Below are positions 1 through 64,000 of a DNA stretch of 64,000 nucleotides, piece after piece. Source of the DNA: Catenuloplanes niger (GTDB lineage Bacteria; Actinomycetota; Actinomycetes; Mycobacteriales; Micromonosporaceae); assembly GCF_031458255.1 (NCBI RefSeq), contig NZ_JAVDYC010000001.1:4845001-4909000 (forward strand). Direction: 5' to 3'. Each line of letters begins with the position of its first letter. The first letter of the stretch is position 1. The notes below the pieces were generated by a model. The model did not search any database. It saw nothing but the letters and a program-made list of their open reading frames with translations, and had not been told where the DNA came from. The position numbers and the translations under genes are program-made.

Positions 1-2
1 CA

Positions 3-356
3 CCCACGGCGCCACCGGTGCGGGTCGAGGTGGAACCGGACCTGGCCGCGCTCGCCGACCGCGGTCACCTCTGGCAGATACTGCTCAACATACTCAGCAA
101 CGCGGTGAAGTACGGCCGGGCGCCGATCGCGCTGACCGGGCGCCGCGAGGGCGACCAGCTGGTCATCGAGATCAGCGACCACGGCCCCGGCGTCCCCGAC
201 CACCTCGTGCCGACACTCTTCGACCGCTTCATGCGCGGCGCCGGCCTCGGCCTGTTCATCGTCCGTCACCTGGCCGAGGCGAACGGCGGCACGGTCCGTT
301 ACCAGCCGGTCGAGCCGCACGGCGCGCTCTTCATCCTGACCATCGAGGCCGCCTGA
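3..356 (+). CDS. Sensor histidine kinase, C-terminal ATPase part (5' end outside window)
   Basis: The frame is open from base 3, so the gene starts upstream of the window and only the HATPase domain is seen. Visible motifs are an N box (LLNILSNAVKYG), a G1 box (ISDHGPGVPD), an F box (LFDRF) and a G2 box (GAGLGLFIVRHLAEANGG). The kinase would phosphorylate a response regulator that is not in the window. Oddity: only MR separates the F box (FDRF) from GAGLGL. Most kinases have about ten residues there, so the ATP lid looks shortened. It could be a variant or a degenerate kinase. The stop lies 19 nt before repeat element A, and the next gene is convergent. Confidence 0.85.
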   Translation, partial: PTAPPVRVEVEPDLAALADRGHLWQILLNILSNAVKYGRAPIALTGRREGDQLVIEISDHGPGVPDHLVPTLFDRFMRGAGLGLFIVRHLAEANGGTVRYQPVEPHGALFILTIEAA

Positions 357-374
357 CAGACCTCCGGGCCGCCG

Positions 375-460
375 TTTGCTCTGCTTACCATCGCAAAGCG
401 CGCATACCGCGCACGCCGCGGCGCCCTTTTCTCCCGTTCTGCGAAGGTAAGCAGAGCAAA
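375..460. repeat. Dispersed inverted-repeat element, copy A
   Basis: The left arm TTTGCTCTGCTTACC is at 375-389 and the right arm GGTAAGCAGAGCAAA at 446-460. They are perfect 15-bp complements with a 56-nt insert. Beyond one mismatch the stem continues for five pairs (TCGCA/TGCGA). The right flank reads GGGAGCGGG. The element fills the gap between two convergent kinase genes, 19 nt after one stop and 17 nt before the other. The insert is too long for an ordinary intrinsic terminator loop, and no U-tract follows. Confidence 0.9.
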
Positions 461-477
461 GGCGCGCGGGAGCGGGG

Positions 478-2076
478 TCAGTCGTCGAGGACGGAGCGGA
501 CGGACTGGAGGAGCCCGCGCTCGGAGAACGGCTTGGCGACCAGCGTGACGTCGTCACCCAGCGTGCCGTTCTCGGTGAGGACCGGGCGGGCGTAGCCGGA
601 CATGAACAGCACCCGGGTGTCCGGCCGCAGCGCGGTGACCCGCTCCGCGACCTCCTTGCCCAGCATCTTCGGCATGATGACGTCGCTGAGCAGCAGGTGG
701 ATCGGCCCGTCGTGGTGGCGCACCAGGTCCAGCGCGCGATCGCCGCCGGGCGCGGTGAGCACCCGGTACCCGTTCCGGGTGAGGATGCGGTGGGTGACGT
801 CGCGCATCGCGTCCTCGTCCTCGACCACCAGCACGGTCTCGCCGCCGCCGGCCGCGACCTCGGGCAGCGTCGAGGTCTGCTGCTCCACGACCGGCAGCGC
901 CTCCTCGCTGGCCGGGACGAGCGCGCTGATCGTGGTGCCGACGTCCGGCTCCGAGTAGATGCTGACCTGCCCGCCGGTCTGCGCGATCGTGCCGTACACC
1001 GTGGCCAGGCCGAGCCCGGTCGCCTCGCCCTTCGGCTTGGTGGTGAAGAACGGCTCGAACGCGCGGTCCGCGACCTCCTTCGGCATGCCCCCGCCGGTGT
1101 CGCTGACCTGCAACCGCACGTACGAGCCGGGGTGCAGCCCGGGCCGGCCGGCCAGGTAGCTCTCGTCCACCGTCACGTTGTCGGTGCCGATGGTCAGGCT
1201 GCCGCCGCCGGGCATCGCGTCCCGCGCGTTGACCGCGAGGTTGACCAGCACCTGGGTGAGCTGACCCGGATCCGCGCGGATCGGCCACAGGTCGGCGGCG
1301 AGCGCGGTCTCCAGCCGCACGTGTTCGCCGATCGTGCGCTGCAGCAGCGCCTCCACCTCACGTACCACCGTGTTGAGGTTGAGCACCCGCGGCTTGACCA
1401 CCTCGCGCCGGCCGAACGCGAGCAGCTGGTGGGTGAGCGAGATGGCGCGTTCCGCGGCGCGCTGGATCTGGTTGATGTCCTTCAGCACCGGATCCCAGCG
1501 GTCCGGGTCGCCGGTCGCGGCGTCGCCGACCTCCTCCGCGATGAACGCGATGTAGTTGAGCACCACCGCGAGCAGGTTGTTGAAGTCGTGCGCGACGCCG
1601 CCGGCCAGCTGGCCGAGGCTCTCCAACCGCTGTGACTGCTGCAGCCGGGCCTCGAGCCGCTCCCGCTCCGCGATCGCGGTCAGGCGTTCCCGTTCGGCCT
1701 GCGCCTCCAGCCGGTCGCTGACGTCCCGGATCGCGGCGGCGATCAACAGCCCCTCGGGGGTACGGATCGCGGACAGCGAGATCTCGGCCGGGAACTCGGA
1801 CCCGTCCCGCCGGCGTGCGGCCAGCGTGCCGGAGCCCATCGGCCGCGGCCGGGCGGCCTGCATGTACTCCTGCCGGTGCGAGGGGTGCGCGTCCCGTGCC
1901 GCCGCCGGGACCAGCATCTCCACGGTCCGGCCGACCAGCTCGTCCCGCCGGTAACCGAGGAGGCGCTCGGCCTGCGCGTTGATCAGCGTGATCCGGCCGT
2001 CCTCGGCCACTACGACGATCGCGTCCGGCGCCGCCTCGAGCAGCCCCTGCGCGTAATCGGTGGACCAGTCCTGCAC
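478..2076 (-). CDS. Hybrid sensor histidine kinase: PAS, HisKA, HATPase, receiver
   Basis: This is a cytoplasmic hybrid kinase of about 532 residues with no membrane segment. It has a PAS domain near residues 10-120, followed by a short coiled coil. The HisKA H box GGVAHDFNNLL puts the phospho-accepting His near residue 163. The HATPase shows NLAVNARDAMP, SDTGGGMP and TGLGLATVYG. The C-terminal receiver has its Asp in LLLSDVIMP near residue 465. The H box type matches NtrB-like hybrid kinases that pass phosphate to their own receiver. I chose the GTG at 2076 because GGAG lies 5 nt upstream. The frame stays open to a GTG at 2169, but that extra stretch does not look like protein. It is convergent with the kinase fragment across element A. 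Confidence 0.85.
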   Translation of the reverse strand: MQDWSTDYAQGLLEAAPDAIVVVAEDGRITLINAQAERLLGYRRDELVGRTVEMLVPAAARDAHPSHRQEYMQAARPRPMGSGTLAARRRDGSEFPAEISLSAIRTPEGLLIAAAIRDVSDRLEAQAERERLTAIAERERLEARLQQSQRLESLGQLAGGVAHDFNNLLAVVLNYIAFIAEEVGDAATGDPDRWDPVLKDINQIQRAAERAISLTHQLLAFGRREVVKPRVLNLNTVVREVEALLQRTIGEHVRLETALAADLWPIRADPGQLTQVLVNLAVNARDAMPGGGSLTIGTDNVTVDESYLAGRPGLHPGSYVRLQVSDTGGGMPKEVADRAFEPFFTTKPKGEATGLGLATVYGTIAQTGGQVSIYSEPDVGTTISALVPASEEALPVVEQQTSTLPEVAAGGGETVLVVEDEDAMRDVTHRILTRNGYRVLTAPGGDRALDLVRHHDGPIHLLLSDVIMPKMLGKEVAERVTALRPDTRVLFMSGYARPVLTENGTLGDDVTLVAKPFSERGLLQSVRSVLDD

Positions 2077-2254
2077 AACGACTCCGGGCTTCCGACGAAA
2101 AACCCCCTTGATCCGTGAATTCTCCCATAAATCGGGCGGCTCGGATGCGCAACCGGCTCGCACCGTCACGGGTCCGGGACCTGCTACGGGCGCGGCCGAA
2201 TCTAGTTCCTGTCAGGCGGTGAGCCGCAGGGGCGGCCGACGGAAGGGTGACACA

Positions 2255-3805
2255 TTGCGCAGGACTCAGGGAGTCTTCGGGACGCTGCTGGCGGGCTCGC
2301 TGGCGGTCGGTGCAATCGCGGGCGCGCCCGCGCAGGCGGCCACGACCACCACGACGCAGCTGTCGGTCTCCGCCTCGGACGACGCCTACACGTCCTCCGC
2401 CCGCAAGAGCCTGACCACCGGCTCGGAGACGAAGCTGGTCGCCGGCACGGTCGCCGGTGACCGCAAGGTCTCCTACCTGAAGTTCACCACCGGCAAGGCC
2501 GCGACCGGCGCGAAGCTGGCGCTGGCGCTGGACGGCGCACCGGCCGGCAGCACGCTGACCGTCACCCGGGTGCTCACCAGCTCGTGGGCCGAGTCCACGC
2601 TGACCTCGACGAACGCCCCGGCGCTGGGCACCACCACGGTGTCCGCGAAGCTGGCCGCCGGCCAGCGGGAGGTCGTCCTCGACCTCGGCGCCCAGATCAC
2701 GGCGGCCGGCACCTACTCGTTCGCGATCAGCTCCAGCTCCACCACCGCGGCCACCCGGATCCACTCCACCGAGCACGGCACCGCGGGCCTGCGCCCGGCG
2801 CTGCGGCTGACCGTGGCCGGCGCGGCCACCCCGGCCCCGGCGACCCCGGCCGCCCCGGTGTCCGGCTGCACCACCGGCGCGAAGCTGGTCCCGACCTGCG
2901 GCGTGCTGTGGGGTGCGGCGGCCGGCGGCTTCACCTCGACCCCGCGGGACACCGCGCTGAAGCAGTGGGAGGCCGCGACCGGCCGTACCGCCGCGATCTA
3001 CCACACGTACCACAAGGGCAACGAGCTGTTCCCGACCAAGGCCGAGCTCGCCATGACGCAGGACGCCGCGAAGCCGCGCACGCTGCTGCTGAACTGGAAG
3101 GTCGCGTACGGCGACACCTGGGCCGGGGTGAAGGCGGGCAAGCAGGACAAGCGCATCGACCGCTGGGCCGCGTACGTCAAGGCGAACGTCAAGAAGCCGT
3201 TCTTCCTGGCGCTGCACCACGAGCCGGAGAACGACGTCAACACCAACCCGGAGTCGGGCATGACCGCCAAGGACTACGCCGGCATGTATCGGCACGTGAT
3301 CCAGCGGCTGCGCGCGAACGGCGTCACCAACGCGATCAACGTGGTCGCCTACATGGGCAACGAGACCTACCTGGCCAAGTCCTGGTGGCCGGACCTGTAC
3401 CCGGGCGACGACGTCGTGGACTGGATCGGCCTGGACTCGTACCTGAACGCGGAGAAGGGCTACCACCACGGCGACTTCAACAACCTGCTCGACCGCGGCC
3501 CGGTCGCCGGCACGAACAAGCTCGGCTTCTACGGCTGGGCGACCACGAAGCACGCCGGTAAGCCGATCATGGTCGCCGAGTGGGGCGTCTACCACAGCCT
3601 GAAGCGCACCGCGGACAAGGGCGCGGTCTTCGACACCGTGCTGAACCAGCTCAAGGCGCGCCCGGCGGTCAAGGCGATGGTCTACTTCGACTGCCCGGCC
3701 GACGACACCGGCGACCGGAACATCGCGGTCACCAGCAGCGCGTCCGCGCTGGCCGCGTTCAAGAAGATCGCGGCTGACCCGATCTTCAACGTCTCGCTCA
3801 AGTAG
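2255..3805 (+). CDS. Secreted GH26-like endo-glycosidase with N-terminal DNRLRE/CBM-like domain
   Basis: The predicted product is 516 residues. The TTG start at 2255 follows GGAAGGG by 7 nt and immediately precedes a signal peptide with cleavage near APAQA-A (about residue 29). Residues 36-187 resemble a DNRLRE/CBM96-type beta-sandwich. A Pro/Ala linker leads to a catalytic barrel from about residue 205. HHEPEND (Glu near 323) and VAEWGVY (Glu near 442) fit the acid/base and nucleophile glutamates of GH26 or a related clan GH-A family. The expected role is cleavage of mannan or a related beta-glycan outside the cell, but the substrate cannot be read from sequence. A strong terminator follows. 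Confidence 0.83.
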   Translation: MRRTQGVFGTLLAGSLAVGAIAGAPAQAATTTTTQLSVSASDDAYTSSARKSLTTGSETKLVAGTVAGDRKVSYLKFTTGKAATGAKLALALDGAPAGSTLTVTRVLTSSWAESTLTSTNAPALGTTTVSAKLAAGQREVVLDLGAQITAAGTYSFAISSSSTTAATRIHSTEHGTAGLRPALRLTVAGAATPAPATPAAPVSGCTTGAKLVPTCGVLWGAAAGGFTSTPRDTALKQWEAATGRTAAIYHTYHKGNELFPTKAELAMTQDAAKPRTLLLNWKVAYGDTWAGVKAGKQDKRIDRWAAYVKANVKKPFFLALHHEPENDVNTNPESGMTAKDYAGMYRHVIQRLRANGVTNAINVVAYMGNETYLAKSWWPDLYPGDDVVDWIGLDSYLNAEKGYHHGDFNNLLDRGPVAGTNKLGFYGWATTKHAGKPIMVAEWGVYHSLKRTADKGAVFDTVLNQLKARPAVKAMVYFDCPADDTGDRNIAVTSSASALAAFKKIAADPIFNVSLK

Positions 3806-3818
3806 GACCCCCCGATGG

Positions 3819-3852
3819 AAGGGCCGCCCGGGAAACATCCCGGGCGGCCCTT
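3819..3852 (+). terminator. Intrinsic terminator after the GH26-like gene
   Basis: A perfect 14-bp GC-rich stem (arms 3819-3832 and 3839-3852) with a 6-nt AAACAT loop is followed by TTCTGTT. It lies 14 nt after the glycosidase stop and just before the next kinase gene. Confidence 0.88.
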
Positions 3853-3873
3853 TCTGTTGCTTAATCTGGTGTA

Positions 3874-5601
3874 ATGCCGAGATTGCAGCGCAGCGTCGCC
3901 GCGCTCGCCGCCGGTGTCGCCGCGCTCGGCATCCTGGCCACCGTCTCGCTCTGCGGCGCGCTGAACGGCCTGGCCGACCGCAACCAGCGGCAGGCGCTCG
4001 ACCGCCGGGTCGACCTGGTCCGGGCCGGTGTCTCCGCCGAGGCCGCCCGGTACGTCGACGCGCTCACCGACGTCGCCACCGCGCTCGGCGCCCAGACCGA
4101 CCTGACCGCGGAGGACTTCACCCGGATCAGCGCCGCGCTGTCCACCCGCCGGCTGCCCGCGCTCACCGCGGTCTCCGTGCTGGTCGCCGTGGACACCGCG
4201 GCGGTGCCGGCCACCCAGGCGTACTGGCGGGCGCAGGGCGCGACCGGGCTGACGCTGCGCCCCGACCCGGCCGAGGACGAGCACGTGTTCGCGGTGCTCA
4301 CCCGCGACTTCGACGGCCGCCCGCAGATGATCGGCCCGGACCTGGCCAAGCGCGCCGAACTGCGCGGTGCGCTGCGGCAGTCCGCGAACACCGGCGCGGC
4401 CGCGATCAGCCGGACGTACGTGCTGGCCCGCGACGAGAACCTGCCGGCCGCCCGGCGTCAGCTGTCGTTCGTGGTCGCGGTGCCGTTCTACCGGCCGACC
4501 GCGGACCGGGTCAGCGGCTGGGCGGTGCTGGGCCTGCGCGGTGGCACGTTCCTCGCCGCGGCCATGCGCAACAGCGCGCTGAGCATGATCGAGGTGGAGC
4601 TGCTGGACTCGTCCGCGGAGGGCATCCGCACGCCGGTCGCGACCTGGCCGGCCGGCGAGGAGCACGGCGACGGCGACCTCACCCGTACCGTCTCCGTCGG
4701 CGTCGCGCAGCGGACCTGGCAGTTGACCGTGAAACCGACCGGCACGCTGGCCGAGGGCGAAGCACCCTGGCTGGTGCCGGCGTCCGCGCTGACCGGGACC
4801 GTGATCACGGCGCTGGTGGTGGGCATCATCGGCATCCTCGGCACGTCCCGCGGGCGCGCGCTGGGCCGGGTCGCGGCCGCCACGGCGGCGCTGCAGGCGG
4901 ACATCGCGCGCCGCGAGGAGACCGAACGGCAGCTCCGCCGCACCGAGGGCGAGCTGCGCGGCTTCCTGGCCATGGCCGGGCACGACCTGAAGGCGCCGCT
5001 GGCCTCGGTGGCCGGTCACGTGGACTTGCTCCGCGACGCACCGGACCGGGACACCGGCGACGCGGACTGGCGGGCCGTGGAACGCGGACTGGCCCGGATG
5101 AACCGGCTGATCGACGACCTGCTCGCGTACGCCACCGCGGACGCGGCGCCGCTCGACCCACGGCCGGTCGACCTGGGCGCGCTGGCCACCGACGTCGCGG
5201 CGGACCAGGACACGGCCGACCACGCCACGGTACGGATCGGCGCGCTGCCCACCGTGCTGGCCGACCCCGGCATGCTGCGGCACGTGCTGGAGAACCTGGT
5301 CGGGAACGCGGTCAAGTACACCCGGCCCGGCGAGACCCCGCAGATCGAGATCGTCTCCGTACCGGCCGGTGCCCGCACCCGGATCGAGGTCGCGGACCAC
5401 GGGATCGGCGTGCCGGAGGTGGACCGGGCCCGGGTCTTCGACGCGTTCCACCGCTCGCCGAACGGCGCCGACCGGCCCGGGACCGGACTCGGCCTGGCCA
5501 TCTGCCAGCGGATCGTGGAACGGCACGGCGGCGAGATCGGCGTGGAGTCGAACGCGGGTGGCGGCAGCCGGTTCTGGTTCACGCTGCCCGGCGGCGGCTA
5601 G
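3874..5601 (+). CDS. Membrane sensor histidine kinase with CHASE-type sensor
   Basis: The product is 575 residues. A first membrane helix lies near residues 8-30 and a second near 301-323. They enclose an extracytoplasmic region of about 270 residues that reads like a CHASE domain (for example RAQGATGLTLRPDP and VVAVPFYRPT). A linker coiled coil follows. The HisKA H box is MAGHDLKAPLASV (His near 370). The HATPase shows LENLVGNAVKYT, VADHGIGVP and GTGLGLAICQRIVERHGG. No partner response regulator is adjacent, so it is an orphan kinase here. The ATG start follows the terminator by about 20 nt. Confidence 0.86.
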   Translation: MPRLQRSVAALAAGVAALGILATVSLCGALNGLADRNQRQALDRRVDLVRAGVSAEAARYVDALTDVATALGAQTDLTAEDFTRISAALSTRRLPALTAVSVLVAVDTAAVPATQAYWRAQGATGLTLRPDPAEDEHVFAVLTRDFDGRPQMIGPDLAKRAELRGALRQSANTGAAAISRTYVLARDENLPAARRQLSFVVAVPFYRPTADRVSGWAVLGLRGGTFLAAAMRNSALSMIEVELLDSSAEGIRTPVATWPAGEEHGDGDLTRTVSVGVAQRTWQLTVKPTGTLAEGEAPWLVPASALTGTVITALVVGIIGILGTSRGRALGRVAAATAALQADIARREETERQLRRTEGELRGFLAMAGHDLKAPLASVAGHVDLLRDAPDRDTGDADWRAVERGLARMNRLIDDLLAYATADAAPLDPRPVDLGALATDVAADQDTADHATVRIGALPTVLADPGMLRHVLENLVGNAVKYTRPGETPQIEIVSVPAGARTRIEVADHGIGVPEVDRARVFDAFHRSPNGADRPGTGLGLAICQRIVERHGGEIGVESNAGGGSRFWFTLPGGG

Positions 5602-5627
5602 CCGGCGCTCCCGGCGGCACGCACACG

Positions 5628-5711
5628 GCCGGCCGGACCGAGGTCAGCGCGGCCGGCCGGCCGGACCGAGGTCGGCGCCGCCAGCCGGTCAGACCGAGGT
5701 CAGCTTCGCCT
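5628..5711. repeat. Three 28-bp imperfect tandem repeats across a gene 3' end
   Basis: GACCGAGGTC recurs at 5636, 5664 and 5692 with exact 28-bp spacing, inside a GGCCGG-rich unit. The third copy overlaps the stop and last codons of the minus-strand glycosyltransferase. The other two lie beyond the stop, as if the gene's 3' end had been tandemly duplicated. Confidence 0.75.
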
Positions 5712-6699
5712 GGAGCTCGGCGACCAGCACCTTCATCTCGGTGAGCGCGGCCGGGCCGTGCCGGCGCCCGGCCGTGTCCACCACCCGGCCGACGTTGCTC
5801 AGCAGGCGCGCGGCCTCGTCGACCTCGCCGAGCTGGGCCAGGGCCTGTGCGGCGAGCCAGTCGCAGTACGAGGACTCCGCGCCGGCCGCGCGCAGGTCCT
5901 CGACCAGCACCAGCGCGACCTCGTCCATCCCCTCGGCCAGCATCAGCTGCGCCAGCTGGTCGGTGCCCTGCAGCCGCTCCCGGGTGCGCGGGAACAGCTC
6001 GCGCAGCAACTCCAGCGTGTCCACCGCGTCCTGCCGGTGCCCGGCGACGATGCAGCTGCGCCCGAGGTCGAGCAGCGTGCGGGCGATCCGGTCCCGGTTG
6101 CCCGCCGGGTCCGCGGCCAGGTCGTCCAGCTGCACCCGGCCGAGCAGCACGTTGCGCAGCGCCTTGGCCTCACGGCGGTCCGCGGTCGCGTAGCCGGCGT
6201 GCACGATCCGGGCCACGTCGCGGGGGAGCGCGGCGAGCCGCAGCGTGCCGTCGCGCGCGGTGATCTGTTCGTGGATCCGCCTGGTCCACGTCGTGCGGTC
6301 CGGGCGGAACAGCCGCGCCGCCCGGAACGTGACGGCACTGTCCTGCCGGTCGCTGTCGATCTCCAGCGTGGCCGCGTCCGCGTCCGTGCCGGCGAGCAGC
6401 TCGCGCAGCCGGCCGGCGTTCGCCACGACGTGCTCGTCCGCGTCCACGGAGAGCACCCAGTCCGCGGTCCAGCCGTGCAGCGCCGCGTTGCGCGCGTCCG
6501 CGAAATGGTCGGTCCAGGGCCCGGTGGTGACGCACGCGCCGGCCCGCGTGGCGACCTCCGGGCTGCCGTCGGTGGAGCCGGTGTCGTGCACGTGGATCTC
6601 GTCGACCACGCCGTGCAGCGAGTCCAGGCAGCGGGACAGCAGCTCCGCCTCGTCGCGCACGATGATCGCGGCGGCCAGCTTGAGGTTCGCGCTCACCAC
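5689..6699 (-). CDS. Family 2 (GT-A) glycosyltransferase
   Basis: The product is 336 residues. The N terminus is a GT-A fold: AAAIIVRDEAELLSRCLDSL, then DTGSTDGSPEVA, then VLSVDADEHV, which holds the metal-binding D-x-D. The C-terminal half from about residue 190 is helical with TPR-like spacing. This is a common layout for bacterial family 2 enzymes that act on unknown glycans or peptides. The start is a GTG without a clear Shine-Dalgarno. It lies 39 nt downstream of the methyltransferase, so the two genes and the SDR probably form one operon. Donor and acceptor are unknown. Confidence 0.83.
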   Translation of the reverse strand: MVSANLKLAAAIIVRDEAELLSRCLDSLHGVVDEIHVHDTGSTDGSPEVATRAGACVTTGPWTDHFADARNAALHGWTADWVLSVDADEHVVANAGRLRELLAGTDADAATLEIDSDRQDSAVTFRAARLFRPDRTTWTRRIHEQITARDGTLRLAALPRDVARIVHAGYATADRREAKALRNVLLGRVQLDDLAADPAGNRDRIARTLLDLGRSCIVAGHRQDAVDTLELLRELFPRTRERLQGTDQLAQLMLAEGMDEVALVLVEDLRAAGAESSYCDWLAAQALAQLGEVDEAARLLSNVGRVVDTAGRRHGPAALTEMKVLVAELQAKLTSV

Positions 6700-6738
6700 C
6701 GGCCGATCGGCCGTACCGACGCGGTCCTGAGGTTTTTG

Positions 6739-7518
6739 CTACCTCGCGGCAACCGAATCCCAACCGATCGTCAACTCGCCCAGGCGCCAGCGGCGGGGGC
6801 CGTCCCGCACCGGCCAGCCCGCGTCCGCGACCGCCCGGACCGCCCGCACCCAGCGCTGGCGGGGGCCGAAGACCGCGAACGGCGCCGCGTCCCGCCAGCC
6901 GTCGTCCAGCGCGCGGATCAGCGCGTGCACGTTCTCGCCCGGCACGTTGCGGTGGATCAGCGCCTTCGGCAGCCGTTCCGCGAGCGTGGCCGGCGTGTCC
7001 AGGTTCGCCAGCCGGGCCGCGAGCGTGAGCGTGCGCGGGCCGGCCGCGTCCAGCGCGATCCAGGCGGCCAGCCGGCCCGGCTCGTCGCAGGTGCCCTCGA
7101 CCAGCACACCGCCGGGTGCCAGCCGGGCGGTGATCAGCGCCCAGGCGGCCGCGACCTCGGACTCCGGGTACTGCCGGAGCACGTTGAACGCGCGGACCAC
7201 GACCGGCCGCAACCCGGCCAGCTCGAACCCGCCGCGCCGGAACTCCAGCCACGGCGGGTCCGCGGCCGGCTGCGCGGCCGCCACCCGGGCCGGGTCGATC
7301 TCCAGGCCGGTCACCCGCACGTCCGGGCGCACCCGGCGGGCCAGCCGGGCGCGCAGCTCCACGGCGGTGACCGGGGTGGCGCCGTAACCGAGGTCGACGA
7401 CGAGCGGGTCGGCCGCGTCCCGGAGCAGATCGCCGTACCGGTCCGCGATCCAGTTGTCCACCCGGCGCAGCCGGTTGGGATTCGTGGTCCCGCGGGTGAC
7501 GACGCCCTGCACCCTCAT
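6739..7518 (-). CDS. Class I SAM-dependent methyltransferase-like protein
   Basis: The product is 259 residues. The SAM-binding motif I is VVDLGYGATPVTAVEL near residues 40-55, and the acidic end of motif II is VTGLEIDPARV. A later segment, APGGVLVEGTCDE, fits motif III. The C-terminal part (RWVRAVRAVADAGWPV) is shared by actinobacterial homologues often found beside mshA. Its ATG directly abuts the SDR stop (TAG-ATG), so translation is probably coupled. The substrate is unknown. Confidence 0.8.
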   Translation of the reverse strand: MRVQGVVTRGTTNPNRLRRVDNWIADRYGDLLRDAADPLVVDLGYGATPVTAVELRARLARRVRPDVRVTGLEIDPARVAAAQPAADPPWLEFRRGGFELAGLRPVVVRAFNVLRQYPESEVAAAWALITARLAPGGVLVEGTCDEPGRLAAWIALDAAGPRTLTLAARLANLDTPATLAERLPKALIHRNVPGENVHALIRALDDGWRDAAPFAVFGPRQRWVRAVRAVADAGWPVRDGPRRWRLGELTIGWDSVAAR

Positions 7519-8280
7519 CTAGCCGGTCCGGTGCACCTTGTGCTGTGCGGCCTGGGCGAGCGGGCGGACCACGAGCCGGTCCACGTTCACGTGGTGCGGG
7601 CGGGTGGCGACCCAGGAGACGCAGTCCGCGATGTCCTCGGCCAGCAGCGGCTCGGCCACGCCCCGGTAGACCGCCTCCGCGCGCGCGACGTCACCGTCGA
7701 ACCGGGTCAGCGCGAACTCCTCCGTCTTCACCATGCCCGGGTCGATCTCGATCACCCGGATCGGGCGCCCGTTCAGCTCCAGGCGCAGCGTGCCGGTCAG
7801 CGCGGTCTGGGCGTGCTTGGCCGCGGCGTAACCGCCACCGCCCTCGTACGGCGTGAACGCGGCGGTGGAGCCGATCACGACGATCGTCCCGGCGCCGGAC
7901 GCCTCCAACGCGGGCAGCAGCGCCTGCGTGACGCGCAGCGTGCCGAGCACGTTCGTGTCGAACATCCGCTGCCAGTCCGCGACCGGGCCGCTCTCCACCG
8001 GGTCCAGCCCGAGCGCGCCGCCGGCGTTGTTGACCAGCAGCGTCACCGGCCCGGGAACGGCGTCGGCCAGCGCACGCACGGACGCGTCGTCGGTGACGTC
8101 GGCGGCGACCGCGGTGGCCCGGTCACCGGCCGCCTCGATCTCCGCGACCAGCGCGGTGAGGCGCTCGGCGCGCCGCGCGGTGGCGATCACGTGGAAGCCG
8201 TCGGCCGCGAGCCGGCGGGCGCTGGCCGCGCCGATGCCGCTGGAGGCGCCGGTGACGACGGCGATGGGGGTATCAGTCAC
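7519..8280 (-). CDS. Short-chain dehydrogenase/reductase
   Basis: The product is 253 residues from the GTG at 8280, with AGGA 7 nt upstream. It is a classical SDR: the NAD(P)-binding GASSGIG near residue 12, NNAG near 87, a catalytic Ser in VIGSTAAF, and YAAAKHA with Tyr and Lys. It would carry out NAD(P)-dependent oxidation or reduction of an unknown alcohol or ketone. It is the first gene of a three-gene minus-strand operon and divergent from mshA, with a shared promoter region of about 180 nt. Confidence 0.9.
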   Translation of the reverse strand: MTDTPIAVVTGASSGIGAASARRLAADGFHVIATARRAERLTALVAEIEAAGDRATAVAADVTDDASVRALADAVPGPVTLLVNNAGGALGLDPVESGPVADWQRMFDTNVLGTLRVTQALLPALEASGAGTIVVIGSTAAFTPYEGGGGYAAAKHAQTALTGTLRLELNGRPIRVIEIDPGMVKTEEFALTRFDGDVARAEAVYRGVAEPLLAEDIADCVSWVATRPHHVNVDRLVVRPLAQAAQHKVHRTG

Positions 8281-8464
8281 CCCTCGATCCTGCCGTACGC
8301 GCCGGAACCGCCCGTGACGCCGGGGGCACGCGGAGGAATGAGTTGGATCACGTGCGGCTGCGGGAGTGCATGTCCGGCGAAAATCTGCGGGGAAGATGGG
8401 TCGGCGCGGCGTGGTTGGAAACCACGGCGTAAAAATCGCAACAATTGATCCGCTGGAGGCGACC

Positions 8465-9787
8465 GTGTCAGTGGCTCGGCAGCGAACGGCCTGGCCAACA
8501 CCCCGGCGGATTGCGACGCTCTCCGTGCACACCTCGCCGCTCGACCAACCGGGCAGCGGTGATGCCGGCGGCATGAACGTCTATATCGTCGAGGTCGCCC
8601 GCCGCCTGGCCGAGCTGGGCGTCGAGGTGGAGATCTTCACCCGGGCCACCCGCGGCGGGCTGCCGCCGGTGGTCGAGATGAGCCCCGGTGTGCTGGTCCG
8701 GCACGTGACCGCCGGCCCGTACGAGGGCCTGGCCAAGGAGGAACTGCCGGCTCAGCTGTGCGCGTTCACCAACGGCGTGCTGCGCGCGGAGGCGTCCCGG
8801 GCGCCCGGCCACTACGACGTGATCCACTCCCACTACTGGCTCTCCGGCCAGGTCGGCTGGCTCGCCAAGGACCGCTGGGGTGTGCCGCTGGTGCACACCG
8901 CGCACACGCTCGCCAAGGTCAAGAACGCGCAGCTCGCGGTCGGTGACCGCCCGGAGCCGAAGGCGCGGGTGATCGGCGAGGAGCAGGTGGTGGCCGAGTC
9001 CGACCGGCTGGTCGCGAACACGCTCGCCGAGGCCGAGGACCTGACCCGGCTGTACGGCGCGGACCCGTCCCGGGTGGCGATCGTCGAGCCGGGCGTGGAC
9101 CTGGACCGGTTCCGTCCCGCGCCGGCCGGCCGCGCCGAGGCCGACCGGCTCGCCGCCCGCCGCCTGCTCGACCTGCCGGAACGCGGCCGGATCGTCACGT
9201 TCGTCGGCCGGATCCAGCCGCTCAAGGCGCCGGACGTGCTGGTCCGCGCGGCCGCGGAGCTGGAGTCCCGGGACGGCCTGACCGTGGTGATCTGCGGTGG
9301 CCCGAGCGGCAGTGGGCTGGACCGGCCGACCGCGCTGATCGAGCTGGCCCACCGGCTCGGCATCGCGGACTCGGTGCGGTTCATGCCACCGCAGGCCGGT
9401 CCCGGGCTGCCCGCGCTCTACCGGGCGTCGGACCTGGTCGCGGTGCCGTCGCACAACGAGTCGTTCGGGCTGGTCGCGCTGGAGGCCCAGGCGTGCGGCA
9501 CGCCGGTGGTGGCCGCGAACGTGGGCGGGCTGAGCCGCGCGGTCGCGGACGGCGTGAGCGGCGTGCTGGTCGACGGGCACTCGTCCGCGGAGTGGGCCCG
9601 CGCGCTCGGCGGGCTGCTGGCCGAGCCGGGCCGGCTGCGCGAACTGTCCCTGGGCGCGGTGCAGCACGCCCGCCAGTTCTCCTGGCAGCGCACTGCGGCC
9701 GGGTTGCTGGACGTCTACCGTGGTGCGGTGACCGCGCACCGCCGGCGGATCACGGCGGAGCTGGCCGGGGCCTACGGAGGGGCATGA
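8465..9787 (+). CDS. mshA: D-inositol-3-phosphate N-acetylglucosaminyltransferase (mycothiol step 1)
   Basis: The product is 440 residues, GT4 family with a GT-B fold. The N-terminal [19 protein letters not shown] is the typical MshA acceptor-domain start. [19 protein letters not shown] and the donor-domain [14 protein letters not shown] and [19 protein letters not shown] are all present. It joins UDP-GlcNAc to inositol-3-phosphate in the cytoplasm, the first step in making the thiol mycothiol. The GTG at 8465 is chosen because GGAGG sits 5 nt upstream; the frame stays open further upstream. The next gene overlaps by ATGA, the same pair as Rv0486-Rv0487 in M. tuberculosis. Confidence 0.95.
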
Positions 9788-10275
9788 TGACGGATGTCGC
9801 ACGGCTGATCGAGGACGTCTGCGCGGAGCGGGAGCTGCCCTGCGAGCCGACCGGTGACCGGTCGTTCGCGGTGACGCTGCCCGGCACGCACAAGCTCAAG
9901 ACCGTCTGCAACCTGATCGTCGGCGAGCACTCGCTGCGGATCGAGGCGTTCGTGATGCGCCGCCCGGACGAGAACGCGGAGGCGCTCTGGGCCTGGCTGC
10001 TGCGCCGCAACGCGCGCCTCTACGGCGTCGCGTTCTCCATCGACGCGGCCGGCGACGTCTACCTGACCGGCCGGGTCGCGCTGACCGGTCTGGACGCCGA
10101 CGAGCTGGACCGGCTGCTCGGCTCCGTCCTGACGTACGCGGACGAGTCGTTCGACCAGATGCTGGAGATCGGGTTCGGCAGCTCGATCAAGCGCGAGTGG
10201 GAGTGGCGGGTGAAGCGCGGCGAGTCGCTGGCGAACCTGCAGGCGTTCGCGCACCTGTTCCCCGAGCAGCGTTGA
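9784..10275 (+). CDS. YbjN-domain (type III secretion chaperone-like fold) protein
   Basis: The product is 163 residues and the start overlaps the mshA stop (ATGA). The sequence has the short alpha/beta pattern of YbjN proteins, with [26 protein letters not shown] and [21 protein letters not shown] as the recognisable core. No catalytic motif is visible. The conserved mshA pairing suggests a link to mycothiol metabolism or protein handling, but the function is not known. Confidence 0.85.
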
Positions 10276-10405
10276 CGGACATCACGTCATGTGATCGTTC
10301 GAACAGGTGTTTGCCATTGTGTCAAGATCCGCTTCGCAACTACCGTCGGACGGGCGGTATGTGGGGGAATCGGTGCCCGGGGGGACACCGAGCCGGCGGC
10401 GGCCA

Positions 10406-10437
10406 ACGGGCGGGCCTGTGGGGGCAGGCCCGCCCGT
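10406..10437. terminator. Bidirectional hairpin between convergent genes
   Basis: A 13-bp GC-rich perfect stem (10406-10418 with 10425-10437) lies between the YbjN gene and the convergent hydrolase. Flanking GGCGGCGG/CGCCGCC can extend it. There is no clear T-run. Confidence 0.65.
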
Positions 10438-10447
10438 CGCCGCCGGT

Positions 10448-11980
10448 TCAGCCCACCGCGGGGAACGGCGCCACGTCCTGCGCGCACCGGGTCCCGGCCG
10501 GCGGCACCGCCCCCTCGACCAGGTAGCGGGCGTACCAGCCGGTCACGCACGCACTGTCGCCGCTGGCGTGGCCGAAACCGTCCAGCGTGAGCAGCCGGGC
10601 GTTGCCGAGCTGCCGGGTCATCCGGACCGCGAAGTCGTAGCGGGTGGCCGGGTCGAACGTCGGGTTGACCACCAGCACGGTCCGCGCGGTCCGGCGGTCC
10701 CACGGCCCGGCGTACCGCTCCTCGATCCGCGGCCAGTTCGCGCAGCCGACCTCGCTGAACGCCTCGGCCCGCCCGAACGTCCGGTGCGCGGCCTCGAACG
10801 CGGCCGCGAAGCCCGGGTAGCGCGCCGGGTCCCGGGGCAGTGGCGCGTCCGCGCAGTTCACCGCGAAGAACGCGTCGTTGCTGTTGAACGCGTAGGCGTC
10901 GGCGAGCCCACCGCGCGGCGGAAGAGCCTCCAGGGCCATCGGCGGTACGCCCGCGGCGCGCCCGGCCGTGCCGGAGAGCCCCTCGTGCAGCGCCTGCAGC
11001 GTGGCCGCCGCGTCCGGGAACGCGCGCACGTCGTAGAGCACGCTGCTGATGAACCCGGTCAGGTCGTCGATGGTCACGGTGCCGAACGGTGGCACGTCGG
11101 CCGGCCCCTGGCGCAGCCGCTCACGCATCGCGTCGAACTTCGCCCGCGCGCCACCGGCGAACGCGCACGCCGGCCCGGCCGCGTCGCAGGCCCGCAGGAA
11201 ACCGTCCAGCGCGACCTCGAACCCGCCGGCCCGGTCGAACTTGTTGGCCAGCCGCCGGTTCGCCCGCTGGTCCGGGTCGACGTTGCCGTCCAGGATCACG
11301 GCGCGCACCCGCTGCGGGAACAGGTTCACGTACGTCGCGCCGATCATCGTGCCGTACGAGTAGCCGACGTAGGTCAGCCGCTCGTCGCCGACGGCGCGCC
11401 GCAGCAGATCGAGGTCCTTGGCCACGTTCAGCGTGCTCATGTGCGGCAGCAGCGCGCCCATGTTCCGCTTGCAGGCCTCGGTGTACTCGTGGTTCGCGCG
11501 CAGCGTCGAGGAGATCTGCTCCGCGGTCAGCGGCACCCCGCTCATCCGGGACAGCAGCGCGGCCGCCTCCTCGTCGGTGGCGAAGCACTGGACCGGGTCG
11601 CTGGCGCCGATGCCGCGCGGGTCGAAGCCGACCACGTCGAACCGGGCCAGCACCTCCGGCGGCAGGAGCAGGTCCGCGACCGCGGCCAGGAACCGGCCGG
11701 CGCCGCCGGGCCCGCCGGGATTGACGAACAGCGTGCCGATCCGCCGGTCCGGGTCGGTGGCCGGGCGCCGGGCGAGCGCGATCGTGGTGGTCCCGCCGCG
11801 CGGCCGGTCATGGTCGAGCGGCACCTCGTAACCGGTGCAGTCGAGCCCGAGCAGGTCCTCCTCGGTGCAGGGAGCCCAGGCGAGCGTGGGCGCGGCGACG
11901 GCCGCACCCGGGGTGAGAGCCACCGCGGCGAGCACGGCGGCCGCCACGACGGAGCGCAGTGAAGCGAGGCGAAGCGTCAT
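10448..11980 (-). CDS. Secreted alpha/beta hydrolase of the tripeptidyl aminopeptidase (TAP/SlpD-E) type
   Basis: The product is 510 residues. A signal peptide ends near AAVAA-P (about residue 30). The oxyanion loop is FVNPGGPGGAG. The nucleophile elbow is GYSYGT. The C-terminal TAP-like domain carries the Asp in VVNPTFDPAT and the His in GFGHASGD. The family removes N-terminal tri- or dipeptides from extracellular proteins or acts on related esters and amides. The several Cys residues (for example PCTEEDLLGLDC) fit disulfides outside the cell. It starts about 25 nt before the neighbouring MFS stop, so co-transcription with the exporters is possible. Confidence 0.87.
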   Translation of the reverse strand: MTLRLASLRSVVAAAVLAAVALTPGAAVAAPTLAWAPCTEEDLLGLDCTGYEVPLDHDRPRGGTTTIALARRPATDPDRRIGTLFVNPGGPGGAGRFLAAVADLLLPPEVLARFDVVGFDPRGIGASDPVQCFATDEEAAALLSRMSGVPLTAEQISSTLRANHEYTEACKRNMGALLPHMSTLNVAKDLDLLRRAVGDERLTYVGYSYGTMIGATYVNLFPQRVRAVILDGNVDPDQRANRRLANKFDRAGGFEVALDGFLRACDAAGPACAFAGGARAKFDAMRERLRQGPADVPPFGTVTIDDLTGFISSVLYDVRAFPDAAATLQALHEGLSGTAGRAAGVPPMALEALPPRGGLADAYAFNSNDAFFAVNCADAPLPRDPARYPGFAAAFEAAHRTFGRAEAFSEVGCANWPRIEERYAGPWDRRTARTVLVVNPTFDPATRYDFAVRMTRQLGNARLLTLDGFGHASGDSACVTGWYARYLVEGAVPPAGTRCAQDVAPFPAVG

Positions 11981-12001
11981 GGTCGTCGATCATGGCATTG
12001 A

Positions 12002-13219
12002 TCACAGTCGAACGGTGTCCGCTTCCGGACGCGCGCGCATGGCGGACAGGTGCCGCTCCCGGCGCGGGCCGGCCAGCAGGTGCAGCCCGGCCGCGGCCAG
12101 CCCGAGCACGCCGGCGATCAGCCAGTGCGCGTCGCCGAGGTGCTCCAGCGTGAACCCGCCCGCGGCCGGCGCGAGGAACGCGGCGGCCGGGAACGTCAGG
12201 TAGAAGACCGACTGGTAGCGGCCGCGCAACGCGGGCGGGGCCAGCTCCGCGTTGATCTGCGCGTTCGGCGGCGCGGCCAGCATCTGCCCGGCGGTCCAGC
12301 CGGCCGCGGCGAGCAGGTAGAGCCAGAGGTGGTCGGCGAACGTCAGCGCGCCGTAGCCGAGCGCGGCCAGCGCGGTGGCCAGCGCCAGCACGCGGTGCTT
12401 GAGCCGGCCGGCGATCAGCGGCGGCACGAACAGCTGGCCCACGATGATGAGCAGCGCGCCGAGCGCCATCACCCGGCCGTACGCGCTGGGCCCGAGCCCG
12501 TCCTGCGCCATCGCGATCGGCATGATCGTCGGTGCCTGTGTGACCACCATCGCGAAGAGCAGCGTCAGGCCGGTGAAGGCGAGGAAGTGCCGGTCGGCGA
12601 GCACGCGCCGGAACCCGCCGTGCGCGGCCCGCGGGGCCGGCCGGAACGTCTCCGACACCTTCCACACGACCAGGGCCAGCGCGACCGCGGTGGCGGCCGC
12701 GTCGACCACGAACAGCGCGGTGTAGCTGGCCTCCGCGAGCTGCCCGGCCAGGAACGACGCGATCGCGGTGCCGAGGTTCAGCGCCCAGTACTCCAGGTTG
12801 AACGCGCGGGGCCGGTCCGCCTCCGGGACCACGTCGACCATCGCGGCGATCAGTGCGGGCCCGGGCATCGACTGCACCAGCCCGAGCACCCCGATCAGCG
12901 CGCCGATCGCGGGCAGCGCCGTGGTGAACGCCAGCGCCAGCAGCGTGGCGACCATCGCCAGGTAGGCGGCGATCAGCGTGCGCCGCCGCCCCCACCGGTC
13001 GGTCAGCACGCCGCTGACCAGGCTGCCGGCCATGCCACCGACGCCGTACGCGCCGATCAGCAACCCGGCCAGGGAGGGCGCCGCGCCGCGCTCGGCGGTC
13101 AGGTACAGGCTGAGGAACAGCACCACGAAGCCGCCGGCCCGGGTGATCAGCATGCCGGTCCACAGGTACCAGAACGTGCCCGGCAGCCCGCCGACGTTGC
13201 TCGCGAGCCACCGCCGCAT
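12002..13219 (-). CDS. MFS transporter (paralogue 1)
   Basis: The product is 405 residues with about 12 hydrophobic helices. The cytoplasmic loop 2-3 motif GSLVSGVLTDRWGRRRTL is the MFS signature. A strong GGAGGAG lies 5 nt upstream of the ATG at 13219. It is clearly homologous along its length to the next gene upstream (shared FWYLW, GGFVVLFL, DRWGRR/DRFGRR and LRGRYQ), pointing to a tandem duplication. The likely role is proton-driven efflux of a small molecule; the substrate is unknown. Confidence 0.88.
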   Translation of the reverse strand: MRRWLASNVGGLPGTFWYLWTGMLITRAGGFVVLFLSLYLTAERGAAPSLAGLLIGAYGVGGMAGSLVSGVLTDRWGRRRTLIAAYLAMVATLLALAFTTALPAIGALIGVLGLVQSMPGPALIAAMVDVVPEADRPRAFNLEYWALNLGTAIASFLAGQLAEASYTALFVVDAAATAVALALVVWKVSETFRPAPRAAHGGFRRVLADRHFLAFTGLTLLFAMVVTQAPTIMPIAMAQDGLGPSAYGRVMALGALLIIVGQLFVPPLIAGRLKHRVLALATALAALGYGALTFADHLWLYLLAAAGWTAGQMLAAPPNAQINAELAPPALRGRYQSVFYLTFPAAAFLAPAAGGFTLEHLGDAHWLIAGVLGLAAAGLHLLAGPRRERHLSAMRARPEADTVRL

Positions 13220-13235
13220 GACGCTCCTCCGCCTT

Positions 13236-13254
13236 CGGTAAAGGTTCTTTACCG
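13236..13254. promoter_or_regulatory. Perfect 8-bp dyad between the two MFS genes
   Basis: CGGTAAAG-GTT-CTTTACCG overlaps the stop codon of the upstream MFS gene and sits 17 nt before the start of the downstream one. It is AT-richer than its surroundings. It could be an operator for a dimeric repressor or a weak mRNA hairpin. Confidence 0.5.
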
Positions 13255-14496
13255 TACCGCCGGCTCCTTGACCGGTGCCTCCGCGGCCGCCACCGCGGCG
13301 ATCCGGCGGATCCGGGAGGGCCGGGCGAGCAGGTGGCCGACCGCGGCCACCACGCAGATCACGGCCGTGGCCAGCCAGAGCGCGGCATGGCCGGCGTGCT
13401 CCTGGACGTAGCCGCCGGCGATCGGCGCGATCGCGGACGCACCGGCCCAGGACAGCGAGGAGACGCCCTGGTAGCGGCCGCGCAGCTCGACCGGGGAGAG
13501 CTCGGCCATCAGCGCGGAGTTGGACGGCGCGTTCAGCATCTCGCCGAGCGTCCAGATGAGCACCGTGAGCGCGTACAGCGGCGCGGTGTGCGCGATCGCG
13601 GTCAGGCCGAAGCCGACCCCGACCACGACCGAGGCCGCGGCCATCACCCGCGAGTGGTCCCGGCCACGGAGCAGCCGCGGCACGAAGAGCTGGCCGACCA
13701 CGATCAGCACGCCGTTCAGCGCGATCACCACGCCGTAGGTGGCCGGGGAGAGCCCGTCCGCGGTCATCGCGATCGGCAGCGTGGACAGGTGCTGCATGAA
13801 GACCAGCGCGACCAGCAGGTTCAGCGTCACGTAGACCAGGAACACGTGGTCGCGCAGCAGCGACAGCATCCCGGACGTGCGCGGCGCCAGCGCGCCCGCC
13901 TGGATGACGCGCACGGCCGGCCGGCTCTCCGGCACGCGCAGGAAGATGACGGTCGCGGTGACCAGGATCGTCGCGGCGTCGACCAGGAACAGCAGCATGT
14001 AGTTCGCCTGCGCGGCGAAGCCGGCCAGGATCGCGGACGACGCGAAACCGAGGTTGATCGCCCAGTAGTTCAGCGTGAACGCGCGCAGCCGGTCCTTCGG
14101 CTCGACCACGTCGACCAGCATCGCGGAGAACGCGGGCCGGGCCGCCTCGGCGAACAGGCCGAGCGCGGCCGCGCCGATCGTGATCACCACGAGGTCCCGG
14201 GCGAACGCCAGGTTGACCATCAACACGGACGCGCCGAGGTGCGCGACCAGCAGCGTGGGGCGACGGCCGAACCGGTCGGCGGCCATGCCACCGATCATCG
14301 TGCCGGCCGCGGCGCCGGCGCCGTAGAGGCCCAGGACCAGGCCGGCCTGGCTCTCCGAGAGACCACGCGCGCTGGTCAGGTAGATCGCCAGGAAGATGAC
14401 GACGAACCCGCCCATCCGGTTGATCAGATTGCCGGCCCAGAGGTACCAGAAGGTCCTCGGTAAGCCTCCGGCCGTCTCGGACAACCACGCACGCAC
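13249..14496 (-). CDS. MFS transporter (paralogue 2)
   Basis: The product is 415 residues with 12 predicted membrane helices. The MFS motif [15 protein letters not shown] lies between helices 2 and 3. The start is a GTG. It is the upstream member of a tandem pair of related exporters with only 29 nt between them, so a heteromeric or sequentially duplicated efflux pair is possible. Family knowledge suggests drug or metabolite export. No regulator gene is adjacent. Confidence 0.88.
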
Positions 14497-14588
14497 GCCG
14501 TACCCCCGCTGTAATGAATGAATTTGATTCGGGACCTTACAACCTAGTCCCCCGGGGCCGAGCCGGTCACGCGGAATATCCTGATCGC

Positions 14589-15338
14589 ATGACTGTGGGG
14601 ACCCTGGTGCTGTTGCGGCACGGCGAGAGCGAGTGGAACGCCAAGAACCTCTTCACCGGCTGGGTCGACGTCGACCTGAACGCCAAGGGTGAGGCGGAGG
14701 CGCGGCGCGGCGGCGAGCTGCTCAAGGAGCACGGCCTGCTGCCCGACGTGGTGCACACCAGCGTGCTGCGCCGCGCGATCCGGACGTCGGAGCTGGCGCT
14801 GCACGCGGCCGACCGGCACTGGATCGCGGTGCGCCGCTCGTGGCGGCTGAACGAGCGTCACTACGGCGCGCTGCAGGGCAAGAACAAGAAGGAGACGCTG
14901 GACGCGTACGGCGAGGAGCAGTTCATGCTCTGGCGCCGCTCCTACGACACGCCCCCGCCGCCGATCGACGACAACGACGAGTGGTCGCAGGTCGGCGACC
15001 CGCGGTACGCGACGCTCCCGCCCGAGCTGGCGCCGCGCACCGAGTGCCTCAAGGACGTCGTCCACCGCATGCTGCCGTACTGGTACGACGGCATCGTGCC
15101 GGACCTGCTGGCCGGCCGGACCGTGCTGGTCACGGCGCACGGCAACTCGCTGCGCGCGCTGGTCAAGCACCTCGACCAGATCTCCGACGACGCGATCGCG
15201 AAGCTGAACATCCCGACCGGCATCCCGCTGCGCTACGACCTGGGCGCGGACCTGCGGCCGACCGTGGCCGGCGGCAGCTACCTGGACCCGGAGGCGGCCA
15301 AGGAGGCGGCCGCCGCGGTCGCCAACCAGGGCAAGTGA
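14589..15338 (+). CDS. gpmA: 2,3-bisphosphoglycerate-dependent phosphoglycerate mutase
   Basis: The product is 249 residues, the normal length for the cofactor-dependent enzyme. [12 protein letters not shown] contains the catalytic His (RHG) near residue 11. Also present are the [17 protein letters not shown] substrate loop and [15 protein letters not shown] with the second His. It interconverts 3- and 2-phosphoglycerate in glycolysis. The order gpmA followed by senX3-regX3 is the same in mycobacteria (Rv0489-0491). Here phoU is inserted between them on the other strand. Confidence 0.97.
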
Positions 15339-15344
15339 CACGGT

Positions 15345-15374
15345 GATGGGAGGGGCCGCCCGGCCCCTCCCATC
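15345..15374. terminator. Bidirectional terminator between gpmA and phoU
   Basis: A perfect 14-bp stem (15345-15358 with 15361-15374) has a 2-nt centre and lies between convergent stops. It is very GC-rich, without a long T-tract. Confidence 0.75.
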
Positions 15375-15381
15375 CGGAAGC

Positions 15382-16047
15382 TCAGTCGCCGGCGACCGTC
15401 TCGTCGGTCACGGTCTCGCCGGTGAGCAGGTAGATAACCCGGCGGCCCGAGTTCACCGCGTGGTCGGCGAAACGCTCGTAGAAGCGGCCCAGCAGAGCAC
15501 CGTCGATCGCGGTCTCCGCACCGTACGGCCAGTCGTCGCCGAGCAGCACCTTGAACAGCTCGCGGTGCAGGTTGTCCATCACGTCGTCGTCCGACTCGAG
15601 CTCGGCCGCGAGCTTCGCGTCCGGCTCGGCCAGCACGGTCGCCACCTTGCCGGCGATCGCGTCGGCCACGTTCGCCATCTCCTTGAAGACGCCGCGCAGC
15701 TCGGCCGGGACCGCGGGGGACGGGTGCCGGCGCAGCGCGGTCTTGGCCACGTGGTCGGCCAGGTCGCCCATCCGCTCCAGATCGGCCGCGATGTGCAGCG
15801 CGGTGATCAGCAGGCGCAGGTCGGAGGCGACCGGCGCCTGTCGGGCCAGGATGTCCGCGACCTTCTCCTCGACCTGCCGGTACAGGTCGTCGAGGTCGGC
15901 GTCCTGCTCGATGACCGCCTCGCCGGCGGCGCGGTCGGCGGCGAGCAGTGCCGTCGTGGCACGGCGCATGGCGACGCGCGCACCCTCGGCCAACTCGACC
16001 AGCAGCCGGCTGACCTCCCTCAGGTCTGCCTGGAATTCAACGCGCAT
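15382..16047 (-). CDS. phoU: Phosphate-signalling protein PhoU
   Basis: The product is 221 residues with two PhoU three-helix repeats. Each carries the metal-binding E/D-x-x-x-D pattern: ADLERMGDLADHVAK near residue 90 and FYERFADHAVNSGRRVIYL near 190. PhoU links the phosphate transporter to the sensor kinase and holds the kinase off when phosphate is plentiful. I chose the ATG at 16047 because GAGGA lies 7 nt upstream; a GTG 6 nt earlier is less well spaced. It is divergent from senX3, a layout known in many actinobacteria. Confidence 0.95.
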   Translation of the reverse strand: MRVEFQADLREVSRLLVELAEGARVAMRRATTALLAADRAAGEAVIEQDADLDDLYRQVEEKVADILARQAPVASDLRLLITALHIAADLERMGDLADHVAKTALRRHPSPAVPAELRGVFKEMANVADAIAGKVATVLAEPDAKLAAELESDDDVMDNLHRELFKVLLGDDWPYGAETAIDGALLGRFYERFADHAVNSGRRVIYLLTGETVTDETVAGD

Positions 16048-16108
16048 GATCACGTCCTCGTTGTCTGTGTATGCGGGGTTACCGTAGGTCGCGGGGGCGG
16101 CCCAACGG

Positions 16109-16145
16109 TGAACTGCGATGAACGACGCCGAGCCGAGAGTTGAAC
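16109..16145. promoter_or_regulatory. TGAAC direct repeats in the phoU-senX3 intergenic region
   Basis: TGAAC occurs at 16109, 16119 and 16141. The first two lie in GGTGAAC-TGC-GATGAAC, a near-direct repeat with 10-bp period. Actinobacterial PHO boxes are direct repeats of GTTCAC-type units, the complement of GTGAAC, usually with 11-bp period. This is therefore a plausible but imperfect RegX3 or PhoP site. Confidence 0.4.
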
Positions 16146-16218
16146 ATTACGAAACCCGGACCGCTTTTGCCGCTTTTGTCGAGGGCCCCAGGTAAACAAT
16201 CCCCCTAACATCGCTGGC

Positions 16219-17535
16219 GTGAGGTGGGCGGTGGAGTCGGGCGTGGCCGGTGCGACAGTGATCGGGCTGGCCCTCGGCGTGCTCTTCGGGCTCCTCTACG
16301 GACGTGCGCGATGGGCTCGGCCCCGGCACCGGCTGACCGGGCTCGACCCGGACTCCGGCGTCGAGGTCCAGGTCGATGGGAGGCCGGCGATAGGCAACAA
16401 GGATCAGGCCCCGATGTCCGGCCTGGGGCGCAAGAGTCTCGACTCGCTGCGGGTCGGCGTGGTCGTGCTGGACGCCGGCGACACGCCGGTGCTGGTCAAC
16501 CCGGCGGCGCGGGCGATGGGCCTGCTGCGCGCCGGCGCCGGGCCCGGGACGATCGCGGCACACCCGATTCTGCGTACCCTCGCCGGTCAGGTCCGCCGCA
16601 CCGGCGTGCGCCGCGAGGTGGAGCTGGACCTGCGCCGGGGCCGCGAGGGCGGGCCGCAGGCGCCGCTCGGCGTGCACCTGCGCGCGGTCGCGCTCGGCGG
16701 TGAGTTCGTCGCCGTCGAGGCCGCGGACGTCACCGAGTCGCACCGGGTCGACCGGGTCCGGCGTGACTTCGTGGCCAACGTCAGCCACGAGCTGAAGACG
16801 CCGATCGGCGCGCTCCAGCTGCTCTCCGAGGCGCTGCTGGACGCGACCGACCCGATCACCGCCGGCAGCTCACCGGACCCGGCCGAGGACGTGGCCGCGG
16901 CCCGGCGCTTCGCCGAGCGCATCCACCACGAGTCGCTGCGGATGGGCCGGCTGGTCAGCGAGCTGCTCGAACTGAGCCGGCTGCAGGGCGCCGAACCGCT
17001 CCCCACGCCGGAACCGGTCTCCGTCGACTGGGTGGTGGCCGAGACCATCGACCGCACCCGCACCGCGGCCGCGGCCAAGTCGATCGAGGTGGCCGTGGAG
17101 GGCGGGCGTGGCCTGCTCGTCTACGGCAACGACAGCCAGGTCGCCACGGCCGTCACCAACCTGGTGGAGAACGCGATCGCGTACTCGCCGGAGGACACCA
17201 AGGTCACGGTCGCGATCAGCGCGGACGACGAGAACGTGCAGATCGCGGTCACCGATCAGGGCATCGGCATCGGCGGCGCGGACGTCGACCGGATCTTCGA
17301 GCGCTTCTACCGGGCCGACCAGGCACGGTCCCGGTCCACCGGCGGAACGGGGCTCGGCCTGGCCATCGTCAAGCACATCGCCACCAACCACGGTGGCCGG
17401 GTGGACGTGACGAGCACACTGGGGGAGGGGTCGACGTTCACTCTGCGGCTGCCTGCCCGACCGCTGGCGGACGGCATGCCGCTAACCACGTCGGTTGAGA
17501 TCGAGTCCGGTCCGGCCGTGCTCGGGCAGTCCTGA
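16219..17535 (+). CDS. senX3: Phosphate-sensing sensor histidine kinase SenX3
   Basis: The product is 438 residues. One N-terminal membrane helix (about residues 8-28) is followed by a PAS-like domain (LRVGVVVLDAGDTPVLVNPAARAMGLL). The HisKA H box is NVSHELKTPIGAL. The HATPase shows NLVENAIAYSPE, DQGIGIGG and GGTGLGLAIVKHIATNHGG. It phosphorylates RegX3 under phosphate limitation and is restrained by PhoU. The start is a GTG. RegX3 follows 29 nt later with GGAAAGGAAG before its start, so the two form one operon. Confidence 0.95.
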   Translation: MRWAVESGVAGATVIGLALGVLFGLLYGRARWARPRHRLTGLDPDSGVEVQVDGRPAIGNKDQAPMSGLGRKSLDSLRVGVVVLDAGDTPVLVNPAARAMGLLRAGAGPGTIAAHPILRTLAGQVRRTGVRREVELDLRRGREGGPQAPLGVHLRAVALGGEFVAVEAADVTESHRVDRVRRDFVANVSHELKTPIGALQLLSEALLDATDPITAGSSPDPAEDVAAARRFAERIHHESLRMGRLVSELLELSRLQGAEPLPTPEPVSVDWVVAETIDRTRTAAAAKSIEVAVEGGRGLLVYGNDSQVATAVTNLVENAIAYSPEDTKVTVAISADDENVQIAVTDQGIGIGGADVDRIFERFYRADQARSRSTGGTGLGLAIVKHIATNHGGRVDVTSTLGEGSTFTLRLPARPLADGMPLTTSVEIESGPAVLGQS

Positions 17536-17564
17536 GCTGCCGGACATAGGAAAGGAAGTTACTG

Positions 17565-18248
17565 GTGGCCCGTGTGCTGGTCGTCGAGGACGAGGAGTCG
17601 TTCTCCGACGCGCTCTCCTACATGCTCCGCAAGGAGGGGTTCGAGGTGTCGGTCGCGGAGACCGGCGTCTCGGCGCTGACCGAGTTCGACCGCACCGGCG
17701 CGGACATCGTGCTCCTCGACCTGATGCTGCCCGAGATGTCCGGCACCGAGGTCTGCCGCCAGCTGCGGCAGCGCTCGCACGTGCCGATCATCATGGTCAC
17801 CGCCCGGGACAGCGAGATCGACAAGGTGGTCGGGCTGGAGATCGGCGCCGACGACTACGTCACCAAGCCGTACTCGCCGCGGGAACTGGTCGCGCGCATC
17901 CGCGCGGTGCTCCGCCGCAACCAGACCGAGGCGGTCGAGGACAGCACGCCCACGCTCGCCGCCGGCCCGGTCCGGATGGACGTGGAGCGGCACGTGGTCA
18001 CCGTCGACGGCGCCGCCGTGCAGCTGCCGCTCAAGGAGTTCGAGCTGCTCGAACTGCTGCTCCGCAACGCCGGCCGGGTGCTCACCCGCGGCCAGCTGAT
18101 CGACCGCGTCTGGGGCGCCGACTACGTCGGTGACACCAAGACGCTGGACGTGCACGTCAAGCGACTCCGCTCCAAGGTCGAGCCGGAGCCGTCCGCGCCG
18201 CGCTACATCGTCACGGTCCGCGGGCTCGGCTACAAGTTCGAGCCGTAG
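17565..18248 (+). CDS. regX3: Response regulator RegX3 (OmpR family)
   Basis: The product is 227 residues. The receiver has its acidic pocket in VVEDEES, the phospho-Asp in IVLLDLMLPEM (about residue 52), and Lys in VTKPYSPREL. The C-terminal winged helix shows LPLKEFELLELLLRNAGRVLTR and KTLDVHVKRLRSKVE. It activates phosphate-starvation genes when phosphorylated by SenX3. The start is a GTG with AGGAAG about 6 nt upstream. A hairpin terminator follows. Confidence 0.96.
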   Translation: MARVLVVEDEESFSDALSYMLRKEGFEVSVAETGVSALTEFDRTGADIVLLDLMLPEMSGTEVCRQLRQRSHVPIIMVTARDSEIDKVVGLEIGADDYVTKPYSPRELVARIRAVLRRNQTEAVEDSTPTLAAGPVRMDVERHVVTVDGAAVQLPLKEFELLELLLRNAGRVLTRGQLIDRVWGADYVGDTKTLDVHVKRLRSKVEPEPSAPRYIVTVRGLGYKFEP

Positions 18249-18258
18249 ACCCGTCCGG

Positions 18259-18286
18259 CCCGGCCGGCGGCGTGCTGCCGGCCGGG
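18259..18286. terminator. Hairpin after regX3
   Basis: Perfect 10-bp arms (18259-18268 and 18277-18286) with an 8-nt loop lie between the convergent regX3 and cysteine-rich genes. No T-run follows. Confidence 0.6.
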
Positions 18287-18290
18287 TACG

Positions 18291-18344
18291 CCGGTCATGG
18301 CTCCCGCGGGGGCGTGGCCGGTCATGGCTCCCGCGGGGGCGTGG
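18291..18344. repeat. Exact 27-bp tandem duplication at a gene 3' end
   Basis: Units 18291-18317 and 18318-18344 are identical. The stop codon of the minus-strand cysteine-rich gene (18322-18324) lies in the second unit, and the same codon is repeated beyond it in the first. Twenty-seven bp is nine codons, so the duplication copies the gene's last residues and stop. Confidence 0.85.
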
Positions 18345-19188
18345 CCGGCTCGCGGCCGCCGGGAAGCTCGGCGGTGCCGGCGGCGACCGTGGCCGGGTGG
18401 ACCGCGATCAGGCCGTGCCGGAGCCGGGCGGTGCACAGCTCGGCCAGCGTGGTGTAGGCGTCCTTGCCGATCAGCGCGACCAGCTCCGGCTCGTAGGAGC
18501 GGAACATCGCGTCCGTGCCGACGTGGGCGTCCGGCGACGAGGTGCACCACCAGTGCAGATCGTGGCCGCCCTCGCCCCACCCGCGCCGGTCGAACTCGGT
18601 GAGCGTCGAGACCAGCACCTTCGTACCGTCCGGGCGCTTGACCCAGTCCTGGGCGCGGCGGACCGGCAGCTGCCAGCAGACGTCCGGCTTGTACTCCAGC
18701 GGGTGGACGCCGTCGCGCAGCGCCTGGGCGTGCAGCGCGCAGCCGCCGCCGGCCGGGAAGTCCGGATCGTTGAGGAACACGCACGGGCCGCCCGCACGCT
18801 GGGTGGCGGTCCGGCGCGCCGGGGCGTCACCGTCGATCGAGTCGACCTCGGTGTAGTTCTTGAAACCGCGCCGGTAGTGCTGCCAGGTCTCCGGCGTCAG
18901 GTGCTTGACCGCCTTCTTCAGCCGGTCCTCGTCGTCGGAGTCGGTGAAGAACGCGCCGTGCGAGCAGCAGCCGTCCTGCGCGCGGCCCGGCACGATGCCG
19001 TGGCAGGCCTTGCCGAACACGCACGTCCAGCGGGACAGCAGCCAGGTGAGGTCCGCGCGGATCACGTGCTTCGGATCGGCCGGGTCGGTGAACTCGATCC
19101 ACTCGCGCGGGAAGTCGAGGTCGACCTCGCGGGACCGGGGGTCGTCCGCGGAGTCGACGAGTACCTGAAGCTGCGTTCGGCTTGCCAC
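18322..19188 (-). CDS. Conserved cysteine-rich protein, possible metal/Fe-S binder
   Basis: The product is 288 residues with no membrane segment. Cysteines are clustered: [48 protein letters not shown] and a late WWCTSS. The pattern recalls the YkgJ-type cysteine families that may hold zinc or an iron-sulfur cluster, but I cannot assign the family with certainty. In position it matches the conserved hypothetical protein that lies downstream of senX3-regX3 in mycobacteria (Rv0495c, from memory). It is convergent with regX3 and divergent from the sugar-phosphate isomerase gene. The function is unknown. Confidence 0.8.
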
Positions 19189-19290
19189 CCGGCCACCCTA
19201 CGCCCGGACCTGCGACTCAGCAGCGCGACAAGCGGTGGCCGGGTGACACTTCGCCGGGCGGTGCGCCCGTCGCGAGTTACGCTGAGGGGT

Positions 19291-20091
19291 GTGACCGAGC
19301 GAGTGCCAGTTCTTCTGTCCAGCTCCTCCGTCTTCCCGGAGCCGACCGCCGCGGCCTTTCAGATGGCCGCCCACCTCGGCTTCGACGGCGTCGAGGTGAT
19401 GGTGTGGACGGACGTGGTGAGCCAGGACGCGGGCGCGCTGCAGGGCCTGTCGGCGCACTACGGCGTCCCGGTGATGTCCGTGCACGCGCCCTGCCTGCTG
19501 GTGACGCAGCGGGTGTGGAGCCCCGACCCGTGGGAGCGGCTGCGCCGGGCCGCGGTCCTGGCCGAGAAGCTGGGCGCCACGACCGTGGTCGTGCACCCGC
19601 CGTTCACCTGGCAGCGGGACTACGCGAAGCGCTTCCAGGAGGGTCTGCACAAGATGACCCTCAAGCACCCGGACCTCAAGTTCGCGGTGGAGAACATGTA
19701 CCCGGTGAAGATGGCCGGCCGCGACTTCGTGCCCTACGTCCCGGGCTGGAACCCGGTCGACACCGGCTACGACGCGTACACGCTGGACATCTCGCACTGC
19801 TCCGCCGCCCGCACCGACCCGATCGCGATGGCCGAGTCGATGGGTGACAAGCTCGCCCACCTGCACCTGGGCGACGGCACCGGCGAGGGTCGCGACGAGC
19901 ACCTGGTGCCGGGCCGCGGCACGATGCCGTGCGCCGAGGTCCTCGCCTCGCTGTCCCGGAACGGGTTCCGCGGGTCGGTCGCGCTGGAGGTCGCCACCCG
20001 CAAGTCGAGCAGCCGCGCCGAGCGCGAGGCCGACCTCGCCGAGTCGCTGCGCTTCGCCCGGGAACACCTCGGCGTGCTCGCCAGCCACTGA
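19291..20091 (+). CDS. Sugar phosphate isomerase/epimerase (xylose isomerase-like TIM barrel)
   Basis: The product is 266 residues from the GTG at 19291. The TIM-barrel metal ligands typical of the AP-endonuclease-2 superfamily are visible: GFDGVEVM, SVHAPC, TTVVVHPPFTW, FAVENMYPV, TLDISHC, KLAHLHLGDG and GSVALEVATR. The family isomerises or epimerises sugars or inositol derivatives with a divalent metal. The substrate is unknown. It is the positional equivalent of Rv0498. Confidence 0.85.
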   Translation: MTERVPVLLSSSSVFPEPTAAAFQMAAHLGFDGVEVMVWTDVVSQDAGALQGLSAHYGVPVMSVHAPCLLVTQRVWSPDPWERLRRAAVLAEKLGATTVVVHPPFTWQRDYAKRFQEGLHKMTLKHPDLKFAVENMYPVKMAGRDFVPYVPGWNPVDTGYDAYTLDISHCSAARTDPIAMAESMGDKLAHLHLGDGTGEGRDEHLVPGRGTMPCAEVLASLSRNGFRGSVALEVATRKSSSRAEREADLAESLRFAREHLGVLASH

Positions 20092-20106
20092 CGAACCGAG
20101 GACGAC

Positions 20107-20673
20107 TCAGACGCGGGTGAGCTGCGGCGCGTCGGCCGTGGCGGGATCGGCGGACGCGGCACGCTTGCGGGCGCGGTGAGCGGCCACGTGCGAGCGGGTG
20201 GCGCAGCGCTCGGAGCAGAAGCGGCGGCAGCAGTTCGACGACGTGTCCAGGTAGACGTTGCCGCAGCGCTCGTCGGCGCAGATGCCGAAACGCGAGCTGC
20301 CGTACTCGCACAGCCAGACGGCCAGCCCCCACACGGCTCCGGCCAGGTACTCCGCGCTGACCGACGCGCCGCGGCTGGTCACGTGCATGTGCCAGTCGGC
20401 CGCGTCGTGACCGGAGATGCGCGGCTGGACCGGGAACGCCTCCAGCAGCGAGTTCAGCTCGGAGACCGTCTCGGTGTCGCGGCCGGCGGCACCGGACTCG
20501 AAGACCTCGCGCAGGCGCTTCTGCGCGCGGCGGAGCGTGGCGAGGTCCCGGTCGGCGACCTCGTCGCGCATGTACGCGTTCTCGTCGGTGAAGAGACCCC
20601 TGAGGTCGTCGACGGTCGCGAGCTGCGTGTTGACGAGGTCGACCGCGGTGCGGGCGTACGCATCGAAGTTCAC
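20107..20673 (-). CDS. CGNR zinc-finger protein (ABATE domain)
   Basis: The product is 188 residues. The N-terminal helical region (MNFDAYARTAVDLVNT and LFTDENAYMRDEV) is of the ABATE type. The C terminus near residues 135-160 is the CGNR finger: CADERCGNVYLDTSSN followed by CCRRFCSERCATR. These proteins are presumed stress-response transcription factors. The Lys/Arg-rich tail fits DNA binding. It is convergent with the isomerase and divergent from proline dehydrogenase, with about 70 nt between the starts. Confidence 0.88.
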   Translation of the reverse strand: MNFDAYARTAVDLVNTQLATVDDLRGLFTDENAYMRDEVADRDLATLRRAQKRLREVFESGAAGRDTETVSELNSLLEAFPVQPRISGHDAADWHMHVTSRGASVSAEYLAGAVWGLAVWLCEYGSSRFGICADERCGNVYLDTSSNCCRRFCSERCATRSHVAAHRARKRAASADPATADAPQLTRV

Positions 20674-20742
20674 CCGACAACCGTAGACGATTCGTTCGAC
20701 TACGTCGGTCGTCCGTAAGGGCGGGGCGTATACGCTCCCCGT

Positions 20743-21663
20743 ATGCTCCGTTCGGCCATCCTCGCCGCCTCCCGCTCACCCCGGCTGGAGAACCTGGTCT
20801 CGAAGGCACCGTTCGGCCGGGACCTGGCACGGCGTTTCGTCGCCGGCGACGGCGTGGCGGACGCGATCCGGGTCGCCACCGAGCTGGCCGCGGACGGTCT
20901 CTCCACGACGGTCGAGCACCTCGGCCCGACAGCGGCCACCGAGGCGGGCGCGCACGCGGCCCGCGACGAGTACCGCCGGTTGCTGCGCGGCATCGCCGAC
21001 GCCGGCCTGTCCGACTCCGCCGAGGTCAGCGTGAAACTGTCCGCGCTGGGCCGGTCCGTGGACGAGCACCTGGCCCGGGAACTGGCCCGGGACGTGTGCG
21101 CGGCCGCGGTCGAGGCCGGCACGACGGTCACCGTGGACATGGAGGAGAGCACGGCGACCGACTTCGTGCTCGACACGGTCGGGAAGCTGCGCGGTGACGT
21201 GCCGTCGACCGGCGTGGCGGTGCAGGCGTACCTGCGGCGCGCCGAGGCGGACTGCCGGGAGCTGTCGCACCCGGGATCCCGGGTGCGGCTGTGCAAGGGC
21301 GCCTACCCGGAGCCGGAGCCGGTCGCCTGGCAGGCCGCGCTGGAGGTGGACAAGTCGTTCGTCCGCTGCCTGAACGCGCTGCTCTCCGGCCCGGCGTACC
21401 CGATGGTCGCCACGCACGACGCGCGCCTGATCGCGATCGCGGAGGACCGGGCGCGGTGGTTCGACCGGCCGGCCGGCGAGTTCGAGTTCCAGATGCTCCA
21501 CGGCGTGCGACCGGCCGAGCAGACGCGGCTGGCCGCGGAGGGATACACGGTCCGCGTCTATCTGCCCTACGGCACGCACTGGTACGGCTACCTGGCGCGC
21601 CGGCTCGCCGAGCGTCCCGGCAGCGCCGCGTTCCTGGGACGGGCGCTCACCAACCGACGGTGA
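20743..21663 (+). CDS. Proline dehydrogenase
   Basis: The product is 306 residues, the monofunctional size. Conserved barrel segments include VSVKLSALG, VTVDMEES, GVAVQAYLRR, VRLCKGAYPE, VATHDARLI, EFQMLHGVR and VRVYLPYGTHWYGYLARRLAERP, which holds the YxxRRxxE proline-binding motif. It oxidises proline to pyrroline-5-carboxylate with FAD and passes electrons to the respiratory chain. In mycobacteria this position holds proC, the biosynthetic counterpart, so the local proline gene differs here. No P5C dehydrogenase is adjacent. Confidence 0.93.
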   Translation: MLRSAILAASRSPRLENLVSKAPFGRDLARRFVAGDGVADAIRVATELAADGLSTTVEHLGPTAATEAGAHAARDEYRRLLRGIADAGLSDSAEVSVKLSALGRSVDEHLARELARDVCAAAVEAGTTVTVDMEESTATDFVLDTVGKLRGDVPSTGVAVQAYLRRAEADCRELSHPGSRVRLCKGAYPEPEPVAWQAALEVDKSFVRCLNALLSGPAYPMVATHDARLIAIAEDRARWFDRPAGEFEFQMLHGVRPAEQTRLAAEGYTVRVYLPYGTHWYGYLARRLAERPGSAAFLGRALTNRR

Positions 21664-21755
21664 CCCCGGCCGAACCGCGCACCCGGCGGGAAACCGCGTG
21701 ATTCCAGCCAAAAGGCCTATCCCCGCAGCGTGACACGCGGTTCTAGGCTGCGCTC

Positions 21756-23510
21756 GTGAACACGCCGGACGGTCACTCCGAGTCAACAGCCTCGCCGGCC
21801 CCGGATGCCGTACCACCGATTCCCGTCTTCGACGCGGTCGTGGTCTACAACCCGGCGGCGATCCCGGCGCAGCCCGGACCGCCGGCGGCGGAGAGCCCGG
21901 CACGGTCCGTCCCACCACCGGTGATTCCCGCGCAACCGGGTCCGGCGACGATTCCCGCTCCGCCGGGTGCGCCGGTGACTCCCGCGCGACCCGGGCCGCC
22001 GGTGATTCCCGCGCAGCCGGGCCCGCCGGCGGCGGAGACGCAGGCGCCGACCTACCCCGGCCCGGCGGCGATCCCGGTGCAGCCGGGTGCCGCTCCGGCG
22101 TGGGGCCGTTCACCGCTGGCGGACTCGGTCCCGGACGACTACCCGTTCCCGCGGCTGCCGGAGTTCGACTCGATCCCGGCGGACTGGTACGGGCCGCCGC
22201 CCCCACCCCCGCGGAAGCGGCGCGGCCGTACCGCCGTCGTGGTTCTGGCGGTCTTCGCGGCACTCGCCGCGGCCACCGCGGTCGCGGTCTACCCGGTCCT
22301 GAGCGGCCGGGACGCCGACGCCACCGCCGCGCCCGCGGTCACCGGCCCGCCGGCCAGCCCGGCGCCGAGCGCGCTCTCCTACGAGCGTGTCCCGTGGATC
22401 CGGTACCAGATCGACGCCGCGCTGCAGGCGCAGGCGGCCGCGCTGCTGGCCGGTGACGAGAACGGCTTCCTGGCACCGGTCGCGGAGGGCAGCACCGAGC
22501 TGACCCGCGACCTGCGCCGCCGGTTCGAGACGCTGCGCGCGATGCAGGTGACCGGCTGGTCGGAGGAGATGATCGGCGAGCCCACGCCGGTGACCGGCCG
22601 GGGCGGCCGGGACGAGTGGCGGGTCGTGGTCGACCTGCGGCACTGCTTCGTGGTCCCCGGATGCACCGTGGACGGGCTGCGCGCCGAGACGCGCTGGGTG
22701 GAGACGCCCGCGCAGGGCCTGCGGATGGTCGCGTTCGCACCGTCCGAGTCGGAGGAGAACGGCCCCCGCCCGTGGGAGGTCACGAACCTGACCGTCGCGG
22801 TCGGCCCGCGTACCGTCGTCGGCGTCACCCCCAAGTACGCCAAGCGCCTCCCCGAACTGCAGAAGCAGGCGGAGGCCGCGGCGCTGGTCGCGGACCGGTA
22901 CGTGCGCGGCGACGCCGGCCCGGTGGACCGCTACCGGATCTTCATGGCCGACGGCAAGGAGTGGCAGCGTTGGTACGGCGGCGAGGACCTGGAGTGGGCC
23001 GCCGGCTTCGCGGTCCCGACCGGTGCGGCCCGGCTGGACGTGGTGCTGAACCTCAGCGAGATGGCCGAGGACTACATCGACGACACGCTGCGGCACGAGC
23101 TGGCGCACGTGGCGACGCTGCGCGCGGCCGACTACTCGGACGACGACGACTTCTGGTGGATGATCGAGGGCATCGCCGACTACGTGGACGAGATCGGCGT
23201 GCCGGTCGCCGATTACGAGGAGGCCGAGCTCGTCGCCCGGTACGCGGACGAGGTCGACATGAAGAGCGGCGTGGTGGTGCCGCCACCGGACGCGGACACC
23301 GAGGACTGGCAGGTCGCGGCGCGGTACGGCGTCGGCTACTACGCGGTCCGCCGGATCTCCGAGCGGTTCGGCGAGCCCGCGATGCTGGCCTTCTTCGACG
23401 CGGTGGTCCGCGACGGAAAATCACTGAAGGATGCGGCACCGGCTACTTTGGGCAAGGATTGGGACGACGTGAACCGCGACTGCCTCGCCTACCTGAAAGA
23501 GGTCACCTGA
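21756..23510 (+). CDS. Membrane protein with Pro-rich N terminus and HExxH metallopeptidase-like domain
   Basis: The product is 584 residues. Residues 1-145 are disordered and Pro-rich with repeated IPAQPGPP-like segments. A basic stretch (PRKRRGRT) precedes one membrane helix near residues 153-178. The extracellular part holds an NTF2-like region, then from about 370 a peptidase-MA-like domain with RHELAHVATLRA, containing the zinc-binding HExxH, and WWMIEGIADYV supplying the third ligand. It probably cleaves an extracytoplasmic substrate, but activity is inferred. It is 4 nt ahead of the exporter operon and likely co-transcribed with it. Confidence 0.8.
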   Translation: MNTPDGHSESTASPAPDAVPPIPVFDAVVVYNPAAIPAQPGPPAAESPARSVPPPVIPAQPGPATIPAPPGAPVTPARPGPPVIPAQPGPPAAETQAPTYPGPAAIPVQPGAAPAWGRSPLADSVPDDYPFPRLPEFDSIPADWYGPPPPPPRKRRGRTAVVVLAVFAALAAATAVAVYPVLSGRDADATAAPAVTGPPASPAPSALSYERVPWIRYQIDAALQAQAAALLAGDENGFLAPVAEGSTELTRDLRRRFETLRAMQVTGWSEEMIGEPTPVTGRGGRDEWRVVVDLRHCFVVPGCTVDGLRAETRWVETPAQGLRMVAFAPSESEENGPRPWEVTNLTVAVGPRTVVGVTPKYAKRLPELQKQAEAAALVADRYVRGDAGPVDRYRIFMADGKEWQRWYGGEDLEWAAGFAVPTGAARLDVVLNLSEMAEDYIDDTLRHELAHVATLRAADYSDDDDFWWMIEGIADYVDEIGVPVADYEEAELVARYADEVDMKSGVVVPPPDADTEDWQVAARYGVGYYAVRRISERFGEPAMLAFFDAVVRDGKSLKDAAPATLGKDWDDVNRDCLAYLKEVT

Positions 23511-23514
23511 CGCG

Positions 23515-24846
23515 ATGACCCCGCGGAGCCGCCCGCTCGCCCTTCTGGCCGCCGTCGTCCTGGCTGCCGGGGCGACGGCGGCCTCATGCGAGGAGGAACC
23601 GTCCGGCGTGGACGTCGGCGAGGTGCGGCTCGGCGCGGTCGCCGAGGTCGTGGACGCGCCCGCGACCGTGACCGCCCGGTCCGCGGCCACGCTCACCGCC
23701 GCGTCCGCCGGCACGCTCAAGGAACTGCTGGTCCGCCCGGGTGACCAGGTCCGGCCCGGCCAGGTGCTCGCCGTGATCGACTCGCCGGAGGCGACCGCAC
23801 GCCTGGACTCGGCCGCGCGCACGCGCGACGCGGCCGCGCAGACCGGTGTCCCCGGCTTCGCCACCGGCGGGCTGGACGGCGCGCAGCGGGAGACGGACGC
23901 GGCCGCCACGGACTCGTTCACCGCGGCCCGCGCCGCCGCGAAGCAGGTCGCCGACCAGCAGGTCCGCGACACCCTGCTGCGCCAGGTGGACGCAGCCCAG
24001 CAGCGGTACGACGCGGCGTCCGCGGCCGTGGCCGACGCGACCCGGGCCGTGCAGGCGGGCGTGGCCGGCCTCGGCACCGCGCTGGGTGCGCTCTCCACCG
24101 CGCAGCGGCTGCAGGCCGAGGCCGCCTACGACCTGGCCAAGGGCACGGTGGACGCGCTCACGCTGCGGGCGCCGATCGGCGGCGTGGTCCAGCTCGGTGG
24201 CGCCCCGGCCGCGGCGGGCGGCGTGGACCTCACCGAGATCCTGCGCGGCGGCGCGCCGCCCACCGGTGCCGGCGGGCCGCCCGCGGGCGTCGACCCGGCC
24301 GTGCCGGAGGGCGGGTACGTGGGCGCCGGCACCACCGTGCTGACCATCGTGGACGTCTCCGAGCTGAGCGTCACCGCCGAGGTCGACGAGACCGACGTGC
24401 TGCTGGTCTCCGAGGGCGCGGCCGCGGACGTGGAGCTGGACGCCGCGACCGGTGCCGGCTATCCCGGCGAGGTGACCTCCGTCGACCTGCTGCCCACCGC
24501 GTCCGCGCGCGGCGGCGTGTCGTACCGGGTGCGGATCTCGCTCGGCGCGGGCACGCTCGCGGACGGCGGGCCCGCGCCGGCACCCCGGCCCGGCATGAGC
24601 GCGGTCGCCCACCTGCGGGTTCGTCAGGCGGCGAACACGGTAACGGTGCCGGCCGCCGCGGTCTTCTCCACCGAGTCGGGCGGCGAGGCGGTCTGGGTCG
24701 TCGACGGTGGGCGTGCGGAACGGGTGGACGTGTCCGTCGGCGTGCAGGGCCAGGACGCGGTGCAGATCGTGCGGGGCCTGCGGGCCGGGCAGACGATCGT
24801 GGTGCGCGGGACGGACCGGGTGACCGCCGGGCAGCGGGTGCCATGA
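23515..24846 (+). CDS. MacA/HlyD-type periplasmic adaptor, probable lipoprotein
   Basis: The product is 443 residues. The signal sequence ends in a lipobox-like AAS-C, so the mature protein is probably anchored at Cys25. A biotinyl-lipoyl half-motif (LVRPGDQVRPGQVLAVID) is followed by a helical hairpin of about 110 residues, the second lipoyl half (LTLRAPIGGVVQL) and beta-barrel/MP domains (GQTIVVRGTDRVTAGQRVP). It links the MacB-type permease to substrate. Gram-positive versions usually act without an outer-membrane channel. The start overlap with the ATPase gene is ATGA. Confidence 0.88.
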   Translation: MTPRSRPLALLAAVVLAAGATAASCEEEPSGVDVGEVRLGAVAEVVDAPATVTARSAATLTAASAGTLKELLVRPGDQVRPGQVLAVIDSPEATARLDSAARTRDAAAQTGVPGFATGGLDGAQRETDAAATDSFTAARAAAKQVADQQVRDTLLRQVDAAQQRYDAASAAVADATRAVQAGVAGLGTALGALSTAQRLQAEAAYDLAKGTVDALTLRAPIGGVVQLGGAPAAAGGVDLTEILRGGAPPTGAGGPPAGVDPAVPEGGYVGAGTTVLTIVDVSELSVTAEVDETDVLLVSEGAAADVELDAATGAGYPGEVTSVDLLPTASARGGVSYRVRISLGAGTLADGGPAPAPRPGMSAVAHLRVRQAANTVTVPAAAVFSTESGGEAVWVVDGGRAERVDVSVGVQGQDAVQIVRGLRAGQTIVVRGTDRVTAGQRVP

Positions 24847-25532
24847 CCGGGCCGGCGGTCGAGGCGGAGCGGGTGTCCCGGACGTACCGGCTGGAGGGCT
24901 TCTCGGTGACCGCGCTGCACGAGGTCAGCCTGACCGTGGCGCGCGGCGAGTACGCGGCGGTGGTCGGCCCGTCCGGCTCCGGCAAGAGCACGCTGATGCA
25001 CCTGCTCGGCGGCCTGGACCGGCCGACCGGCGGACGGCTGCGGCTGGACGGGCGGGACGTGGCCGGCCTGTCCGCGTCGGAACTGGCCCGGCTGCGCAAC
25101 GAGGTGATCGGCTTCGTCTTCCAGGCGTTCCACCTGCTGCCCCGGACCAGCGCGGTGGAGAACGTGGCGCTGCCGCTGGTCTACCGCGGGCTCGGCACCC
25201 GGAAACGGCACGCGGCCGCCGCGGAGATGCTGGACCGGGTCGGGCTCGGCCACCGCCTGACACACCGCCCGAACCAGATGTCCGGTGGCGAGCAGCAGCG
25301 GGTCGCGATCGCCCGCGCGCTGGTCACCGGCCCGTCCCTGCTGCTCGCGGACGAGCCGACCGGAAACCTGGACACCGCCACCGGCGCGGCCGTGCTGCAC
25401 CTGCTGGAGGAGCTGAACGCGGAGTCCGGCGTCGCGGTCGTGCTGGTCACCCACGACCGGGAGGTGGCCGCCCGGGCCCGCCGCCGGATCGCCATGCGCG
25501 ACGGCCACGTCGTCTCCGACGAGACCGCATGA
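24843..25532 (+). CDS. ABC transporter ATPase (MacB/LolD type)
   Basis: The product is 229 residues. Walker A is GPSGSGKST, the Q loop is FVFQAFHLLPR, the signature is MSGGEQQR, Walker B is LLLADEPT followed by GNLDT, and the H loop is VTHD. It powers the FtsX-like permease downstream. Its start overlaps the adaptor stop. Its own stop is the first of a run of ATGA overlaps in the 17-bp array that leads to the permease. Confidence 0.96.
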   Translation: MTGPAVEAERVSRTYRLEGFSVTALHEVSLTVARGEYAAVVGPSGSGKSTLMHLLGGLDRPTGGRLRLDGRDVAGLSASELARLRNEVIGFVFQAFHLLPRTSAVENVALPLVYRGLGTRKRHAAAAEMLDRVGLGHRLTHRPNQMSGGEQQRVAIARALVTGPSLLLADEPTGNLDTATGAAVLHLLEELNAESGVAVVLVTHDREVAARARRRIAMRDGHVVSDETA

Positions 25533-25630
25533 GAGGCGGGACCGCATGAGAGGCGGGACCGCATGAGAGGCGAGACCGCATGAGAGGCGAGACCGCATGA
25601 GAGGCGAGACCGCATGAGAGGCGGGACCGG
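25529..25630 (+). repeat. Six 17-bp tandem units forming a chain of stop/start overlaps
   Basis: The unit ATGAGAGGCGGGACCGC (G/A variable at base 11) repeats six times with ATGs at 25529, 25546, 25563, 25580, 25597 and 25614. The permease ATG at 25631 is in register. Each ATG opens a six-codon ORF (MRGGTA, MRGETA or MRGGTG), and its stop overlaps the next ATG as ATGA. Each unit also holds AGAGG, 9 nt before the next ATG, which fits a ribosome binding site. Because 17 is not a multiple of 3, each start is in a new frame. Confidence 0.93.
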
Positions 25631-26815
25631 ATGAGACTCGCCGAGGCCTGGCGGGTCGCGCTCGGCGCGCTCCGGGCCAACCGCCTGCGCAGCCTGCTGA
25701 CCATGCTCGGCGTGATCATCGGCGTCGGTGCGGTGGTGGTCCTGGTGGCGATCGGCACCGGCGCGAAGAACGAGGTCGAGGCACAGGTCGAGGGCCTCGG
25801 CTCGAACCTGATGCTGGTGGTGCCGGGCCGGTTGGAGTTCGGGTCCGCGCCGTCCGCGTCCCGCCTGTCGCTGCGGGACGCGGAGGCGGTGGCCGAGGTG
25901 GTCGGTGACCCGTCCCGGGTGACGGCCACGGTCGCGTCCGGCGAGACGGTCCGGGCGGGCGCGCGCGAGCGGTTCACCACGGTCCAGGGCGTGCTGGAGA
26001 CGACGCCGCAGGTCTTCGACCGCCCGGTCGGCCGCGGCCGCTACTTCACCTCCTCGGACGTGCAGACCGGCCGGCGCGTCGCGGTGCTCGGCGCGACCGT
26101 GGCGGCGTCGCTGTTCCCGGACCGCGACCCGATCGGGCAGCAGGTGTCGATCGCCGGCGTGCGGTTCCGGGTCAGCGGCGTGTTCGCGCCGCTCGGCCAG
26201 AGCCTCGGCGTGGACCGCGACGACGAGGTGCAGATCCCGGTCAGCGCGGCGCAGCGGCTGATCGGCGTGGACCGGATCGACGGCCTGGCGATCAAGGCAC
26301 CGGACCGGGAGCGGATCGACGAGCTGAGCGCGCGGGTGGTGGCGGAGCTGACCCGGCGGCACCCCGACACCGAGTTCAGCGCCGTCACCCAGGAGCAGAT
26401 CCTCGGGGTGCTGGGCGACATCCTGGGTGTGCTGACCGGTGTGCTGGCCGCGATCGCCGGCATCTCGCTGCTGGTCGGCGGCGTCGGCGTCTCCAACATC
26501 ATGCTGGTCTCGGTCCGGGAACGGACGAAGGAGATCGGCCTGCGCAAGGCGGTCGGCGCCCGGCCGCGCGACATCGGCCTGCAGTTCCTGCTGGAGGCGG
26601 TGCTGCTCACCTCGGTCGGCGGCGTGCTCGGGATGGGCCTGGGCGTCGGCTCCGCGCTGCTGGTCGGCGCGCTGTCCCCGGTGCCGGCCGCGATCACCTG
26701 GTGGTCGCTGGCGCTCGCGTTCGGCGTGTCCGCCGCGGTCGGCATCGTCTTCGGCGTGGTGCCGGCGCAACGGGCCGGCCGGCTCGACCCGGTGGTGGCG
26801 CTCCGCAGCGAATAA
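25631..26815 (+). CDS. MacB-type FtsX-like ABC permease
   Basis: The product is 394 residues. A first membrane helix (about residues 18-44, LRSLLTMLGVIIGVGAVVVLVAIG) is followed by a MacB_PCD periplasmic domain of about 220 residues. Three C-terminal helices carry the FtsX signature SNIMLVSVRERTKEIGLRKAVGA. With the ATPase it would move a peptide, lipid or drug, or act as a mechanotransmission complex; the substrate is unknown. I chose the ATG at 25631 because it is where homology begins and it is in register with the array. Confidence 0.93.
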   Translation: MRLAEAWRVALGALRANRLRSLLTMLGVIIGVGAVVVLVAIGTGAKNEVEAQVEGLGSNLMLVVPGRLEFGSAPSASRLSLRDAEAVAEVVGDPSRVTATVASGETVRAGARERFTTVQGVLETTPQVFDRPVGRGRYFTSSDVQTGRRVAVLGATVAASLFPDRDPIGQQVSIAGVRFRVSGVFAPLGQSLGVDRDDEVQIPVSAAQRLIGVDRIDGLAIKAPDRERIDELSARVVAELTRRHPDTEFSAVTQEQILGVLGDILGVLTGVLAAIAGISLLVGGVGVSNIMLVSVRERTKEIGLRKAVGARPRDIGLQFLLEAVLLTSVGGVLGMGLGVGSALLVGALSPVPAAITWWSLALAFGVSAAVGIVFGVVPAQRAGRLDPVVALRSE

Positions 26816-26880
26816 CGGACATCGGCGGGTAACCGGACATCAGCGGGTCACGGACGTCGGCGAGTAACGGACATCGAGCG
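26813..26880 (+). repeat. Four 16-18-bp tandem units starting at the permease stop codon
   Basis: Unit TAACGGACATCGGCGGG is at 26813-26829, with variants at 26830-26847, 26848-26864 and 26865-26880. The first TAA is the permease stop. Three of the four units begin with TAA. The period is close to that of the array before the gene, but the sequence is unrelated. Confidence 0.8.
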
Positions 26881-27016
26881 ATAAAAACGAAATTTCCGGC
26901 GTGTCGCCTTGACGGGATCACTCTGAGTTTCCTGAAGGTCTCGCGCCGTTAACAGCCGTCCCGTTACCGTACTAATTACACGCGCGTTGCCCGACAGGGG
27001 CGCGCGCTCGGGGTCG

Positions 27017-27244
27017 ATGGGTTGTGAGCGCATGGCCGGAGCATCACACGCCGAGGGCCGGCTGCCGGAGGTCCGTTTCCTCACCGTTGCCGAGGTCGCC
27101 ACGCTGATGCGGGTGTCCAAGATGACCGTCTACCGGCTCGTGCACAGCAACGAGCTGACCGCCGTTCGGGTGGGCCGATCGTTCCGGGTGCCGGAGCACG
27201 CGGTCCACGAATATCTGCGCGGCGCGTTCTCCGAGTCGGCCTGA
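27017..27244 (+). CDS. Excisionase-family (MerR-like) helix-turn-helix protein
   Basis: The product is about 75 residues. FLTVAEVATLMRVSKMTVYRLVHSNELTAVRVGRSFRV is a complete winged HTH of the excisionase/BldC-like type, and it is the whole protein. Such proteins in this position (the equivalent of Rv0500A) are conserved across actinobacteria and bind DNA, often co-operatively. The start could be ATG 27017 or ATG 27032. The AT-richer upstream region 26880-26990 probably holds the promoter. Confidence 0.88.
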   Translation: MGCERMAGASHAEGRLPEVRFLTVAEVATLMRVSKMTVYRLVHSNELTAVRVGRSFRVPEHAVHEYLRGAFSESA

Positions 27245-27462
27245 CCGGCAGGGTCGTGTTTGTCGCCGCGTCGCACACGGGTACCCTGGAGCGGACTCGG
27301 ACCCGAACCCAGCTGGCTCGCGCCGGTGCCCGGCCGCTGAAGCCCGGCGCATGACGCGCTCGCTGAGGTTCCCGGTCCACCGTCTCGTCGGTGCCCGGCG
27401 TCACGCCCCGTGACCTGCCGAGCCCGGAGGATCGCATCAACAACGATTGAAGGGGCTGTCGT

Positions 27463-27564
27463 ATGGGCTCGGTGGTCAAGAAGCGCCGCAAGCGTATGGC
27501 CAAGAAGAAGCACCGCAAGCTGCTGCGCAAGACCCGCGTCCAGCGTCGCCGTCTCGGCAAGTAA
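27463..27564 (+). CDS. 33-residue ribosomal protein bS22 (AURKAIP1/COX24 family)
   Basis: This is a 33-codon gene with ATG at 27463. The product begins [19 protein letters not shown] and ends RRRLGK; half of its residues are Lys or Arg. It matches the tiny actinobacterial 30S protein bS22, which sits near the decoding centre in mycobacterial ribosomes. AAGGGG lies about 7 nt upstream. The order HTH - bS22 - epimerase - acyltransferase is the same as Rv0500A-Rv0500B-Rv0501-Rv0502. Confidence 0.95.
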
Positions 27565-27666
27565 TTCCCGTCGCGCCGGGCCGCTTCGGAAAGGCCCGGC
27601 GCGCGGTGTTGCTTGCCTGAGGTTCACTAGCTGGTCGCAGGTGTCGAGAAGGCCACGGAGGCGCGA

Positions 27667-28725
27667 GTGACCGAATCGCCGGGGACCGTCGTGGTCACCG
27701 GGGTCAGCCGGTTCCTGGGCGCGCACGTGGCCGCGCGCCTCGCCGCCGACCCGCGCATCGGGCAGGTCATCGGGCTCGACCCGGCCGATCCGCCCGCCGC
27801 GCTGGCCGACACGCTGCGCGGCGTCGAGCTGGTCCGTGTCGACCTCCGGTCCGCCGGCTCGGTCCTCGCCGACCTCGGCGCCGAAGCGGTCGTCCACCTC
27901 GCGATCACCAGCTCGCCGGACGCCATCCAGGGCGGCCGGGGCGCGATGAAGGAACACAACGTCATCGGCGCCATGCAGCTGCTCGCGGCCGCCCAGCAGG
28001 CACCGCGGCTGCGCAAGCTGGTCATGCGGTCGTCGACCGCCGCCTACGGTGCCTCGTTCCGCGACCCGGGTGTCTTCACCGAGGACACCGAGCCGCGGGA
28101 GGTCCCGCGCGGCGGCTTCGCCCGCGACATCCTGGACATCGAGGGCTACGTCCGCGGTTTCCGCCGCCGGCGCCCGGACGTGGTCGCCACCGTCCTGCGC
28201 TTCGCGCCGTTCATCGGCTCCCGCGCGGAGACGTCGCTCACCCGCTACTTCTCCCAGCCGTTCGTCCCGACCGTTTTCGGCCGCGACGCCCGGCTGCAGT
28301 TCGTGCACGTCGACGACGCGCTCGAGGTGATGCACCGCGCGGTCGCCGAGGACCACCCCGGCACGTTCAACGTGGCCGGCGAGGGTGTCCTCGCACTGTC
28401 CCAGGCGATCCGCCGGGCCGGCCGCGTCCCGGTGCCGGTCCCCGAGCCCGGCCTGGCCGGCGCCATGTCGATCGCGCGGGCCATGGGCCTCGGCCAGAAC
28501 GGCCTCGACCAGGTCGACCTGTTCGTGCACGGCCGGGTCGTCGACACCACCCGCCTGATCCGCGAGTTCGGTTTCACGCCCCGGTCCACCGCGGCCGCGT
28601 TCGACGACTTCATCCAGGCCCACCTCGGCGGCGCACTGGTCTCGCCGGAGCGCCTCGCCACGACCGAGCAGTCGATCCTGGACACCATCCGTCGGGTGCG
28701 CGCGGCCCGTCAGGGAGCGGCGTGA
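27667..28725 (+). CDS. NAD-dependent epimerase/dehydratase-like protein (GalE2-type)
   Basis: The product is 352 residues, with an extended-SDR Rossmann fold. The N-terminal nucleotide loop is VVVTGVSRFLGAHVAARL, with VIGLDPADPP as the second strand. It has MRSSTAAYGAS where the catalytic Ser and Tyr normally lie, but no YxxxK is visible: the region expected to hold it reads ARDILDIEGYVRGF. The family acts on nucleotide sugars, but this member may lack classic catalysis. The start is a GTG. It overlaps the acyltransferase start, so the two are translationally coupled, as in mycobacteria. Confidence 0.85.
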   Translation: MTESPGTVVVTGVSRFLGAHVAARLAADPRIGQVIGLDPADPPAALADTLRGVELVRVDLRSAGSVLADLGAEAVVHLAITSSPDAIQGGRGAMKEHNVIGAMQLLAAAQQAPRLRKLVMRSSTAAYGASFRDPGVFTEDTEPREVPRGGFARDILDIEGYVRGFRRRRPDVVATVLRFAPFIGSRAETSLTRYFSQPFVPTVFGRDARLQFVHVDDALEVMHRAVAEDHPGTFNVAGEGVLALSQAIRRAGRVPVPVPEPGLAGAMSIARAMGLGQNGLDQVDLFVHGRVVDTTRLIREFGFTPRSTAAAFDDFIQAHLGGALVSPERLATTEQSILDTIRRVRAARQGAA

Positions 28726-29747
28726 TGAGCGATTTCCTGCCCGGCGCGGAGTTCCGCCCGGCCGACCCGGCGCCGATGCCGCGCCGCAGCAACGGCCACC
28801 ACCCGTCCGTACCGGCGCAGAACGGTTTTCCGCCCGGCGACCGCCCGACCGCGGGGACGACACCGGAGAAGGCTCCCGCCGAGGACGCCCCGGATGGCAT
28901 CGTCGAGGACGTGTGGGATCAGCGGGTCGCCGGTGCGCTGTCGTTCCTGCGCCGCCGGCTCTCCGGCCAGTACGACGTCGACGAGTTCGGTTTCGACCCC
29001 GAGCTCACCGACCAGGTCTTCCACCCGCTGCTCAAGCCGCTCTACCGCGAGTGGTTCCGCACCGAGGTGCTCGACGTCGGCAACGTCCCCGCGTCCGGCG
29101 GCGCGCTGGTCGTCGGCAACCACTCCGGCACGATCGCGCTGGACGCGCTGATGCTCTCCGTCGCGCTGCGCGACACCCACCCGCAGGAGCGCCACCTGCG
29201 CCTGCTCGGCGCCGACCTGATCTTCCGCATGCCGGTCGTCTCCGAACTGGCCCGCAAGTCCGGCGTCACCGTCGCCTGCAATCCCGACGCCGAGCGCCTG
29301 CTGCGCACCGGCGAGGTCGTCGGCGTCTTCCCCGAGGGCTTCAAGGGCATCGGCAAGCACTACTCCCAGCGCTACAAGCTGCAGCGTTTCGGCCGCGGCG
29401 GTTTCGTCGCCGCCGCGCTGCGCACCGGCGCCCCGATCGTCCCGGCCGCCATCGTCGGCGCCGAGGAGTCCTACCCGATGCTCGCCGACGTGAAGCCGCT
29501 CGCCCGCCTCCTCGGCCTGCCGTACTTTCCGGTCACCCCGACCTTCCCGCTGCTCGGCCCGCTCGGCCTGGTGCCACTGCCCAGCAAGTGGCTCATCCAG
29601 TTCTGCCCGCCGATCCCCACCGCCCACCTGATGGACCAGGCCGACGACCCGCTGGTCGTCTACAACCTCGCCGACCAGGTCCGCGAGACCATCCAGCAGG
29701 CGCTGCACACGCTCCTCAAGTCCCGCCCCGACCCCTTCGGCCTCTGA
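28725..29747 (+). CDS. Lysophospholipid/glycerol-3-phosphate acyltransferase family protein
   Basis: The product is about 340 residues. The first 65 are disordered and Pro-rich. The PlsC-type core shows GNHSGTIALDALML, with His and Asp in an HX6D spacing instead of the usual HX4D. It also has VFPEGFKGIGKHYSQRYKLQRFGRGG and PAAIVGAEESYPML. It would esterify a lysophospholipid or related lipid at the membrane. The first codon may be GTG 28722 or ATG 28725; GGGAG upstream suits the latter. Both overlap the epimerase stop. Confidence 0.87.
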   Translation: MSDFLPGAEFRPADPAPMPRRSNGHHPSVPAQNGFPPGDRPTAGTTPEKAPAEDAPDGIVEDVWDQRVAGALSFLRRRLSGQYDVDEFGFDPELTDQVFHPLLKPLYREWFRTEVLDVGNVPASGGALVVGNHSGTIALDALMLSVALRDTHPQERHLRLLGADLIFRMPVVSELARKSGVTVACNPDAERLLRTGEVVGVFPEGFKGIGKHYSQRYKLQRFGRGGFVAAALRTGAPIVPAAIVGAEESYPMLADVKPLARLLGLPYFPVTPTFPLLGPLGLVPLPSKWLIQFCPPIPTAHLMDQADDPLVVYNLADQVRETIQQALHTLLKSRPDPFGL

Positions 29748-30317
29748 CCCGGAACCCCGAAGCGCATCTTCCCGCTCCCGGCGTCCCCGGTCCCGCGTGC
29801 TCCCGCGGGCACCGGTCGGCCGTGGCCGGCCTCCCTGCCGGTCCCGCACACACTGAAACCCCCACCCGCGCACCCCGTGCTCGTAACGGCGCGTAATCCC
29901 GCACGCCTCGAGCCCGGCCCCACCCCCACCCAAACGATCTCCCCACCCCCCTTTGCTCTGCTTACCTACGCCACTTTGCTCTGCTTACCTACCCGGCGTC
30001 GTAGTGATATGGGCGTCGATACCGAAACAAGCAGAAGGCCGGATTTGCGGCCTAAAGTGCGCGTTGCCCTGAAACCAGGCAACAGATTCAGGCGCTTTGT
30101 CCATGTAAGCAGAGCAAATATGGGTGGGAAGCGGGCCCGGGCGGCGGGGGCGTTACGAGGCGTGACGGGTGCCGTGGGAAGTGGCGCGGGTGGGAATCGC
30201 GGAGTTGTGGTGAGTCGGTGCGCGACGGGACGGGCGGCGCGCGGAGTTCTGGATCCTCCGGAGGTGGGGTTGATCGGGATCTTTGGATTGTCGATCGGGG
30301 GTGGGGAGGATGGGGGC
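29748..30317. other. 570-bp intergenic region containing element B
   Basis: No convincing gene is present. The first 200 bp are C-rich on the plus strand. Element B occupies 29952-30118. From 30119 to the next start the plus strand is strongly G-rich (runs such as GGGTGGG and GGCGGGGG), a skew that continues into the next gene. Confidence 0.7.
29952..30118. repeat. Dispersed inverted-repeat element, copy B (doubled left arm)
   Basis: Two tandem left arms TTTGCTCTGCTTACCT are at 29952-29967 and 29975-29990, 23 bp apart. One right arm TGTAAGCAGAGCAAA is at 30104-30118. The insert can fold further: AAAGTGCGC/GGCGCTTT encloses a GTTGCC...GGCAAC hairpin, and GGCC...GGCC lies beside it. The right flank reads GGGAAGCGGG. 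It lies 205 nt downstream of the acyltransferase stop. Confidence 0.9.
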
Positions 30318-31193
30318 ATGACGAAGCTTGGGGCGGTGTTCGTGCCGCAGTGGGAGCCGGAACGGCTGCGGGGCGTGGCGCGGGCGGCGGACGAGGCGGG
30401 CCTGGAGGAGCTGTGGCTCTGGGAGGACTGCTTCTTCGAGAGCGGGGTGGCGAGCGCGGCGGCGGCGCTGGCGTGGACGGAGCGGTTGCGGGTGGTGGTG
30501 GGACTGCTGCCGGTGCCGTTGCGGAACGTGGCGCTGACCGCGATGGAGGCGGCGAACCTGGAGCGGATGTTCCCGGGCCGGTCGATGCTCGGGCTCGGGC
30601 ACGGGGTGCAGGACTGGATGGGGCAGGCGGGGGCGCGGGCCGGGTCGCCGGTGACGCTGATGCGGGAGTACGCGACGGCGCTGCGGGCGCTGCTCGCCGG
30701 CGAGCAGGTCACCGTGTCCGGGCGGTACGTGAACCTGGACGGCGTCGAGCTGGTCTGGAAGCCGGCGAGCCCGCCGCCGCTGCTGGTGGGCGCGTCGGGG
30801 CCGCGGTCGCTGCGGTTGTGCGGCGAGGTCGGCGACGTGGTGATCCTGTCCGGCGGGACGACACCGGCGGAGACGGCCCGGGCCCGGGCGCTGATCGAGG
30901 AGGGGCGGGCGGCGGCGGGCCGGACCGACCCGGTCACGCTGGCGGTGTACCTGATCGCGGCGACCGGTGACGATCACCGGGAGCGGCTCCGGCGGGCGCA
31001 CGCGACGTGGGGGATGACGGCACCGGTCGAGGACGTGACGGTCGGCGGCGACGCGGCGGCGATCGCGGCCGGCGTGCGGCGCTGGACCGACGCGGGCGCG
31101 GACACGATCGTGCTGCAGCCGACCGAGGACGAGCCGTCGCCGGAGGATTTCGTCCGGTTCGTCGCGACCGAGCTGCGGCCGCTCGTCGGCTGA
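30318..31193 (+). CDS. LLM-class (luciferase-like) flavin-dependent oxidoreductase
   Basis: The product is 291 residues from the ATG at 30318. It is a TIM-barrel luciferase-like protein. GLEELWLWEDCFFESG, VVVGLLPVPLRNVALTAMEAANLERMFPGR, LGLGHGVQDWMGQAG and PPLLVGASGPRSLRLCGEVGD are typical of F420- or FMN-dependent members. The substrate is unknown. The coding strand is richer in G than in the neighbouring genes, continuing the skew seen after element B. It is convergent with the propeller-protein gene, with 11 nt between stops. Confidence 0.88.
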   Translation: MTKLGAVFVPQWEPERLRGVARAADEAGLEELWLWEDCFFESGVASAAAALAWTERLRVVVGLLPVPLRNVALTAMEAANLERMFPGRSMLGLGHGVQDWMGQAGARAGSPVTLMREYATALRALLAGEQVTVSGRYVNLDGVELVWKPASPPPLLVGASGPRSLRLCGEVGDVVILSGGTTPAETARARALIEEGRAAAGRTDPVTLAVYLIAATGDDHRERLRRAHATWGMTAPVEDVTVGGDAAAIAAGVRRWTDAGADTIVLQPTEDEPSPEDFVRFVATELRPLVG

Positions 31194-31204
31194 CCGCGGC
31201 CGGG

Positions 31205-32329
31205 TCAGCCGATCGCGGTCAGCGGCAGCGTGTGCCAGACGATGTCGGTGTCGGCGCCGGTCGACCACCAGAGCACGCCGTTGCGGGACTGGATCATGCC
31301 GACCGCGTCGGCGACCCGTACCGTCTGCTGCTTCTCGATGTCGTAGACGTAGAGGATCTGGCTGCTGGTCGGGATGGTGTCCGGTCCCGCCTCGGTGAGC
31401 ACCTCGAACCGGTCGAGCAGCGCCACGTCGGTGACGGCGGACATCGCGGCACCGCCGGCCATCCGCCGGCGGTCGGAGCCGTCCGGGCGCATCAGGTCGG
31501 TGCGGGCCGGCCCGTCCGCGGAGATGACCAGCACCCGGCACCAGACGCTGCCGCAGGTGACCAGCTCGGTGCCGCCGGCGGCGACGGTCAGTTCCCGGTT
31601 GTTCCGCCAGTCGCGGAGCTTCGGCAGCGACGCCTGGCCGCTCTCCGCACTGACCAGCCACGGGAACTTCGTCATCGCCCAGGCGCCGTCCTCGGTGCCG
31701 GTGGTGACGTCGCCGCCGGCCAGCGGCACGGACCGGATCAGCGTGGCGGGCTCGTCGCCGGGCGCGACCTCGGCCCAGTAGAGCGAACGCTCGGCGATCA
31801 GCATGTCGTACTCGGAGTTGAAGAAGACCACGTCGCCGGTGTCGGCGGTGAGCCGGCGCGGCTCGCCGTCCGGCAGCCGCATCGCCCACATCTCGGTGCG
31901 TGTCACGTTGTCGTCCCCGGCCAGCGACTCGGCCCAGGCGAGCTCCGTGCCGTCGGTGGCGAACCCGCCGAACTGCGGCGCGCCGGAGTACGGCAGCCGG
32001 CGCAGCTCGCGCAGCGTGCCGTCACCGGCGCGGCGGACCAGCCGCATGAAGGCACCGTCCGGGCTGGGCGCGGTGCCGATCGCGGTCTGCGCGTCCAGGA
32101 AGTACGACGGGGAGAACGCGGGGCCGTCGGAGACGTTGCCCGGGAACTGGCCGATCGTCACGCCCGGCCAGGCCTCGGCGGGACCGAGCGGGCCGGTCTG
32201 TGCCGGGCTCTTCGCCCGGTCCGCGTTGCCCGGCAGCACGATCAGCGCGACCGCGGCGAGCACCGCGACCAGCAGTCCGATCTGAGCGAGCCCGATCCGG
32301 CGGCGGGGCAGGGCGGCGCTCGCGGTCAT
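31205..32329 (-). CDS. Membrane-anchored TolB-like beta-propeller protein
   Basis: The product is 374 residues from the ATG at 32329. One N-terminal membrane helix (about residues 14-33) leads to an extracytoplasmic domain. Repeated blade motifs such as GTELAWAES, PDGEPRRLTADTGDVV, AERSLYWAEVAPGDEP and NGVLWWSTGADTDIVWHTL recall WD40-like/TolB propellers. No catalytic site is visible; it may be a binding or scaffold protein. The start overlaps the stop of the HAD phosphatase gene (ATGA), so the two are coupled. Confidence 0.75.
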   Translation of the reverse strand: MTASAALPRRRIGLAQIGLLVAVLAAVALIVLPGNADRAKSPAQTGPLGPAEAWPGVTIGQFPGNVSDGPAFSPSYFLDAQTAIGTAPSPDGAFMRLVRRAGDGTLRELRRLPYSGAPQFGGFATDGTELAWAESLAGDDNVTRTEMWAMRLPDGEPRRLTADTGDVVFFNSEYDMLIAERSLYWAEVAPGDEPATLIRSVPLAGGDVTTGTEDGAWAMTKFPWLVSAESGQASLPKLRDWRNNRELTVAAGGTELVTCGSVWCRVLVISADGPARTDLMRPDGSDRRRMAGGAAMSAVTDVALLDRFEVLTEAGPDTIPTSSQILYVYDIEKQQTVRVADAVGMIQSRNGVLWWSTGADTDIVWHTLPLTAIG

Positions 32330-33192
32330 CGGGCCGCCCGGCGGCGCAGCGCGACGGTCAGCGCGGTGCCCGCGACCAGGCCGGTGGCGACCGCGACCGG
32401 CACCGCTATCCTGGCCGCCTTCCGCGCGGTCCGGAAGTCGCGGACCTGCCAGCCCCGCACCCGGGCGATGCGGCGCAGTGCCGCGTCCGGGTTCGTCGCG
32501 ACCGCGTTGCCGACGGAGGTCAGCATCGGCATGTCGTTGGCCGAGTCGCTGTACGCCGTGCACCGCTTCAGGTTCAGGCCCTCGACGACGGCGAGCTGCC
32601 GCACCGCGTCCGCCTTGGCCGCGCCGTGCATCATGTCGCCGACCAGCCGTCCGGTGTAGGCGCCGTCGACGATCTCGGCGACGGTGCCGATCGCACCGGT
32701 CAGCCCCAGCCGTTGCGCGATCACCCGTCCTATCTCGATCGGCGCGGCGGTGACCAGCCAGACCCGCTCGCCGCCGTCCAGGTGGGTCTTGGCGAGCGCG
32801 TGCGTGCCGGGCCAGATGCGGGCCGCCATCGACTCCTCGAAGATCTCCTCGGCCAGGCGCTCGACGTCCTCGACCTTCCAGCCGTGGAAGAACGCCAGCG
32901 CGATGTCCTTGGCGCTGCTGATGTGCCCACGGTGCTCGCTGATCAGCCGGAACCGGGCCTGCTGCCAGGCGAACCGGGCGACGTCGCGGGCGGTGAAGTA
33001 GCGCCGGGAGGCGAGGCCGCGGGCGAACCAGTACAGCGACGCGCCCTGCATCATCGTGTTGTCCAGGTCGAAGAAGGCGGCGGCGCCCGGGTCCGGCCGC
33101 GGTACCAGCGCGGCCTCCAGATCGGTCGAGACCCAGCCCGCGGTGTGACCCCGTGCGTCCGTGCTCACGGTCACCTTGCGAATGCGCGGCAC
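32326..33192 (-). CDS. HAD-IB family phosphatase (SerB-like) with C-terminal membrane helix
   Basis: The product is 288 residues. HAD motif I is AFFDLDNTMMQGAS (DxDxT), motif II is VWLVTAAP, and motifs III-IV lie in KADAVRQL and AYSDSANDMPML. A hydrophobic segment (IAVPVAVATGLVAGTALTVAL) ends the protein and probably tethers it to the membrane. This is the CicA/SerB1-like group; the equivalent Rv0505c was named serB1, although its substrate may be a lipid phosphate. It precedes the propeller gene in a two-gene unit. Confidence 0.88.
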   Translation of the reverse strand: MPRIRKVTVSTDARGHTAGWVSTDLEAALVPRPDPGAAAFFDLDNTMMQGASLYWFARGLASRRYFTARDVARFAWQQARFRLISEHRGHISSAKDIALAFFHGWKVEDVERLAEEIFEESMAARIWPGTHALAKTHLDGGERVWLVTAAPIEIGRVIAQRLGLTGAIGTVAEIVDGAYTGRLVGDMMHGAAKADAVRQLAVVEGLNLKRCTAYSDSANDMPMLTSVGNAVATNPDAALRRIARVRGWQVRDFRTARKAARIAVPVAVATGLVAGTALTVALRRRAAR

Positions 33193-33277
33193 CGGGGCCC
33201 CCTTCTCGTAGCGATCGCTCAGGCGAGCCTAGCCGCCGCCCGAAGCGGACCGTGCGGATCCCGGGGCGGGAACGCGC

Positions 33278-33313
33278 CGAGGGCCGCCCGACCGGGTGGT
33301 CGGACGGCCCTCG
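33278..33313 (-). terminator. Terminator hairpin after rsbN
   Basis: A 16-bp stem with one mismatch (33278-33293 with 33298-33313) and a 4-nt loop lies about 40 nt past the rsbN stop. It marks the end of the bldN-rsbN unit. Confidence 0.75.
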
Positions 33314-33355
33314 TGCGAGTGGCGTTCGGATCGAGCCGCTGCGAGTGGCCTCGGA

Positions 33356-34549
33356 TCAGCCGCCGAGCAGACCGCCGAGCAGGTCCTCCAGCACGTTCTT
33401 GCCGGCCGGCGTGGGGCTCGGCGCCGGGGCGCTCGGCTCCGGCTCCTCGATGACCGGCTCGTCGCCGGTGCCGGTGCCGGTGCCGGCCGCGGGCTCGTCG
33501 ACGGCGGGCGCGGGTGCCGGCGTCGCGGTGGCGGCCGGGGCGGGCGTGCCGGTGGCGGCCGGCGCACCGGTCGCGGGCGTGCCGCCGTCCGTCTCCCGGG
33601 CGGCCGGGACCTGGTCCTGCGACCGCTGTCCGCCGCCGTGCACCGGCGAGCCGACCGGGTCGTCCTCGTCGCCGCACACGTTCGGCAGCGGGCCGAGCGC
33701 GTCGGTCTGCGGCAGCGTCTCCGCGGCCGGGCAGGCGAACCCGTCGGTCAGCGCGCGGGACCGCTTGTCGACGGAGTCGAGCAGGATCAGTGAGCCGAGC
33801 GCGCGGTCCCGGTTCGCGCCGGACAGCGTGTCCAGGAAGCCGCCGATCTGGCGGCGCTGCGCGGTGACGAACGGGTCCACCGGTTCCAGCGGTGTGCCGC
33901 TGTGCTCCCGGGTCGCGGCCCCGGCGAGCAGCTTCACGCCTTCGCGGGTGTCGGCGTCCATGTCGTTGAGGACGGTTTCGAAGCCGGCGGTGTCGTCCGT
34001 GACGGCCCGGGCCTCGCGCAGCCGGGTGGCCGCGAACTCCAGGTACAGCCGGCCCTTGTCCTCGTCGGACCCGGCGAGCGCCAGCTGCGCCTGCTCCGAG
34101 TGCCGTTTGACGCTGTAGAGCGCGTCGCCCGGGTTCGCGTCGGAGCTGGCCGCGGACATGCCGGAGACCACGACCGCGCCGGCGAGCACGCCGACCACGA
34201 TCGCACCACGGGCACGCAGCCGGCGTCCGGCCGCGTCCGCGGCGGTACCGGCCTTGAGCAGGCGGGCCACCGGGCCGCCGGCGTCCTCCGGGTCGGTGGC
34301 GGTGACGCCGATGCCCTCGCGTTCCGCGGTCGCCATCAGCATGGCGCGCAGCCCGGTCCGGAAGTCCGAGTCGATCTCGGGGCCCGGCGATGCGCCGTTG
34401 AGCTCGTGTCCGAGCGCCACCAGCTCGGCCACCTGGTCATCCGCTCGGGACCGGCCGTGGTGGCGCGGTCCGCCGTCGGCCTCGTCCAGCAGCTGGGCGA
34501 AGCGTTCGGCACGACGACGGTCGAAGATGACGTTTCTCACCGAAGGCAC
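33356..34549 (-). CDS. rsbN: RsbN-like anti-sigma factor (DUF5667, single membrane helix)
   Basis: The product is 397 residues. The cytoplasmic N terminus of about 110 residues (VIFDRRRAERFAQLLDEADG and ELVALGHELNG) is the presumed sigma-binding part. One membrane helix follows (about residues 113-133). The extracellular DUF5667 region (NPGDALYSVKRHSEQAQLAL) leads to a long Pro/Ala/Thr-rich tail ending in VLEDLLGGLLGG. In Streptomyces RsbN binds and inhibits the sigma factor BldN. Gene order and layout match, so the same role is inferred here. Confidence 0.85.
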   Translation of the reverse strand: MPSVRNVIFDRRRAERFAQLLDEADGGPRHHGRSRADDQVAELVALGHELNGASPGPEIDSDFRTGLRAMLMATAEREGIGVTATDPEDAGGPVARLLKAGTAADAAGRRLRARGAIVVGVLAGAVVVSGMSAASSDANPGDALYSVKRHSEQAQLALAGSDEDKGRLYLEFAATRLREARAVTDDTAGFETVLNDMDADTREGVKLLAGAATREHSGTPLEPVDPFVTAQRRQIGGFLDTLSGANRDRALGSLILLDSVDKRSRALTDGFACPAAETLPQTDALGPLPNVCGDEDDPVGSPVHGGGQRSQDQVPAARETDGGTPATGAPAATGTPAPAATATPAPAPAVDEPAAGTGTGTGDEPVIEEPEPSAPAPSPTPAGKNVLEDLLGGLLGG

Positions 34550-34695
34550 CTCCCTTCAGTCGTCGCGGTTACCCGGACGGCGTCTGCACCGGCCAGGGCG
34601 ACCGCGATGCGGGGAAATGCCGGAACCACCATGGGTCGCACCGGGACAAACGGGGGACGGGCACGCGTGGTTACGGGACGATCCGGGGGAACGGG

Positions 34696-35571
34696 TCACG
34701 GTTGGAAGCCGTCCGGGAGGAGCCGGGCGAGCGTACGGACCGCGCGGTACTGCAGTGCCTTGATCGCGCCCTCGTTCTTGCCCATCGCCTGTGCCGTCTC
34801 CGCGACCGAGAAGCCCTGGAGGAAGCGGAGCACGATGCACTCCTGCTGTTCCGGGTTGAGCTGCTTGACGGCGGTGAGCAGGGCGACGTTGGTGATGTGG
34901 TCGACGACCGCGGCTTCCGGGCTGCCCTCCGGCCCGCGGTCCTCGCGGTCGGCGTCGAGCACGTCGCCGGTGGTCACCTCGAGCCGGTAGCGGCCGGACT
35001 TGAAGTGGTCGGCGACCAGGTTCCGGGCGATCGTGACGAGCCAGGCGCCGAGGTCGCGGCCCTGCCAGGTGAAGCTGCCGATCCGCTTGAGCGCGCGCAG
35101 GAACGTGTCCGACGTCAGGTCCTCGGCGAGTTGCCGGTTGCCGACCCGGAAGTAGATGAAGCGGAAGACGGTGTCCACGTACCGGTCGTAGATCAGCCCG
35201 AACGCGGCGGACTCACCGGCCTGGGCGCGCTCGACGAGCGCCCACACCTCGGCGGCCGCGTCGGACGGGTCCGGACGGCTGGGGCGCTGCGGCGCGTCCG
35301 GCCCGGTGGCCGGCAGCGGCGCGGTGTCCGTGGTGCGCTGTCCGGGCGGCGCCGGTTTGGGTGGCGCACCGACCCGCCCGCCGTTGGTGGGCGTGCCGGT
35401 CCGGGGTGGTGCCTGGTTCGGTGGTGCGTTGGGTGGGCGGTTCCGGGTGCGTTCGCTGCCGCTGCTCTCCGCGCGCGCCATCCCGATGGTCACGCCCAGG
35501 TGGTGAAGGCCGTCGTTGAGCGCGAGCCGGGCCGAAAAGACGATCCCGTCCGCGGCGTATCGGTACGTCAC
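34696..35571 (-). CDS. bldN: ECF sigma factor of the BldN family
   Basis: The product is 291 residues from the GTG at 35571, chosen because GGAGGAGG lies just upstream. The frame remains open to a GTG at 35655, but that start has no ribosome binding site. The first 110 residues are a Pro/Thr-rich extension, recalling the pro-sequence of Streptomyces BldN. Region 2 reads IYDRYVDTVFRFIYFRV and LAEDLTSDTFLRAL. Region 4 reads LNPEQQECIVLRFLQGFSVAETAQAMGKNEGAIKALQYRAVRTLARLL. In Streptomyces BldN drives aerial development genes such as chaplins. Confidence 0.9.
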   Translation of the reverse strand: MTYRYAADGIVFSARLALNDGLHHLGVTIGMARAESSGSERTRNRPPNAPPNQAPPRTGTPTNGGRVGAPPKPAPPGQRTTDTAPLPATGPDAPQRPSRPDPSDAAAEVWALVERAQAGESAAFGLIYDRYVDTVFRFIYFRVGNRQLAEDLTSDTFLRALKRIGSFTWQGRDLGAWLVTIARNLVADHFKSGRYRLEVTTGDVLDADREDRGPEGSPEAAVVDHITNVALLTAVKQLNPEQQECIVLRFLQGFSVAETAQAMGKNEGAIKALQYRAVRTLARLLPDGFQP

Positions 35572-35991
35572 TGGGCCTCCTCCGCGCAGCCCCGTACTGA
35601 GGGCATATCGGCGCATCCGGCGGGTAAGGGGGGTCGGCGAGCCAGGAGCGGACACGCACCCATGAGGTGCAGTTGCGGTGCAAGATCGGGCACAACGGCC
35701 TCCTCTGGGTGAGGGGTGTCAACTCATAACAAAAGGGGTGAGTCGACCCTTTGAGATGATAGGGCCTGCCTCACCCACACGTGTGGAGTCCGTTACATAG
35801 AGCAGGAGTATTTCGCGGAAACCGCACTTCCGTGTCGCACACGGTGTGCGTCAGGCGAAACCATACGTGTGGTGACCAGGCGCTTACCTCGGGCTATGCC
35901 GTGACACGCCCGCCCGCACTTGCACCGCGACACGCCGGGGCCGGTGTCCACCGGGGGTCATCGGCGTGCCGGTTCTGGCAGACTCGCCACC
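35572..35991. promoter_or_regulatory. 420-bp divergent intergenic region with palindromic boxes
   Basis: It lies between bldN (minus) and the glutaredoxin-like gene (plus). It is AT-richer than its surroundings around 35715-35880. CCACACGTGTGG at 35775-35786 is a perfect 12-bp palindrome. CCATACGTGTGG at 35861-35872 matches it at 11 of 12 positions, and GCACACGGTGTGC at 35837-35849 is a related dyad between them. These are good operator candidates for bldN control. Confidence 0.6.
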
Positions 35992-36246
35992 GTGCAGGAG
36001 CCCCGTCTGACCCTCATCACCCGGCCCGGCTGCCACCTGTGCGAGGTGGCCAAGGAGGCGGTCGACCGGGTGGTCGCCGCGACCGGTGACCGCTACCTGG
36101 AGATCGACGTCGAGAGCGACATCGAGCTGGAGCGGGAGTACGGCGAGCGCGTCCCCGTCGTGCTGCTGGACGGCCGGGAGCACGGCTACTGGCGGGTGGA
36201 GGAGGCCCGGCTGCTGGCCGATCTGGCGCTGCCCCGCGAGGGCTAA
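35992..36246 (+). CDS. Glutaredoxin-like thiol protein
   Basis: The product is 84 residues from the GTG at 35992. It has a thioredoxin fold with the redox motif TRPGCHLCEVAKEAV (CxxC) and a cis-Pro segment GERVPVVLLDG. It belongs to the DUF836/glutaredoxin-like group and corresponds to Rv0508. It probably catalyses thiol-disulfide exchange, with mycothiol a plausible partner in this organism. It lies 9 nt before the HAD gene, so the two are likely co-transcribed. Confidence 0.9.
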   Translation: MQEPRLTLITRPGCHLCEVAKEAVDRVVAATGDRYLEIDVESDIELEREYGERVPVVLLDGREHGYWRVEEARLLADLALPREG

Positions 36247-36255
36247 CATCGCGCG

Positions 36256-36900
36256 ATGGGCACTCGCACACACCTCGTCTGGGACTGGAACGGCACGCTC
36301 CTCAACGACCTGCACCTGGTCGTGGCGGCGACCAACGCGGCGTTCGCCAGCGTCGCCGGCCCCGCGGTCACGCCGGACGAGCACCGCCGCCACTTCCGCC
36401 GGCCGATCGCGGAGTACTACGCGCAGGTGCTCGGCCGGGCGGTCGACGCGGACGAGTTCGGCGTGCTCGACGGCATCTTCCACGACGCGTACCGGGACGG
36501 TCTGACCTCGGTCGCGCTGGCCGCGGACGCGGCGGACGCGATGCGCGAGTGGGGCCCGGACCAGTCGCTGCTGTCCATGTGGTTCCACAGCGAGCTGGTC
36601 CCGGCGATCGAGCGGTACGGCCTGGCCGCGCACTTCCGGCGCGTCGACGGCCTGCCCGGCGCGGTCGGCGGCGACCTCAAGGCCGGCTACCTCGCCCGCC
36701 ACCTGGCCGAGCTGGGCGTGGCCGGCACCGACGTGGTGCTGATCGGCGACTCGCTCGACGACGCCGACGCGGCCCACTCGGTCGGCGGCGCGGTCGTGCT
36801 CTACACCGGCGGCTTCACCGACCCGGACCGGCTGCGCGCCTCCGGCCTGCCGGTGGCCGACTCACTCGCCGAGGCCGTGAAGATCGCGAAAGATCTCTAG
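36256..36900 (+). CDS. HAD-family phosphatase with DxN motif I
   Basis: The product is 214 residues, like phosphoglycolate phosphatases. Motif I is VWDWNGTLLND, where the second Asp of DxD is Asn. Motif II is in LLSMWFHSEL, Lys is in GGDLKAGYLARHL, and motif IV is VVLIGDSLDDADAA. The Asn at the general acid/base position is unusual for a phosphatase, although it recurs in an actinobacterial group as I recall, so activity should not be assumed. The stop lies 3 nt from that of the convergent response-regulator gene. Confidence 0.85.
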   Translation: MGTRTHLVWDWNGTLLNDLHLVVAATNAAFASVAGPAVTPDEHRRHFRRPIAEYYAQVLGRAVDADEFGVLDGIFHDAYRDGLTSVALAADAADAMREWGPDQSLLSMWFHSELVPAIERYGLAAHFRRVDGLPGAVGGDLKAGYLARHLAELGVAGTDVVLIGDSLDDADAAHSVGGAVVLYTGGFTDPDRLRASGLPVADSLAEAVKIAKDL

Positions 36901-36903
36901 GCC

Positions 36904-37548
36904 CTAGCCTCCGAGGTACGTCAGCACCGCCCGTACCCGGCGGTGCTGTTCCTCGTCCGGCGGCAGCTGCAGCTTGGTGAAGATGTTGCGCACGTGCTTC
37001 TCCACCGCGCCGTCGCTGACCACCAGCTTCCGGGCGATCGCGGTGTTCGACCGGCCCTCCGCCATCAGCCCGAGCACCTCCCGTTCGCGCGGCGTCAGCT
37101 CGCGCAGCGGGTCGTCCCGGCGGCGCCGCGCGAACAGCTGCGCCACCACCTCCGGGTCGAGCACGGTGCCACCGGCCGCGACCCGGCCGAGCCCGTCGAG
37201 GAAGTCCGCGACCGCGGCCACCCGGTCCTTGAGCAGGTAGCCGATCGCGCCGGCCCGGTCGGCGAGCAGGTCGTCGGCGTAGGAGACCTCGACGTACTGC
37301 GACAGCACCAGGATCGGCGTGCCCGGCACCAGCCCGCGTGCCTCGACCGCGGCGCGCAGCCCCTCGTCGGTGTGCGTCGGCGGCATCCGCACGTCCACGA
37401 TCGACACGTCCGGCCGGTGCGCCGCGACCGCGTCGACCAGCGCCGGCCCGCTGTCCACGGCCGCGACCACCTCGTGGCCGTGCTCGGTCAGCAGCCGGAT
37501 GAGACCTTCTCGCAACAACACCGCGTCCTCGGCGATCACGACCCGCAT
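36904..37548 (-). CDS. NarL/LuxR-family response regulator
   Basis: The product is 214 residues. The receiver has VIAEDAVLLREGL and the phospho-Asp in VSIVDVRMPP (about residue 52). The C-terminal HTH is LTPREREVLGLMAEGRSNTAIARKLVVSDGAVEKHVRNIFTKL. It is encoded 10 nt after the sensor kinase, which is its obvious partner. The signal and regulon are unknown. Confidence 0.93.
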   Translation of the reverse strand: MRVVIAEDAVLLREGLIRLLTEHGHEVVAAVDSGPALVDAVAAHRPDVSIVDVRMPPTHTDEGLRAAVEARGLVPGTPILVLSQYVEVSYADDLLADRAGAIGYLLKDRVAAVADFLDGLGRVAAGGTVLDPEVVAQLFARRRRDDPLRELTPREREVLGLMAEGRSNTAIARKLVVSDGAVEKHVRNIFTKLQLPPDEEQHRRVRAVLTYLGG

Positions 37549-37558
37549 GACCCCGTGT

Positions 37559-38839
37559 CTAGCACGGCAGGTCGACCCGCAGCTCGGTCGGCCCGCCCAT
37601 CGGGCTGTCGATGCGCAGCGTGCCGCCGGCCGCCTGCACCCGGTCGGCCAGGCCGGCCAGCCCGTGCCCCTTCGCCACGTGCGCGCCGCCGGCGCCGTTG
37701 TCCAGCACCGAGATGCCGAGCCGGCCGGCGGCGTGCGCCACGGTCAGCCAGGCCTCGGACGCGTTGCTGTGCTTGTTCACGTTGGCCAGCGCCTCGGCCG
37801 CCACGAAGTAGGCTGCGTTCTCCACGGCCGGGTCCAGCCGGCCCAGGTCACGATCGACGGCCAGCTCCACCGGTACGGTCGATCGCCCGGCCAGCGCGGC
37901 CAGTGCGCTCGGCAGCCCGCGGTCGGCCAGCACCGGCGGTGCGATCCCGCGGGAGAGCGCGCGCAGCTCGTTGAGCGTGTCCACGGTGTGCGTGAGCGCC
38001 TCGCCGAGCGTGGCCTTCGCGGCCGTCGGGTCCGTCTCCAGCTGCTGCTGCGCGCGGCCCAGGTCCATGGCGAGCCGGACCAGGCGCTGCTGCGGGCCGT
38101 CGTGGATGTCCCGCTCCAGCCGCCGCAGCGCGTGCGCCTCGGCGGAGACCGCGGCCCGGCGCTGCCCCTCGAGCGTGCTGATCCGGGTCTGGAACTGCGC
38201 CATGCCGGTCAGCAGCGCCCGGCCGGTGGCGGCGCTGAGCAGCGCGGCGCCGCGGACGACGAGCGGCAGCGTGGTGGCGAAGAAGATGCCGAGCACGGTG
38301 TAGGTCGCGATCCGGGAGCCGCTGGTGTCCGACAGGCCGAGCAGTTCGGGCAGATCGGTGCTGTCCGGCTCGTGCGGCAGCGCCCAGTCCCACATCCAGT
38401 ACGTGACGCCGCCCGCCGCGCCGGCCCACCACACCACGGTGATCAGGAACGACACGGCGGAGATCGGCAGCTTGACCAGCGCGTGGGCGAAGTCCAGCCA
38501 GGACTGGACGTCCAGGATCGGCGCGAACACCCGGGACCACAGCCCACCGTTCTCCCGGCTCTTCCGGTACGCGGGCCGGAGCTGGGGCGTGCGCAGCACC
38601 GCGGGCAGGCGCCGCCGTTCCAGGTCCGCCAACCCGCGGGCGACCAGCAGGCCACCCGCCATGATCGGCAGCCCGATGACGGTGATCGCCATCCCGGCAC
38701 CCAGCGTCACGGTGACGATCGTGAGGATGAACCCGATCAGTGCGAGCGGCAGACCGATCAGGACGTATCCGGAATCGATCAGCAATTGCCGCATCGGGGT
38801 CGGGGACGGGGTCCCCGATTCGGCGGTGAGCGTGGTCAT
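37559..38839 (-). CDS. DesK/NarX-like sensor histidine kinase with membrane sensor domain
   Basis: The product is 426 residues from the ATG at 38839. The N-terminal part has four membrane helices (around residues 20-62, 115-145 and 175-200), matching the 'putative sensor' domain PF13796. The HisKA_3 H box is ALRRLERDIHDGPQQRLVRLAMDLG. The HATPase shows VAAEALANVNKHSNA, VLDNGAGG and GHGLAGLADRVQAAGG. It phosphorylates the NarL-type regulator encoded downstream. It is divergent from the rex operon. Confidence 0.92.
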   Translation of the reverse strand: MTTLTAESGTPSPTPMRQLLIDSGYVLIGLPLALIGFILTIVTVTLGAGMAITVIGLPIMAGGLLVARGLADLERRRLPAVLRTPQLRPAYRKSRENGGLWSRVFAPILDVQSWLDFAHALVKLPISAVSFLITVVWWAGAAGGVTYWMWDWALPHEPDSTDLPELLGLSDTSGSRIATYTVLGIFFATTLPLVVRGAALLSAATGRALLTGMAQFQTRISTLEGQRRAAVSAEAHALRRLERDIHDGPQQRLVRLAMDLGRAQQQLETDPTAAKATLGEALTHTVDTLNELRALSRGIAPPVLADRGLPSALAALAGRSTVPVELAVDRDLGRLDPAVENAAYFVAAEALANVNKHSNASEAWLTVAHAAGRLGISVLDNGAGGAHVAKGHGLAGLADRVQAAGGTLRIDSPMGGPTELRVDLPC

Positions 38840-39282
38840 GCCGAAAACGCTAAGCCCTCGACCGTACGTATCCGATCCCGCGCGCACGCCTCTTGGTAGT
38901 AGGGCTCTCCCTACCGTCGCCCGGCGCGGTTACCCGTTATTTGCAGCATAAAAGCCATTTGGCGCATACTGATTGGTGGACGTCTTCGAACGGCTCAGGG
39001 GTGAGCTGGTCGCGGCGGCGGCGGGGTGCGGCGCGGGGCTGGTCCCGGTGGAGACGGAGGGCTTCGGTGCACCGACGAAGCCCGGCGAATTCGCTAGCAT
39101 GGACGACGGCCGGTTGTCCACTGCTTCGATCAAGATCGCGATTTGTGCACGCCTTCACAAGCGCCTACATTGTTAGCTCTACACGCCCCGTCAGGGCAGC
39201 CGGTAACGGCGGGTGTCGAGGGGCTTCCACAACGACCGATCCGCGGGATCGGCCGAGGATCGCTACGTCGGCACGGAGTCAC
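38840..39282. other. 443-bp divergent region upstream of rex
   Basis: It lies between the sensor kinase and rex. Positions 38940-38975 are AT-rich and may hold a promoter. A 67-codon frame starting with GTG at 38973 (MVDVFERLRGEL...) is open but has no recognised family and ends inside the regulatory region, so I do not call it a gene. A Rex-type operator is at 39143-39160. Confidence 0.6.
39143..39160. promoter_or_regulatory. Rex operator (ROP site)
   Basis: TTGTGCACGCCTTCACAA agrees with the Streptomyces Rex consensus TTGTGAACGCGTTCACAA at 16 of 18 positions and is a near-perfect dyad. It lies 122 nt before the rex start. Rex binds such sites when NADH is low relative to NAD+, so autoregulation of rex-hem by redox state is expected. 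Confidence 0.85.
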
Positions 39283-40086
39283 ATGAGCCAGCACCCCCCG
39301 CCGGGCGCGCCCGGGCACGGCGCGACCGATCAAGGCGAGCCCGGTAACCCCGCGGTCGTCGCCACGTCGCCGGACCTTCCCGAGGCCACGGTCGCCCGGC
39401 TGCCGGAGTACCTGCGCGCCCTGCACCACCTGGCCGAGTCGGGTCACGAGACGGTCTCCAGCGAGGAGCTCGCCGTGGCCGCCGGGGTCAACTCCGCCAA
39501 GCTGCGCAAGGACCTCTCCCACCTCGGGTCGTACGGGACACGCGGCGTCGGGTACGACGTCACCCTGCTCGTCGACCAGATCGAGAACGTGCTCGGCCTC
39601 ACCCAGCGCCGCTCCGTCGTCCTCGTCGGCCTGGGCAACCTCGGCCACGCGCTCGCCGGCTACGCCGGGTTCGCCAGCCGCGGCTTCCGCATCGCCGCGC
39701 TCTTCGACGTCGACCCGGAGCTGGTCGGCCAGCGCATCCACGGCCTGACCGTGCGTCACCTGGACGAGCTGCCGCAGGTCGCGGCGGAGGACCCGATCGC
39801 GATCGGCGTCATCTCCACGCCCGCGGAAGGCGCCCAGAGCGTAGCCGACCAGTTGGTGGCCGCCGGCGTGACGGGCATCCTCAACTTCGCTCCCCGGGTG
39901 CTGAACGTGCCCGTCGGAGTGGACGTCCGGAAGGTGGATCTCGCGATCGAGCTCCAGATCCTCTCCTTCCACCAGCACCGCAAGTCGAGCGCGGCCGGGC
40001 CGGCCGCGCTCACCGCCCTGCCCGGCGGCCTGACCGGGTCGGGAGCACACCATTCCACCGACGCTGCGGAGGCGGTCGGATCGTGA
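39283..40086 (+). CDS. rex: Redox-sensing transcriptional repressor Rex
   Basis: The product is 267 residues from the ATG at 39283. After a disordered N terminus of about 35 residues, the winged helix shows ARLPEYLRALHHLAESGHETVSSEELAVAAGVNSAKLRKDLSHLGSYGTRGVGYD. The Rossmann domain has VVLVGLGNLGHALAGY and FDVDPELVG. It represses respiratory and haem genes and is released by NADH. It is first in rex-hemA-hemC-hemD-hemB, and its stop overlaps the hemA GTG. Confidence 0.96.
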   Translation: MSQHPPPGAPGHGATDQGEPGNPAVVATSPDLPEATVARLPEYLRALHHLAESGHETVSSEELAVAAGVNSAKLRKDLSHLGSYGTRGVGYDVTLLVDQIENVLGLTQRRSVVLVGLGNLGHALAGYAGFASRGFRIAALFDVDPELVGQRIHGLTVRHLDELPQVAAEDPIAIGVISTPAEGAQSVADQLVAAGVTGILNFAPRVLNVPVGVDVRKVDLAIELQILSFHQHRKSSAAGPAALTALPGGLTGSGAHHSTDAAEAVGS

Positions 40087-41399
40087 AACTCCTCGTCGTC
40101 GGCGCGTCGTACCGCACCAGCCCGCTCTCGGTGCTGGAGCGGCTCGCGACGCCGCCCGCGGACCTGCCCGGCATCCTGGAACGGCTGGTCGCCCAGCCGT
40201 ACGTCGGCGAGGCCGTGATGCTGTCCACCTGCAACCGGGTGGAGGTCTACGCGGCGGTCTCCGGCTTCCACGGCGGTCTCGGCGACATCTGCACCGTGCT
40301 GGCCGGGCACGCCGGCTTCGACGTCCCCGCCGAGCTGGCCAGCCACCTCTACGTGCACTTCGACGGCGATGCCGTGGAGCACACGTTCAAGGTCGCGGCC
40401 GGGCTCGACTCCATGGTCGTCGGCGAGCCGCAGATCCTCGGCCAGCTGCGCGACGCGTACCACTCGGCCACCGAGGCCGACTCGGCCGGCCGGCTGCTGC
40501 ACGAGCTGATGCAGCAGGGCCTGCGGGTCGGCAAGCGGGCGCACGCGGAGACCGGCATCGACCGGGCCGGCCAGAGCGTGGTCACGGCCGCGCTCGAGGT
40601 CGCCGCGGAGCACCTGCCCGGCGGGCTGGACGGCCGCCCGACGCTGGTCATCGGCGCGGGCGCGATGGGCGCGCTCTCCGTCGCCACGCTCAGCCGGGCC
40701 GGGGTCGGCCCGCTGCACGTCACGAACCGCAACACCGAGCGGGCCGAGCGGCTCGCCGAGGCGTACGGTGCGCACCCGGTCGGCTACGCGGACGTGGCCA
40801 CCGCGCTGCGCGACGCCGACCTGGTCGTCTCCGCGACCGCGTCGCAGACGCCGGTGCTCACCCGCGAGCTGCTGGAGGCGGCCGTCGCCGGGCGCACCGG
40901 CCGGGACCCGCTGGTGGTGCTGGACCTCGCGCTGCCGCGGGACGTCGCGCCGGACGCCGTGGACGTGCCCGGCGTGGTCGTGCTCGACATCGACCGGCTC
41001 GCCGAGGCGCGCCGGGAGCACCCCGCGTCCGCGGACACGCTCGCGGTGGAGAACATCGTCGCCGGCGAGGTGGAGAACTTCCTCGCCTGGCTGCGCGGCA
41101 AGGACGTGGCCCCGACCGTCGCCGCGCTGCGCGGGCGCGCCGACGACGTGGTCACCGCCGAGCTGCGCCGGCTCAACCAGCGGCACCCCGAGTTCAGCGA
41201 CGACCAGCGCGCGGACGTGGCGAAGACCCTGCACCGAGTCGTGCAGCAGCTGCTCCACCAGCCGACGGTCCGGGTCCGCCAGCTCGCCCAGTCACCCGGC
41301 GGCGACCAGTACGCGGCACTGCTGCGCGAGCTGTTCGACCTGGAGATCCCGCAGGCGACCCACGCGGACGCCGTACCCGAGATCGGAGGACGGGCGTGA
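40083..41399 (+). CDS. hemA: Glutamyl-tRNA reductase
   Basis: The product is 438 residues. The catalytic Cys is in MLSTCNRVEVYA (about residue 50). The NADPH domain has VIGAGAMGALSVATL, and a C-terminal dimerisation helix follows. It reduces Glu-tRNA to glutamate-1-semialdehyde, the first committed step to haem. The GTG start overlaps the rex stop (GTGA). The glutamate-1-semialdehyde aminomutase gene is not in the window. Confidence 0.97.
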   Translation: MKLLVVGASYRTSPLSVLERLATPPADLPGILERLVAQPYVGEAVMLSTCNRVEVYAAVSGFHGGLGDICTVLAGHAGFDVPAELASHLYVHFDGDAVEHTFKVAAGLDSMVVGEPQILGQLRDAYHSATEADSAGRLLHELMQQGLRVGKRAHAETGIDRAGQSVVTAALEVAAEHLPGGLDGRPTLVIGAGAMGALSVATLSRAGVGPLHVTNRNTERAERLAEAYGAHPVGYADVATALRDADLVVSATASQTPVLTRELLEAAVAGRTGRDPLVVLDLALPRDVAPDAVDVPGVVVLDIDRLAEARREHPASADTLAVENIVAGEVENFLAWLRGKDVAPTVAALRGRADDVVTAELRRLNQRHPEFSDDQRADVAKTLHRVVQQLLHQPTVRVRQLAQSPGGDQYAALLRELFDLEIPQATHADAVPEIGGRA

Positions 41400-42418
41400 C
41401 CGGCTCACCGAACACCGGCGCACCGCTGCGCCTGGGCACCCGGGGCAGCGCACTCGCGCTCGCCCAGTCACAGCGCGTGGCCGGCGCGCTCACCGCGGCC
41501 ACCGGCCGGCCGGTCGAGCTGGTCCGCATCGTGACCAGCGGCGACACCTCCGCCGCGCCGGTGCAGACGCTCGGCGTGGGCGTGTTCGTCTCCGCGCTGC
41601 GCGACGCGCTGACGGCCGGGAAGATCGACTTCGCGGTGCACAGCTACAAGGACCTGCCCACCGCGTCGGCCCCCGGGCTGCACATCGCGGCCGTGCCGGC
41701 TCGGGAGGACCCGCGCGACGCGCTGATCTCCCGCGACGGCCTGCGGCTGACCGAGCTTCCCCCCGGAGCCCGGATCGGGACCGGCGCGGTCCGCCGCATC
41801 GCCCAGCTCCAGGCGCTCGGCCTGCAGTTCGAGACCGTCCCGATCCGCGGCAACGTCGACACCCGGATCTCCCGGGTCGTCGGGCCGCACGCGGACCTGG
41901 ACGCGGTCGTGCTGGCCCGGGCCGGCCTGACCCGGCTCGGCCGGGACGGCGAGATCACCGAGACGCTCGACCCGATGCTCATGCTGCCCGCCCCCGCGCA
42001 GGGCGCGCTCGCCGTGGAGTGCCGCGCCGACGACGCCGACCTGATCGACCTGCTCACCGTGCTCGACCACCCGGACACCCGGGCGGTCGTCGCCGCCGAG
42101 CGGTCGCTGCTGGCCACGCTCGAGGCCGGCTGCAGCGCACCGGTCGGCGCGTACGCGGAACTCGCCGAGGGCGACGACGGCGACGAGATCTACCTGCGCG
42201 GCGCCGTGATCGCCCCGGACGGCAGCCACGACGTGCGCCTGTCCCGCACCGGGCGCCCGGCCGACGCCGTCGAGATCGGCAAGGCGCTCGCGGCCGACCT
42301 GCTCGACTCCGGCGCCGCCGGACTCTGGACGGCCGGCCCCGTACAGCCCCCGAATGGCACGACCCCGAATGCCTCACCGCGGACCGCGGAAGCACATGTA
42401 ACTGGGAGCACGCAATGA
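41396..42418 (+). CDS. hemC: Porphobilinogen deaminase (hydroxymethylbilane synthase)
   Basis: The product is 340 residues. LGTRGSALALAQSQRV, VHSYKDLPT, GTGAVRRIAQLQ, IRGNVDTRI and LPAPAQGALAVECR are all canonical. The cofactor-carrying Cys is in LEAGCSAPVGAYAE. It joins four porphobilinogen units into hydroxymethylbilane. Its GTG overlaps the hemA stop, and hemD overlaps its own stop by ATGA. Confidence 0.97.
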   Translation: MTGSPNTGAPLRLGTRGSALALAQSQRVAGALTAATGRPVELVRIVTSGDTSAAPVQTLGVGVFVSALRDALTAGKIDFAVHSYKDLPTASAPGLHIAAVPAREDPRDALISRDGLRLTELPPGARIGTGAVRRIAQLQALGLQFETVPIRGNVDTRISRVVGPHADLDAVVLARAGLTRLGRDGEITETLDPMLMLPAPAQGALAVECRADDADLIDLLTVLDHPDTRAVVAAERSLLATLEAGCSAPVGAYAELAEGDDGDEIYLRGAVIAPDGSHDVRLSRTGRPADAVEIGKALAADLLDSGAAGLWTAGPVQPPNGTTPNASPRTAEAHVTGSTQ

Positions 42419-43995
42419 CCCGCACCCGTAAAGCCGTAGGCCACATCGCGTTCGTCGGGGCCGGCCCCGGCGACCCCGGCCTGCTCACCCGCCGTGCGCA
42501 CGACGCCGTCGTCGATGCGGACCAGGTGATCTACGACCGGGGTCTCCCCGAATCGCTGATCGAGGCATTGAAGTCGCAGGCCGCCGAGGACGCCCAGTTC
42601 ACGCCCGCCGAGGGGGCCCCCGGCGACGTCGCCAAGGTGCTGCTCTCCGCCGCCCGCTCCGGGCTGCACGCGGCGTACCTGGTCGCCGGTGACCCGTTCG
42701 GTCACGACTCGGTGGTCGCGGCCGTGCAGGCGGTCGCGCGTACCGCCGCGCACTTCGAGGTCGTGCCCGGCATCGGCCAGGCCGCCGGCGTCGCGACCTA
42801 CGCCGGTGTGCCGCTGCCCGGCGTGCGCACCGCCGGTGACGTGGACGACGTGACCACGCTCGACTTCGAGGCGCTCGCCGCCGCGCTCGGCCGCGGCTCG
42901 ATCTCCCTGGCCGTCGACGCCGGTGACCTCGCCGCGGTCCGCGACGGCCTGCTCGCCGCGGGCGTCGACGGCACCACGCCGGTCGGCGTCACCGGCGACG
43001 GCACCGGCGACACGCAGCACACCACCACGTCCACCGTCGACTCGTTCGTCGCGGCCGCGCTCGGCTTCACCGGCCGCGTGGTGCTCACCCTCGGTGAGGG
43101 CGTCGCCGAGCGGGACAAGCTCAGCTGGTGGGAGAACCGCCCGCTGTACGGCTGGAAGGTCCTCGTCCCGCGCACCAAGGAGCAGGCCGGCGTGATGAGC
43201 GCCCGGCTGCGCGCGTACGGCGCGATCCCGTGCGAGGTGCCGACCATCGCGGTCGAGCCGCCGCGCACCCCGGCCCAGATGGAGCGGGCGATCAAGGGCC
43301 TGGTCGACGGCCGGTACGCCTGGGTCGTCTTCACCTCGGTCAACGCGGTCCGCGCGGTCTGGGAGAAGTTCGGCGAGCACGGCCTGGACGCGCGCCACTT
43401 CGGTGGCGTCAAGATCGCGTGTATCGGTGAGGCCACCGCCGAGGCGGTCCGCGCGTTCGGCATCCAGCCCGAGCTCATCCCGGCCGGCGAGCAGTCCTCC
43501 GAGGGCCTGCTGGCCGAGTTCTCCCCGCACGACGAGATCCTCGACCCGGTCGGCCGCGTGCTGCTGCCGCGCGCCGACATCGCCACCGAGACGCTCGCGG
43601 CCGGCCTGGTCGAGCGCGGCTGGGAGGTCGACGACGTCACCGCGTACCGGACCGTCCGCGCGGCCCCGCCGCCCGCCGACATCCGCGACGCGATCAAGTC
43701 CGGTGGCTTCGACGCGGTGCTGTTCACGTCGTCCTCCACCGTCCGGAATCTGGTCGGCATCGCCGGCAAGCCGCACCAGCGCACGGTGGTCGCGGTGATC
43801 GGACCGAAGACCGCGGAGACCGCGACGGAGTTCGGCCTGCGGGTCGACGTCCAGCCGCCGCACGCCTCGGTCCCGGACCTGGTCGAGGCGCTCGCCGGGT
43901 ACGCCGTCGAACTGCGCGAGAAGCTGGCCGCGATGCCGGCCAAGCAGCGCCGCGGCTCGAAGGTGCAGGGCCCGACCGCGCTCCGTTTCCGGTAG
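42415..43995 (+). CDS. hemD: Uroporphyrinogen-III synthase fused to a degenerate SUMT/CobA-type domain
   Basis: The product is 526 residues from the ATG at 42415. Residues 1-240 keep the methyltransferase start HIAFVGAGPGDPGLLTRRA and VVPGIGQAAGVATYAGVPLP. The substrate loop GDPFVFGRG of active enzymes is reduced to GDPFGHDS, so uroporphyrinogen methylation may be lost. Residues 248-505 are the HemD domain, with VLVPRTKEQAGVMSARLRAYGA, VVFTSVNAVRAVWE and VLFTSSSTVRNLVG. It closes hydroxymethylbilane to uroporphyrinogen III. This fused layout is usual in actinobacteria. Confidence 0.94.
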   Translation: MTRTRKAVGHIAFVGAGPGDPGLLTRRAHDAVVDADQVIYDRGLPESLIEALKSQAAEDAQFTPAEGAPGDVAKVLLSAARSGLHAAYLVAGDPFGHDSVVAAVQAVARTAAHFEVVPGIGQAAGVATYAGVPLPGVRTAGDVDDVTTLDFEALAAALGRGSISLAVDAGDLAAVRDGLLAAGVDGTTPVGVTGDGTGDTQHTTTSTVDSFVAAALGFTGRVVLTLGEGVAERDKLSWWENRPLYGWKVLVPRTKEQAGVMSARLRAYGAIPCEVPTIAVEPPRTPAQMERAIKGLVDGRYAWVVFTSVNAVRAVWEKFGEHGLDARHFGGVKIACIGEATAEAVRAFGIQPELIPAGEQSSEGLLAEFSPHDEILDPVGRVLLPRADIATETLAAGLVERGWEVDDVTAYRTVRAAPPPADIRDAIKSGGFDAVLFTSSSTVRNLVGIAGKPHQRTVVAVIGPKTAETATEFGLRVDVQPPHASVPDLVEALAGYAVELREKLAAMPAKQRRGSKVQGPTALRFR

Positions 43996-44025
43996 ACGCT
44001 CCGTAGCCAAGGAAGGCCCAGAGAC

Positions 44026-45009
44026 GTGTCTTTCCCCGACATCCGCCCCCGGCGTCTCCGTCACACCCCGGCCATGCGCCGGCTGGTCGAGGAGACCCGG
44101 GTGGCGCCGGCGCAGCTGATCCTGCCGATGTTCGTGAAGGAGGGCCTCACCGTGCCCCGGCCGATCACGTCGATGCCCGGCGTCGTCCAGCACTCCCGCG
44201 ACTCGCTGCGCAAGGCCGTGGTCGAGGCCGTGCAGGCCGGCGTCGGCGGCGTGATGCTCTTCGGCGTGCCGGAGACCCGGGACGAGACCGGCTCCGGCGG
44301 CCTCGACCCGAACGGCATCCTCAACGTGGCGCTGCGCGACGTCCGCGCCGAGGTCGGCGACGCCACGGTGATCATGAGCGACGTCTGCCTGGACGAGTTC
44401 ACCTCGCACGGCCACTGCGGCCTGCTCGCCGCCGACGGCACCGTCGACAACGACGCCACGCTCGAGGCGTACGCACAGATGGCCGTGGCCCAGGCCGACG
44501 CCGGCGCGCACGTGCTCGGCCCGTCCGGGATGATGGACGGCCAGGTCGGCGTGATCCGCAAGGCCCTGGACGCCGCCGGTCACACCGACCGCTCGATCCT
44601 CGCCTACGCCGTGAAGTACGCGTCCTCGTTCTACGGCCCGTTCCGCGAGGCCGTCGAGTCCGCGCTCGAGGGCGACCGCCGCACCTACCAGCAGAACCCC
44701 GCGAACCTGCGCGAGTCGATGCGCGAGGTGGCGCTGGACGTCGCCGAGGGCGCCGACATGGTCATGGTCAAGCCCGCGCTGCCCTACCTCGACGTGATCA
44801 CCCGGATCGCCGACACGGTCGACGTCCCGGTCGCCGCCTACCAGATCAGCGGCGAGTACGCGATGGTCGAGGCCGCCGCCGCGAACGGCTGGATCAACCG
44901 CGAGGCCGCAATCCTCGAGACGCTCACCTCGATCCACCGCGCCGGCGCCCAGCTCATCCTCACCTACTGGGCCGTCGAGGCCGCCACCCTGCTCCGCGCC
45001 CGTTACTAG
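44026..45009 (+). CDS. hemB: Delta-aminolevulinic acid dehydratase (porphobilinogen synthase)
   Basis: The product is 327 residues from the GTG at 44026. The metal site is [14 protein letters not shown]. The Schiff-base lysines are in [16 protein letters not shown] and [28 protein letters not shown] is also conserved. It condenses two aminolevulinates to porphobilinogen. It is the last gene of the rex-hem run, 30 nt after hemD, and a terminator follows. Confidence 0.97.
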
Positions 45010-45028
45010 GCACTGTATCGACGTCGAC

Positions 45029-45055
45029 GGGGACAGGCCCGCAAGGCTTGTCCCC
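45029..45055 (+). terminator. Terminator after hemB
   Basis: GGGGACAGGCC (45029-45039) pairs with GGCTTGTCCCC (45045-45055) with one G-T pair and a 5-nt loop. It lies 20 nt after the hemB stop and is followed by an AT-rich run that may also be the padR promoter. Confidence 0.8.
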
Positions 45056-45084
45056 ATACTCAGACAATCTTTATATTTGCTGGC

Positions 45085-45429
45085 ATGGCGAAGGCAATGC
45101 GGGAACCCACGTTCTGGATCCTCACCGCGCTGACCGACCAGCCCCGGCACGGCTACGGCATCATCCGCGAGGCCGAAACCCTCTCCAGCGGTTCCGTCCA
45201 CCTCCAGGCCGGCACCCTCTACGCCGCCCTCGACCGCCTCGCCGCCGAGGGTTTGGTCACCATTGACCGCGAGGAAACCGTCGACGGCCGCCCCCGCCGC
45301 TACTACCGCCTCACCGACGACGGCGCCACCGCCCTCGCCACCGAAACCACCCGCCTCACCACCAACGCCGCCACCGCCACCACCCGCCTCCGCTCGCGCC
45401 CCACCACCCCTCGCCCCACCCCCGCCTGA
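45085..45429 (+). CDS. PadR-family transcriptional regulator
   Basis: The product is 114 residues. The winged helix is FWILTALTDQPRHGYGIIREAETLSSGSVHLQAGTLYAALDRLAAEGLVTIDREETVDGRPRRYYRLTDDG, a complete PadR domain. The C-terminal dimerisation helix is short and ends in a Thr/Pro/Arg tail. The AT-rich CAATCTTTATATTTG before the start is the likely promoter or operator. No membrane or efflux partner follows, so the target is unknown. Confidence 0.92.
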   Translation: MAKAMREPTFWILTALTDQPRHGYGIIREAETLSSGSVHLQAGTLYAALDRLAAEGLVTIDREETVDGRPRRYYRLTDDGATALATETTRLTTNAATATTRLRSRPTTPRPTPA

Positions 45430-46091
45430 CCACCACCGTGCTTCACGCCACCCGGCCATCCCCACCCGGCCCGGCCTATCCCCGTCGGCCACCCTCGCGC
45501 CCACTGCGGCCCCGCCCCCTCGCCGTCGCGAAGGGCCCGCCCGGCCTCCGGTGACGAGATCAACTCGACATGTGCCCCGCGCCTCACGGCCGCCCTCCGG
45601 ACTGCCGCAGTTTGTCGCTCATCGGCACCACCGACACCCACCCCTGGCTGACCGCCCCCCGGCTCTTGCCGGCTCCCGATCCCCGGCCGCCGGCCCGATC
45701 GAGCACCCGCATCCGCTCCAGAGGCCATTCCGGCGCCTTTCGAATCCATCATTCCGCACTCGATCAATCGACACCAACCGATTGAATAGACCGTGATCGT
45801 GACCGATTGGACCCCAATTTAGCGTGACCGATCGGTCCGCGATTCATCACTTTAAGTAACGGCCGTCTCCGCCGCCCCGTCTGCCCTTCCGCATCCTTTG
45901 CTCTGCTTACCTTGGCGGCGCGCGGATCTGCGCTGGTCATTCCGTCAAGTGGCGCCGGATGTGCGCATGTAAGCAGAGCAAAGTTTTGGGGTGGGGGTGG
46001 GGGGAGGGGAGGTGGGGGGTTACGGAGGGTGAAGGGTGGGGGGAGGTGGCGGGGTGGCTGGGGAGTGCGGGTGTGGGGCAGAGTGCGCGGC
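45430..46091. other. 662-bp intergenic region with AT-rich dyads, element C and a G-rich tract
   Basis: No gene is convincing. At 45765-45784, CAATCG-N8-CGATTG forms a dyad. CGTGACCGATYGG repeats at 45798 and 45823, 25 bp apart, and the second copy holds the palindrome ACCGATCGGT. This AT-richer patch is followed by element C (45897-45982). A strongly G-rich plus-strand tract runs from 45986 to about 46075. Confidence 0.65.
45897..45982. repeat. Dispersed inverted-repeat element, copy C
   Basis: The left arm TTTGCTCTGCTTACCT is at 45897-45912 and the right arm TGTAAGCAGAGCAAA at 45968-45982. Fourteen bp pair perfectly, with a 55-nt insert. The total length is 86 bp, the same as copy A. CATGTAAGCAGAGCAAA is identical to the right end of copy B. 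Unlike the other copies the right flank is a longer G-run (GGGGTGGGGG) rather than AGCGGG. It lies 467 nt after the padR stop. Confidence 0.9.
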
Positions 46092-46679
46092 ATGACGAGG
46101 GCGAAGAGGCGGCGGAGAGGGCGGGCTGCAGGGTATGGGCGGCCGGTGCTGCGGGGTGGGGGTGGTGGGTTTCCGGTGTCGGGGTTGGTGCGGCGGGCGC
46201 GGCGGATGTCGGACATGAGTCAGCGGGATCTGGCGCGGTGGGCGGAGGTGTCGGCGGCGGCGGTGGCGCGGGTGGAGACGGGTGGGCTGGCGCCGAGCGT
46301 GGCGTTGCTGGAACGGATGCTGGGCGTGGCGGGACTGCATCTGGTGGTGGTGGATCCGGAAGGGCGGATCGTGCAGCCGATGCGGGTGTGGGACGAGACG
46401 TACGACGGGGCGGGGCGGCGGTACCCGGCGCACCTGTCGACGATTCTGGACCCGCGGGCGGGGGAGTGGTGGGGCGACCAGTACGGGCTGGCACGTCCGC
46501 CGGAGACCTTTCACCGGTCACCTGAGTTGCGGGAGCGGCAGCGGCGGCGGAGCCAGTGGGAGGTGCGGGTGGCGCAGTTCCGGAACGTACCGCCGCCGCC
46601 GATGTGCACGGTGTGGCTGGAGGACGGGAGGCCCGCCACCGGGTGGGGTGACGGGCCTCTGGGGATCGCGGACGGGTAG
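46092..46679 (+). CDS. XRE-family helix-turn-helix protein
   Basis: The product is 195 residues from the ATG at 46092. After a basic N terminus (TRAKRRRRGRA) the HTH reads LVRRARRMSDMSQRDLARWAEVSAAAVARVETGGLAPSVALLERMLGVAGLHLVV, a single XRE domain. The C-terminal 100 residues are of unknown family, with PMRVWDETYDGAGRRYPAHLSTI. The gene is unusually G-rich on its coding strand and follows element C and the G-tract, so local base composition or transfer may be involved. It is convergent with the nuclease gene, with 15 nt between them. Confidence 0.8.
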   Translation: MTRAKRRRRGRAAGYGRPVLRGGGGGFPVSGLVRRARRMSDMSQRDLARWAEVSAAAVARVETGGLAPSVALLERMLGVAGLHLVVVDPEGRIVQPMRVWDETYDGAGRRYPAHLSTILDPRAGEWWGDQYGLARPPETFHRSPELRERQRRRSQWEVRVAQFRNVPPPPMCTVWLEDGRPATGWGDGPLGIADG

Positions 46680-46694
46680 GGCGACGGTGGGTGG

Positions 46695-49600
46695 TCAGTC
46701 GTCGTTGCGGATGGTGCCGGTGGCGACCGGGTCGGCGTTGCGGACGCCGGGGACGCCGGCGACGAGCAGGCTCAGCCGCTCGTCCGCTTCCGGCTTGCGG
46801 TCGCCGGTGACAGAGACCGTGAACGTGGTGCCGGTCCGGCCGGCGGCGATGGTGGTGCAGCGGATCAGCGGGCTGTAGTCCGAGCCGGCCGAGGCGGTGA
46901 TGCCCAGCGTGGTGGCGCAGACGACGACCGGCTTGGTGGTGGCGCGGGACAGCGAGACGTCGAACATCAACTGGGCGGTGCCCCGGTCCCCCTCGGTGAC
47001 CTGCGCGTCGGTGACCGTCAGGGCCGGCCGGGTGTGGAAGCGGGCGACCTGCGGGTCGTGGTCGCTGCTGCCGCGGGAACCGTTCGTGGAGTCCTCGGCG
47101 GACCAGTCGGCGTTGATGTGCGCGGCGCGCATCTCGATCAGGTCGGCGTAGAGCGCGTCGTTGACGAAGAGGTGGTCCAGCGTCTGCGTCTGGCCCTCGT
47201 ACGAGTACGAGTAGGCGGACGAGGGCGCGTCGGCCAGCAGGTCGTCGTACAGGTTGTGCAGCCCGGCGTCGTACAGCGGGCCGAGCTGGTCCGACGTGGC
47301 CGGGTTCGCCGCGGTGGCGATCGGGTCGTCGGGGCGCGGGAACACGTTCAGGTCACCGCCGTAGACGACCCTGGCCGTGGCGTCCGCGGCCTCGATCGCG
47401 TCGACGATCGCGGCACCGTACGCGGCCTGCTCCCGGCGCTGGCCGACGCGCGAGTCCGGACCGGACGAGTAGTGGTTCGCCACCGCCCAGAGCGGATACG
47501 TGTCGGACGAGCCCGGTGCGGCCCGCACGACGAACCTGCCGACCTGCGGGGCCCGGGTGAAGACGTTCGCGCCGTCGACGCCGGTGGACGTGTCCACGTC
47601 CGCCGGCAGGACCGCGTTCAGCGCCTTCGGGTTCTGCACGTCCGCGTTGCCGGCCAGGCCCGCGCCGCGGTACCGCACGGTGGGGGACGAGCCCAGCACC
47701 GGATCGGCCGCGGTCGCCGGGGCCAACGACAACCGGTCGGTGCGGTAGAGGAACGCGGTCGTGATGCCGCGCGCGTCCGCGCCGTTCCGATCGTAGGCGG
47801 CGGCGTAGGCGGGGCCGCCCGCGCGGGTGACGGTCAGCGCCAGCTCCTGCAGCGTGTCCGGTGCGCCGTCCGCGTCGTTCGTGGTGCCGCAGACCAGCTC
47901 GCCGCCGGTCACGGCGCAGATGTCCTGGTCCTCGGCCTCCTCGACCAGGATCAGGTCCGGGGCGTGCAGGTCCTTGATGATCTGGTCGGCGAGGTTGGCC
48001 AGCTGCGTGTCGTACTCGGCCTGGCTGCCCGGCACGTAGTCGAACGGCGGGGAGACGCCCGCGCAGCCGGCGTTGCCGGTGAAGTCGCAGCCGTCGAACG
48101 GGTCGTCGCGGTAGTCGTAGAGGTTCTCCACGTTGTACGACGAGATCGCCAGTTCGGAGGACCGGTCGGCCGGCTTCGGCGGGTTGTTCCGCGACGGGTC
48201 GGCACCGTTCGCGAACGAGATCGCCTCGGCCTGCACGGCGTACTTCTCGAACGTGTAGTAGAGACCGCCGACCGCGTCCGCGGTGAGCCGGTCGAACGTC
48301 TTCGCGCCCGGGATCAGCGCGGTGCTGTCGTTCGCCGCGGCCTTCACGCCCATGCTGGCGATCATGATGCGGCTGCCGTTGCCGTTGTCGAACAGCCGGC
48401 CGGGCACGTCGTCCAGCGGGTGCGCGTCCCGGAACACCCGGCGCGCGTACGGGTCCGTGCGCTTCAGGATCGGGTCGTCCCGGTCGAGCAGCCACACCTC
48501 GCCGTCCGCGGTGGCCGGGTACACGTTGCGGCCGCTGACCGTCTGCGCGCCGGACCGCACGCGCATGCGCTCACCCTCGTGCCGCTCCCAGAAACGGTCC
48601 GCGGCGGCCAGGTCGGCCGGCGGACGGGCGTCGGTCGTGGCCACCACCGCGTTCACGTCCAGGCCGGACGCGACCGTGCTGACCAGCGAGGCGCTGCTGA
48701 GCTGCGTGTAGTCGTAGTACTCGGAGACGCGGGCGCGCAGCACCACCTCGTCGCCGGCGACCGGCACGTAACCGCCGATCAGCGACGTGAACGTGCCCAT
48801 GAACACGAAGATGCCGTCCGCGCTGGCCGGGTCGCCGTCGGTCGCGCCGAGACGGCTCTGCAGGAAGAAGCCGTACGTGGTGGCGCCGGCCGACGTGCGC
48901 GCCTGGGTCAGCTGCGTGATCACGCCCTGCACGAAGTGGTACTGCGCGCTGCCGGCGTTGCCGGACGCGGGCGCCAGCGGCGAGCGGTGGCCGCGGGCGT
49001 CACCGGTGTCCGGCGTCGCGCCCTGCACCTCGCCCACGGTCAGCAGCCCGGCGACGGTCACGGTGGCCGTGCAGGCCGCGGTGCCGCCGCCGGCGTCCGA
49101 CGCGGTGACGGTGACCGGGTAGGTGCCGGCCGGCACGTCCGCGGCCACCCCGATCGTGGCGGTCGCGGTGCCGCCCGTCGCGGTCGCGGGCGTGAACGCG
49201 GTCCGGGTGATGCCGGCGACCGGGCTCGTCACGGCCAGCTCGATGATCACGTCGTCCGCGTCGGTCGCGGTCACGGTGCCGGTGCCGGCCGTGCCGGCCA
49301 CGGTGGAGATCGCCGGGCAGGAGAACACCGCCGGCACGTCCACCGGGCCGCCGCCGTCGACCGTGTGGAAGCCGAGACCGTCCACGGTGTCGGTGGCGAA
49401 ACCGGCCCACCGCTCCGCCGGGTCGAACGCGTCGTCGACCACCGTGTCGCCCGCGGTCACGGCAGGCAGCCGGCGCAGCGTGTTGTCCGCGGTGCCGGTC
49501 AGCCCGGTGCCCCACTCGGTGCCCGGGTCGACGCCCACCTGGCCGAGCGAGTCGACCACGCCGGTGCCCTTGACCAGCACGAGCGCGTCGTCGCCGTTGT

Positions 49601-49943
49601 AGAAGCTCGCGCTCGACGTCTGGTCCGCGACGGCCAGGATCGCCGCGTTCGCGGACGCGTGAGCGAGCACGAACACGTCGCCGTCCGCGACCGAACCGGT
49701 CAACGGCACACTGCTGAACGACGTGCCGCCGTTGAAGTACAACCGGAGCGCGTACGCGGACAGGTCCACCGTGGCACCCGTACCGTTGAAGATCTCGACG
49801 GCCTTGTTGTTGCCGCTGCCTTCGATGTATTCGGAGATGAACAAGTCGGGCGACGCTGCGGTCGCCACGCCGGGCACGAGACCGATCGCCGCAACGGCGG
49901 TGACCGTGCCGGCCAGCGTGGCGCGCCAGAGCCGAGGGCGCAT
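46695..49943 (-). CDS. Large secreted endonuclease/exonuclease (ExeM/NucH-like) with lamin-tail and Calx-beta domains
   Basis: The product is 1082 residues from the ATG at 49943. A signal peptide ends near TAA-SPD. A lamin-tail domain follows (about residues 30-140: LFISEYIEGSGNNKAVEIFNGT). Next come two Ig-like/OB-type segments. The EEP nuclease domain spans about 560-930 (ISSYNVENLYDYRDD, LILVEEAEDQ, VYGGDLNVFP and SDHDPQVARF, covering the metal Glu and the catalytic Asp/His). A C-terminal Calx-beta domain ends the protein. It probably degrades extracellular DNA. Confidence 0.9.
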   Translation of the reverse strand: MRPRLWRATLAGTVTAVAAIGLVPGVATAASPDLFISEYIEGSGNNKAVEIFNGTGATVDLSAYALRLYFNGGTSFSSVPLTGSVADGDVFVLAHASANAAILAVADQTSSASFYNGDDALVLVKGTGVVDSLGQVGVDPGTEWGTGLTGTADNTLRRLPAVTAGDTVVDDAFDPAERWAGFATDTVDGLGFHTVDGGGPVDVPAVFSCPAISTVAGTAGTGTVTATDADDVIIELAVTSPVAGITRTAFTPATATGGTATATIGVAADVPAGTYPVTVTASDAGGGTAACTATVTVAGLLTVGEVQGATPDTGDARGHRSPLAPASGNAGSAQYHFVQGVITQLTQARTSAGATTYGFFLQSRLGATDGDPASADGIFVFMGTFTSLIGGYVPVAGDEVVLRARVSEYYDYTQLSSASLVSTVASGLDVNAVVATTDARPPADLAAADRFWERHEGERMRVRSGAQTVSGRNVYPATADGEVWLLDRDDPILKRTDPYARRVFRDAHPLDDVPGRLFDNGNGSRIMIASMGVKAAANDSTALIPGAKTFDRLTADAVGGLYYTFEKYAVQAEAISFANGADPSRNNPPKPADRSSELAISSYNVENLYDYRDDPFDGCDFTGNAGCAGVSPPFDYVPGSQAEYDTQLANLADQIIKDLHAPDLILVEEAEDQDICAVTGGELVCGTTNDADGAPDTLQELALTVTRAGGPAYAAAYDRNGADARGITTAFLYRTDRLSLAPATAADPVLGSSPTVRYRGAGLAGNADVQNPKALNAVLPADVDTSTGVDGANVFTRAPQVGRFVVRAAPGSSDTYPLWAVANHYSSGPDSRVGQRREQAAYGAAIVDAIEAADATARVVYGGDLNVFPRPDDPIATAANPATSDQLGPLYDAGLHNLYDDLLADAPSSAYSYSYEGQTQTLDHLFVNDALYADLIEMRAAHINADWSAEDSTNGSRGSSDHDPQVARFHTRPALTVTDAQVTEGDRGTAQLMFDVSLSRATTKPVVVCATTLGITASAGSDYSPLIRCTTIAAGRTGTTFTVSVTGDRKPEADERLSLLVAGVPGVRNADPVATGTIRNDD

Positions 49944-50048
49944 GAATCCTCCAGAGAAGGACGACCAGAACCCACGCACGGTAAGGCGCCTCACCGGCCG
50001 CCGTCTATCTCCCGGTGGTCGTGGCTGTTAACTTTCGGCGCCGCGACC

Positions 50049-51053
50049 TCAGACGTTCTCCAGTCGATGCACCAGTTCGCCCACATCGGCCCCGTATTCG
50101 CACCACTCCCGGTCCGGCTGGAAACCGAGTTCGGCGTTGACCTTCAGCATGGGTACGTTCGACTGCGCGTTCCACGTCTGCACCTCGGTCAGGCGCGGCT
50201 CCGCGGACCGCAGCTCGAACAGCATGCGTGCCTTGATCGCCCGGTCGATGCCGTACCCGCGGTGGTCCTGCACGACGATCGTGTCGTACTGGTCCGCGCG
50301 CGTCGGGCGCTGCACCGGCACGACCACCTCGGTCAGGCCGGCCACCGCACCGGTCCGCTCGTGCACGGCCAGCACGATGTGCGGGGTCATGCCGCGGCGG
50401 TGCAGCACGTTCAGGCTCTCCCGCAGCCGGCGCGCGTCGTACGAACTGGGGCGCAGGTCGAGGTCGCCGTTGTCGCTGTCGCGCAGCTCGGCCTTGGCCA
50501 TCGCGTACGCCTCCAGCATGTCGTCCGGCGGCCCGCCCGGGAAGTACTCCACCCGGTAGCCGGCCGCGATGCCGCGAGCCATCTCGCCCAGCGACAGCCA
50601 GTCCACCGTGGACAACCGGAGCACGCTGCGGGTCTCCACGTACTCCCGTTCGAAGCCGAGCGACTCGAAGAACGCCACGGCCGGGGTGCCGCCGACCACC
50701 TCCGCGCCGATCGACGAGAAGCCCTCGGCGAAGACCCGGCGCGCGGCCGTGGCGACCAGGCGGCGGGCCACCCCGGTGCGGCGCACCCGCGGATGGACCA
50801 GCACCTCCAGCACCCCGATGCCGCCCAGCAGGAGTACCGTCACCAGACCGGTCAGGACGCCGTCGTCGTCCACCGCGACCCAGCAGACCCGGCGCTCGCT
50901 CGGCATCGTCTCGGCCAGGTACTCCCGGAGGTGGTCGTCGCGCCACGGCGGATCATCCGGGAGATCAGCCGCCAGCGCCGCGTTCAGCGCCCCCAGCAGG
51001 TTCTGGAAATCGCTGTCCGGCGCCGTCCGGGGATCCCACTCGCGCACTGTCAC
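50049..51053 (-). CDS. Tandem GNAT acetyltransferase (mycothiol synthase-like architecture)
   Basis: The product is 334 residues with two GNAT folds. The first holds the acetyl-CoA loop VLVHPRVRRTGVARRLV and FFESLGFERE. The second holds TIVVQDHRGYGIDRAIKARML and NAQSNVPMLKVNAELGF. Tandem GNAT proteins include mycothiol synthase, but this one lacks the surrounding mshD context, so the substrate is unassigned. It is transcribed toward the nuclease gene and divides two secreted-protein genes. Confidence 0.85.
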   Translation of the reverse strand: MTVREWDPRTAPDSDFQNLLGALNAALAADLPDDPPWRDDHLREYLAETMPSERRVCWVAVDDDGVLTGLVTVLLLGGIGVLEVLVHPRVRRTGVARRLVATAARRVFAEGFSSIGAEVVGGTPAVAFFESLGFEREYVETRSVLRLSTVDWLSLGEMARGIAAGYRVEYFPGGPPDDMLEAYAMAKAELRDSDNGDLDLRPSSYDARRLRESLNVLHRRGMTPHIVLAVHERTGAVAGLTEVVVPVQRPTRADQYDTIVVQDHRGYGIDRAIKARMLFELRSAEPRLTEVQTWNAQSNVPMLKVNAELGFQPDREWCEYGADVGELVHRLENV

Positions 51054-51133
51054 GGATACAGCTTGCCGTGACAGTGCGCCGGAGGAAAGCGTGCGTCCAC
51101 GCCGGGTCGTGGCGGCGGCCGGCCGCCGTCACG

Positions 51134-52861
51134 CTACGTCTGACTGCGCAGCCCGAAGTCGTTCGCCGCCTCGTACACCGACTGGGCGTAGGGCTCCACG
51201 TTGTTGTAGGTCAGGATCGCGTTCCACCAGTCCTCGGTGGTCGACAGGTCCTTGTCGTTCGCGCACAGGTAGTTACCGGCGGCCAGCGCCGCGTCGTCGA
51301 TGTCGTTCGGGTCGGTGACGCCGTCGTTGTCCGCGTCGATCTTCCACAGCGCCCAGGTGGTCGGGATGAACTGCATCGACCCGATCGCCCGGTCGTACGT
51401 GGTGTCGCTGTCCAGCCGGCCCTGGTCGGTGTCCGGGATCAGCTTGCGGTCACCCTGCCCGTCCAGCGGCAGGCCGTAGATCGGCGGGTTCGACTCGCCG
51501 TCCGGGAGCAGCGCCGCGCCGTTCGCCCGGCCGTGGTTCGACTCGACCCGGCCGATCGCCGCGAGCGTGGTCCAGTTCAGGTGACAGTTCGGCTGCCGCT
51601 GGCCGACCACCCACTCCGCGTAGCCGTACGCCTGCAGCGCCACCGGCGGGATGTCGACCTTCGCGCCGACCTGCTGCGCCCAGGCGGCGAGCGCGTCCGC
51701 CGGCCGGGCACCCGGCACCGGCGCGGTCGGCGTGGCGCTCCCGGTCGGCGCCACCGGCAGATCCGTGACCAGCGGCGGCAGCGGTGCGTCCGTGGCCGGC
51801 ACGGGCAGGCCGGTGTCGGCCGCACCGGGTGTGGGCGTCGCGGCGGGCGGCGGCTCCGTGGCCCGGTTGCCGGCGGCGGCCGGGACCAGGACGCCACCGG
51901 CCGTGCCGGCGGCACCGAGCAGCGCGAGGAACAGCAGACCGGGCAGCGTCAGGCGTCCCCACCGGCCGCGTCGCCAGGCGGCGGCGCCGTCGAGCGAGCG
52001 CTGCGCCATCCCGTGTACGGCGGGGAAGCGGCGCAGCAGCGGGTTCAGCGGGACGGCGGCGTGCCGCGGCGCCGTGGGCGGACGCAGCCGCCGCCGGGTG
52101 AGCCGGGCCAGGCCCAGCGCGGCACCGCCGGCCAGCGCGGGCTGCGCCACCGGCGGCAGGTCGGTCTTGGTCGCACCCGGGTCACCGGCCGCACCACCGG
52201 CGGCGGTGCTCGGCTTCGCGTCCGTGCCCCGCTCGGCGGCCTTGTCCGGGCTCGCGCCGTCGCCGGTTCGGGGAGTGACGGCCGCCGCGGACCCCGCCGT
52301 GGCGGCCGGCGTCGCGCCCCTCGCCGGGTCGGCGGACGCCGCCTCGGCCGACGCCGCGTCACCGGACGCCGCGGATGCAGCGGACGCGGCCGTCGTCCTC
52401 CGGTCCGGGGCCGGGGAACCGGACGGCCGTTCCTTCGCCGCGGGTGCGGCCGGCGCGGGCGGCTCCGCCGACGGGCGTGGGCGTGGGGAACCGGTGGTGG
52501 CGGGGGTCACCGCCGGGGTGGCGGTCGCTCCGCTATCGGGTGAATCCGCCTCGATCACGGACGAGCCGGAAGGACGGGCGGCGACGGGCTCGGAGATCGC
52601 CCGTTCCGCGCGCTCGGCCGTACCCTCGGCGGGTTTGTCGGTTTTCGCGCGTGTTTCGGCGGCGGGTTCCGGTTGCTCGATCGAGTCACTGGCGACTCCC
52701 CACGACCGCGGTACGGGAATGGGGGATTTATCCGAATCAACCGGTTTGCCGGGTGTGTTGCTCATTCCCGGCGATGATGGTTCTTTGGTCGGACTGTCCA
52801 TATTCGGCATCCCTGACTCCGGCCGGCCGTCCCCGTCCATCACTCGTCGAACCTTACCCAT
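51134..52861 (-). CDS. Membrane-anchored lytic transglycosylase-like protein
   Basis: The product is about 575 residues. Residues 1-290 are a disordered, Ala/Pro/Ser-rich cytoplasmic region. One membrane helix (GRLTLPGLLFLALLGAAGTAGGVLV) lies near residues 305-330. A Pro-rich spacer leads to a soluble-lytic-transglycosylase domain (about 395-575) with the catalytic Glu in AIGRVESNHGRANG and the GSMQFIPTTWALW and GNYLCANDKDL motifs. It probably cleaves peptidoglycan during growth or sporulation. The start could be a later Met; the long N-terminal tail makes it uncertain. Confidence 0.85.
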   Translation of the reverse strand: MGKVRRVMDGDGRPESGMPNMDSPTKEPSSPGMSNTPGKPVDSDKSPIPVPRSWGVASDSIEQPEPAAETRAKTDKPAEGTAERAERAISEPVAARPSGSSVIEADSPDSGATATPAVTPATTGSPRPRPSAEPPAPAAPAAKERPSGSPAPDRRTTAASAASAASGDAASAEAASADPARGATPAATAGSAAAVTPRTGDGASPDKAAERGTDAKPSTAAGGAAGDPGATKTDLPPVAQPALAGGAALGLARLTRRRLRPPTAPRHAAVPLNPLLRRFPAVHGMAQRSLDGAAAWRRGRWGRLTLPGLLFLALLGAAGTAGGVLVPAAAGNRATEPPPAATPTPGAADTGLPVPATDAPLPPLVTDLPVAPTGSATPTAPVPGARPADALAAWAQQVGAKVDIPPVALQAYGYAEWVVGQRQPNCHLNWTTLAAIGRVESNHGRANGAALLPDGESNPPIYGLPLDGQGDRKLIPDTDQGRLDSDTTYDRAIGSMQFIPTTWALWKIDADNDGVTDPNDIDDAALAAGNYLCANDKDLSTTEDWWNAILTYNNVEPYAQSVYEAANDFGLRSQT

Positions 52862-52908
52862 GTCCGCGTGACTGCCGGAACCGGTGCGTGCCGCCGTACC
52901 CTCTTGTC

Positions 52909-53121
52909 ATGCCACGCTACGACTTCCGCTGCCGGGCCTGCGGCGCGACGTTCGAGGTCAACCGCCCGATGACCGAAGCCGCCGACCCCGCCTCGTGCCC
53001 GGCCGGTCACGATGACACCGTGAAATTGCTCTCCACCGTCGCGGTCACCGGCCGGGGCGGAGCGGCCCCGGCACCCACCGGCGGGGGTGGTTGCTGCGGT
53101 GGCGGATGCGGCTGCGGCTAA
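52909..53121 (+). CDS. FmdB-type zinc ribbon protein
   Basis: The product is 70 residues from the ATG at 52909. MPRYDFRCRACGATFEV and ASCPAGHDDTVKLLS form a CxxC...CxxG/H zinc ribbon of the FmdB/CxxC_CXXC_SSSS family. The tail is Gly/Cys-rich (GGGCCGGGCGCG). The function is unknown; homologues are small putative regulators. It is divergent from the lytic transglycosylase gene. Confidence 0.9.
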   Translation: MPRYDFRCRACGATFEVNRPMTEAADPASCPAGHDDTVKLLSTVAVTGRGGAAPAPTGGGGCCGGGCGCG

Positions 53122-53422
53122 GGTCATAAAAAGCACTTATCCCCGCAATTCGCTCGGGTTTAAACCGTGCGATTGGGCCTTTCGGATGATCATCCGGATG
53201 GTCGTCAGCTCTGACCTGTCGTGCCACAACCGGCCCCGGCCGGTCTCGTTGTCCCAGCCGTAGTCGCCCGGCTGACACCCGGTGCGGCGGAAACGGCGGC
53301 TCGATGACCCCGTGCTCGGCTACTACCTTGGGGGAGCCGGGGCCATCCGTTTCGAGGATGTACCTGGTCGAGCGGGTACGGCAGCATGATTCGCGACTTC
53401 CAGGGGGGCGGAGGTTCCACGC
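53122..53422. other. 301-bp intergenic region with a perfect 14-bp palindrome
   Basis: CGGATGATCATCCG at 53183-53196 is a perfect palindrome in an AT-richer part. It is a candidate operator for the cyclase-ATPase gene that starts 227 nt later. A GGGGGGCGGAGG purine run at 53404-53415 supplies that gene's ribosome binding site. I see no gene here. Confidence 0.55.
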
Positions 53423-56170
53423 GTGTCGGCAATGGATCACCTGCCAAGCGGCCTGGTGACGTTCTTGTTCACCGACATCGAGGGTTCAACACGGTTGGCC
53501 CAGATGCTCGGTGCGGGATACCGGCCGGTGCTCGAAGAGCACCGGCGGCTGTTGCGCGAGATCATCGCGGCGCACCACGGCACCGAGCTGTTCACCGAGG
53601 GCGACTCGTTCTTCATCGCGTTCGCCGACGCCACGGACGCCGTCACCGCCTGCCTGGCCGCCCAGCGCGCGCTCGCCACCCACGCCTGGCCGGTGCCCGG
53701 CGCCGCCCCCAAGGTCCGGATGGGCCTGCACAGCGGCTACGCCACCCCCGTCGGCCGGGAGTACGCCAGCCCCGAGGTGCACCGCGCCGCCCGGGTCGCC
53801 GCCGCCGCGCACGGTGGCCAGGTGCTCTGCTCGGCCGCGACCGCCCGCCTCGCCGCGATACCGGCCGACGCCGGGCTGCTCGACCTCGGCCTGCACCGGC
53901 TGCGCGGATTCGACGGCCGCGAACGACTGTTCCAGCTGACCGCGCCCGGCCTGGAGACCGAGTTCCCGCGCCCGCGCACCGAGGCGGCCGCGCACAACCT
54001 GCCGCACCAGCCGACCACGTTCGTCGGCCGCGGCGCCGAGTGCATCGAACTGGCCACGCTCGTCGAGACGCACCGCCTGGTCACCGTGGTCGGCCCGGGC
54101 GGCGCGGGCAAGAGCCGGCTGGCGATCGAGACCGCCGGTGGCCTGGTCGAGCGCTTCCCGGACGGCGTCTGGTACGTCGACGTCGCCCCGGTCACCGACT
54201 CCGGGCTGGTCGCGTTCGCCGTCGCGGCCGTGCTCGGCCTGCGCCCCGAACCCGGCCGCCCGATCCTCGACACGCTGGTCGAATCCGCCGCGAACCGGCG
54301 CATGCTGCTCGTACTCGACACCGGCGACGCGCAACTCGCCGCGGCCGCCGAGGTCATCTCCTCGCTGCTGACCGGCGGGACCGGGGCGAAGGTCCTGGCC
54401 ACCAGCCGCGAGCCGTTCCGGGTGGCCGGCGAGGTCGTCTGGCGCATACCGCCGCTCTCCGTCGCGCCCGGCCCCGGTGGCGCGCCGTCCGACGCGGTCG
54501 CGCTGCTGATGGACCGCACCTCGCTCGCCCGGGGCGGGCGCGCCCCCAGCCCGGCCGAGGTCACCCACCTGGCCCGGGTCGCCGGCCGGCTCAACGGGCT
54601 GCCGCTCGCGATCGAGCTGGCCGCGGCCCGCCTGCGCCTGCTCTCCGCCAGCCAGCTCGCCGAACGCCTCGACGACCTGCTCGGCGCGCTCGACGCCGGC
54701 TCCGGGGACACCGACGCCACGGTCGCGATCGGCCCGGCCGCCCGCGCCGCGTCCGCCGCCTCCCGCAACCAGACCATGCAGGCCACGGTCACCTGGTCGT
54801 ACCGGACGCTCGGACCGCGCGCCGCCCGGCTGCTGCGCTGGCTGTCCGTCTTCGCCGGGCCGGTCGACCTGCCCACCGTCGAGTGGGTGCTCAAGGACGA
54901 CCCGCTGGACCCGCTCGCCGTGCTGGTCGACAAGTCGATGGTGCAGGTCGAGCCGCACGCGTCCGGCACGCTCTACCGGATCCTCGACCCGATCAAGGCG
55001 TACGGTGCCCGCCGGCTCGCCGACGCGGGCGAGGAGCACTTCGCCCGCGACCAGCACGTCGACTGGTCCATGCAGGCCCTTCAGCGCGCCCACCTGGACC
55101 AGGGCGGGCAGCCGATCACGCTGTCGCTGTACGCGCTCGACCCGCTCGCCGACGAGGTCCGCGCCGCGCTGCGGTGGACCTCCACCGGCGGCAGCGCCCG
55201 CTCCGGCCTGCACCTCGCGCAGGGCCTGGACCAGTGGTGGCGGGAACGCGGCCTGGCCCGGGAGGGGCGGCTGTGGCTGTTCCGGATGTACGGGCGGATG
55301 GCCGAGACCGGCGAGCACATCCCGGACGCCGAGCTGGCCCTGGCGTACCACATGCACTCGCTGCACGCCGGCGCCGACGGTGAGTCCGCCGAGGAGCAGC
55401 GCTTCGCCCAGCGCGCCGAGCTGCACGCCCGCCGCTCCGGCGACCCCGGCCTGCTCGTCCGGGTGCTCTCCACCCGCGGCGGCCCGCTGATCTTCCAGGG
55501 ACAGTACGCGGAGGCCGAGCGCCAGGTCTGCGAGATCATCGAGTGGGCCACCGCGAACGGCGTGCCCGGCGACGCGCTCTACGCCATCTACAGCCTCGCC
55601 GAGCTGCTCTGGCGCCGCGGCGCGCTGGACGAGGCCGCCGAGCTGCTCGGCGCGGCCCGCAACGTCGAGGCCGGCCGTCCGCTCGAGCGCGGCCGGCGCG
55701 GCGTCGACATGCTGCTCGGCATGATCGCGCTCGGCCGCAACGACCTGGTCGCCGCGCACGAGCACCTGGTCGTCGCGCTGCGCTCCCGGATGGGCCACGG
55801 CTTCCACCGCCGCGCCTGCGACACGATCAACGCGATGGCTGTCCGCTGCGCCATGGGCGGCGACCCGGTCACCGCCGCCCGCCTGTTCGGCGCCACCGCC
55901 GCGATGCGCTCGTCGCTGCGCAGCACGCCCGGCATCTTCGCCAACTACTGGACCGAGCACCAGCAGTTCGTCCGCGCGGTCATCGGCGACGACGCGTTCG
56001 ACCGCGCCTACGCCGAGGGCAACGACCTCTCCCTGCCGGAGGCGGCCGCGGCCGCGCTTGCCGTCGAGCACCCCGACCTCAGCTCCGACAGCGGCCGTTT
56101 CCTCGACACCGGCCGCCTGCTCGACCTCGACACCCGGACGATCGAGCTGCCCCCGGGCCGCCGCCCCTGA
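53423..56170 (+). CDS. Adenylate cyclase-like domain fused to an NB-ARC/AAA ATPase, without a C-terminal HTH
   Basis: The product is 915 residues. Residues 10-175 are a class III cyclase domain: metal-binding Asp in FLFTDIEGSTRL (18) and EGDSFFIAF (61), then ASPEVHRAARVAAAAHGGQ, where the usual VNxAAR Asn is His120 while Arg124 is kept. An NB-ARC ATPase follows (Walker A GPGGAGKSRL, 224-231), but Walker B reads LVLDTGDA instead of the common LDNCEH. A helical/TPR region fills the remainder. Mycobacterial relatives (Rv0386 type) end in a LuxR HTH; here none is seen. The start is a GTG; an in-frame ATG lies 9 nt further. Confidence 0.88.
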   Translation: MSAMDHLPSGLVTFLFTDIEGSTRLAQMLGAGYRPVLEEHRRLLREIIAAHHGTELFTEGDSFFIAFADATDAVTACLAAQRALATHAWPVPGAAPKVRMGLHSGYATPVGREYASPEVHRAARVAAAAHGGQVLCSAATARLAAIPADAGLLDLGLHRLRGFDGRERLFQLTAPGLETEFPRPRTEAAAHNLPHQPTTFVGRGAECIELATLVETHRLVTVVGPGGAGKSRLAIETAGGLVERFPDGVWYVDVAPVTDSGLVAFAVAAVLGLRPEPGRPILDTLVESAANRRMLLVLDTGDAQLAAAAEVISSLLTGGTGAKVLATSREPFRVAGEVVWRIPPLSVAPGPGGAPSDAVALLMDRTSLARGGRAPSPAEVTHLARVAGRLNGLPLAIELAAARLRLLSASQLAERLDDLLGALDAGSGDTDATVAIGPAARAASAASRNQTMQATVTWSYRTLGPRAARLLRWLSVFAGPVDLPTVEWVLKDDPLDPLAVLVDKSMVQVEPHASGTLYRILDPIKAYGARRLADAGEEHFARDQHVDWSMQALQRAHLDQGGQPITLSLYALDPLADEVRAALRWTSTGGSARSGLHLAQGLDQWWRERGLAREGRLWLFRMYGRMAETGEHIPDAELALAYHMHSLHAGADGESAEEQRFAQRAELHARRSGDPGLLVRVLSTRGGPLIFQGQYAEAERQVCEIIEWATANGVPGDALYAIYSLAELLWRRGALDEAAELLGAARNVEAGRPLERGRRGVDMLLGMIALGRNDLVAAHEHLVVALRSRMGHGFHRRACDTINAMAVRCAMGGDPVTAARLFGATAAMRSSLRSTPGIFANYWTEHQQFVRAVIGDDAFDRAYAEGNDLSLPEAAAAALAVEHPDLSSDSGRFLDTGRLLDLDTRTIELPPGRRP

Positions 56171-56726
56171 CCCACCGCGCTCGGGCGCCGTGACCGTGCC
56201 CCGGCGCACCATGTCCGGCATCTGCACCTATCACGCCATTCACGCCGCTTCGTCCGGCTTCCACCCCGTACTCCGGCAGGCTTTGCTCTGCTTACCTGGC
56301 ACAAACCGGGCGGATCGGCGCCGTCGATGTGTCGGTCGCCGACAGGTAAGCAGAGCAAAAGCAGCGGGAAAGCGGGATCGATGGTTGTTCGCGACGGGTG
56401 GAGCGTGGCGCGGCGGAACCCGGGTGCGGGGGTCACTACGAGGCTGTGTCGATCTTCGGCTCGGCCGCTGCGGTGGGGCGGTCCGGCCTGACGAGGAGTG
56501 GAACCGGCCTGACGAGAGCGCGGAACGGTGGCCGGTTCCGGCAGCGGCGCCGGTCCGTTAGGGGGCGCCGGTCCGGCAGCGACAACCGGCAGCAGCGACA
56601 ACCGGCAGCGGCGCCGGGGCGGCAGCGGCGGGCCGGAGCGGATGCACGTGGCTGCCGAAGGCGCGGTGGATCAAGGGTGAGGCCGGCGTGGCCTGGTGGG
56701 CGGGGCCGCGCGTGGCGGCCCCGTCC
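56171..56726. other. 556-bp intergenic region with element D and short tandem repeats
   Basis: It lies between the convergent cyclase-ATPase and korB genes. Element D is at 56282-56359. Around 56485-56640, short motifs recur: CCGGCCTGACGAG twice, GGCGCCGGTCCG twice and CAGCGACAACCGGCAG twice in tandem. No gene is convincing. Confidence 0.65.
56282..56359. repeat. Dispersed inverted-repeat element, copy D
   Basis: The left arm TTTGCTCTGCTTACCT (56282-56297) and right arm AGGTAAGCAGAGCAAA (56344-56359) pair perfectly over 16 bp with a 46-nt insert, the shortest of the family. GTCGG-TCG-CCGAC forms a hairpin inside. The right flank reads GGGAAAGCGGG. It lies 112 nt after the cyclase-ATPase stop. 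Confidence 0.9.
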
Positions 56727-57743
56727 TCAGATCGTCCAGGTGTCGCCCGCGTGCAGCAGGCCGGTCAGCTGCTCCTCGGGCGTGCCGGTCGCGGCCTCGC
56801 GGGCGTCCGCGACCTGCTGCTGCAGCACCTCGTCGTAGGTGGGCCGGGACACCGCGCGCAGCACGCCGATCGGGGTGTTGCGCAGGTCGAGGGCGGGCAG
56901 GCGGGACAGCGCGAACGCGTACGCCGGATCCGTCACCGTCTCGTCGTGCACCACGATTTCTGCCGGGTCGACGGACGCGGTGGGCCGGACCGACAGGCCG
57001 AAGCCGCCGGGCGGGTGCACCACGCACGAGTCGCCGAACGTGATCGGCTGCCCGTGCTCCAGCCGGATCAGGTACTCGTCCCGCGTACCCACGTCCTTGA
57101 GGGTCTCGAACGCGCCGTCGTTGAAGATGTTGCAGTTCTGGTAGATCTCCACGAACGCCGAACCGCGGTGCGCGGCCGCGGCGCGCAACACCGACTGCAG
57201 GTGCTTGCGGTCCGAGTCGATGGTGCGGGCGACGAACCCGGCCTCCGCGCCGAGCGCCAGCGACAGCGGGTTGAACGGCGCGTCCGCGGACCCGACCGGC
57301 GTCGACTTGGTGACCTTGCCGAGCTCGGAGGTCGGCGAGTACTGCCCCTTGGTCAGCCCGTAGATCCGGTTGTTGAACAGCAGGATCTTCAGGTTGACGT
57401 TCCGGCGCAGCGCGTGGATCAGGTGGTTGCCGCCGATCGACAGCGCGTCGCCGTCCCCGGTGACCACCCAGATGGACAGGTCGGGCCGGGTGGCGGCCAG
57501 CCCGGTCGCGATCGCCGGCGCGCGGCCGTGGATCGAGTGCATGCCGTACGTGTTCATGTAGTACGGGAAACGCGACGAGCACCCGATGCCGGAGATGAAG
57601 ACGATCCGTTCACGCGGGATGTTCAGCTCCGGCATGAAGCCCTGCACCGCGGCCAGGATCGCGTAGTCCCCGCAGCCGGGACACCAGCGCACCTCCTGGT
57701 CGGACTTGAAGTCCTTCGCGGTGAGTTTCAGCAGCTCAGCCAT
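56727..57743 (-). CDS. korB: 2-oxoglutarate:ferredoxin oxidoreductase, beta subunit
   Basis: The product is 338 residues. WCPGCGDYAIL supplies two cluster cysteines and FISGIGCSSRFPYY another. The thiamine-pyrophosphate site is VVTGDGDALSIGGNHLIHALRRNVNLKILLFNN. With KorA it oxidatively decarboxylates 2-oxoglutarate to succinyl-CoA using ferredoxin. This is an alternative TCA step in actinobacteria (Rv2454c). Its start overlaps the korA stop by 8 nt, so the pair is translationally coupled. Confidence 0.94.
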   Translation of the reverse strand: MAELLKLTAKDFKSDQEVRWCPGCGDYAILAAVQGFMPELNIPRERIVFISGIGCSSRFPYYMNTYGMHSIHGRAPAIATGLAATRPDLSIWVVTGDGDALSIGGNHLIHALRRNVNLKILLFNNRIYGLTKGQYSPTSELGKVTKSTPVGSADAPFNPLSLALGAEAGFVARTIDSDRKHLQSVLRAAAAHRGSAFVEIYQNCNIFNDGAFETLKDVGTRDEYLIRLEHGQPITFGDSCVVHPPGGFGLSVRPTASVDPAEIVVHDETVTDPAYAFALSRLPALDLRNTPIGVLRAVSRPTYDEVLQQQVADAREAATGTPEEQLTGLLHAGDTWTI

Positions 57744-59580
57744 TCTTCACCACGTCCTCCAACGCGGACTCCAGCTCGCCCGCCGTGAACGGCAGACCGC
57801 TGACCTTGTTGAACGGCAGCGCGTCCACCAGGAACCGGCCCCGGATCACGTGCGCGAGCTGCCCCAGGTTCATCTCCGGGACGACCACCCGGTCGTACCG
57901 TTTCAGGATCTGTTCCAGGTTGGCCGGCATCGGGTGCAGGTGACGCAGGTGCGCCTGGGCGATGGTCAGCCCGCGCTGCCGCAGCGCCCGGCACGCCGCC
58001 CCGATCGGCCCGTACGTCGAGCCCCAGCCGAGCACCAGCACGCTCGCCGAACCGTCCGGGTCGTCCACGGTCACGTCCGGCACCGGGATCGTCTCGATGC
58101 GCTGCGCCCGGGTGCGCACCATCAGGTCGTGGTTCGCCGGGTCGTACGAGATGTCGCCGGTCTTGTCCGCCTTCTCCAAGCCGCCGATCCGGTGCTCCAG
58201 CCCGGGGGTGCCCGGGATCGCCCACGGCCGCGCCATCGTCGCCGGGTCCCGCAGGTACGGCAGGAACCGCCCGTCCGGTGAGTTGGCCGCGGACGCGAAC
58301 TCGACGGTCAGGTCCGGCAGCGACGCCACGTCCGGCAGCAGCCACGGCTCCGACCCGTTCGCCACGTAGTTGTCGGACAGCAGGATCACCGGCGTGCGGT
58401 AGGTGAGCGCGATCCGGGCCGCCTCGATCGCGGCGTGGAAGCAGTCCGACGGCGACTGCGGCGCGATCACCGCGACCGGTGCCTCGCCGTGCCGGCCGAA
58501 CAGCGCCATGTTCAGGTCGGCCTGCTCGGTCTTGGTCGGCATGCCGGTCGACGGGCCGGCCCGCTGCACGTCCACGATCACCAGTGGCAGCTCCAGCGCC
58601 ACGGCCAGCGAGATCGTCTCGCCCTTCAGCGCGACACCGGGCCCGCTGGTGGTGGTGACGCCGAGCGCGCCGCCGTAGGACGCGCCGAGCGCGGCACCGA
58701 TCGCCGCGATCTCGTCCTCCGCCTGCATGGTGGTGACGCCGAGCCGCTTGTGCTTGGACAGCTCGTGCAGGATGTCCGACGCCGGCGTGATCGGGTAGGC
58801 GCCGAGGAAGAGCGGCAGCCTCGCGCGCACCCCGGCGGCCACCAGGCCGAGCGCGAGCGCGGTGTTCCCGGTGATGTTGCGGTACGTCCCGGCGGCCATC
58901 GGCGCGGGCGCGATCTCGTACCGCACCGCGAACGCCTCGGTCGTCTCGCCGAAGTTCCACCCGGCGCGGAACGCGGCCTGGTTCGCCGCGACCAGCTCCG
59001 GCCGGGCCGCGAACTTCCGTTCCAGGAACCGCAGTGTGGACTCGAACGGGCGCGAGTACAGCCAGCTCAGCAGCCCGAGCGCGAACATGTTCTTGGCCCG
59101 CTCGGCGTCCTTCTTCGACACTCCGGCGTCCGCCAGCGCGGCCACGGTCATCGAGGTCAGCGCGACCGGGTGCACCGCGAACCGGGACAGCGAGCCGTCC
59201 TCCAGCGGATTCGCCGCGTACCCCACCTTGACGAGGCTGCGCTTGCTGAACTCGTCCGTGTTGACGATGATCACGGCGCCCGCGGGCAGCTCCGGCAGGT
59301 TCGCCTTGAGCGCGGCCGGGTTCATCGCGACCAGCACGTCCGGCGCGTCGCCCGGCGTCAGGATGTCGTAGTCGGCGAAGTGCACCTGGAAGCTGGAGAC
59401 GCCGGGCAGCGTGCCGGCCGGCGCACGGATCTCGGCGGGGAAGTTGGGGAGCGTGGAGATGTCGTTGCCGAGCTGCGCCGTCTCCGACGTGAACCGGTCA
59501 CCGGTGAGCTGCATGCCGTCACCGGAGTCGCCCGCGAAGCGGATGACCACCCGATCCAGCCGGCGCACCTGCTTGCTCAT
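57736..59580 (-). CDS. korA: 2-oxoglutarate:ferredoxin oxidoreductase, fused gamma-alpha subunit
   Basis: The product is 614 residues from the ATG at 59580, with GGGAG upstream. Residues 1-190 are the gamma domain (IRFAGDSGDGMQLTGDRF and NFPAEIRAPAGTLPGVSSFQVHF). Residues 220-610 are the alpha pyrimidine-binding and C-terminal domains (GAYPITPASDILHELSK, GVTTTSGPGVALKGE, VDVQRAGPSTGMPTKTEQADL). The fused gamma-alpha layout is typical of the two-subunit KGOR. It is divergent from nuoA. Confidence 0.95.
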   Translation of the reverse strand: MSKQVRRLDRVVIRFAGDSGDGMQLTGDRFTSETAQLGNDISTLPNFPAEIRAPAGTLPGVSSFQVHFADYDILTPGDAPDVLVAMNPAALKANLPELPAGAVIIVNTDEFSKRSLVKVGYAANPLEDGSLSRFAVHPVALTSMTVAALADAGVSKKDAERAKNMFALGLLSWLYSRPFESTLRFLERKFAARPELVAANQAAFRAGWNFGETTEAFAVRYEIAPAPMAAGTYRNITGNTALALGLVAAGVRARLPLFLGAYPITPASDILHELSKHKRLGVTTMQAEDEIAAIGAALGASYGGALGVTTTSGPGVALKGETISLAVALELPLVIVDVQRAGPSTGMPTKTEQADLNMALFGRHGEAPVAVIAPQSPSDCFHAAIEAARIALTYRTPVILLSDNYVANGSEPWLLPDVASLPDLTVEFASAANSPDGRFLPYLRDPATMARPWAIPGTPGLEHRIGGLEKADKTGDISYDPANHDLMVRTRAQRIETIPVPDVTVDDPDGSASVLVLGWGSTYGPIGAACRALRQRGLTIAQAHLRHLHPMPANLEQILKRYDRVVVPEMNLGQLAHVIRGRFLVDALPFNKVSGLPFTAGELESALEDVVKNG

Positions 59581-59814
59581 GCCGGACTCCCATCCGAGCC
59601 GCGGCCCCAGCGCGGTCGGCGCCGAGCCGATGGTTCGCTCCCGAGCTCGCTCATGCCTGCACCCTTCGATCGCCTCAGGGGTTGTGTGCCAGAACACACC
59701 ATTCCAGAGCCTACGTCGATTCCGCGACTTACGGCTGTCGCGAGATCGACCCAGCGTGGCGGAGCCGGCCGACGGGCGTGTGCCGCGGCCGGCCGGCGAC
59801 TAGGCTCGTCGAGC

Positions 59815-60192
59815 GTGGAGGGATACCTCGGGTCGTACGCCACGCTCGGCCTGTTGCTGCTGGCCAGCGTGCTGATCTTCGTGGCCGCGTTCGGGGCGAA
59901 CCGGCTGCTCCGCCCGGCCGCGCCGGCCGACCCGTTCGGCAAGCGCGAGCCGTACGAGTGCGGGCTCGACCCGGTCGGCGGCGACTGGGCGCAGGCGCAG
60001 ATCAGGTACTACGTCTACGCGTACCTCTACGTGCTCTTCGCCGTGGAGAGCGTCTTCCTGTTTCCCTGGGCGGTGGTCTTCGACCGGCCCGGCTTCGGGG
60101 TCACCACTGTGGTGGAAATGGCAGTATTCGTGGCCGTTCTGGCGCTCGGGATCCTCTACGCCTGGCGCAAGAACGTCCTCCGCTGGAGCTGA
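59815..60192 (+). CDS. nuoA: NuoA-like subunit, not followed by other nuo genes
   Basis: The product is 125 residues from the GTG at 59815, with three membrane helices. The loop PFGKREPYECGLDPVGG and helix YAYLYVLFAVESVFLFPWAVVF are clearly NuoA. The acidic pair normally read as FDxE is here FAVE: the Asp is Ala76, while Glu78 is kept. No nuoB or other complex I gene follows in the remaining 3.8 kb. In Streptomyces a second, partial nuo cluster lies close to korAB (from memory), so this may be a remnant of one. Confidence 0.88.
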   Translation: MEGYLGSYATLGLLLLASVLIFVAAFGANRLLRPAAPADPFGKREPYECGLDPVGGDWAQAQIRYYVYAYLYVLFAVESVFLFPWAVVFDRPGFGVTTVVEMAVFVAVLALGILYAWRKNVLRWS

Positions 60193-60245
60193 CCCACGGG
60201 GTGGCGGTCTCGCCATGATCGGTCCGCCATGTCACGATCCCCGCT

Positions 60246-60731
60246 ATGGGTCTGTTCATCACTCTCGTCACGGCGCTCGTCGTCGCGGCGATCATCTTCG
60301 GCGTCACGGTCCTGGTCAGCGGCAGCGACCCCGCACTGGTCCCGGCGGAGCCGGACGGCCGGGCCGTGCCGCTGCCGGGCAGCCGCCCGCTGCTGGAGGC
60401 CGACATCGCCGACGTCCGCTTCGACACCGCGCTGCGGGGTTACCGGATGGCCCAGGTGGACCAGGCACTGCGCCGCGCCGCCTACGACATCGGGTACAAG
60501 GAGGAGCTGATCGGCGTGCTCGAGGCCGAGGTCGCCGCGCTCCGGGACGGCCGTCTCGACGACGCGGACGCGCTGCGCAAGGCCCGGGAGGAGGCGCTCG
60601 CGCCGGCCGCACCGGCCACCACCGAGCCAGTTGCCGAAAACAACGACAATTCCGGCGGTACGTCGGAGAGCGCCACGGTTGCCGTAAAGACCGACGAGCC
60701 GGCCGCGACCGACTCTACGGTGAAGGCATGA
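60246..60731 (+). CDS. DivIVA-domain protein with N-terminal membrane helix
   Basis: The product is 161 residues. A membrane helix at residues 3-25 is followed by a DivIVA/SepIVA-like segment, LLEADIADVRFDTALRGYRMAQVDQALRRAAYDI, and a coiled coil to about residue 115. The C-terminal tail is Ala/Thr/Glu-rich and disordered. Such proteins sit at the membrane and may aid cell-wall growth, but the role here is inferred. Its stop overlaps the next start (ATGA). Confidence 0.85.
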   Translation: MGLFITLVTALVVAAIIFGVTVLVSGSDPALVPAEPDGRAVPLPGSRPLLEADIADVRFDTALRGYRMAQVDQALRRAAYDIGYKEELIGVLEAEVAALRDGRLDDADALRKAREEALAPAAPATTEPVAENNDNSGGTSESATVAVKTDEPAATDSTVKA

Positions 60732-61225
60732 CCCAGCCCGACCCGGCCGAGAACCTCCGGGAGGCCGCCACCCCCGGCGCCGGCGAGGTGACCGCGACCG
60801 TGATCGTCAACGCGCCCGCCGCCACCGTCTTCGCCGCGTTCACCGCGTGGACCAAGCAGTCCGAATGGATTCCGTTCACCAAGGTCCGCGTGGTCGAGGG
60901 CGACGGCGGCGAGGGCAGCCTGGTCGAGGCCGTCACCGCGATCGGCCCGGCCGTGCTCCGCGACGAGATGCGCGTGGTCCGCGTCGACGCCCCCTACGAG
61001 GTGCGCGTCGTGCACTGCGGGAAGTTCCTGCGCGGCCCCGGCGTGCTCCGCTGCACCCCGATGGAGAACGACCGGACCCAGGTCGTCTGGCACGAGTGGT
61101 TCCACCTCCCCGCCGGTGCCCTCGGCAAGGTCACCTGGCCGTTCCTCTGGCCCGGCTCCAAGGTCAGCCTCAAGCAGGCGCTGAAGAGGTTCGCCACCAT
61201 GGTCGAGAACGGGCGCCTCCCGTAG
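60728..61225 (+). CDS. SRPBCC/polyketide-cyclase-like lipid-binding fold protein
   Basis: The product is 165 residues. The START-like fold is seen in VTATVIVNAPAATVFAAFTAWTKQSEWIPFTKVRVVEG and the C-terminal helix SLKQALKRFATMVENG. No catalytic residues can be named. It is translationally coupled to the DivIVA-like gene. It may bind a hydrophobic ligand; the function is unknown. Confidence 0.85.
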   Translation: MTQPDPAENLREAATPGAGEVTATVIVNAPAATVFAAFTAWTKQSEWIPFTKVRVVEGDGGEGSLVEAVTAIGPAVLRDEMRVVRVDAPYEVRVVHCGKFLRGPGVLRCTPMENDRTQVVWHEWFHLPAGALGKVTWPFLWPGSKVSLKQALKRFATMVENGRLP

Positions 61226-61261
61226 CGGAGCCTGTCGTACCCCGCGCCTATCGTGGGCCGC

Positions 61262-61831
61262 ATGTCTGACCTGGTCGTGGGCGAGGACGGTCTCGCCCGC
61301 TGCACGTGGGGCGCCAGCACGCCCGATTACGCGCTCTACCACGACCGCGAGTGGGGCCGTCCGGTGCGCGACGACGACGGGCTCTACGAGCGGCTCACGC
61401 TGGAGGCGTTCCAGTCCGGCCTGTCCTGGCTGACCATCCTGCGCAAACGTCCGGCGTTCCGGGCCGCGTTCGCCGGCTTCTCGATCGCGGCCGTCGCCGA
61501 GTTCGGCCCGGACGACGAGGCCCGCCTGATGGCCGACGCCGGCATCGTCCGCAACCGACTCAAGATCGAAGCCGCACTGGCGAACGCGCGGGCCGCGCTG
61601 GACCTGCCGGAAGGCCTGGCCGCGCTGCTCTGGTCGTTCGCCCCGCCGCCCCGCCCGCGCCCGGCGACGAACGCCTCCGTTCCCGCGCTCACCCCCGAGT
61701 CCACCGCCATGGCCAAGGCACTGAAGAAGCGCGGCTTCCGCTTCGTCGGCCCCACCACGGCGTACGCGTTGATGCAGGCCACCGGCATGGTCGACGATCA
61801 CCTCCAAGACTGTCACGTCCGGATCGTGTGA
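61262..61831 (+). CDS. tag: DNA-3-methyladenine glycosylase I
   Basis: The product is 189 residues from the ATG at 61262. CTWGASTPDYALYHDREWGRPVRDD, TLEAFQSGLSWLTILRKRPAFR, GIVRNRLKIEAALANARA and GPTTAYALMQATGMVDDHLQDC are family hallmarks. The Tag zinc snap fits the early Cys, with the late His/Cys in QDCHVRIV. It removes 3-methyladenine from alkylated DNA in base-excision repair. Confidence 0.95.
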   Translation: MSDLVVGEDGLARCTWGASTPDYALYHDREWGRPVRDDDGLYERLTLEAFQSGLSWLTILRKRPAFRAAFAGFSIAAVAEFGPDDEARLMADAGIVRNRLKIEAALANARAALDLPEGLAALLWSFAPPPRPRPATNASVPALTPESTAMAKALKKRGFRFVGPTTAYALMQATGMVDDHLQDCHVRIV

Positions 61832-61893
61832 CGCGCGCCCGGCGTGTCCGGGGTCTTGGCTCCGGCCCCGCGCGTCCGTGGTGAGATGGGCAC

Positions 61894-62454
61894 ATGGTGC
61901 AGCAGTGGGCGATTGTGCTTCCGGACGAGCGGCTGAAGCAGGAGCGGCTCTACCACCACGACTTCGTGGAACTCGCCGACGTGCTCGCCGAGATCCCGGC
62001 GTCCGCGCACCCGGAGCTCGGTGACGAGGTCGTGCTGGTCACGGACGAGCCGACGCCGCGCGCGGTCGCGACCGGCCACATCGGCGGCCTGCGCACCAAC
62101 GACGAGGACCGCCGCCAGGTCGTCTACTCCCGCCGTGCCTTCGACCAGCCCCAGCCCGCCGGTTCGCTCCACCTCGACGGCCCCGTCACCCGCGTCACGC
62201 CGGCCGAGTTCGCCGCCGTGCTCGAGCGCTTCGGCCCCCCGCTCGAGCGCAGCACCTGGCTGGTCAGCCTCGACCTGCCGATCGAGGCCACCACGCGCGC
62301 CGAGGCCGTCCGCCTCTTCTGGTCGTACGTCCGCGAACTCGGCCCCGCCGAACTCCCCGCCTTCGTCTCCCCGTCCGGCGACGAACTCGCCATGCAGGCC
62401 TTCGTCCTAGGCGAGGAGACCAACCTCGACCCCGAGGAAGAAGACGAGGACTGA
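61894..62454 (+). CDS. Conserved protein of unknown function
   Basis: The product is 186 residues. It has no membrane segment and ends in a run of acidic residues (DPEEEDED). The recognisable segments are QWAIVLPDERLKQERLYHHDFVELADVLAEI, GDEVVLVTDEPTPRAVATGHI and DLPIEATTRAEAVRLFWSYVRELG. I do not recognise the family. Codon use matches its neighbours. Element E begins 115 nt after the stop. Confidence 0.8.
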   Translation: MVQQWAIVLPDERLKQERLYHHDFVELADVLAEIPASAHPELGDEVVLVTDEPTPRAVATGHIGGLRTNDEDRRQVVYSRRAFDQPQPAGSLHLDGPVTRVTPAEFAAVLERFGPPLERSTWLVSLDLPIEATTRAEAVRLFWSYVRELGPAELPAFVSPSGDELAMQAFVLGEETNLDPEEEDED

Positions 62455-63044
62455 GTTTTTGGTCGTCGCTCCGCTCCTCCGGCTCGGGCGCTCTCGGGCG
62501 CCCTCACGTGGGCGGTCGCGATTCGCGCATGATTCAAACCCACCCGGCAGGGTCGGCTCTCCGCGGGTCTTTGCTCTGCTTACCTAGCTCAAAATTGCGG
62601 CACGTGACGTGCGCTAATGCCTGCTGAGCAGGCACAGCCGGGTCGGCGGGTCTGTTGCGGCGTCAGGCCGGTATGAGCGCCGGCCGAACGGCACGCGTGC
62701 GGTGGGCCCTCGCGAGAGAACCGGATCCCGGGCGGTGGATTCGTGGTGGTTCGTGCCGCTGCGGCGATAGGCGTGCGTCGGAGCTCCGCTGATCAGCCCG
62801 CGATGGGCGCCGAGATGGCAGCGACGGCCTGAGAAGGGCGTCAGCTGGGCATACGCGACCGCGCTGAGCAACGTTGAGCTAGGTAAGCAGAGCAAAGTGT
62901 GCGGGTGAGCGGGGGATCGGCGGTCGGAGGGAGCGAGCCGGGGGCCGGGTGGCGATCGGTGGGGCGGTGAGGGTGATGGGGGCGGCGAGGCGCCGCCGAC
63001 GGGCGGGTGGGCCGGGCGGCGGCGGTGCCGGTGGTGGGTGGAGG
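62455..63044. other. 590-bp intergenic region dominated by element E
   Basis: It lies between convergent genes. Element E covers 62569-62897. From 62898 to 63044 the plus strand is G-rich (GGGGGATCGG, GGGGGCGGCGAGGC), as after copies B and C. No gene is visible. Confidence 0.7.
62569..62897. repeat. Dispersed inverted-repeat element, copy E (longest)
   Basis: Perfect 24-bp arms (62569-62592 and 62874-62897) contain the family core TTTGCTCTGCTTACCT, extended inward by AGCTCAA. The insert is 281 nt. Two short hairpins lie near its left end: GCACG-TGA-CGTGC (62600-62612) and TGCCTGC-TGA-GCAGGCA (62618-62634). The right flank reads GGGTGAGCGGG. No protein-coding frame inside is convincing. It may be the full-length form of the family. 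Confidence 0.9.
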
Positions 63045-63836
63045 TCAGCGGCCCTGGAAGGTGGGCTTCTCCTTGTTGACGAACGACGTGGTGGCGTTGC
63101 GGTGGTCGGTGGTGGCACCGGTGATCGCCTGGGCCTGGGCCTCCGCGGCCAGCGCGTCGGAGAGCGTGCCGGCGGTGCCGACGGAGAGCTCGCGCTTGAT
63201 CGCGCCGTAGGCGACGGTGGGGCCGGCGGCGAGCCGGGCGGCGAGCTCCTGGGCGGTGGGCAGCACCTCGTCGTCGGAGCCGGTGAGCCGGGTGAGCAGG
63301 CCGAGGTCCAGCGCGGCCGGGGCGGGGACCGGTTCGGCCAGCATGAGCAGCTCCACGGCCTTGGCGTGGCCGACGATCCGGGGCAGCGACCAGGAGATGC
63401 CGGTGTCGCCGGCCAGGCCGACGTTCGCGAACGCCATCAGGAACGACGTGCCGGGGCCGCCGATCCGGAAGTCGGCCAGCATCGCCAGGGACGCGCCGGC
63501 ACCGGCGGCCGTGCCGCGGACGGCGGCGACGACCGGCTTCGGCAGGTTCGCCAGGCGCTGCGCGATCGGGTTGTAGTGGGCGAGCACCGTGGACAGCGGG
63601 TCGACGGAGCCGGCCTCCAGGATCGCTACGTGCTCGCGCAGGTCCTGGCCGACGCAGAACGCGCGGCCGGCGCCGGTGAGCACGACGGCGCGGACGGACC
63701 GGTCCGCCTCGATCTCGGTGAGCGTGTCCCGCAGCGCCTCCTTCAACGCCACGTCCAGTGAGTTCATCGACTCGGGACGGTTGAGCACGAGCGTCAGGAC
63801 GCCCTCGGAGCGTTCGATCAGCAACGGTTCGGTCAC
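63045..63836 (-). CDS. Enoyl-CoA hydratase/isomerase family protein
   Basis: The product is 263 residues from the GTG at 63836, with AAAGG upstream. The crotonase fold is clear: VLNRPESMNSLDVALKEAL, VVLTGAGRAFCVGQDL, VVAAVRGTAAGAGASLAMLADFRI (oxyanion GAG) and NVGLAGDTGISWSLPRIVG. It resembles PaaG/PaaB-type enzymes. The usual catalytic Glu in the second region is not obvious (GDTGISWSLP), so it may be an isomerase rather than a hydratase. Confidence 0.9.
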   Translation of the reverse strand: MTEPLLIERSEGVLTLVLNRPESMNSLDVALKEALRDTLTEIEADRSVRAVVLTGAGRAFCVGQDLREHVAILEAGSVDPLSTVLAHYNPIAQRLANLPKPVVAAVRGTAAGAGASLAMLADFRIGGPGTSFLMAFANVGLAGDTGISWSLPRIVGHAKAVELLMLAEPVPAPAALDLGLLTRLTGSDDEVLPTAQELAARLAAGPTVAYGAIKRELSVGTAGTLSDALAAEAQAQAITGATTDHRNATTSFVNKEKPTFQGR

Positions 63837-63883
63837 GATGCCGGGGCCTTTCTGTCGGGATGAAGCAAGCGTGCGGGCCGGCG

Positions 63884-64000
63884 TCAAGCCGGGCCGCGTC
63901 CGGACTGCGCAAGACAATGCTCGACGTACCGGTCCGCGGCGGGGCGCAGCCGGGACGCGTGTCGGTCGAAGAACGCGGCCGCGGCGGCTCCCGGCCACCC
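63884..64000 (-). CDS. C-terminal 38 residues of an unidentified gene (5' end outside window)
   Basis: The frame is open from the window edge to a TGA at 63884-63886 and would encode GWPGAAAAAFFDRHASRLRP and then a further 18 residues. It is followed 47 nt later by the enoyl-CoA hydratase start on the same strand, so the two may be co-transcribed. The fragment is too short to assign a family. Confidence 0.4.
   Translation of the reverse strand, partial: GWPGAAAAAFFDRHASRLRPAADRYVEHCLAQSGRGPA

Follow-up and report, generated by a model that had tools for sequence, protein, structure and literature searches.

The five loci with facing TTTGCTCTGCTTAC arms in a 64,000-nucleotide stretch of Catenuloplanes niger DNA (here termed the window) are read, tentatively, as old copies of an ancient palindromic, intergenic repeat of the Micromonosporaceae, whose arms have been kept by selection in Catenuloplanes as putative sites of a DNA-binding protein that may have a boundary role. 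The loci belong to a soil-actinobacterial family, most of whose copies in this genome crowd into one origin-side cluster that is conserved in position between species; the arms are near-invariant while the inserts between them diverge, and inside the cluster the elements are biased towards convergent gene junctions.

All five arm pairs that the earlier note had placed in the window were found where it had them (Table 1), although the locus at 29952-30118 departs from the simple two-arm form in having two direct left arms and one right arm. In total, the window holds 11 exact copies of the 14-nt arm, whereas shuffled versions of it yield a mean of 0.66 arm matches even with up to three mismatches allowed, and none of 100 shuffles reached 11; a chance origin, which the earlier note had already considered implausible, is therefore very unlikely. 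Two of its figures required correction: the GC content of the arm is 43% rather than about 50%, and the distances between the 14-nt arms are 58, 139, 58, 50 and 299 nt (the second being 116 nt if counted from the second left arm) rather than 46-281 nt.

Table 1. Arms of the five window elements and an example of a G-rich flank (positions within the window).
Feature	Position	Strand	Remarks
Element 1, left arm TTTGCTCTGCTTAC	375..388	+	Exact match; element 375-460; between convergent genes
Element 1, right arm	447..460	-	Exact match
Element 2, first left arm	29952..29965	+	Exact match; element 29952-30118; between tandem genes
Element 2, second left arm (direct repeat)	29975..29988	+	Exact match
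Element 2, right arm	30105..30118	-	Exact match
Element 3, left arm	45897..45910	+	Exact match; element 45897-45982; between tandem genes
Element 3, right arm	45969..45982	-	Exact match; followed by TTTT and a long G-rich tract
Element 4, left arm	56282..56295	+	Exact match; element 56282-56359; between convergent genes
Element 4, right arm	56346..56359	-	Exact match
Element 5, left arm	62570..62583	+	Exact match; element 62570-62896; between convergent genes
Element 5, right arm	62883..62896	-	Exact match; followed by a G-rich tract
G-rich outer flank, example	45983..46095	+	Beyond the right arm of element 3

The earlier note had held that arms confined to the window, or arms occurring singly as often as in facing pairs, would speak against a true element family. 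A genome-wide search returned exact arms in both orientations, 20 forward and 15 reverse (reversed control, zero), and 17 loci were recognized in this genome, i.e., 14 with exact facing arms, one with a facing partner carrying two mismatches and two with arms in one direction only. The arms thus extend beyond the window and single arms are here rarer than facing pairs, which substantiates the family, while in Actinoplanes sp. NBRC 103695 (G153) 16 of 23 loci examined are one-directional. With up to three mismatches allowed, the reversed control has more matches in the genome than the arm itself (158 and 135, respectively), which makes weakly decayed lone arms indistinguishable from chance.

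Selection is suggested by the behavior of the arms at orthologous loci. When 159 exact arms were looked up in the orthologous interval of another species, without requiring recognizable arms there, 131 were exact, five carried one to three mismatches and 23 carried four or more (i.e., were absent); this lookup dropped 14 of 89 locus-by-genome comparisons that had no anchor, and in arrays the matched arm may be a neighbor. For simple facing pairs, arms were unchanged in 28 of 32 comparisons, whereas orthologous inserts are only 65-75% identical. For example, the arms of elements 3 and 4 are identical in three other species, and the element 5 locus keeps its arms unchanged across four species, around inserts of 299, 63, 280 and 267 nt; one or both arms have been lost at some loci in other species, the element 2 locus retaining only its left arms in G001. 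A search up to 400 nt from each exact arm in four genomes gave 139 exact copies and a further 24, 14 and five with one, two and three mismatches, respectively (reversed control, none). The copies with one or two mismatches carry 52 substitutions, of which 37 are in the outer TTT and five in the GCTCTGC core. Since the ends hardly change over time, a component of the cell probably recognizes the arms.

The inserts, previously described as unrelated, are indeed close to background, but a slight likeness is present: across the four genomes, non-orthologous inserts of similar length (1037 pairs) align with a mean score of 0.016, compared to -0.080 for shuffled partners, and when 42 elements, among them orthologs, were aligned, a faint majority consensus, CTGG.CGAA ... 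TT.G..CAG, emerged adjoining the arms. Orthologous inserts have a mean score of 0.238, a value that some non-orthologous inserts equal. The most alike non-orthologous pair scores 0.34 (identity being 1), hence no recent duplicate was found, and as no two non-orthologous inserts are closely similar the Catenuloplanes copies look old.

The dnaA gene lies at 4,335,396, and 15 of the 17 loci of this genome are located 0.37-0.80 Mb downstream of it. In the four genomes compared (this one, G000, and G001, G003 and G004), 15/17, 16/27, 13/23 and 21/39 loci, respectively, lie 0.30-0.85 Mb downstream of dnaA, and any 430 kb holds at most 15, 16, 13 and 20 loci, as against at most 7-10 upon random placement (2000 per genome), although these genomes represent few independent events (24 groups) because the loci are common by descent. 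In each of the three other species, too, the density of loci peaks in this stretch, and for 13 of the 15 cluster loci one or more of these species have a counterpart that bears arms. A replication-terminus domain, suggested by the mid-contig position, was rejected as the position of dnaA makes the cluster origin-side; at the contig start, the two frames tested gave no family match to dnaA. A scan of the stretch with the parS motif (up to two mismatches) found a single site in G000, a single one in G001, and no site in G003 or G004. In G153, 36 of 82 exact arms are located on a single 463-kb contig (C4), yet of 421 proteins predicted in the Catenuloplanes stretch only 25 have a match in the 20 G153 pieces compared (16 of them from C4, covering 320 of its 463 kb), 18 of these with less than 50% identity; since matches are few and mostly below 50% identity, this cluster was taken to be a different region rather than a syntenic counterpart.

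With genes called by script, none of 62 cluster loci overlaps a gene, and 46 are located between convergent genes (as against 145 of 816 spacers) and none between divergent genes (as against 246 of the 816 spacers). The 3'-end location proposed earlier is thus borne out inside the cluster. The bias is confined to it: among 22 facing-arm loci that lie beyond the cluster or belong to other genera, five are convergent, 15 tandem and two divergent.

The arm spacings fall into classes of 62-66, 72-77, 83-86, 94 and 104-106, and 28 non-redundant values give p=0.0018 at 10.5 bp in a post hoc test in which the period is not sharp; outside the cluster the signal is weak (n=13, p=0.25). Helical spacing of the arms is therefore suggestive only, and the classes could stem from a few ancestral lengths. 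Under the reading favored here, the arms, and above all their GCTCTGC core, would be the sites of a sequence-specific DNA-binding protein. The sites come in facing pairs whose spacing tends to grow in increments of about 10-11 bp, which may put both on the same side of the helix, and most pairs occupy 3'-3' gene junctions within the single origin-side stretch. By bridging such a pair, the protein could mark a boundary, either of transcription or of chromosome folding, leaving promoters untouched. Of the three explanations offered by the earlier note, the binding site for a dimeric protein fits best; no such protein was found in a search that covered the REP transposase family. The usual view of palindromic interspersed repeats is one of scattered selfish DNA. 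The copies described here are concentrated in a single conserved stretch, their ends apparently preserved by selection while their insides drift, and if a protein binds the arms, a mobile palindrome would have become a set of boundary sites for the chromosome or for transcription.

Literature searches whose coverage takes in few subscription journals showed no account of the arm family among the papers listed, judging by title and abstract. Related elements are patchy within the Micromonosporaceae (55 of 300 genomes of the family), and the 14-nt arm was found in none of 24 genomes from other families of the order. A class-level search returned five of 394 genomes, namely this one and four single-match genomes of 1.3-1.5 Mb. 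The 12-nt core matches 19 of 61 relatives, but single matches mean little as the reversed control also matches five of the 61. Actinoallomurus soli (L094) has a facing pair, one arm of which carries one mismatch, and the family is thus not strictly limited to the Micromonosporaceae. Among genome contigs at least 118 stretches match, ten with two or more arms (up to one mismatch), eight of these facing; among viral contigs at least 120 stretches match, and those among the 80 matches listed, with one arm each, are taken as chance.

The elements may alternatively be a mobile palindrome of the non-autonomous, MITE- or BIME-like kind, with arms kept identical for a transposase, a cluster formed by local spread and 3' junctions representing tolerated insertions, a reading that is possible but doubtful. 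Besides the patchy occurrence, it draws on dispersed, uniform copies in other genomes (10 of 12 sampled in G012 being 76 bp, and all eight sampled in Rugosimonospora africana, G024, being 66-67 bp), on tandem and multi-arm forms, and on sites without the element. For example, element 1 (375-460) is present in G001 and G004 while its site is armless in G003, and the element at G004_7384070 is absent from G001 and G003; flanks at empty sites are very diverged and GC-rich, which leaves target-site duplications unreadable there. The present elements resemble MITEs and small palindromic interspersed repeats such as ERIC and RUP in being short, gene-free and intergenic with inverted terminal repeats, in having occupied and empty sites in relatives and in reaching many copies in some genomes. 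They differ in that the Catenuloplanes inserts are too diverged for recent copies, and yet exact arms are kept at fixed loci, and in that copies crowd one stretch. The MITE-like explanation of the earlier note therefore suits the origin of the family but not the strict arm conservation at fixed loci.

No autonomous copy emerged from five widely spaced facing pairs, two in G004 (532 and 898 nt) and three in Actinoplanes sp. NBRC 103695 (1219, 3200 and 3430 nt), none with a recognized transposase. Of seven proteins predicted in three of these pairs, three had no Pfam match and the others gave a Fic domain or were of ABC-transport or MerR type; neither G004 pair contains a gene-like frame. REP/BIME elements go with RAYT transposases, and their units likewise occur singly, in direct rows or as intergenic facing pairs with variable linkers. 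However, no RAYT-type (Y1) REP transposase gene (PF01797) was found in five Catenuloplanes genomes, G012 or G153, and the 14-nt arm is not itself palindromic. PF01797 matches occur in three of 21 genomes, i.e., the arm carriers G024 and G011 and the armless G032, and no arms lie near a REP transposase at the five loci returned. BOX structure is modular, and the present family shares with it a modular repeat with a variable number of an internal unit. It is unlike BOX, the pneumococcal repeats of PMC3049150, in sequence, in host and in that the invariant part here is the arm.

An RNA hairpin at transcript ends, in which mRNAs from either converging gene would carry the arms as a stem that stops or stabilizes transcripts, is unlikely, even though its placement agrees with the 3'-end location inside the cluster. 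Folding is strong on both strands (six folds, covering three of the five window elements, gave z of -4.1 to -6.9), and the DNA upstream of the element is C-rich for both converging genes, which would suit Rho loading. The corresponding G excess outside the right arm (G > C in 57 of 58 loci with enough non-coding sequence on that side) is, however, also present where no gene ends, on the right side of 9/9 '++' loci and on the left side of 5/7 '--' loci. The stem sequence is invariant, which pairing alone would not require, and one-directional arms are common in Actinoplanes. Since the arms hardly vary, tests for compensatory changes concern the pairing outside them, and none was clear there. 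A pooled covariation signal (76 pairs, inner, 0/1000 shuffles) was lost in single subfamilies (inner p 0.47, 0.61, 0.45 and 0.11; outer p 0.33, 1.0, 0.31 and 0.49) and in the G012 alignment, where 67 of 500 shuffles matched the observed pairing, and it was therefore treated as an artefact of mixing genera; one of five pair-count measures leans towards RNA, with 17 further pair types against 14.3 (31 of 500 shuffles as high). As to intrinsic terminators, in which a T run follows the hairpin, TTTT occurs at one of the ten outer sides of the window elements, and a scan of that locus returned no terminator-like site. Rfam 15 at gathering thresholds gave no match in the whole window. The structured RNA at 3' ends put forward in the earlier note is thus left without covariation support.

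A more specific version of protein-binding sites, in which paired sites in convergent junctions evolved from a mobile palindrome and mark an origin-side domain on one replichore only, in a layout like that of matS, appears quite improbable. PMC3330122 describes matS, the target of MatP, as a 13-bp site with 23 repeats in an 800-kb domain. The likeness lies in a short invariant site spread at similar density over one stretch (15 loci in 0.43 Mb here) and located mainly in the same domain in related species; in contrast to matS, the stretch is not at the terminus, the arms are paired and non-palindromic, and the protein is only putative.

Lastly, identical arms that face each other across a variable segment might be recombination sites that invert the insert, but this is highly improbable, as orthologous inserts score a mean of 0.238 in forward and 0.085 in inverted direction, the inverted direction being better in nine of 61 orthologous pairs, by 0.02-0.14, for inserts that are partly palindromic.

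The 14-nt arm TTTGCTCTGCTTAC is present in the 64 kb window as eleven exact copies at five loci, where 0.66 matches would be expected with up to three mismatches allowed; the left arms precede the right arms in every one of these loci, and one locus has an extra left arm. The whole C. niger genome (9.74 Mb, one contig) was found to hold 35 exact arms and no copy of the reversed arm sequence, which served as control; a further five sites have one mismatch and nine have two, while with up to three mismatches allowed the arm total shows no excess over the control (135 versus 158). The exact arms make up 17 loci, i.e., 14 with exact facing arms, two that are one-directional, and one whose facing partner carries two mismatches. 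Two Catenuloplanes japonicus contigs (L090 and L073) align to pieces of the window and its neighbouring region at 84–90% over kilobases, with one 677 bp piece aligning at 76%, which fits a placement in Catenuloplanes (Micromonosporaceae).

Comparison between species indicates that arms are retained to a degree that their surroundings are not. Among simple facing pairs found in two species, all 28 arm positions were unchanged in 28 of 32 comparisons, which come from few loci, are not independent of one another and require recognisable arms in both species, while identity over aligned bases was 65–75% for the inserts and 74–81% for the flanks. When 159 exact arms were sought, without that requirement, in the orthologous interval of another species (of 89 locus-by-genome comparisons, 75 were anchored and 14 dropped; matches in arrays may represent a neighbouring arm), 131 were exact, five had one to three mismatches and for 23 the best match had at least four, and thus arms are mostly either intact or gone. 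A count of arms lying up to 400 nt from an exact one, made in four genomes, gives 139, 24, 14 and 5 with 0, 1, 2 and 3 mismatches, respectively, and misses loci without any remaining exact arm. In copies with one or two mismatches the outer TTT takes 37 of the 52 substitutions and GCTCTGC takes five. Inserts of different loci can barely be aligned (mean score 0.016 versus −0.080 when shuffled), the top score between non-orthologous inserts being 0.34, where identity equals 1, and the orthologous mean 0.238. We read this pattern as probable purifying selection on the arms.

Genes in the four cluster regions, i.e., the locus-dense stretches downstream of dnaA, were called with a home-made codon-usage caller. 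Convergent junctions house 46 of 62 loci, tandem junctions 9 and 7, and divergent junctions none, as compared to 145 convergent, 425 tandem and 246 divergent among 816 spacers of at least 60 bp; for C. niger alone, 12 of 15 loci are convergent. This bias does not show beyond the cluster or in other genera, where 22 facing-arm loci (drawn from 20 Actinoplanes sp. NBRC 103695 pieces plus 20 selected loci that include some from Catenuloplanes) comprise 5 convergent, 15 tandem and 2 divergent cases. No shared function is evident among the nine element-adjacent window genes scanned, which encode a hybrid histidine kinase, an acyltransferase, a luciferase-like monooxygenase, a PadR protein, a helix-turn-helix protein, an adenylate-cyclase domain, a TPP enzyme, an enoyl-CoA hydratase and one product without a family. 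Elsewhere, an arm-pair element sits between two tandem fliQ copies (Table) that share 88% nucleotide identity and are both matched in three other species; a fliQ match likewise adjoins arms in Actinoplanes NBRC 103695 (L431). The G004 locus orthologous to L035 appears to be without the IS110 transposase stretch.

Fifteen of the 17 C. niger loci lie 0.37–0.80 Mb downstream of dnaA, and in three further Catenuloplanes genomes the range 0.30–0.85 Mb takes in 16 of 27, 13 of 23 and 21 of 39 loci; in each genome, the peak count per 430 kb exceeds that of all 2000 random placements. Placement covered these four genomes, the fifth (G002) being split into 130 contigs. Arm-bearing loci of the four cluster regions fall into 24 groups, eight of them single-species, and 13 of 15 C. 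niger cluster loci have a counterpart in another species; loci are thus common by descent, so that this is for the most part one retained ancestral cluster.

Coordinates of arm-associated features and reference points
Sequence	Position	Feature
C. niger	4,335,396	dnaA
G001 (Catenuloplanes)	7,673,207	arm pair ~5 kb from dnaA, downstream side
G004 (Catenuloplanes)	8,039,792	arm pair ~5 kb from dnaA, downstream side
Window	45983–46095	long G-run tract directly past right arm
L036	18370–18600	fliQ (PF01313)
L036	19022–19056	GGACCGGCTCCG.CGCGGCGGCCGGAGCGG module
L036	19228–19458	fliQ (PF01313), tandem duplicate
G003 (Catenuloplanes)	near 5376.1 kb	GGACCGGCTCCG.CGCGGCGGCCGGAGCGG module
G003 (Catenuloplanes)	near 5407.5 kb	GGACCGGCTCCG.CGCGGCGGCCGGAGCGG module
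L035	9787–10992	IS110-family transposase gene (PF01548, PF02371), start 68 bp past element's right arm

An ancestral mobile palindrome may have seeded Catenuloplanes, its arms having become, or stayed, sites for a putative DNA-binding protein. Paired sites at gene-end junctions suggest a putative boundary role, and a putative chromosome-domain role is suggested by how the loci crowd into one origin-side stretch.

The main rival is a purely selfish repeat. Across the family, exact arms occur in 55 of 300 Micromonosporaceae genomes and 13 of 44 genera (reversed control, 0). Rugosimonospora and G012, a genome of another genus, have scattered copies of uniform length whose inner parts resemble ACGCATCACC or CTATACGCAACAC. 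In Actinoplanes NBRC 103695, the 23 loci inspected divide into 16 one-directional ones and seven with facing arms, the inner parts being CTATACGCACC or CTATAGGAAGC. In tandem gene contexts, GTAAGCAGAGCAAA is on the coding strand in 9 of 11 one-directional loci of this genome and in two of three among the other loci, one of these two being a second copy of an Actinoplanes NBRC 103695 record. Some loci of genus g4, which we infer to be Micromonospora because L400 matches Micromonospora sp. C95 at 88–91%, have a second arm type, TTTGCTCTGCTTCAACC. Wide facing arm pairs in G004 and Actinoplanes NBRC 103695 yielded no recognisable autonomous copy. At L052 and L062 (G026) the arms lie inside larger repeated palindromic DNA common to both loci, L062 having an extra hairpin around GACCAGCAGAG..CTCTGCTGGTC.

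The second rival, an RNA role through a stem, accords with strong folding on both strands of the three window elements folded (of five), but the stem sequence is invariant, which calls for sequence recognition. Pairing outside the arms, in inner and outer parts, showed no excess over shuffled partners in any of four sets; for ten G012 copies, four of five pair-count measures gave no excess over shuffles and the fifth leans to structure, its value being reached in 31 of 500 shuffles. Of the ten outer sides of the window elements, one is followed by a short T run.

For the protein-site reading, arm spacing hints that both sites may face the same side of the helix. Left-to-right distances group at 62–66, 72–77, 83–86, 94 and 104–106, and 100, 110 and 122 occur too. 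For the 28 non-redundant values from the cluster, a Rayleigh test at 10.5 bp, run once the values had been seen, gave p=0.0018; the 13 values from outside it (G002 excluded as possible orthologs) gave p=0.25, and the 49 values below 160 gave p=0.032. Periods of 10 and 11.5 match or outdo 10.5 bp, and inherited lengths could alternatively produce the signal.

At 57 of 58 loci G is in excess over C beyond the right arm, and at 48 of 57 C is in excess over G beyond the left arm, independently of gene direction; by the same measure, 149 of 266 and 137 of 318 control spacers scored positive. On the G strand, 27 of 84 flanks carry G-quadruplex motifs, as against 0 of 84 on the opposite strand; for the 754 control spacers, the figures for the two strands are 6 and 7. 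Given this skew and motif excess, a G-rich tail seems to be part of the element. The window G-run tract could form a G-quadruplex, as an extreme case of this feature. The second repeated module, about 80–110 nt from some arms, has ten matches at up to six mismatches in the four regions, five of which have an arm no more than 110 nt away.
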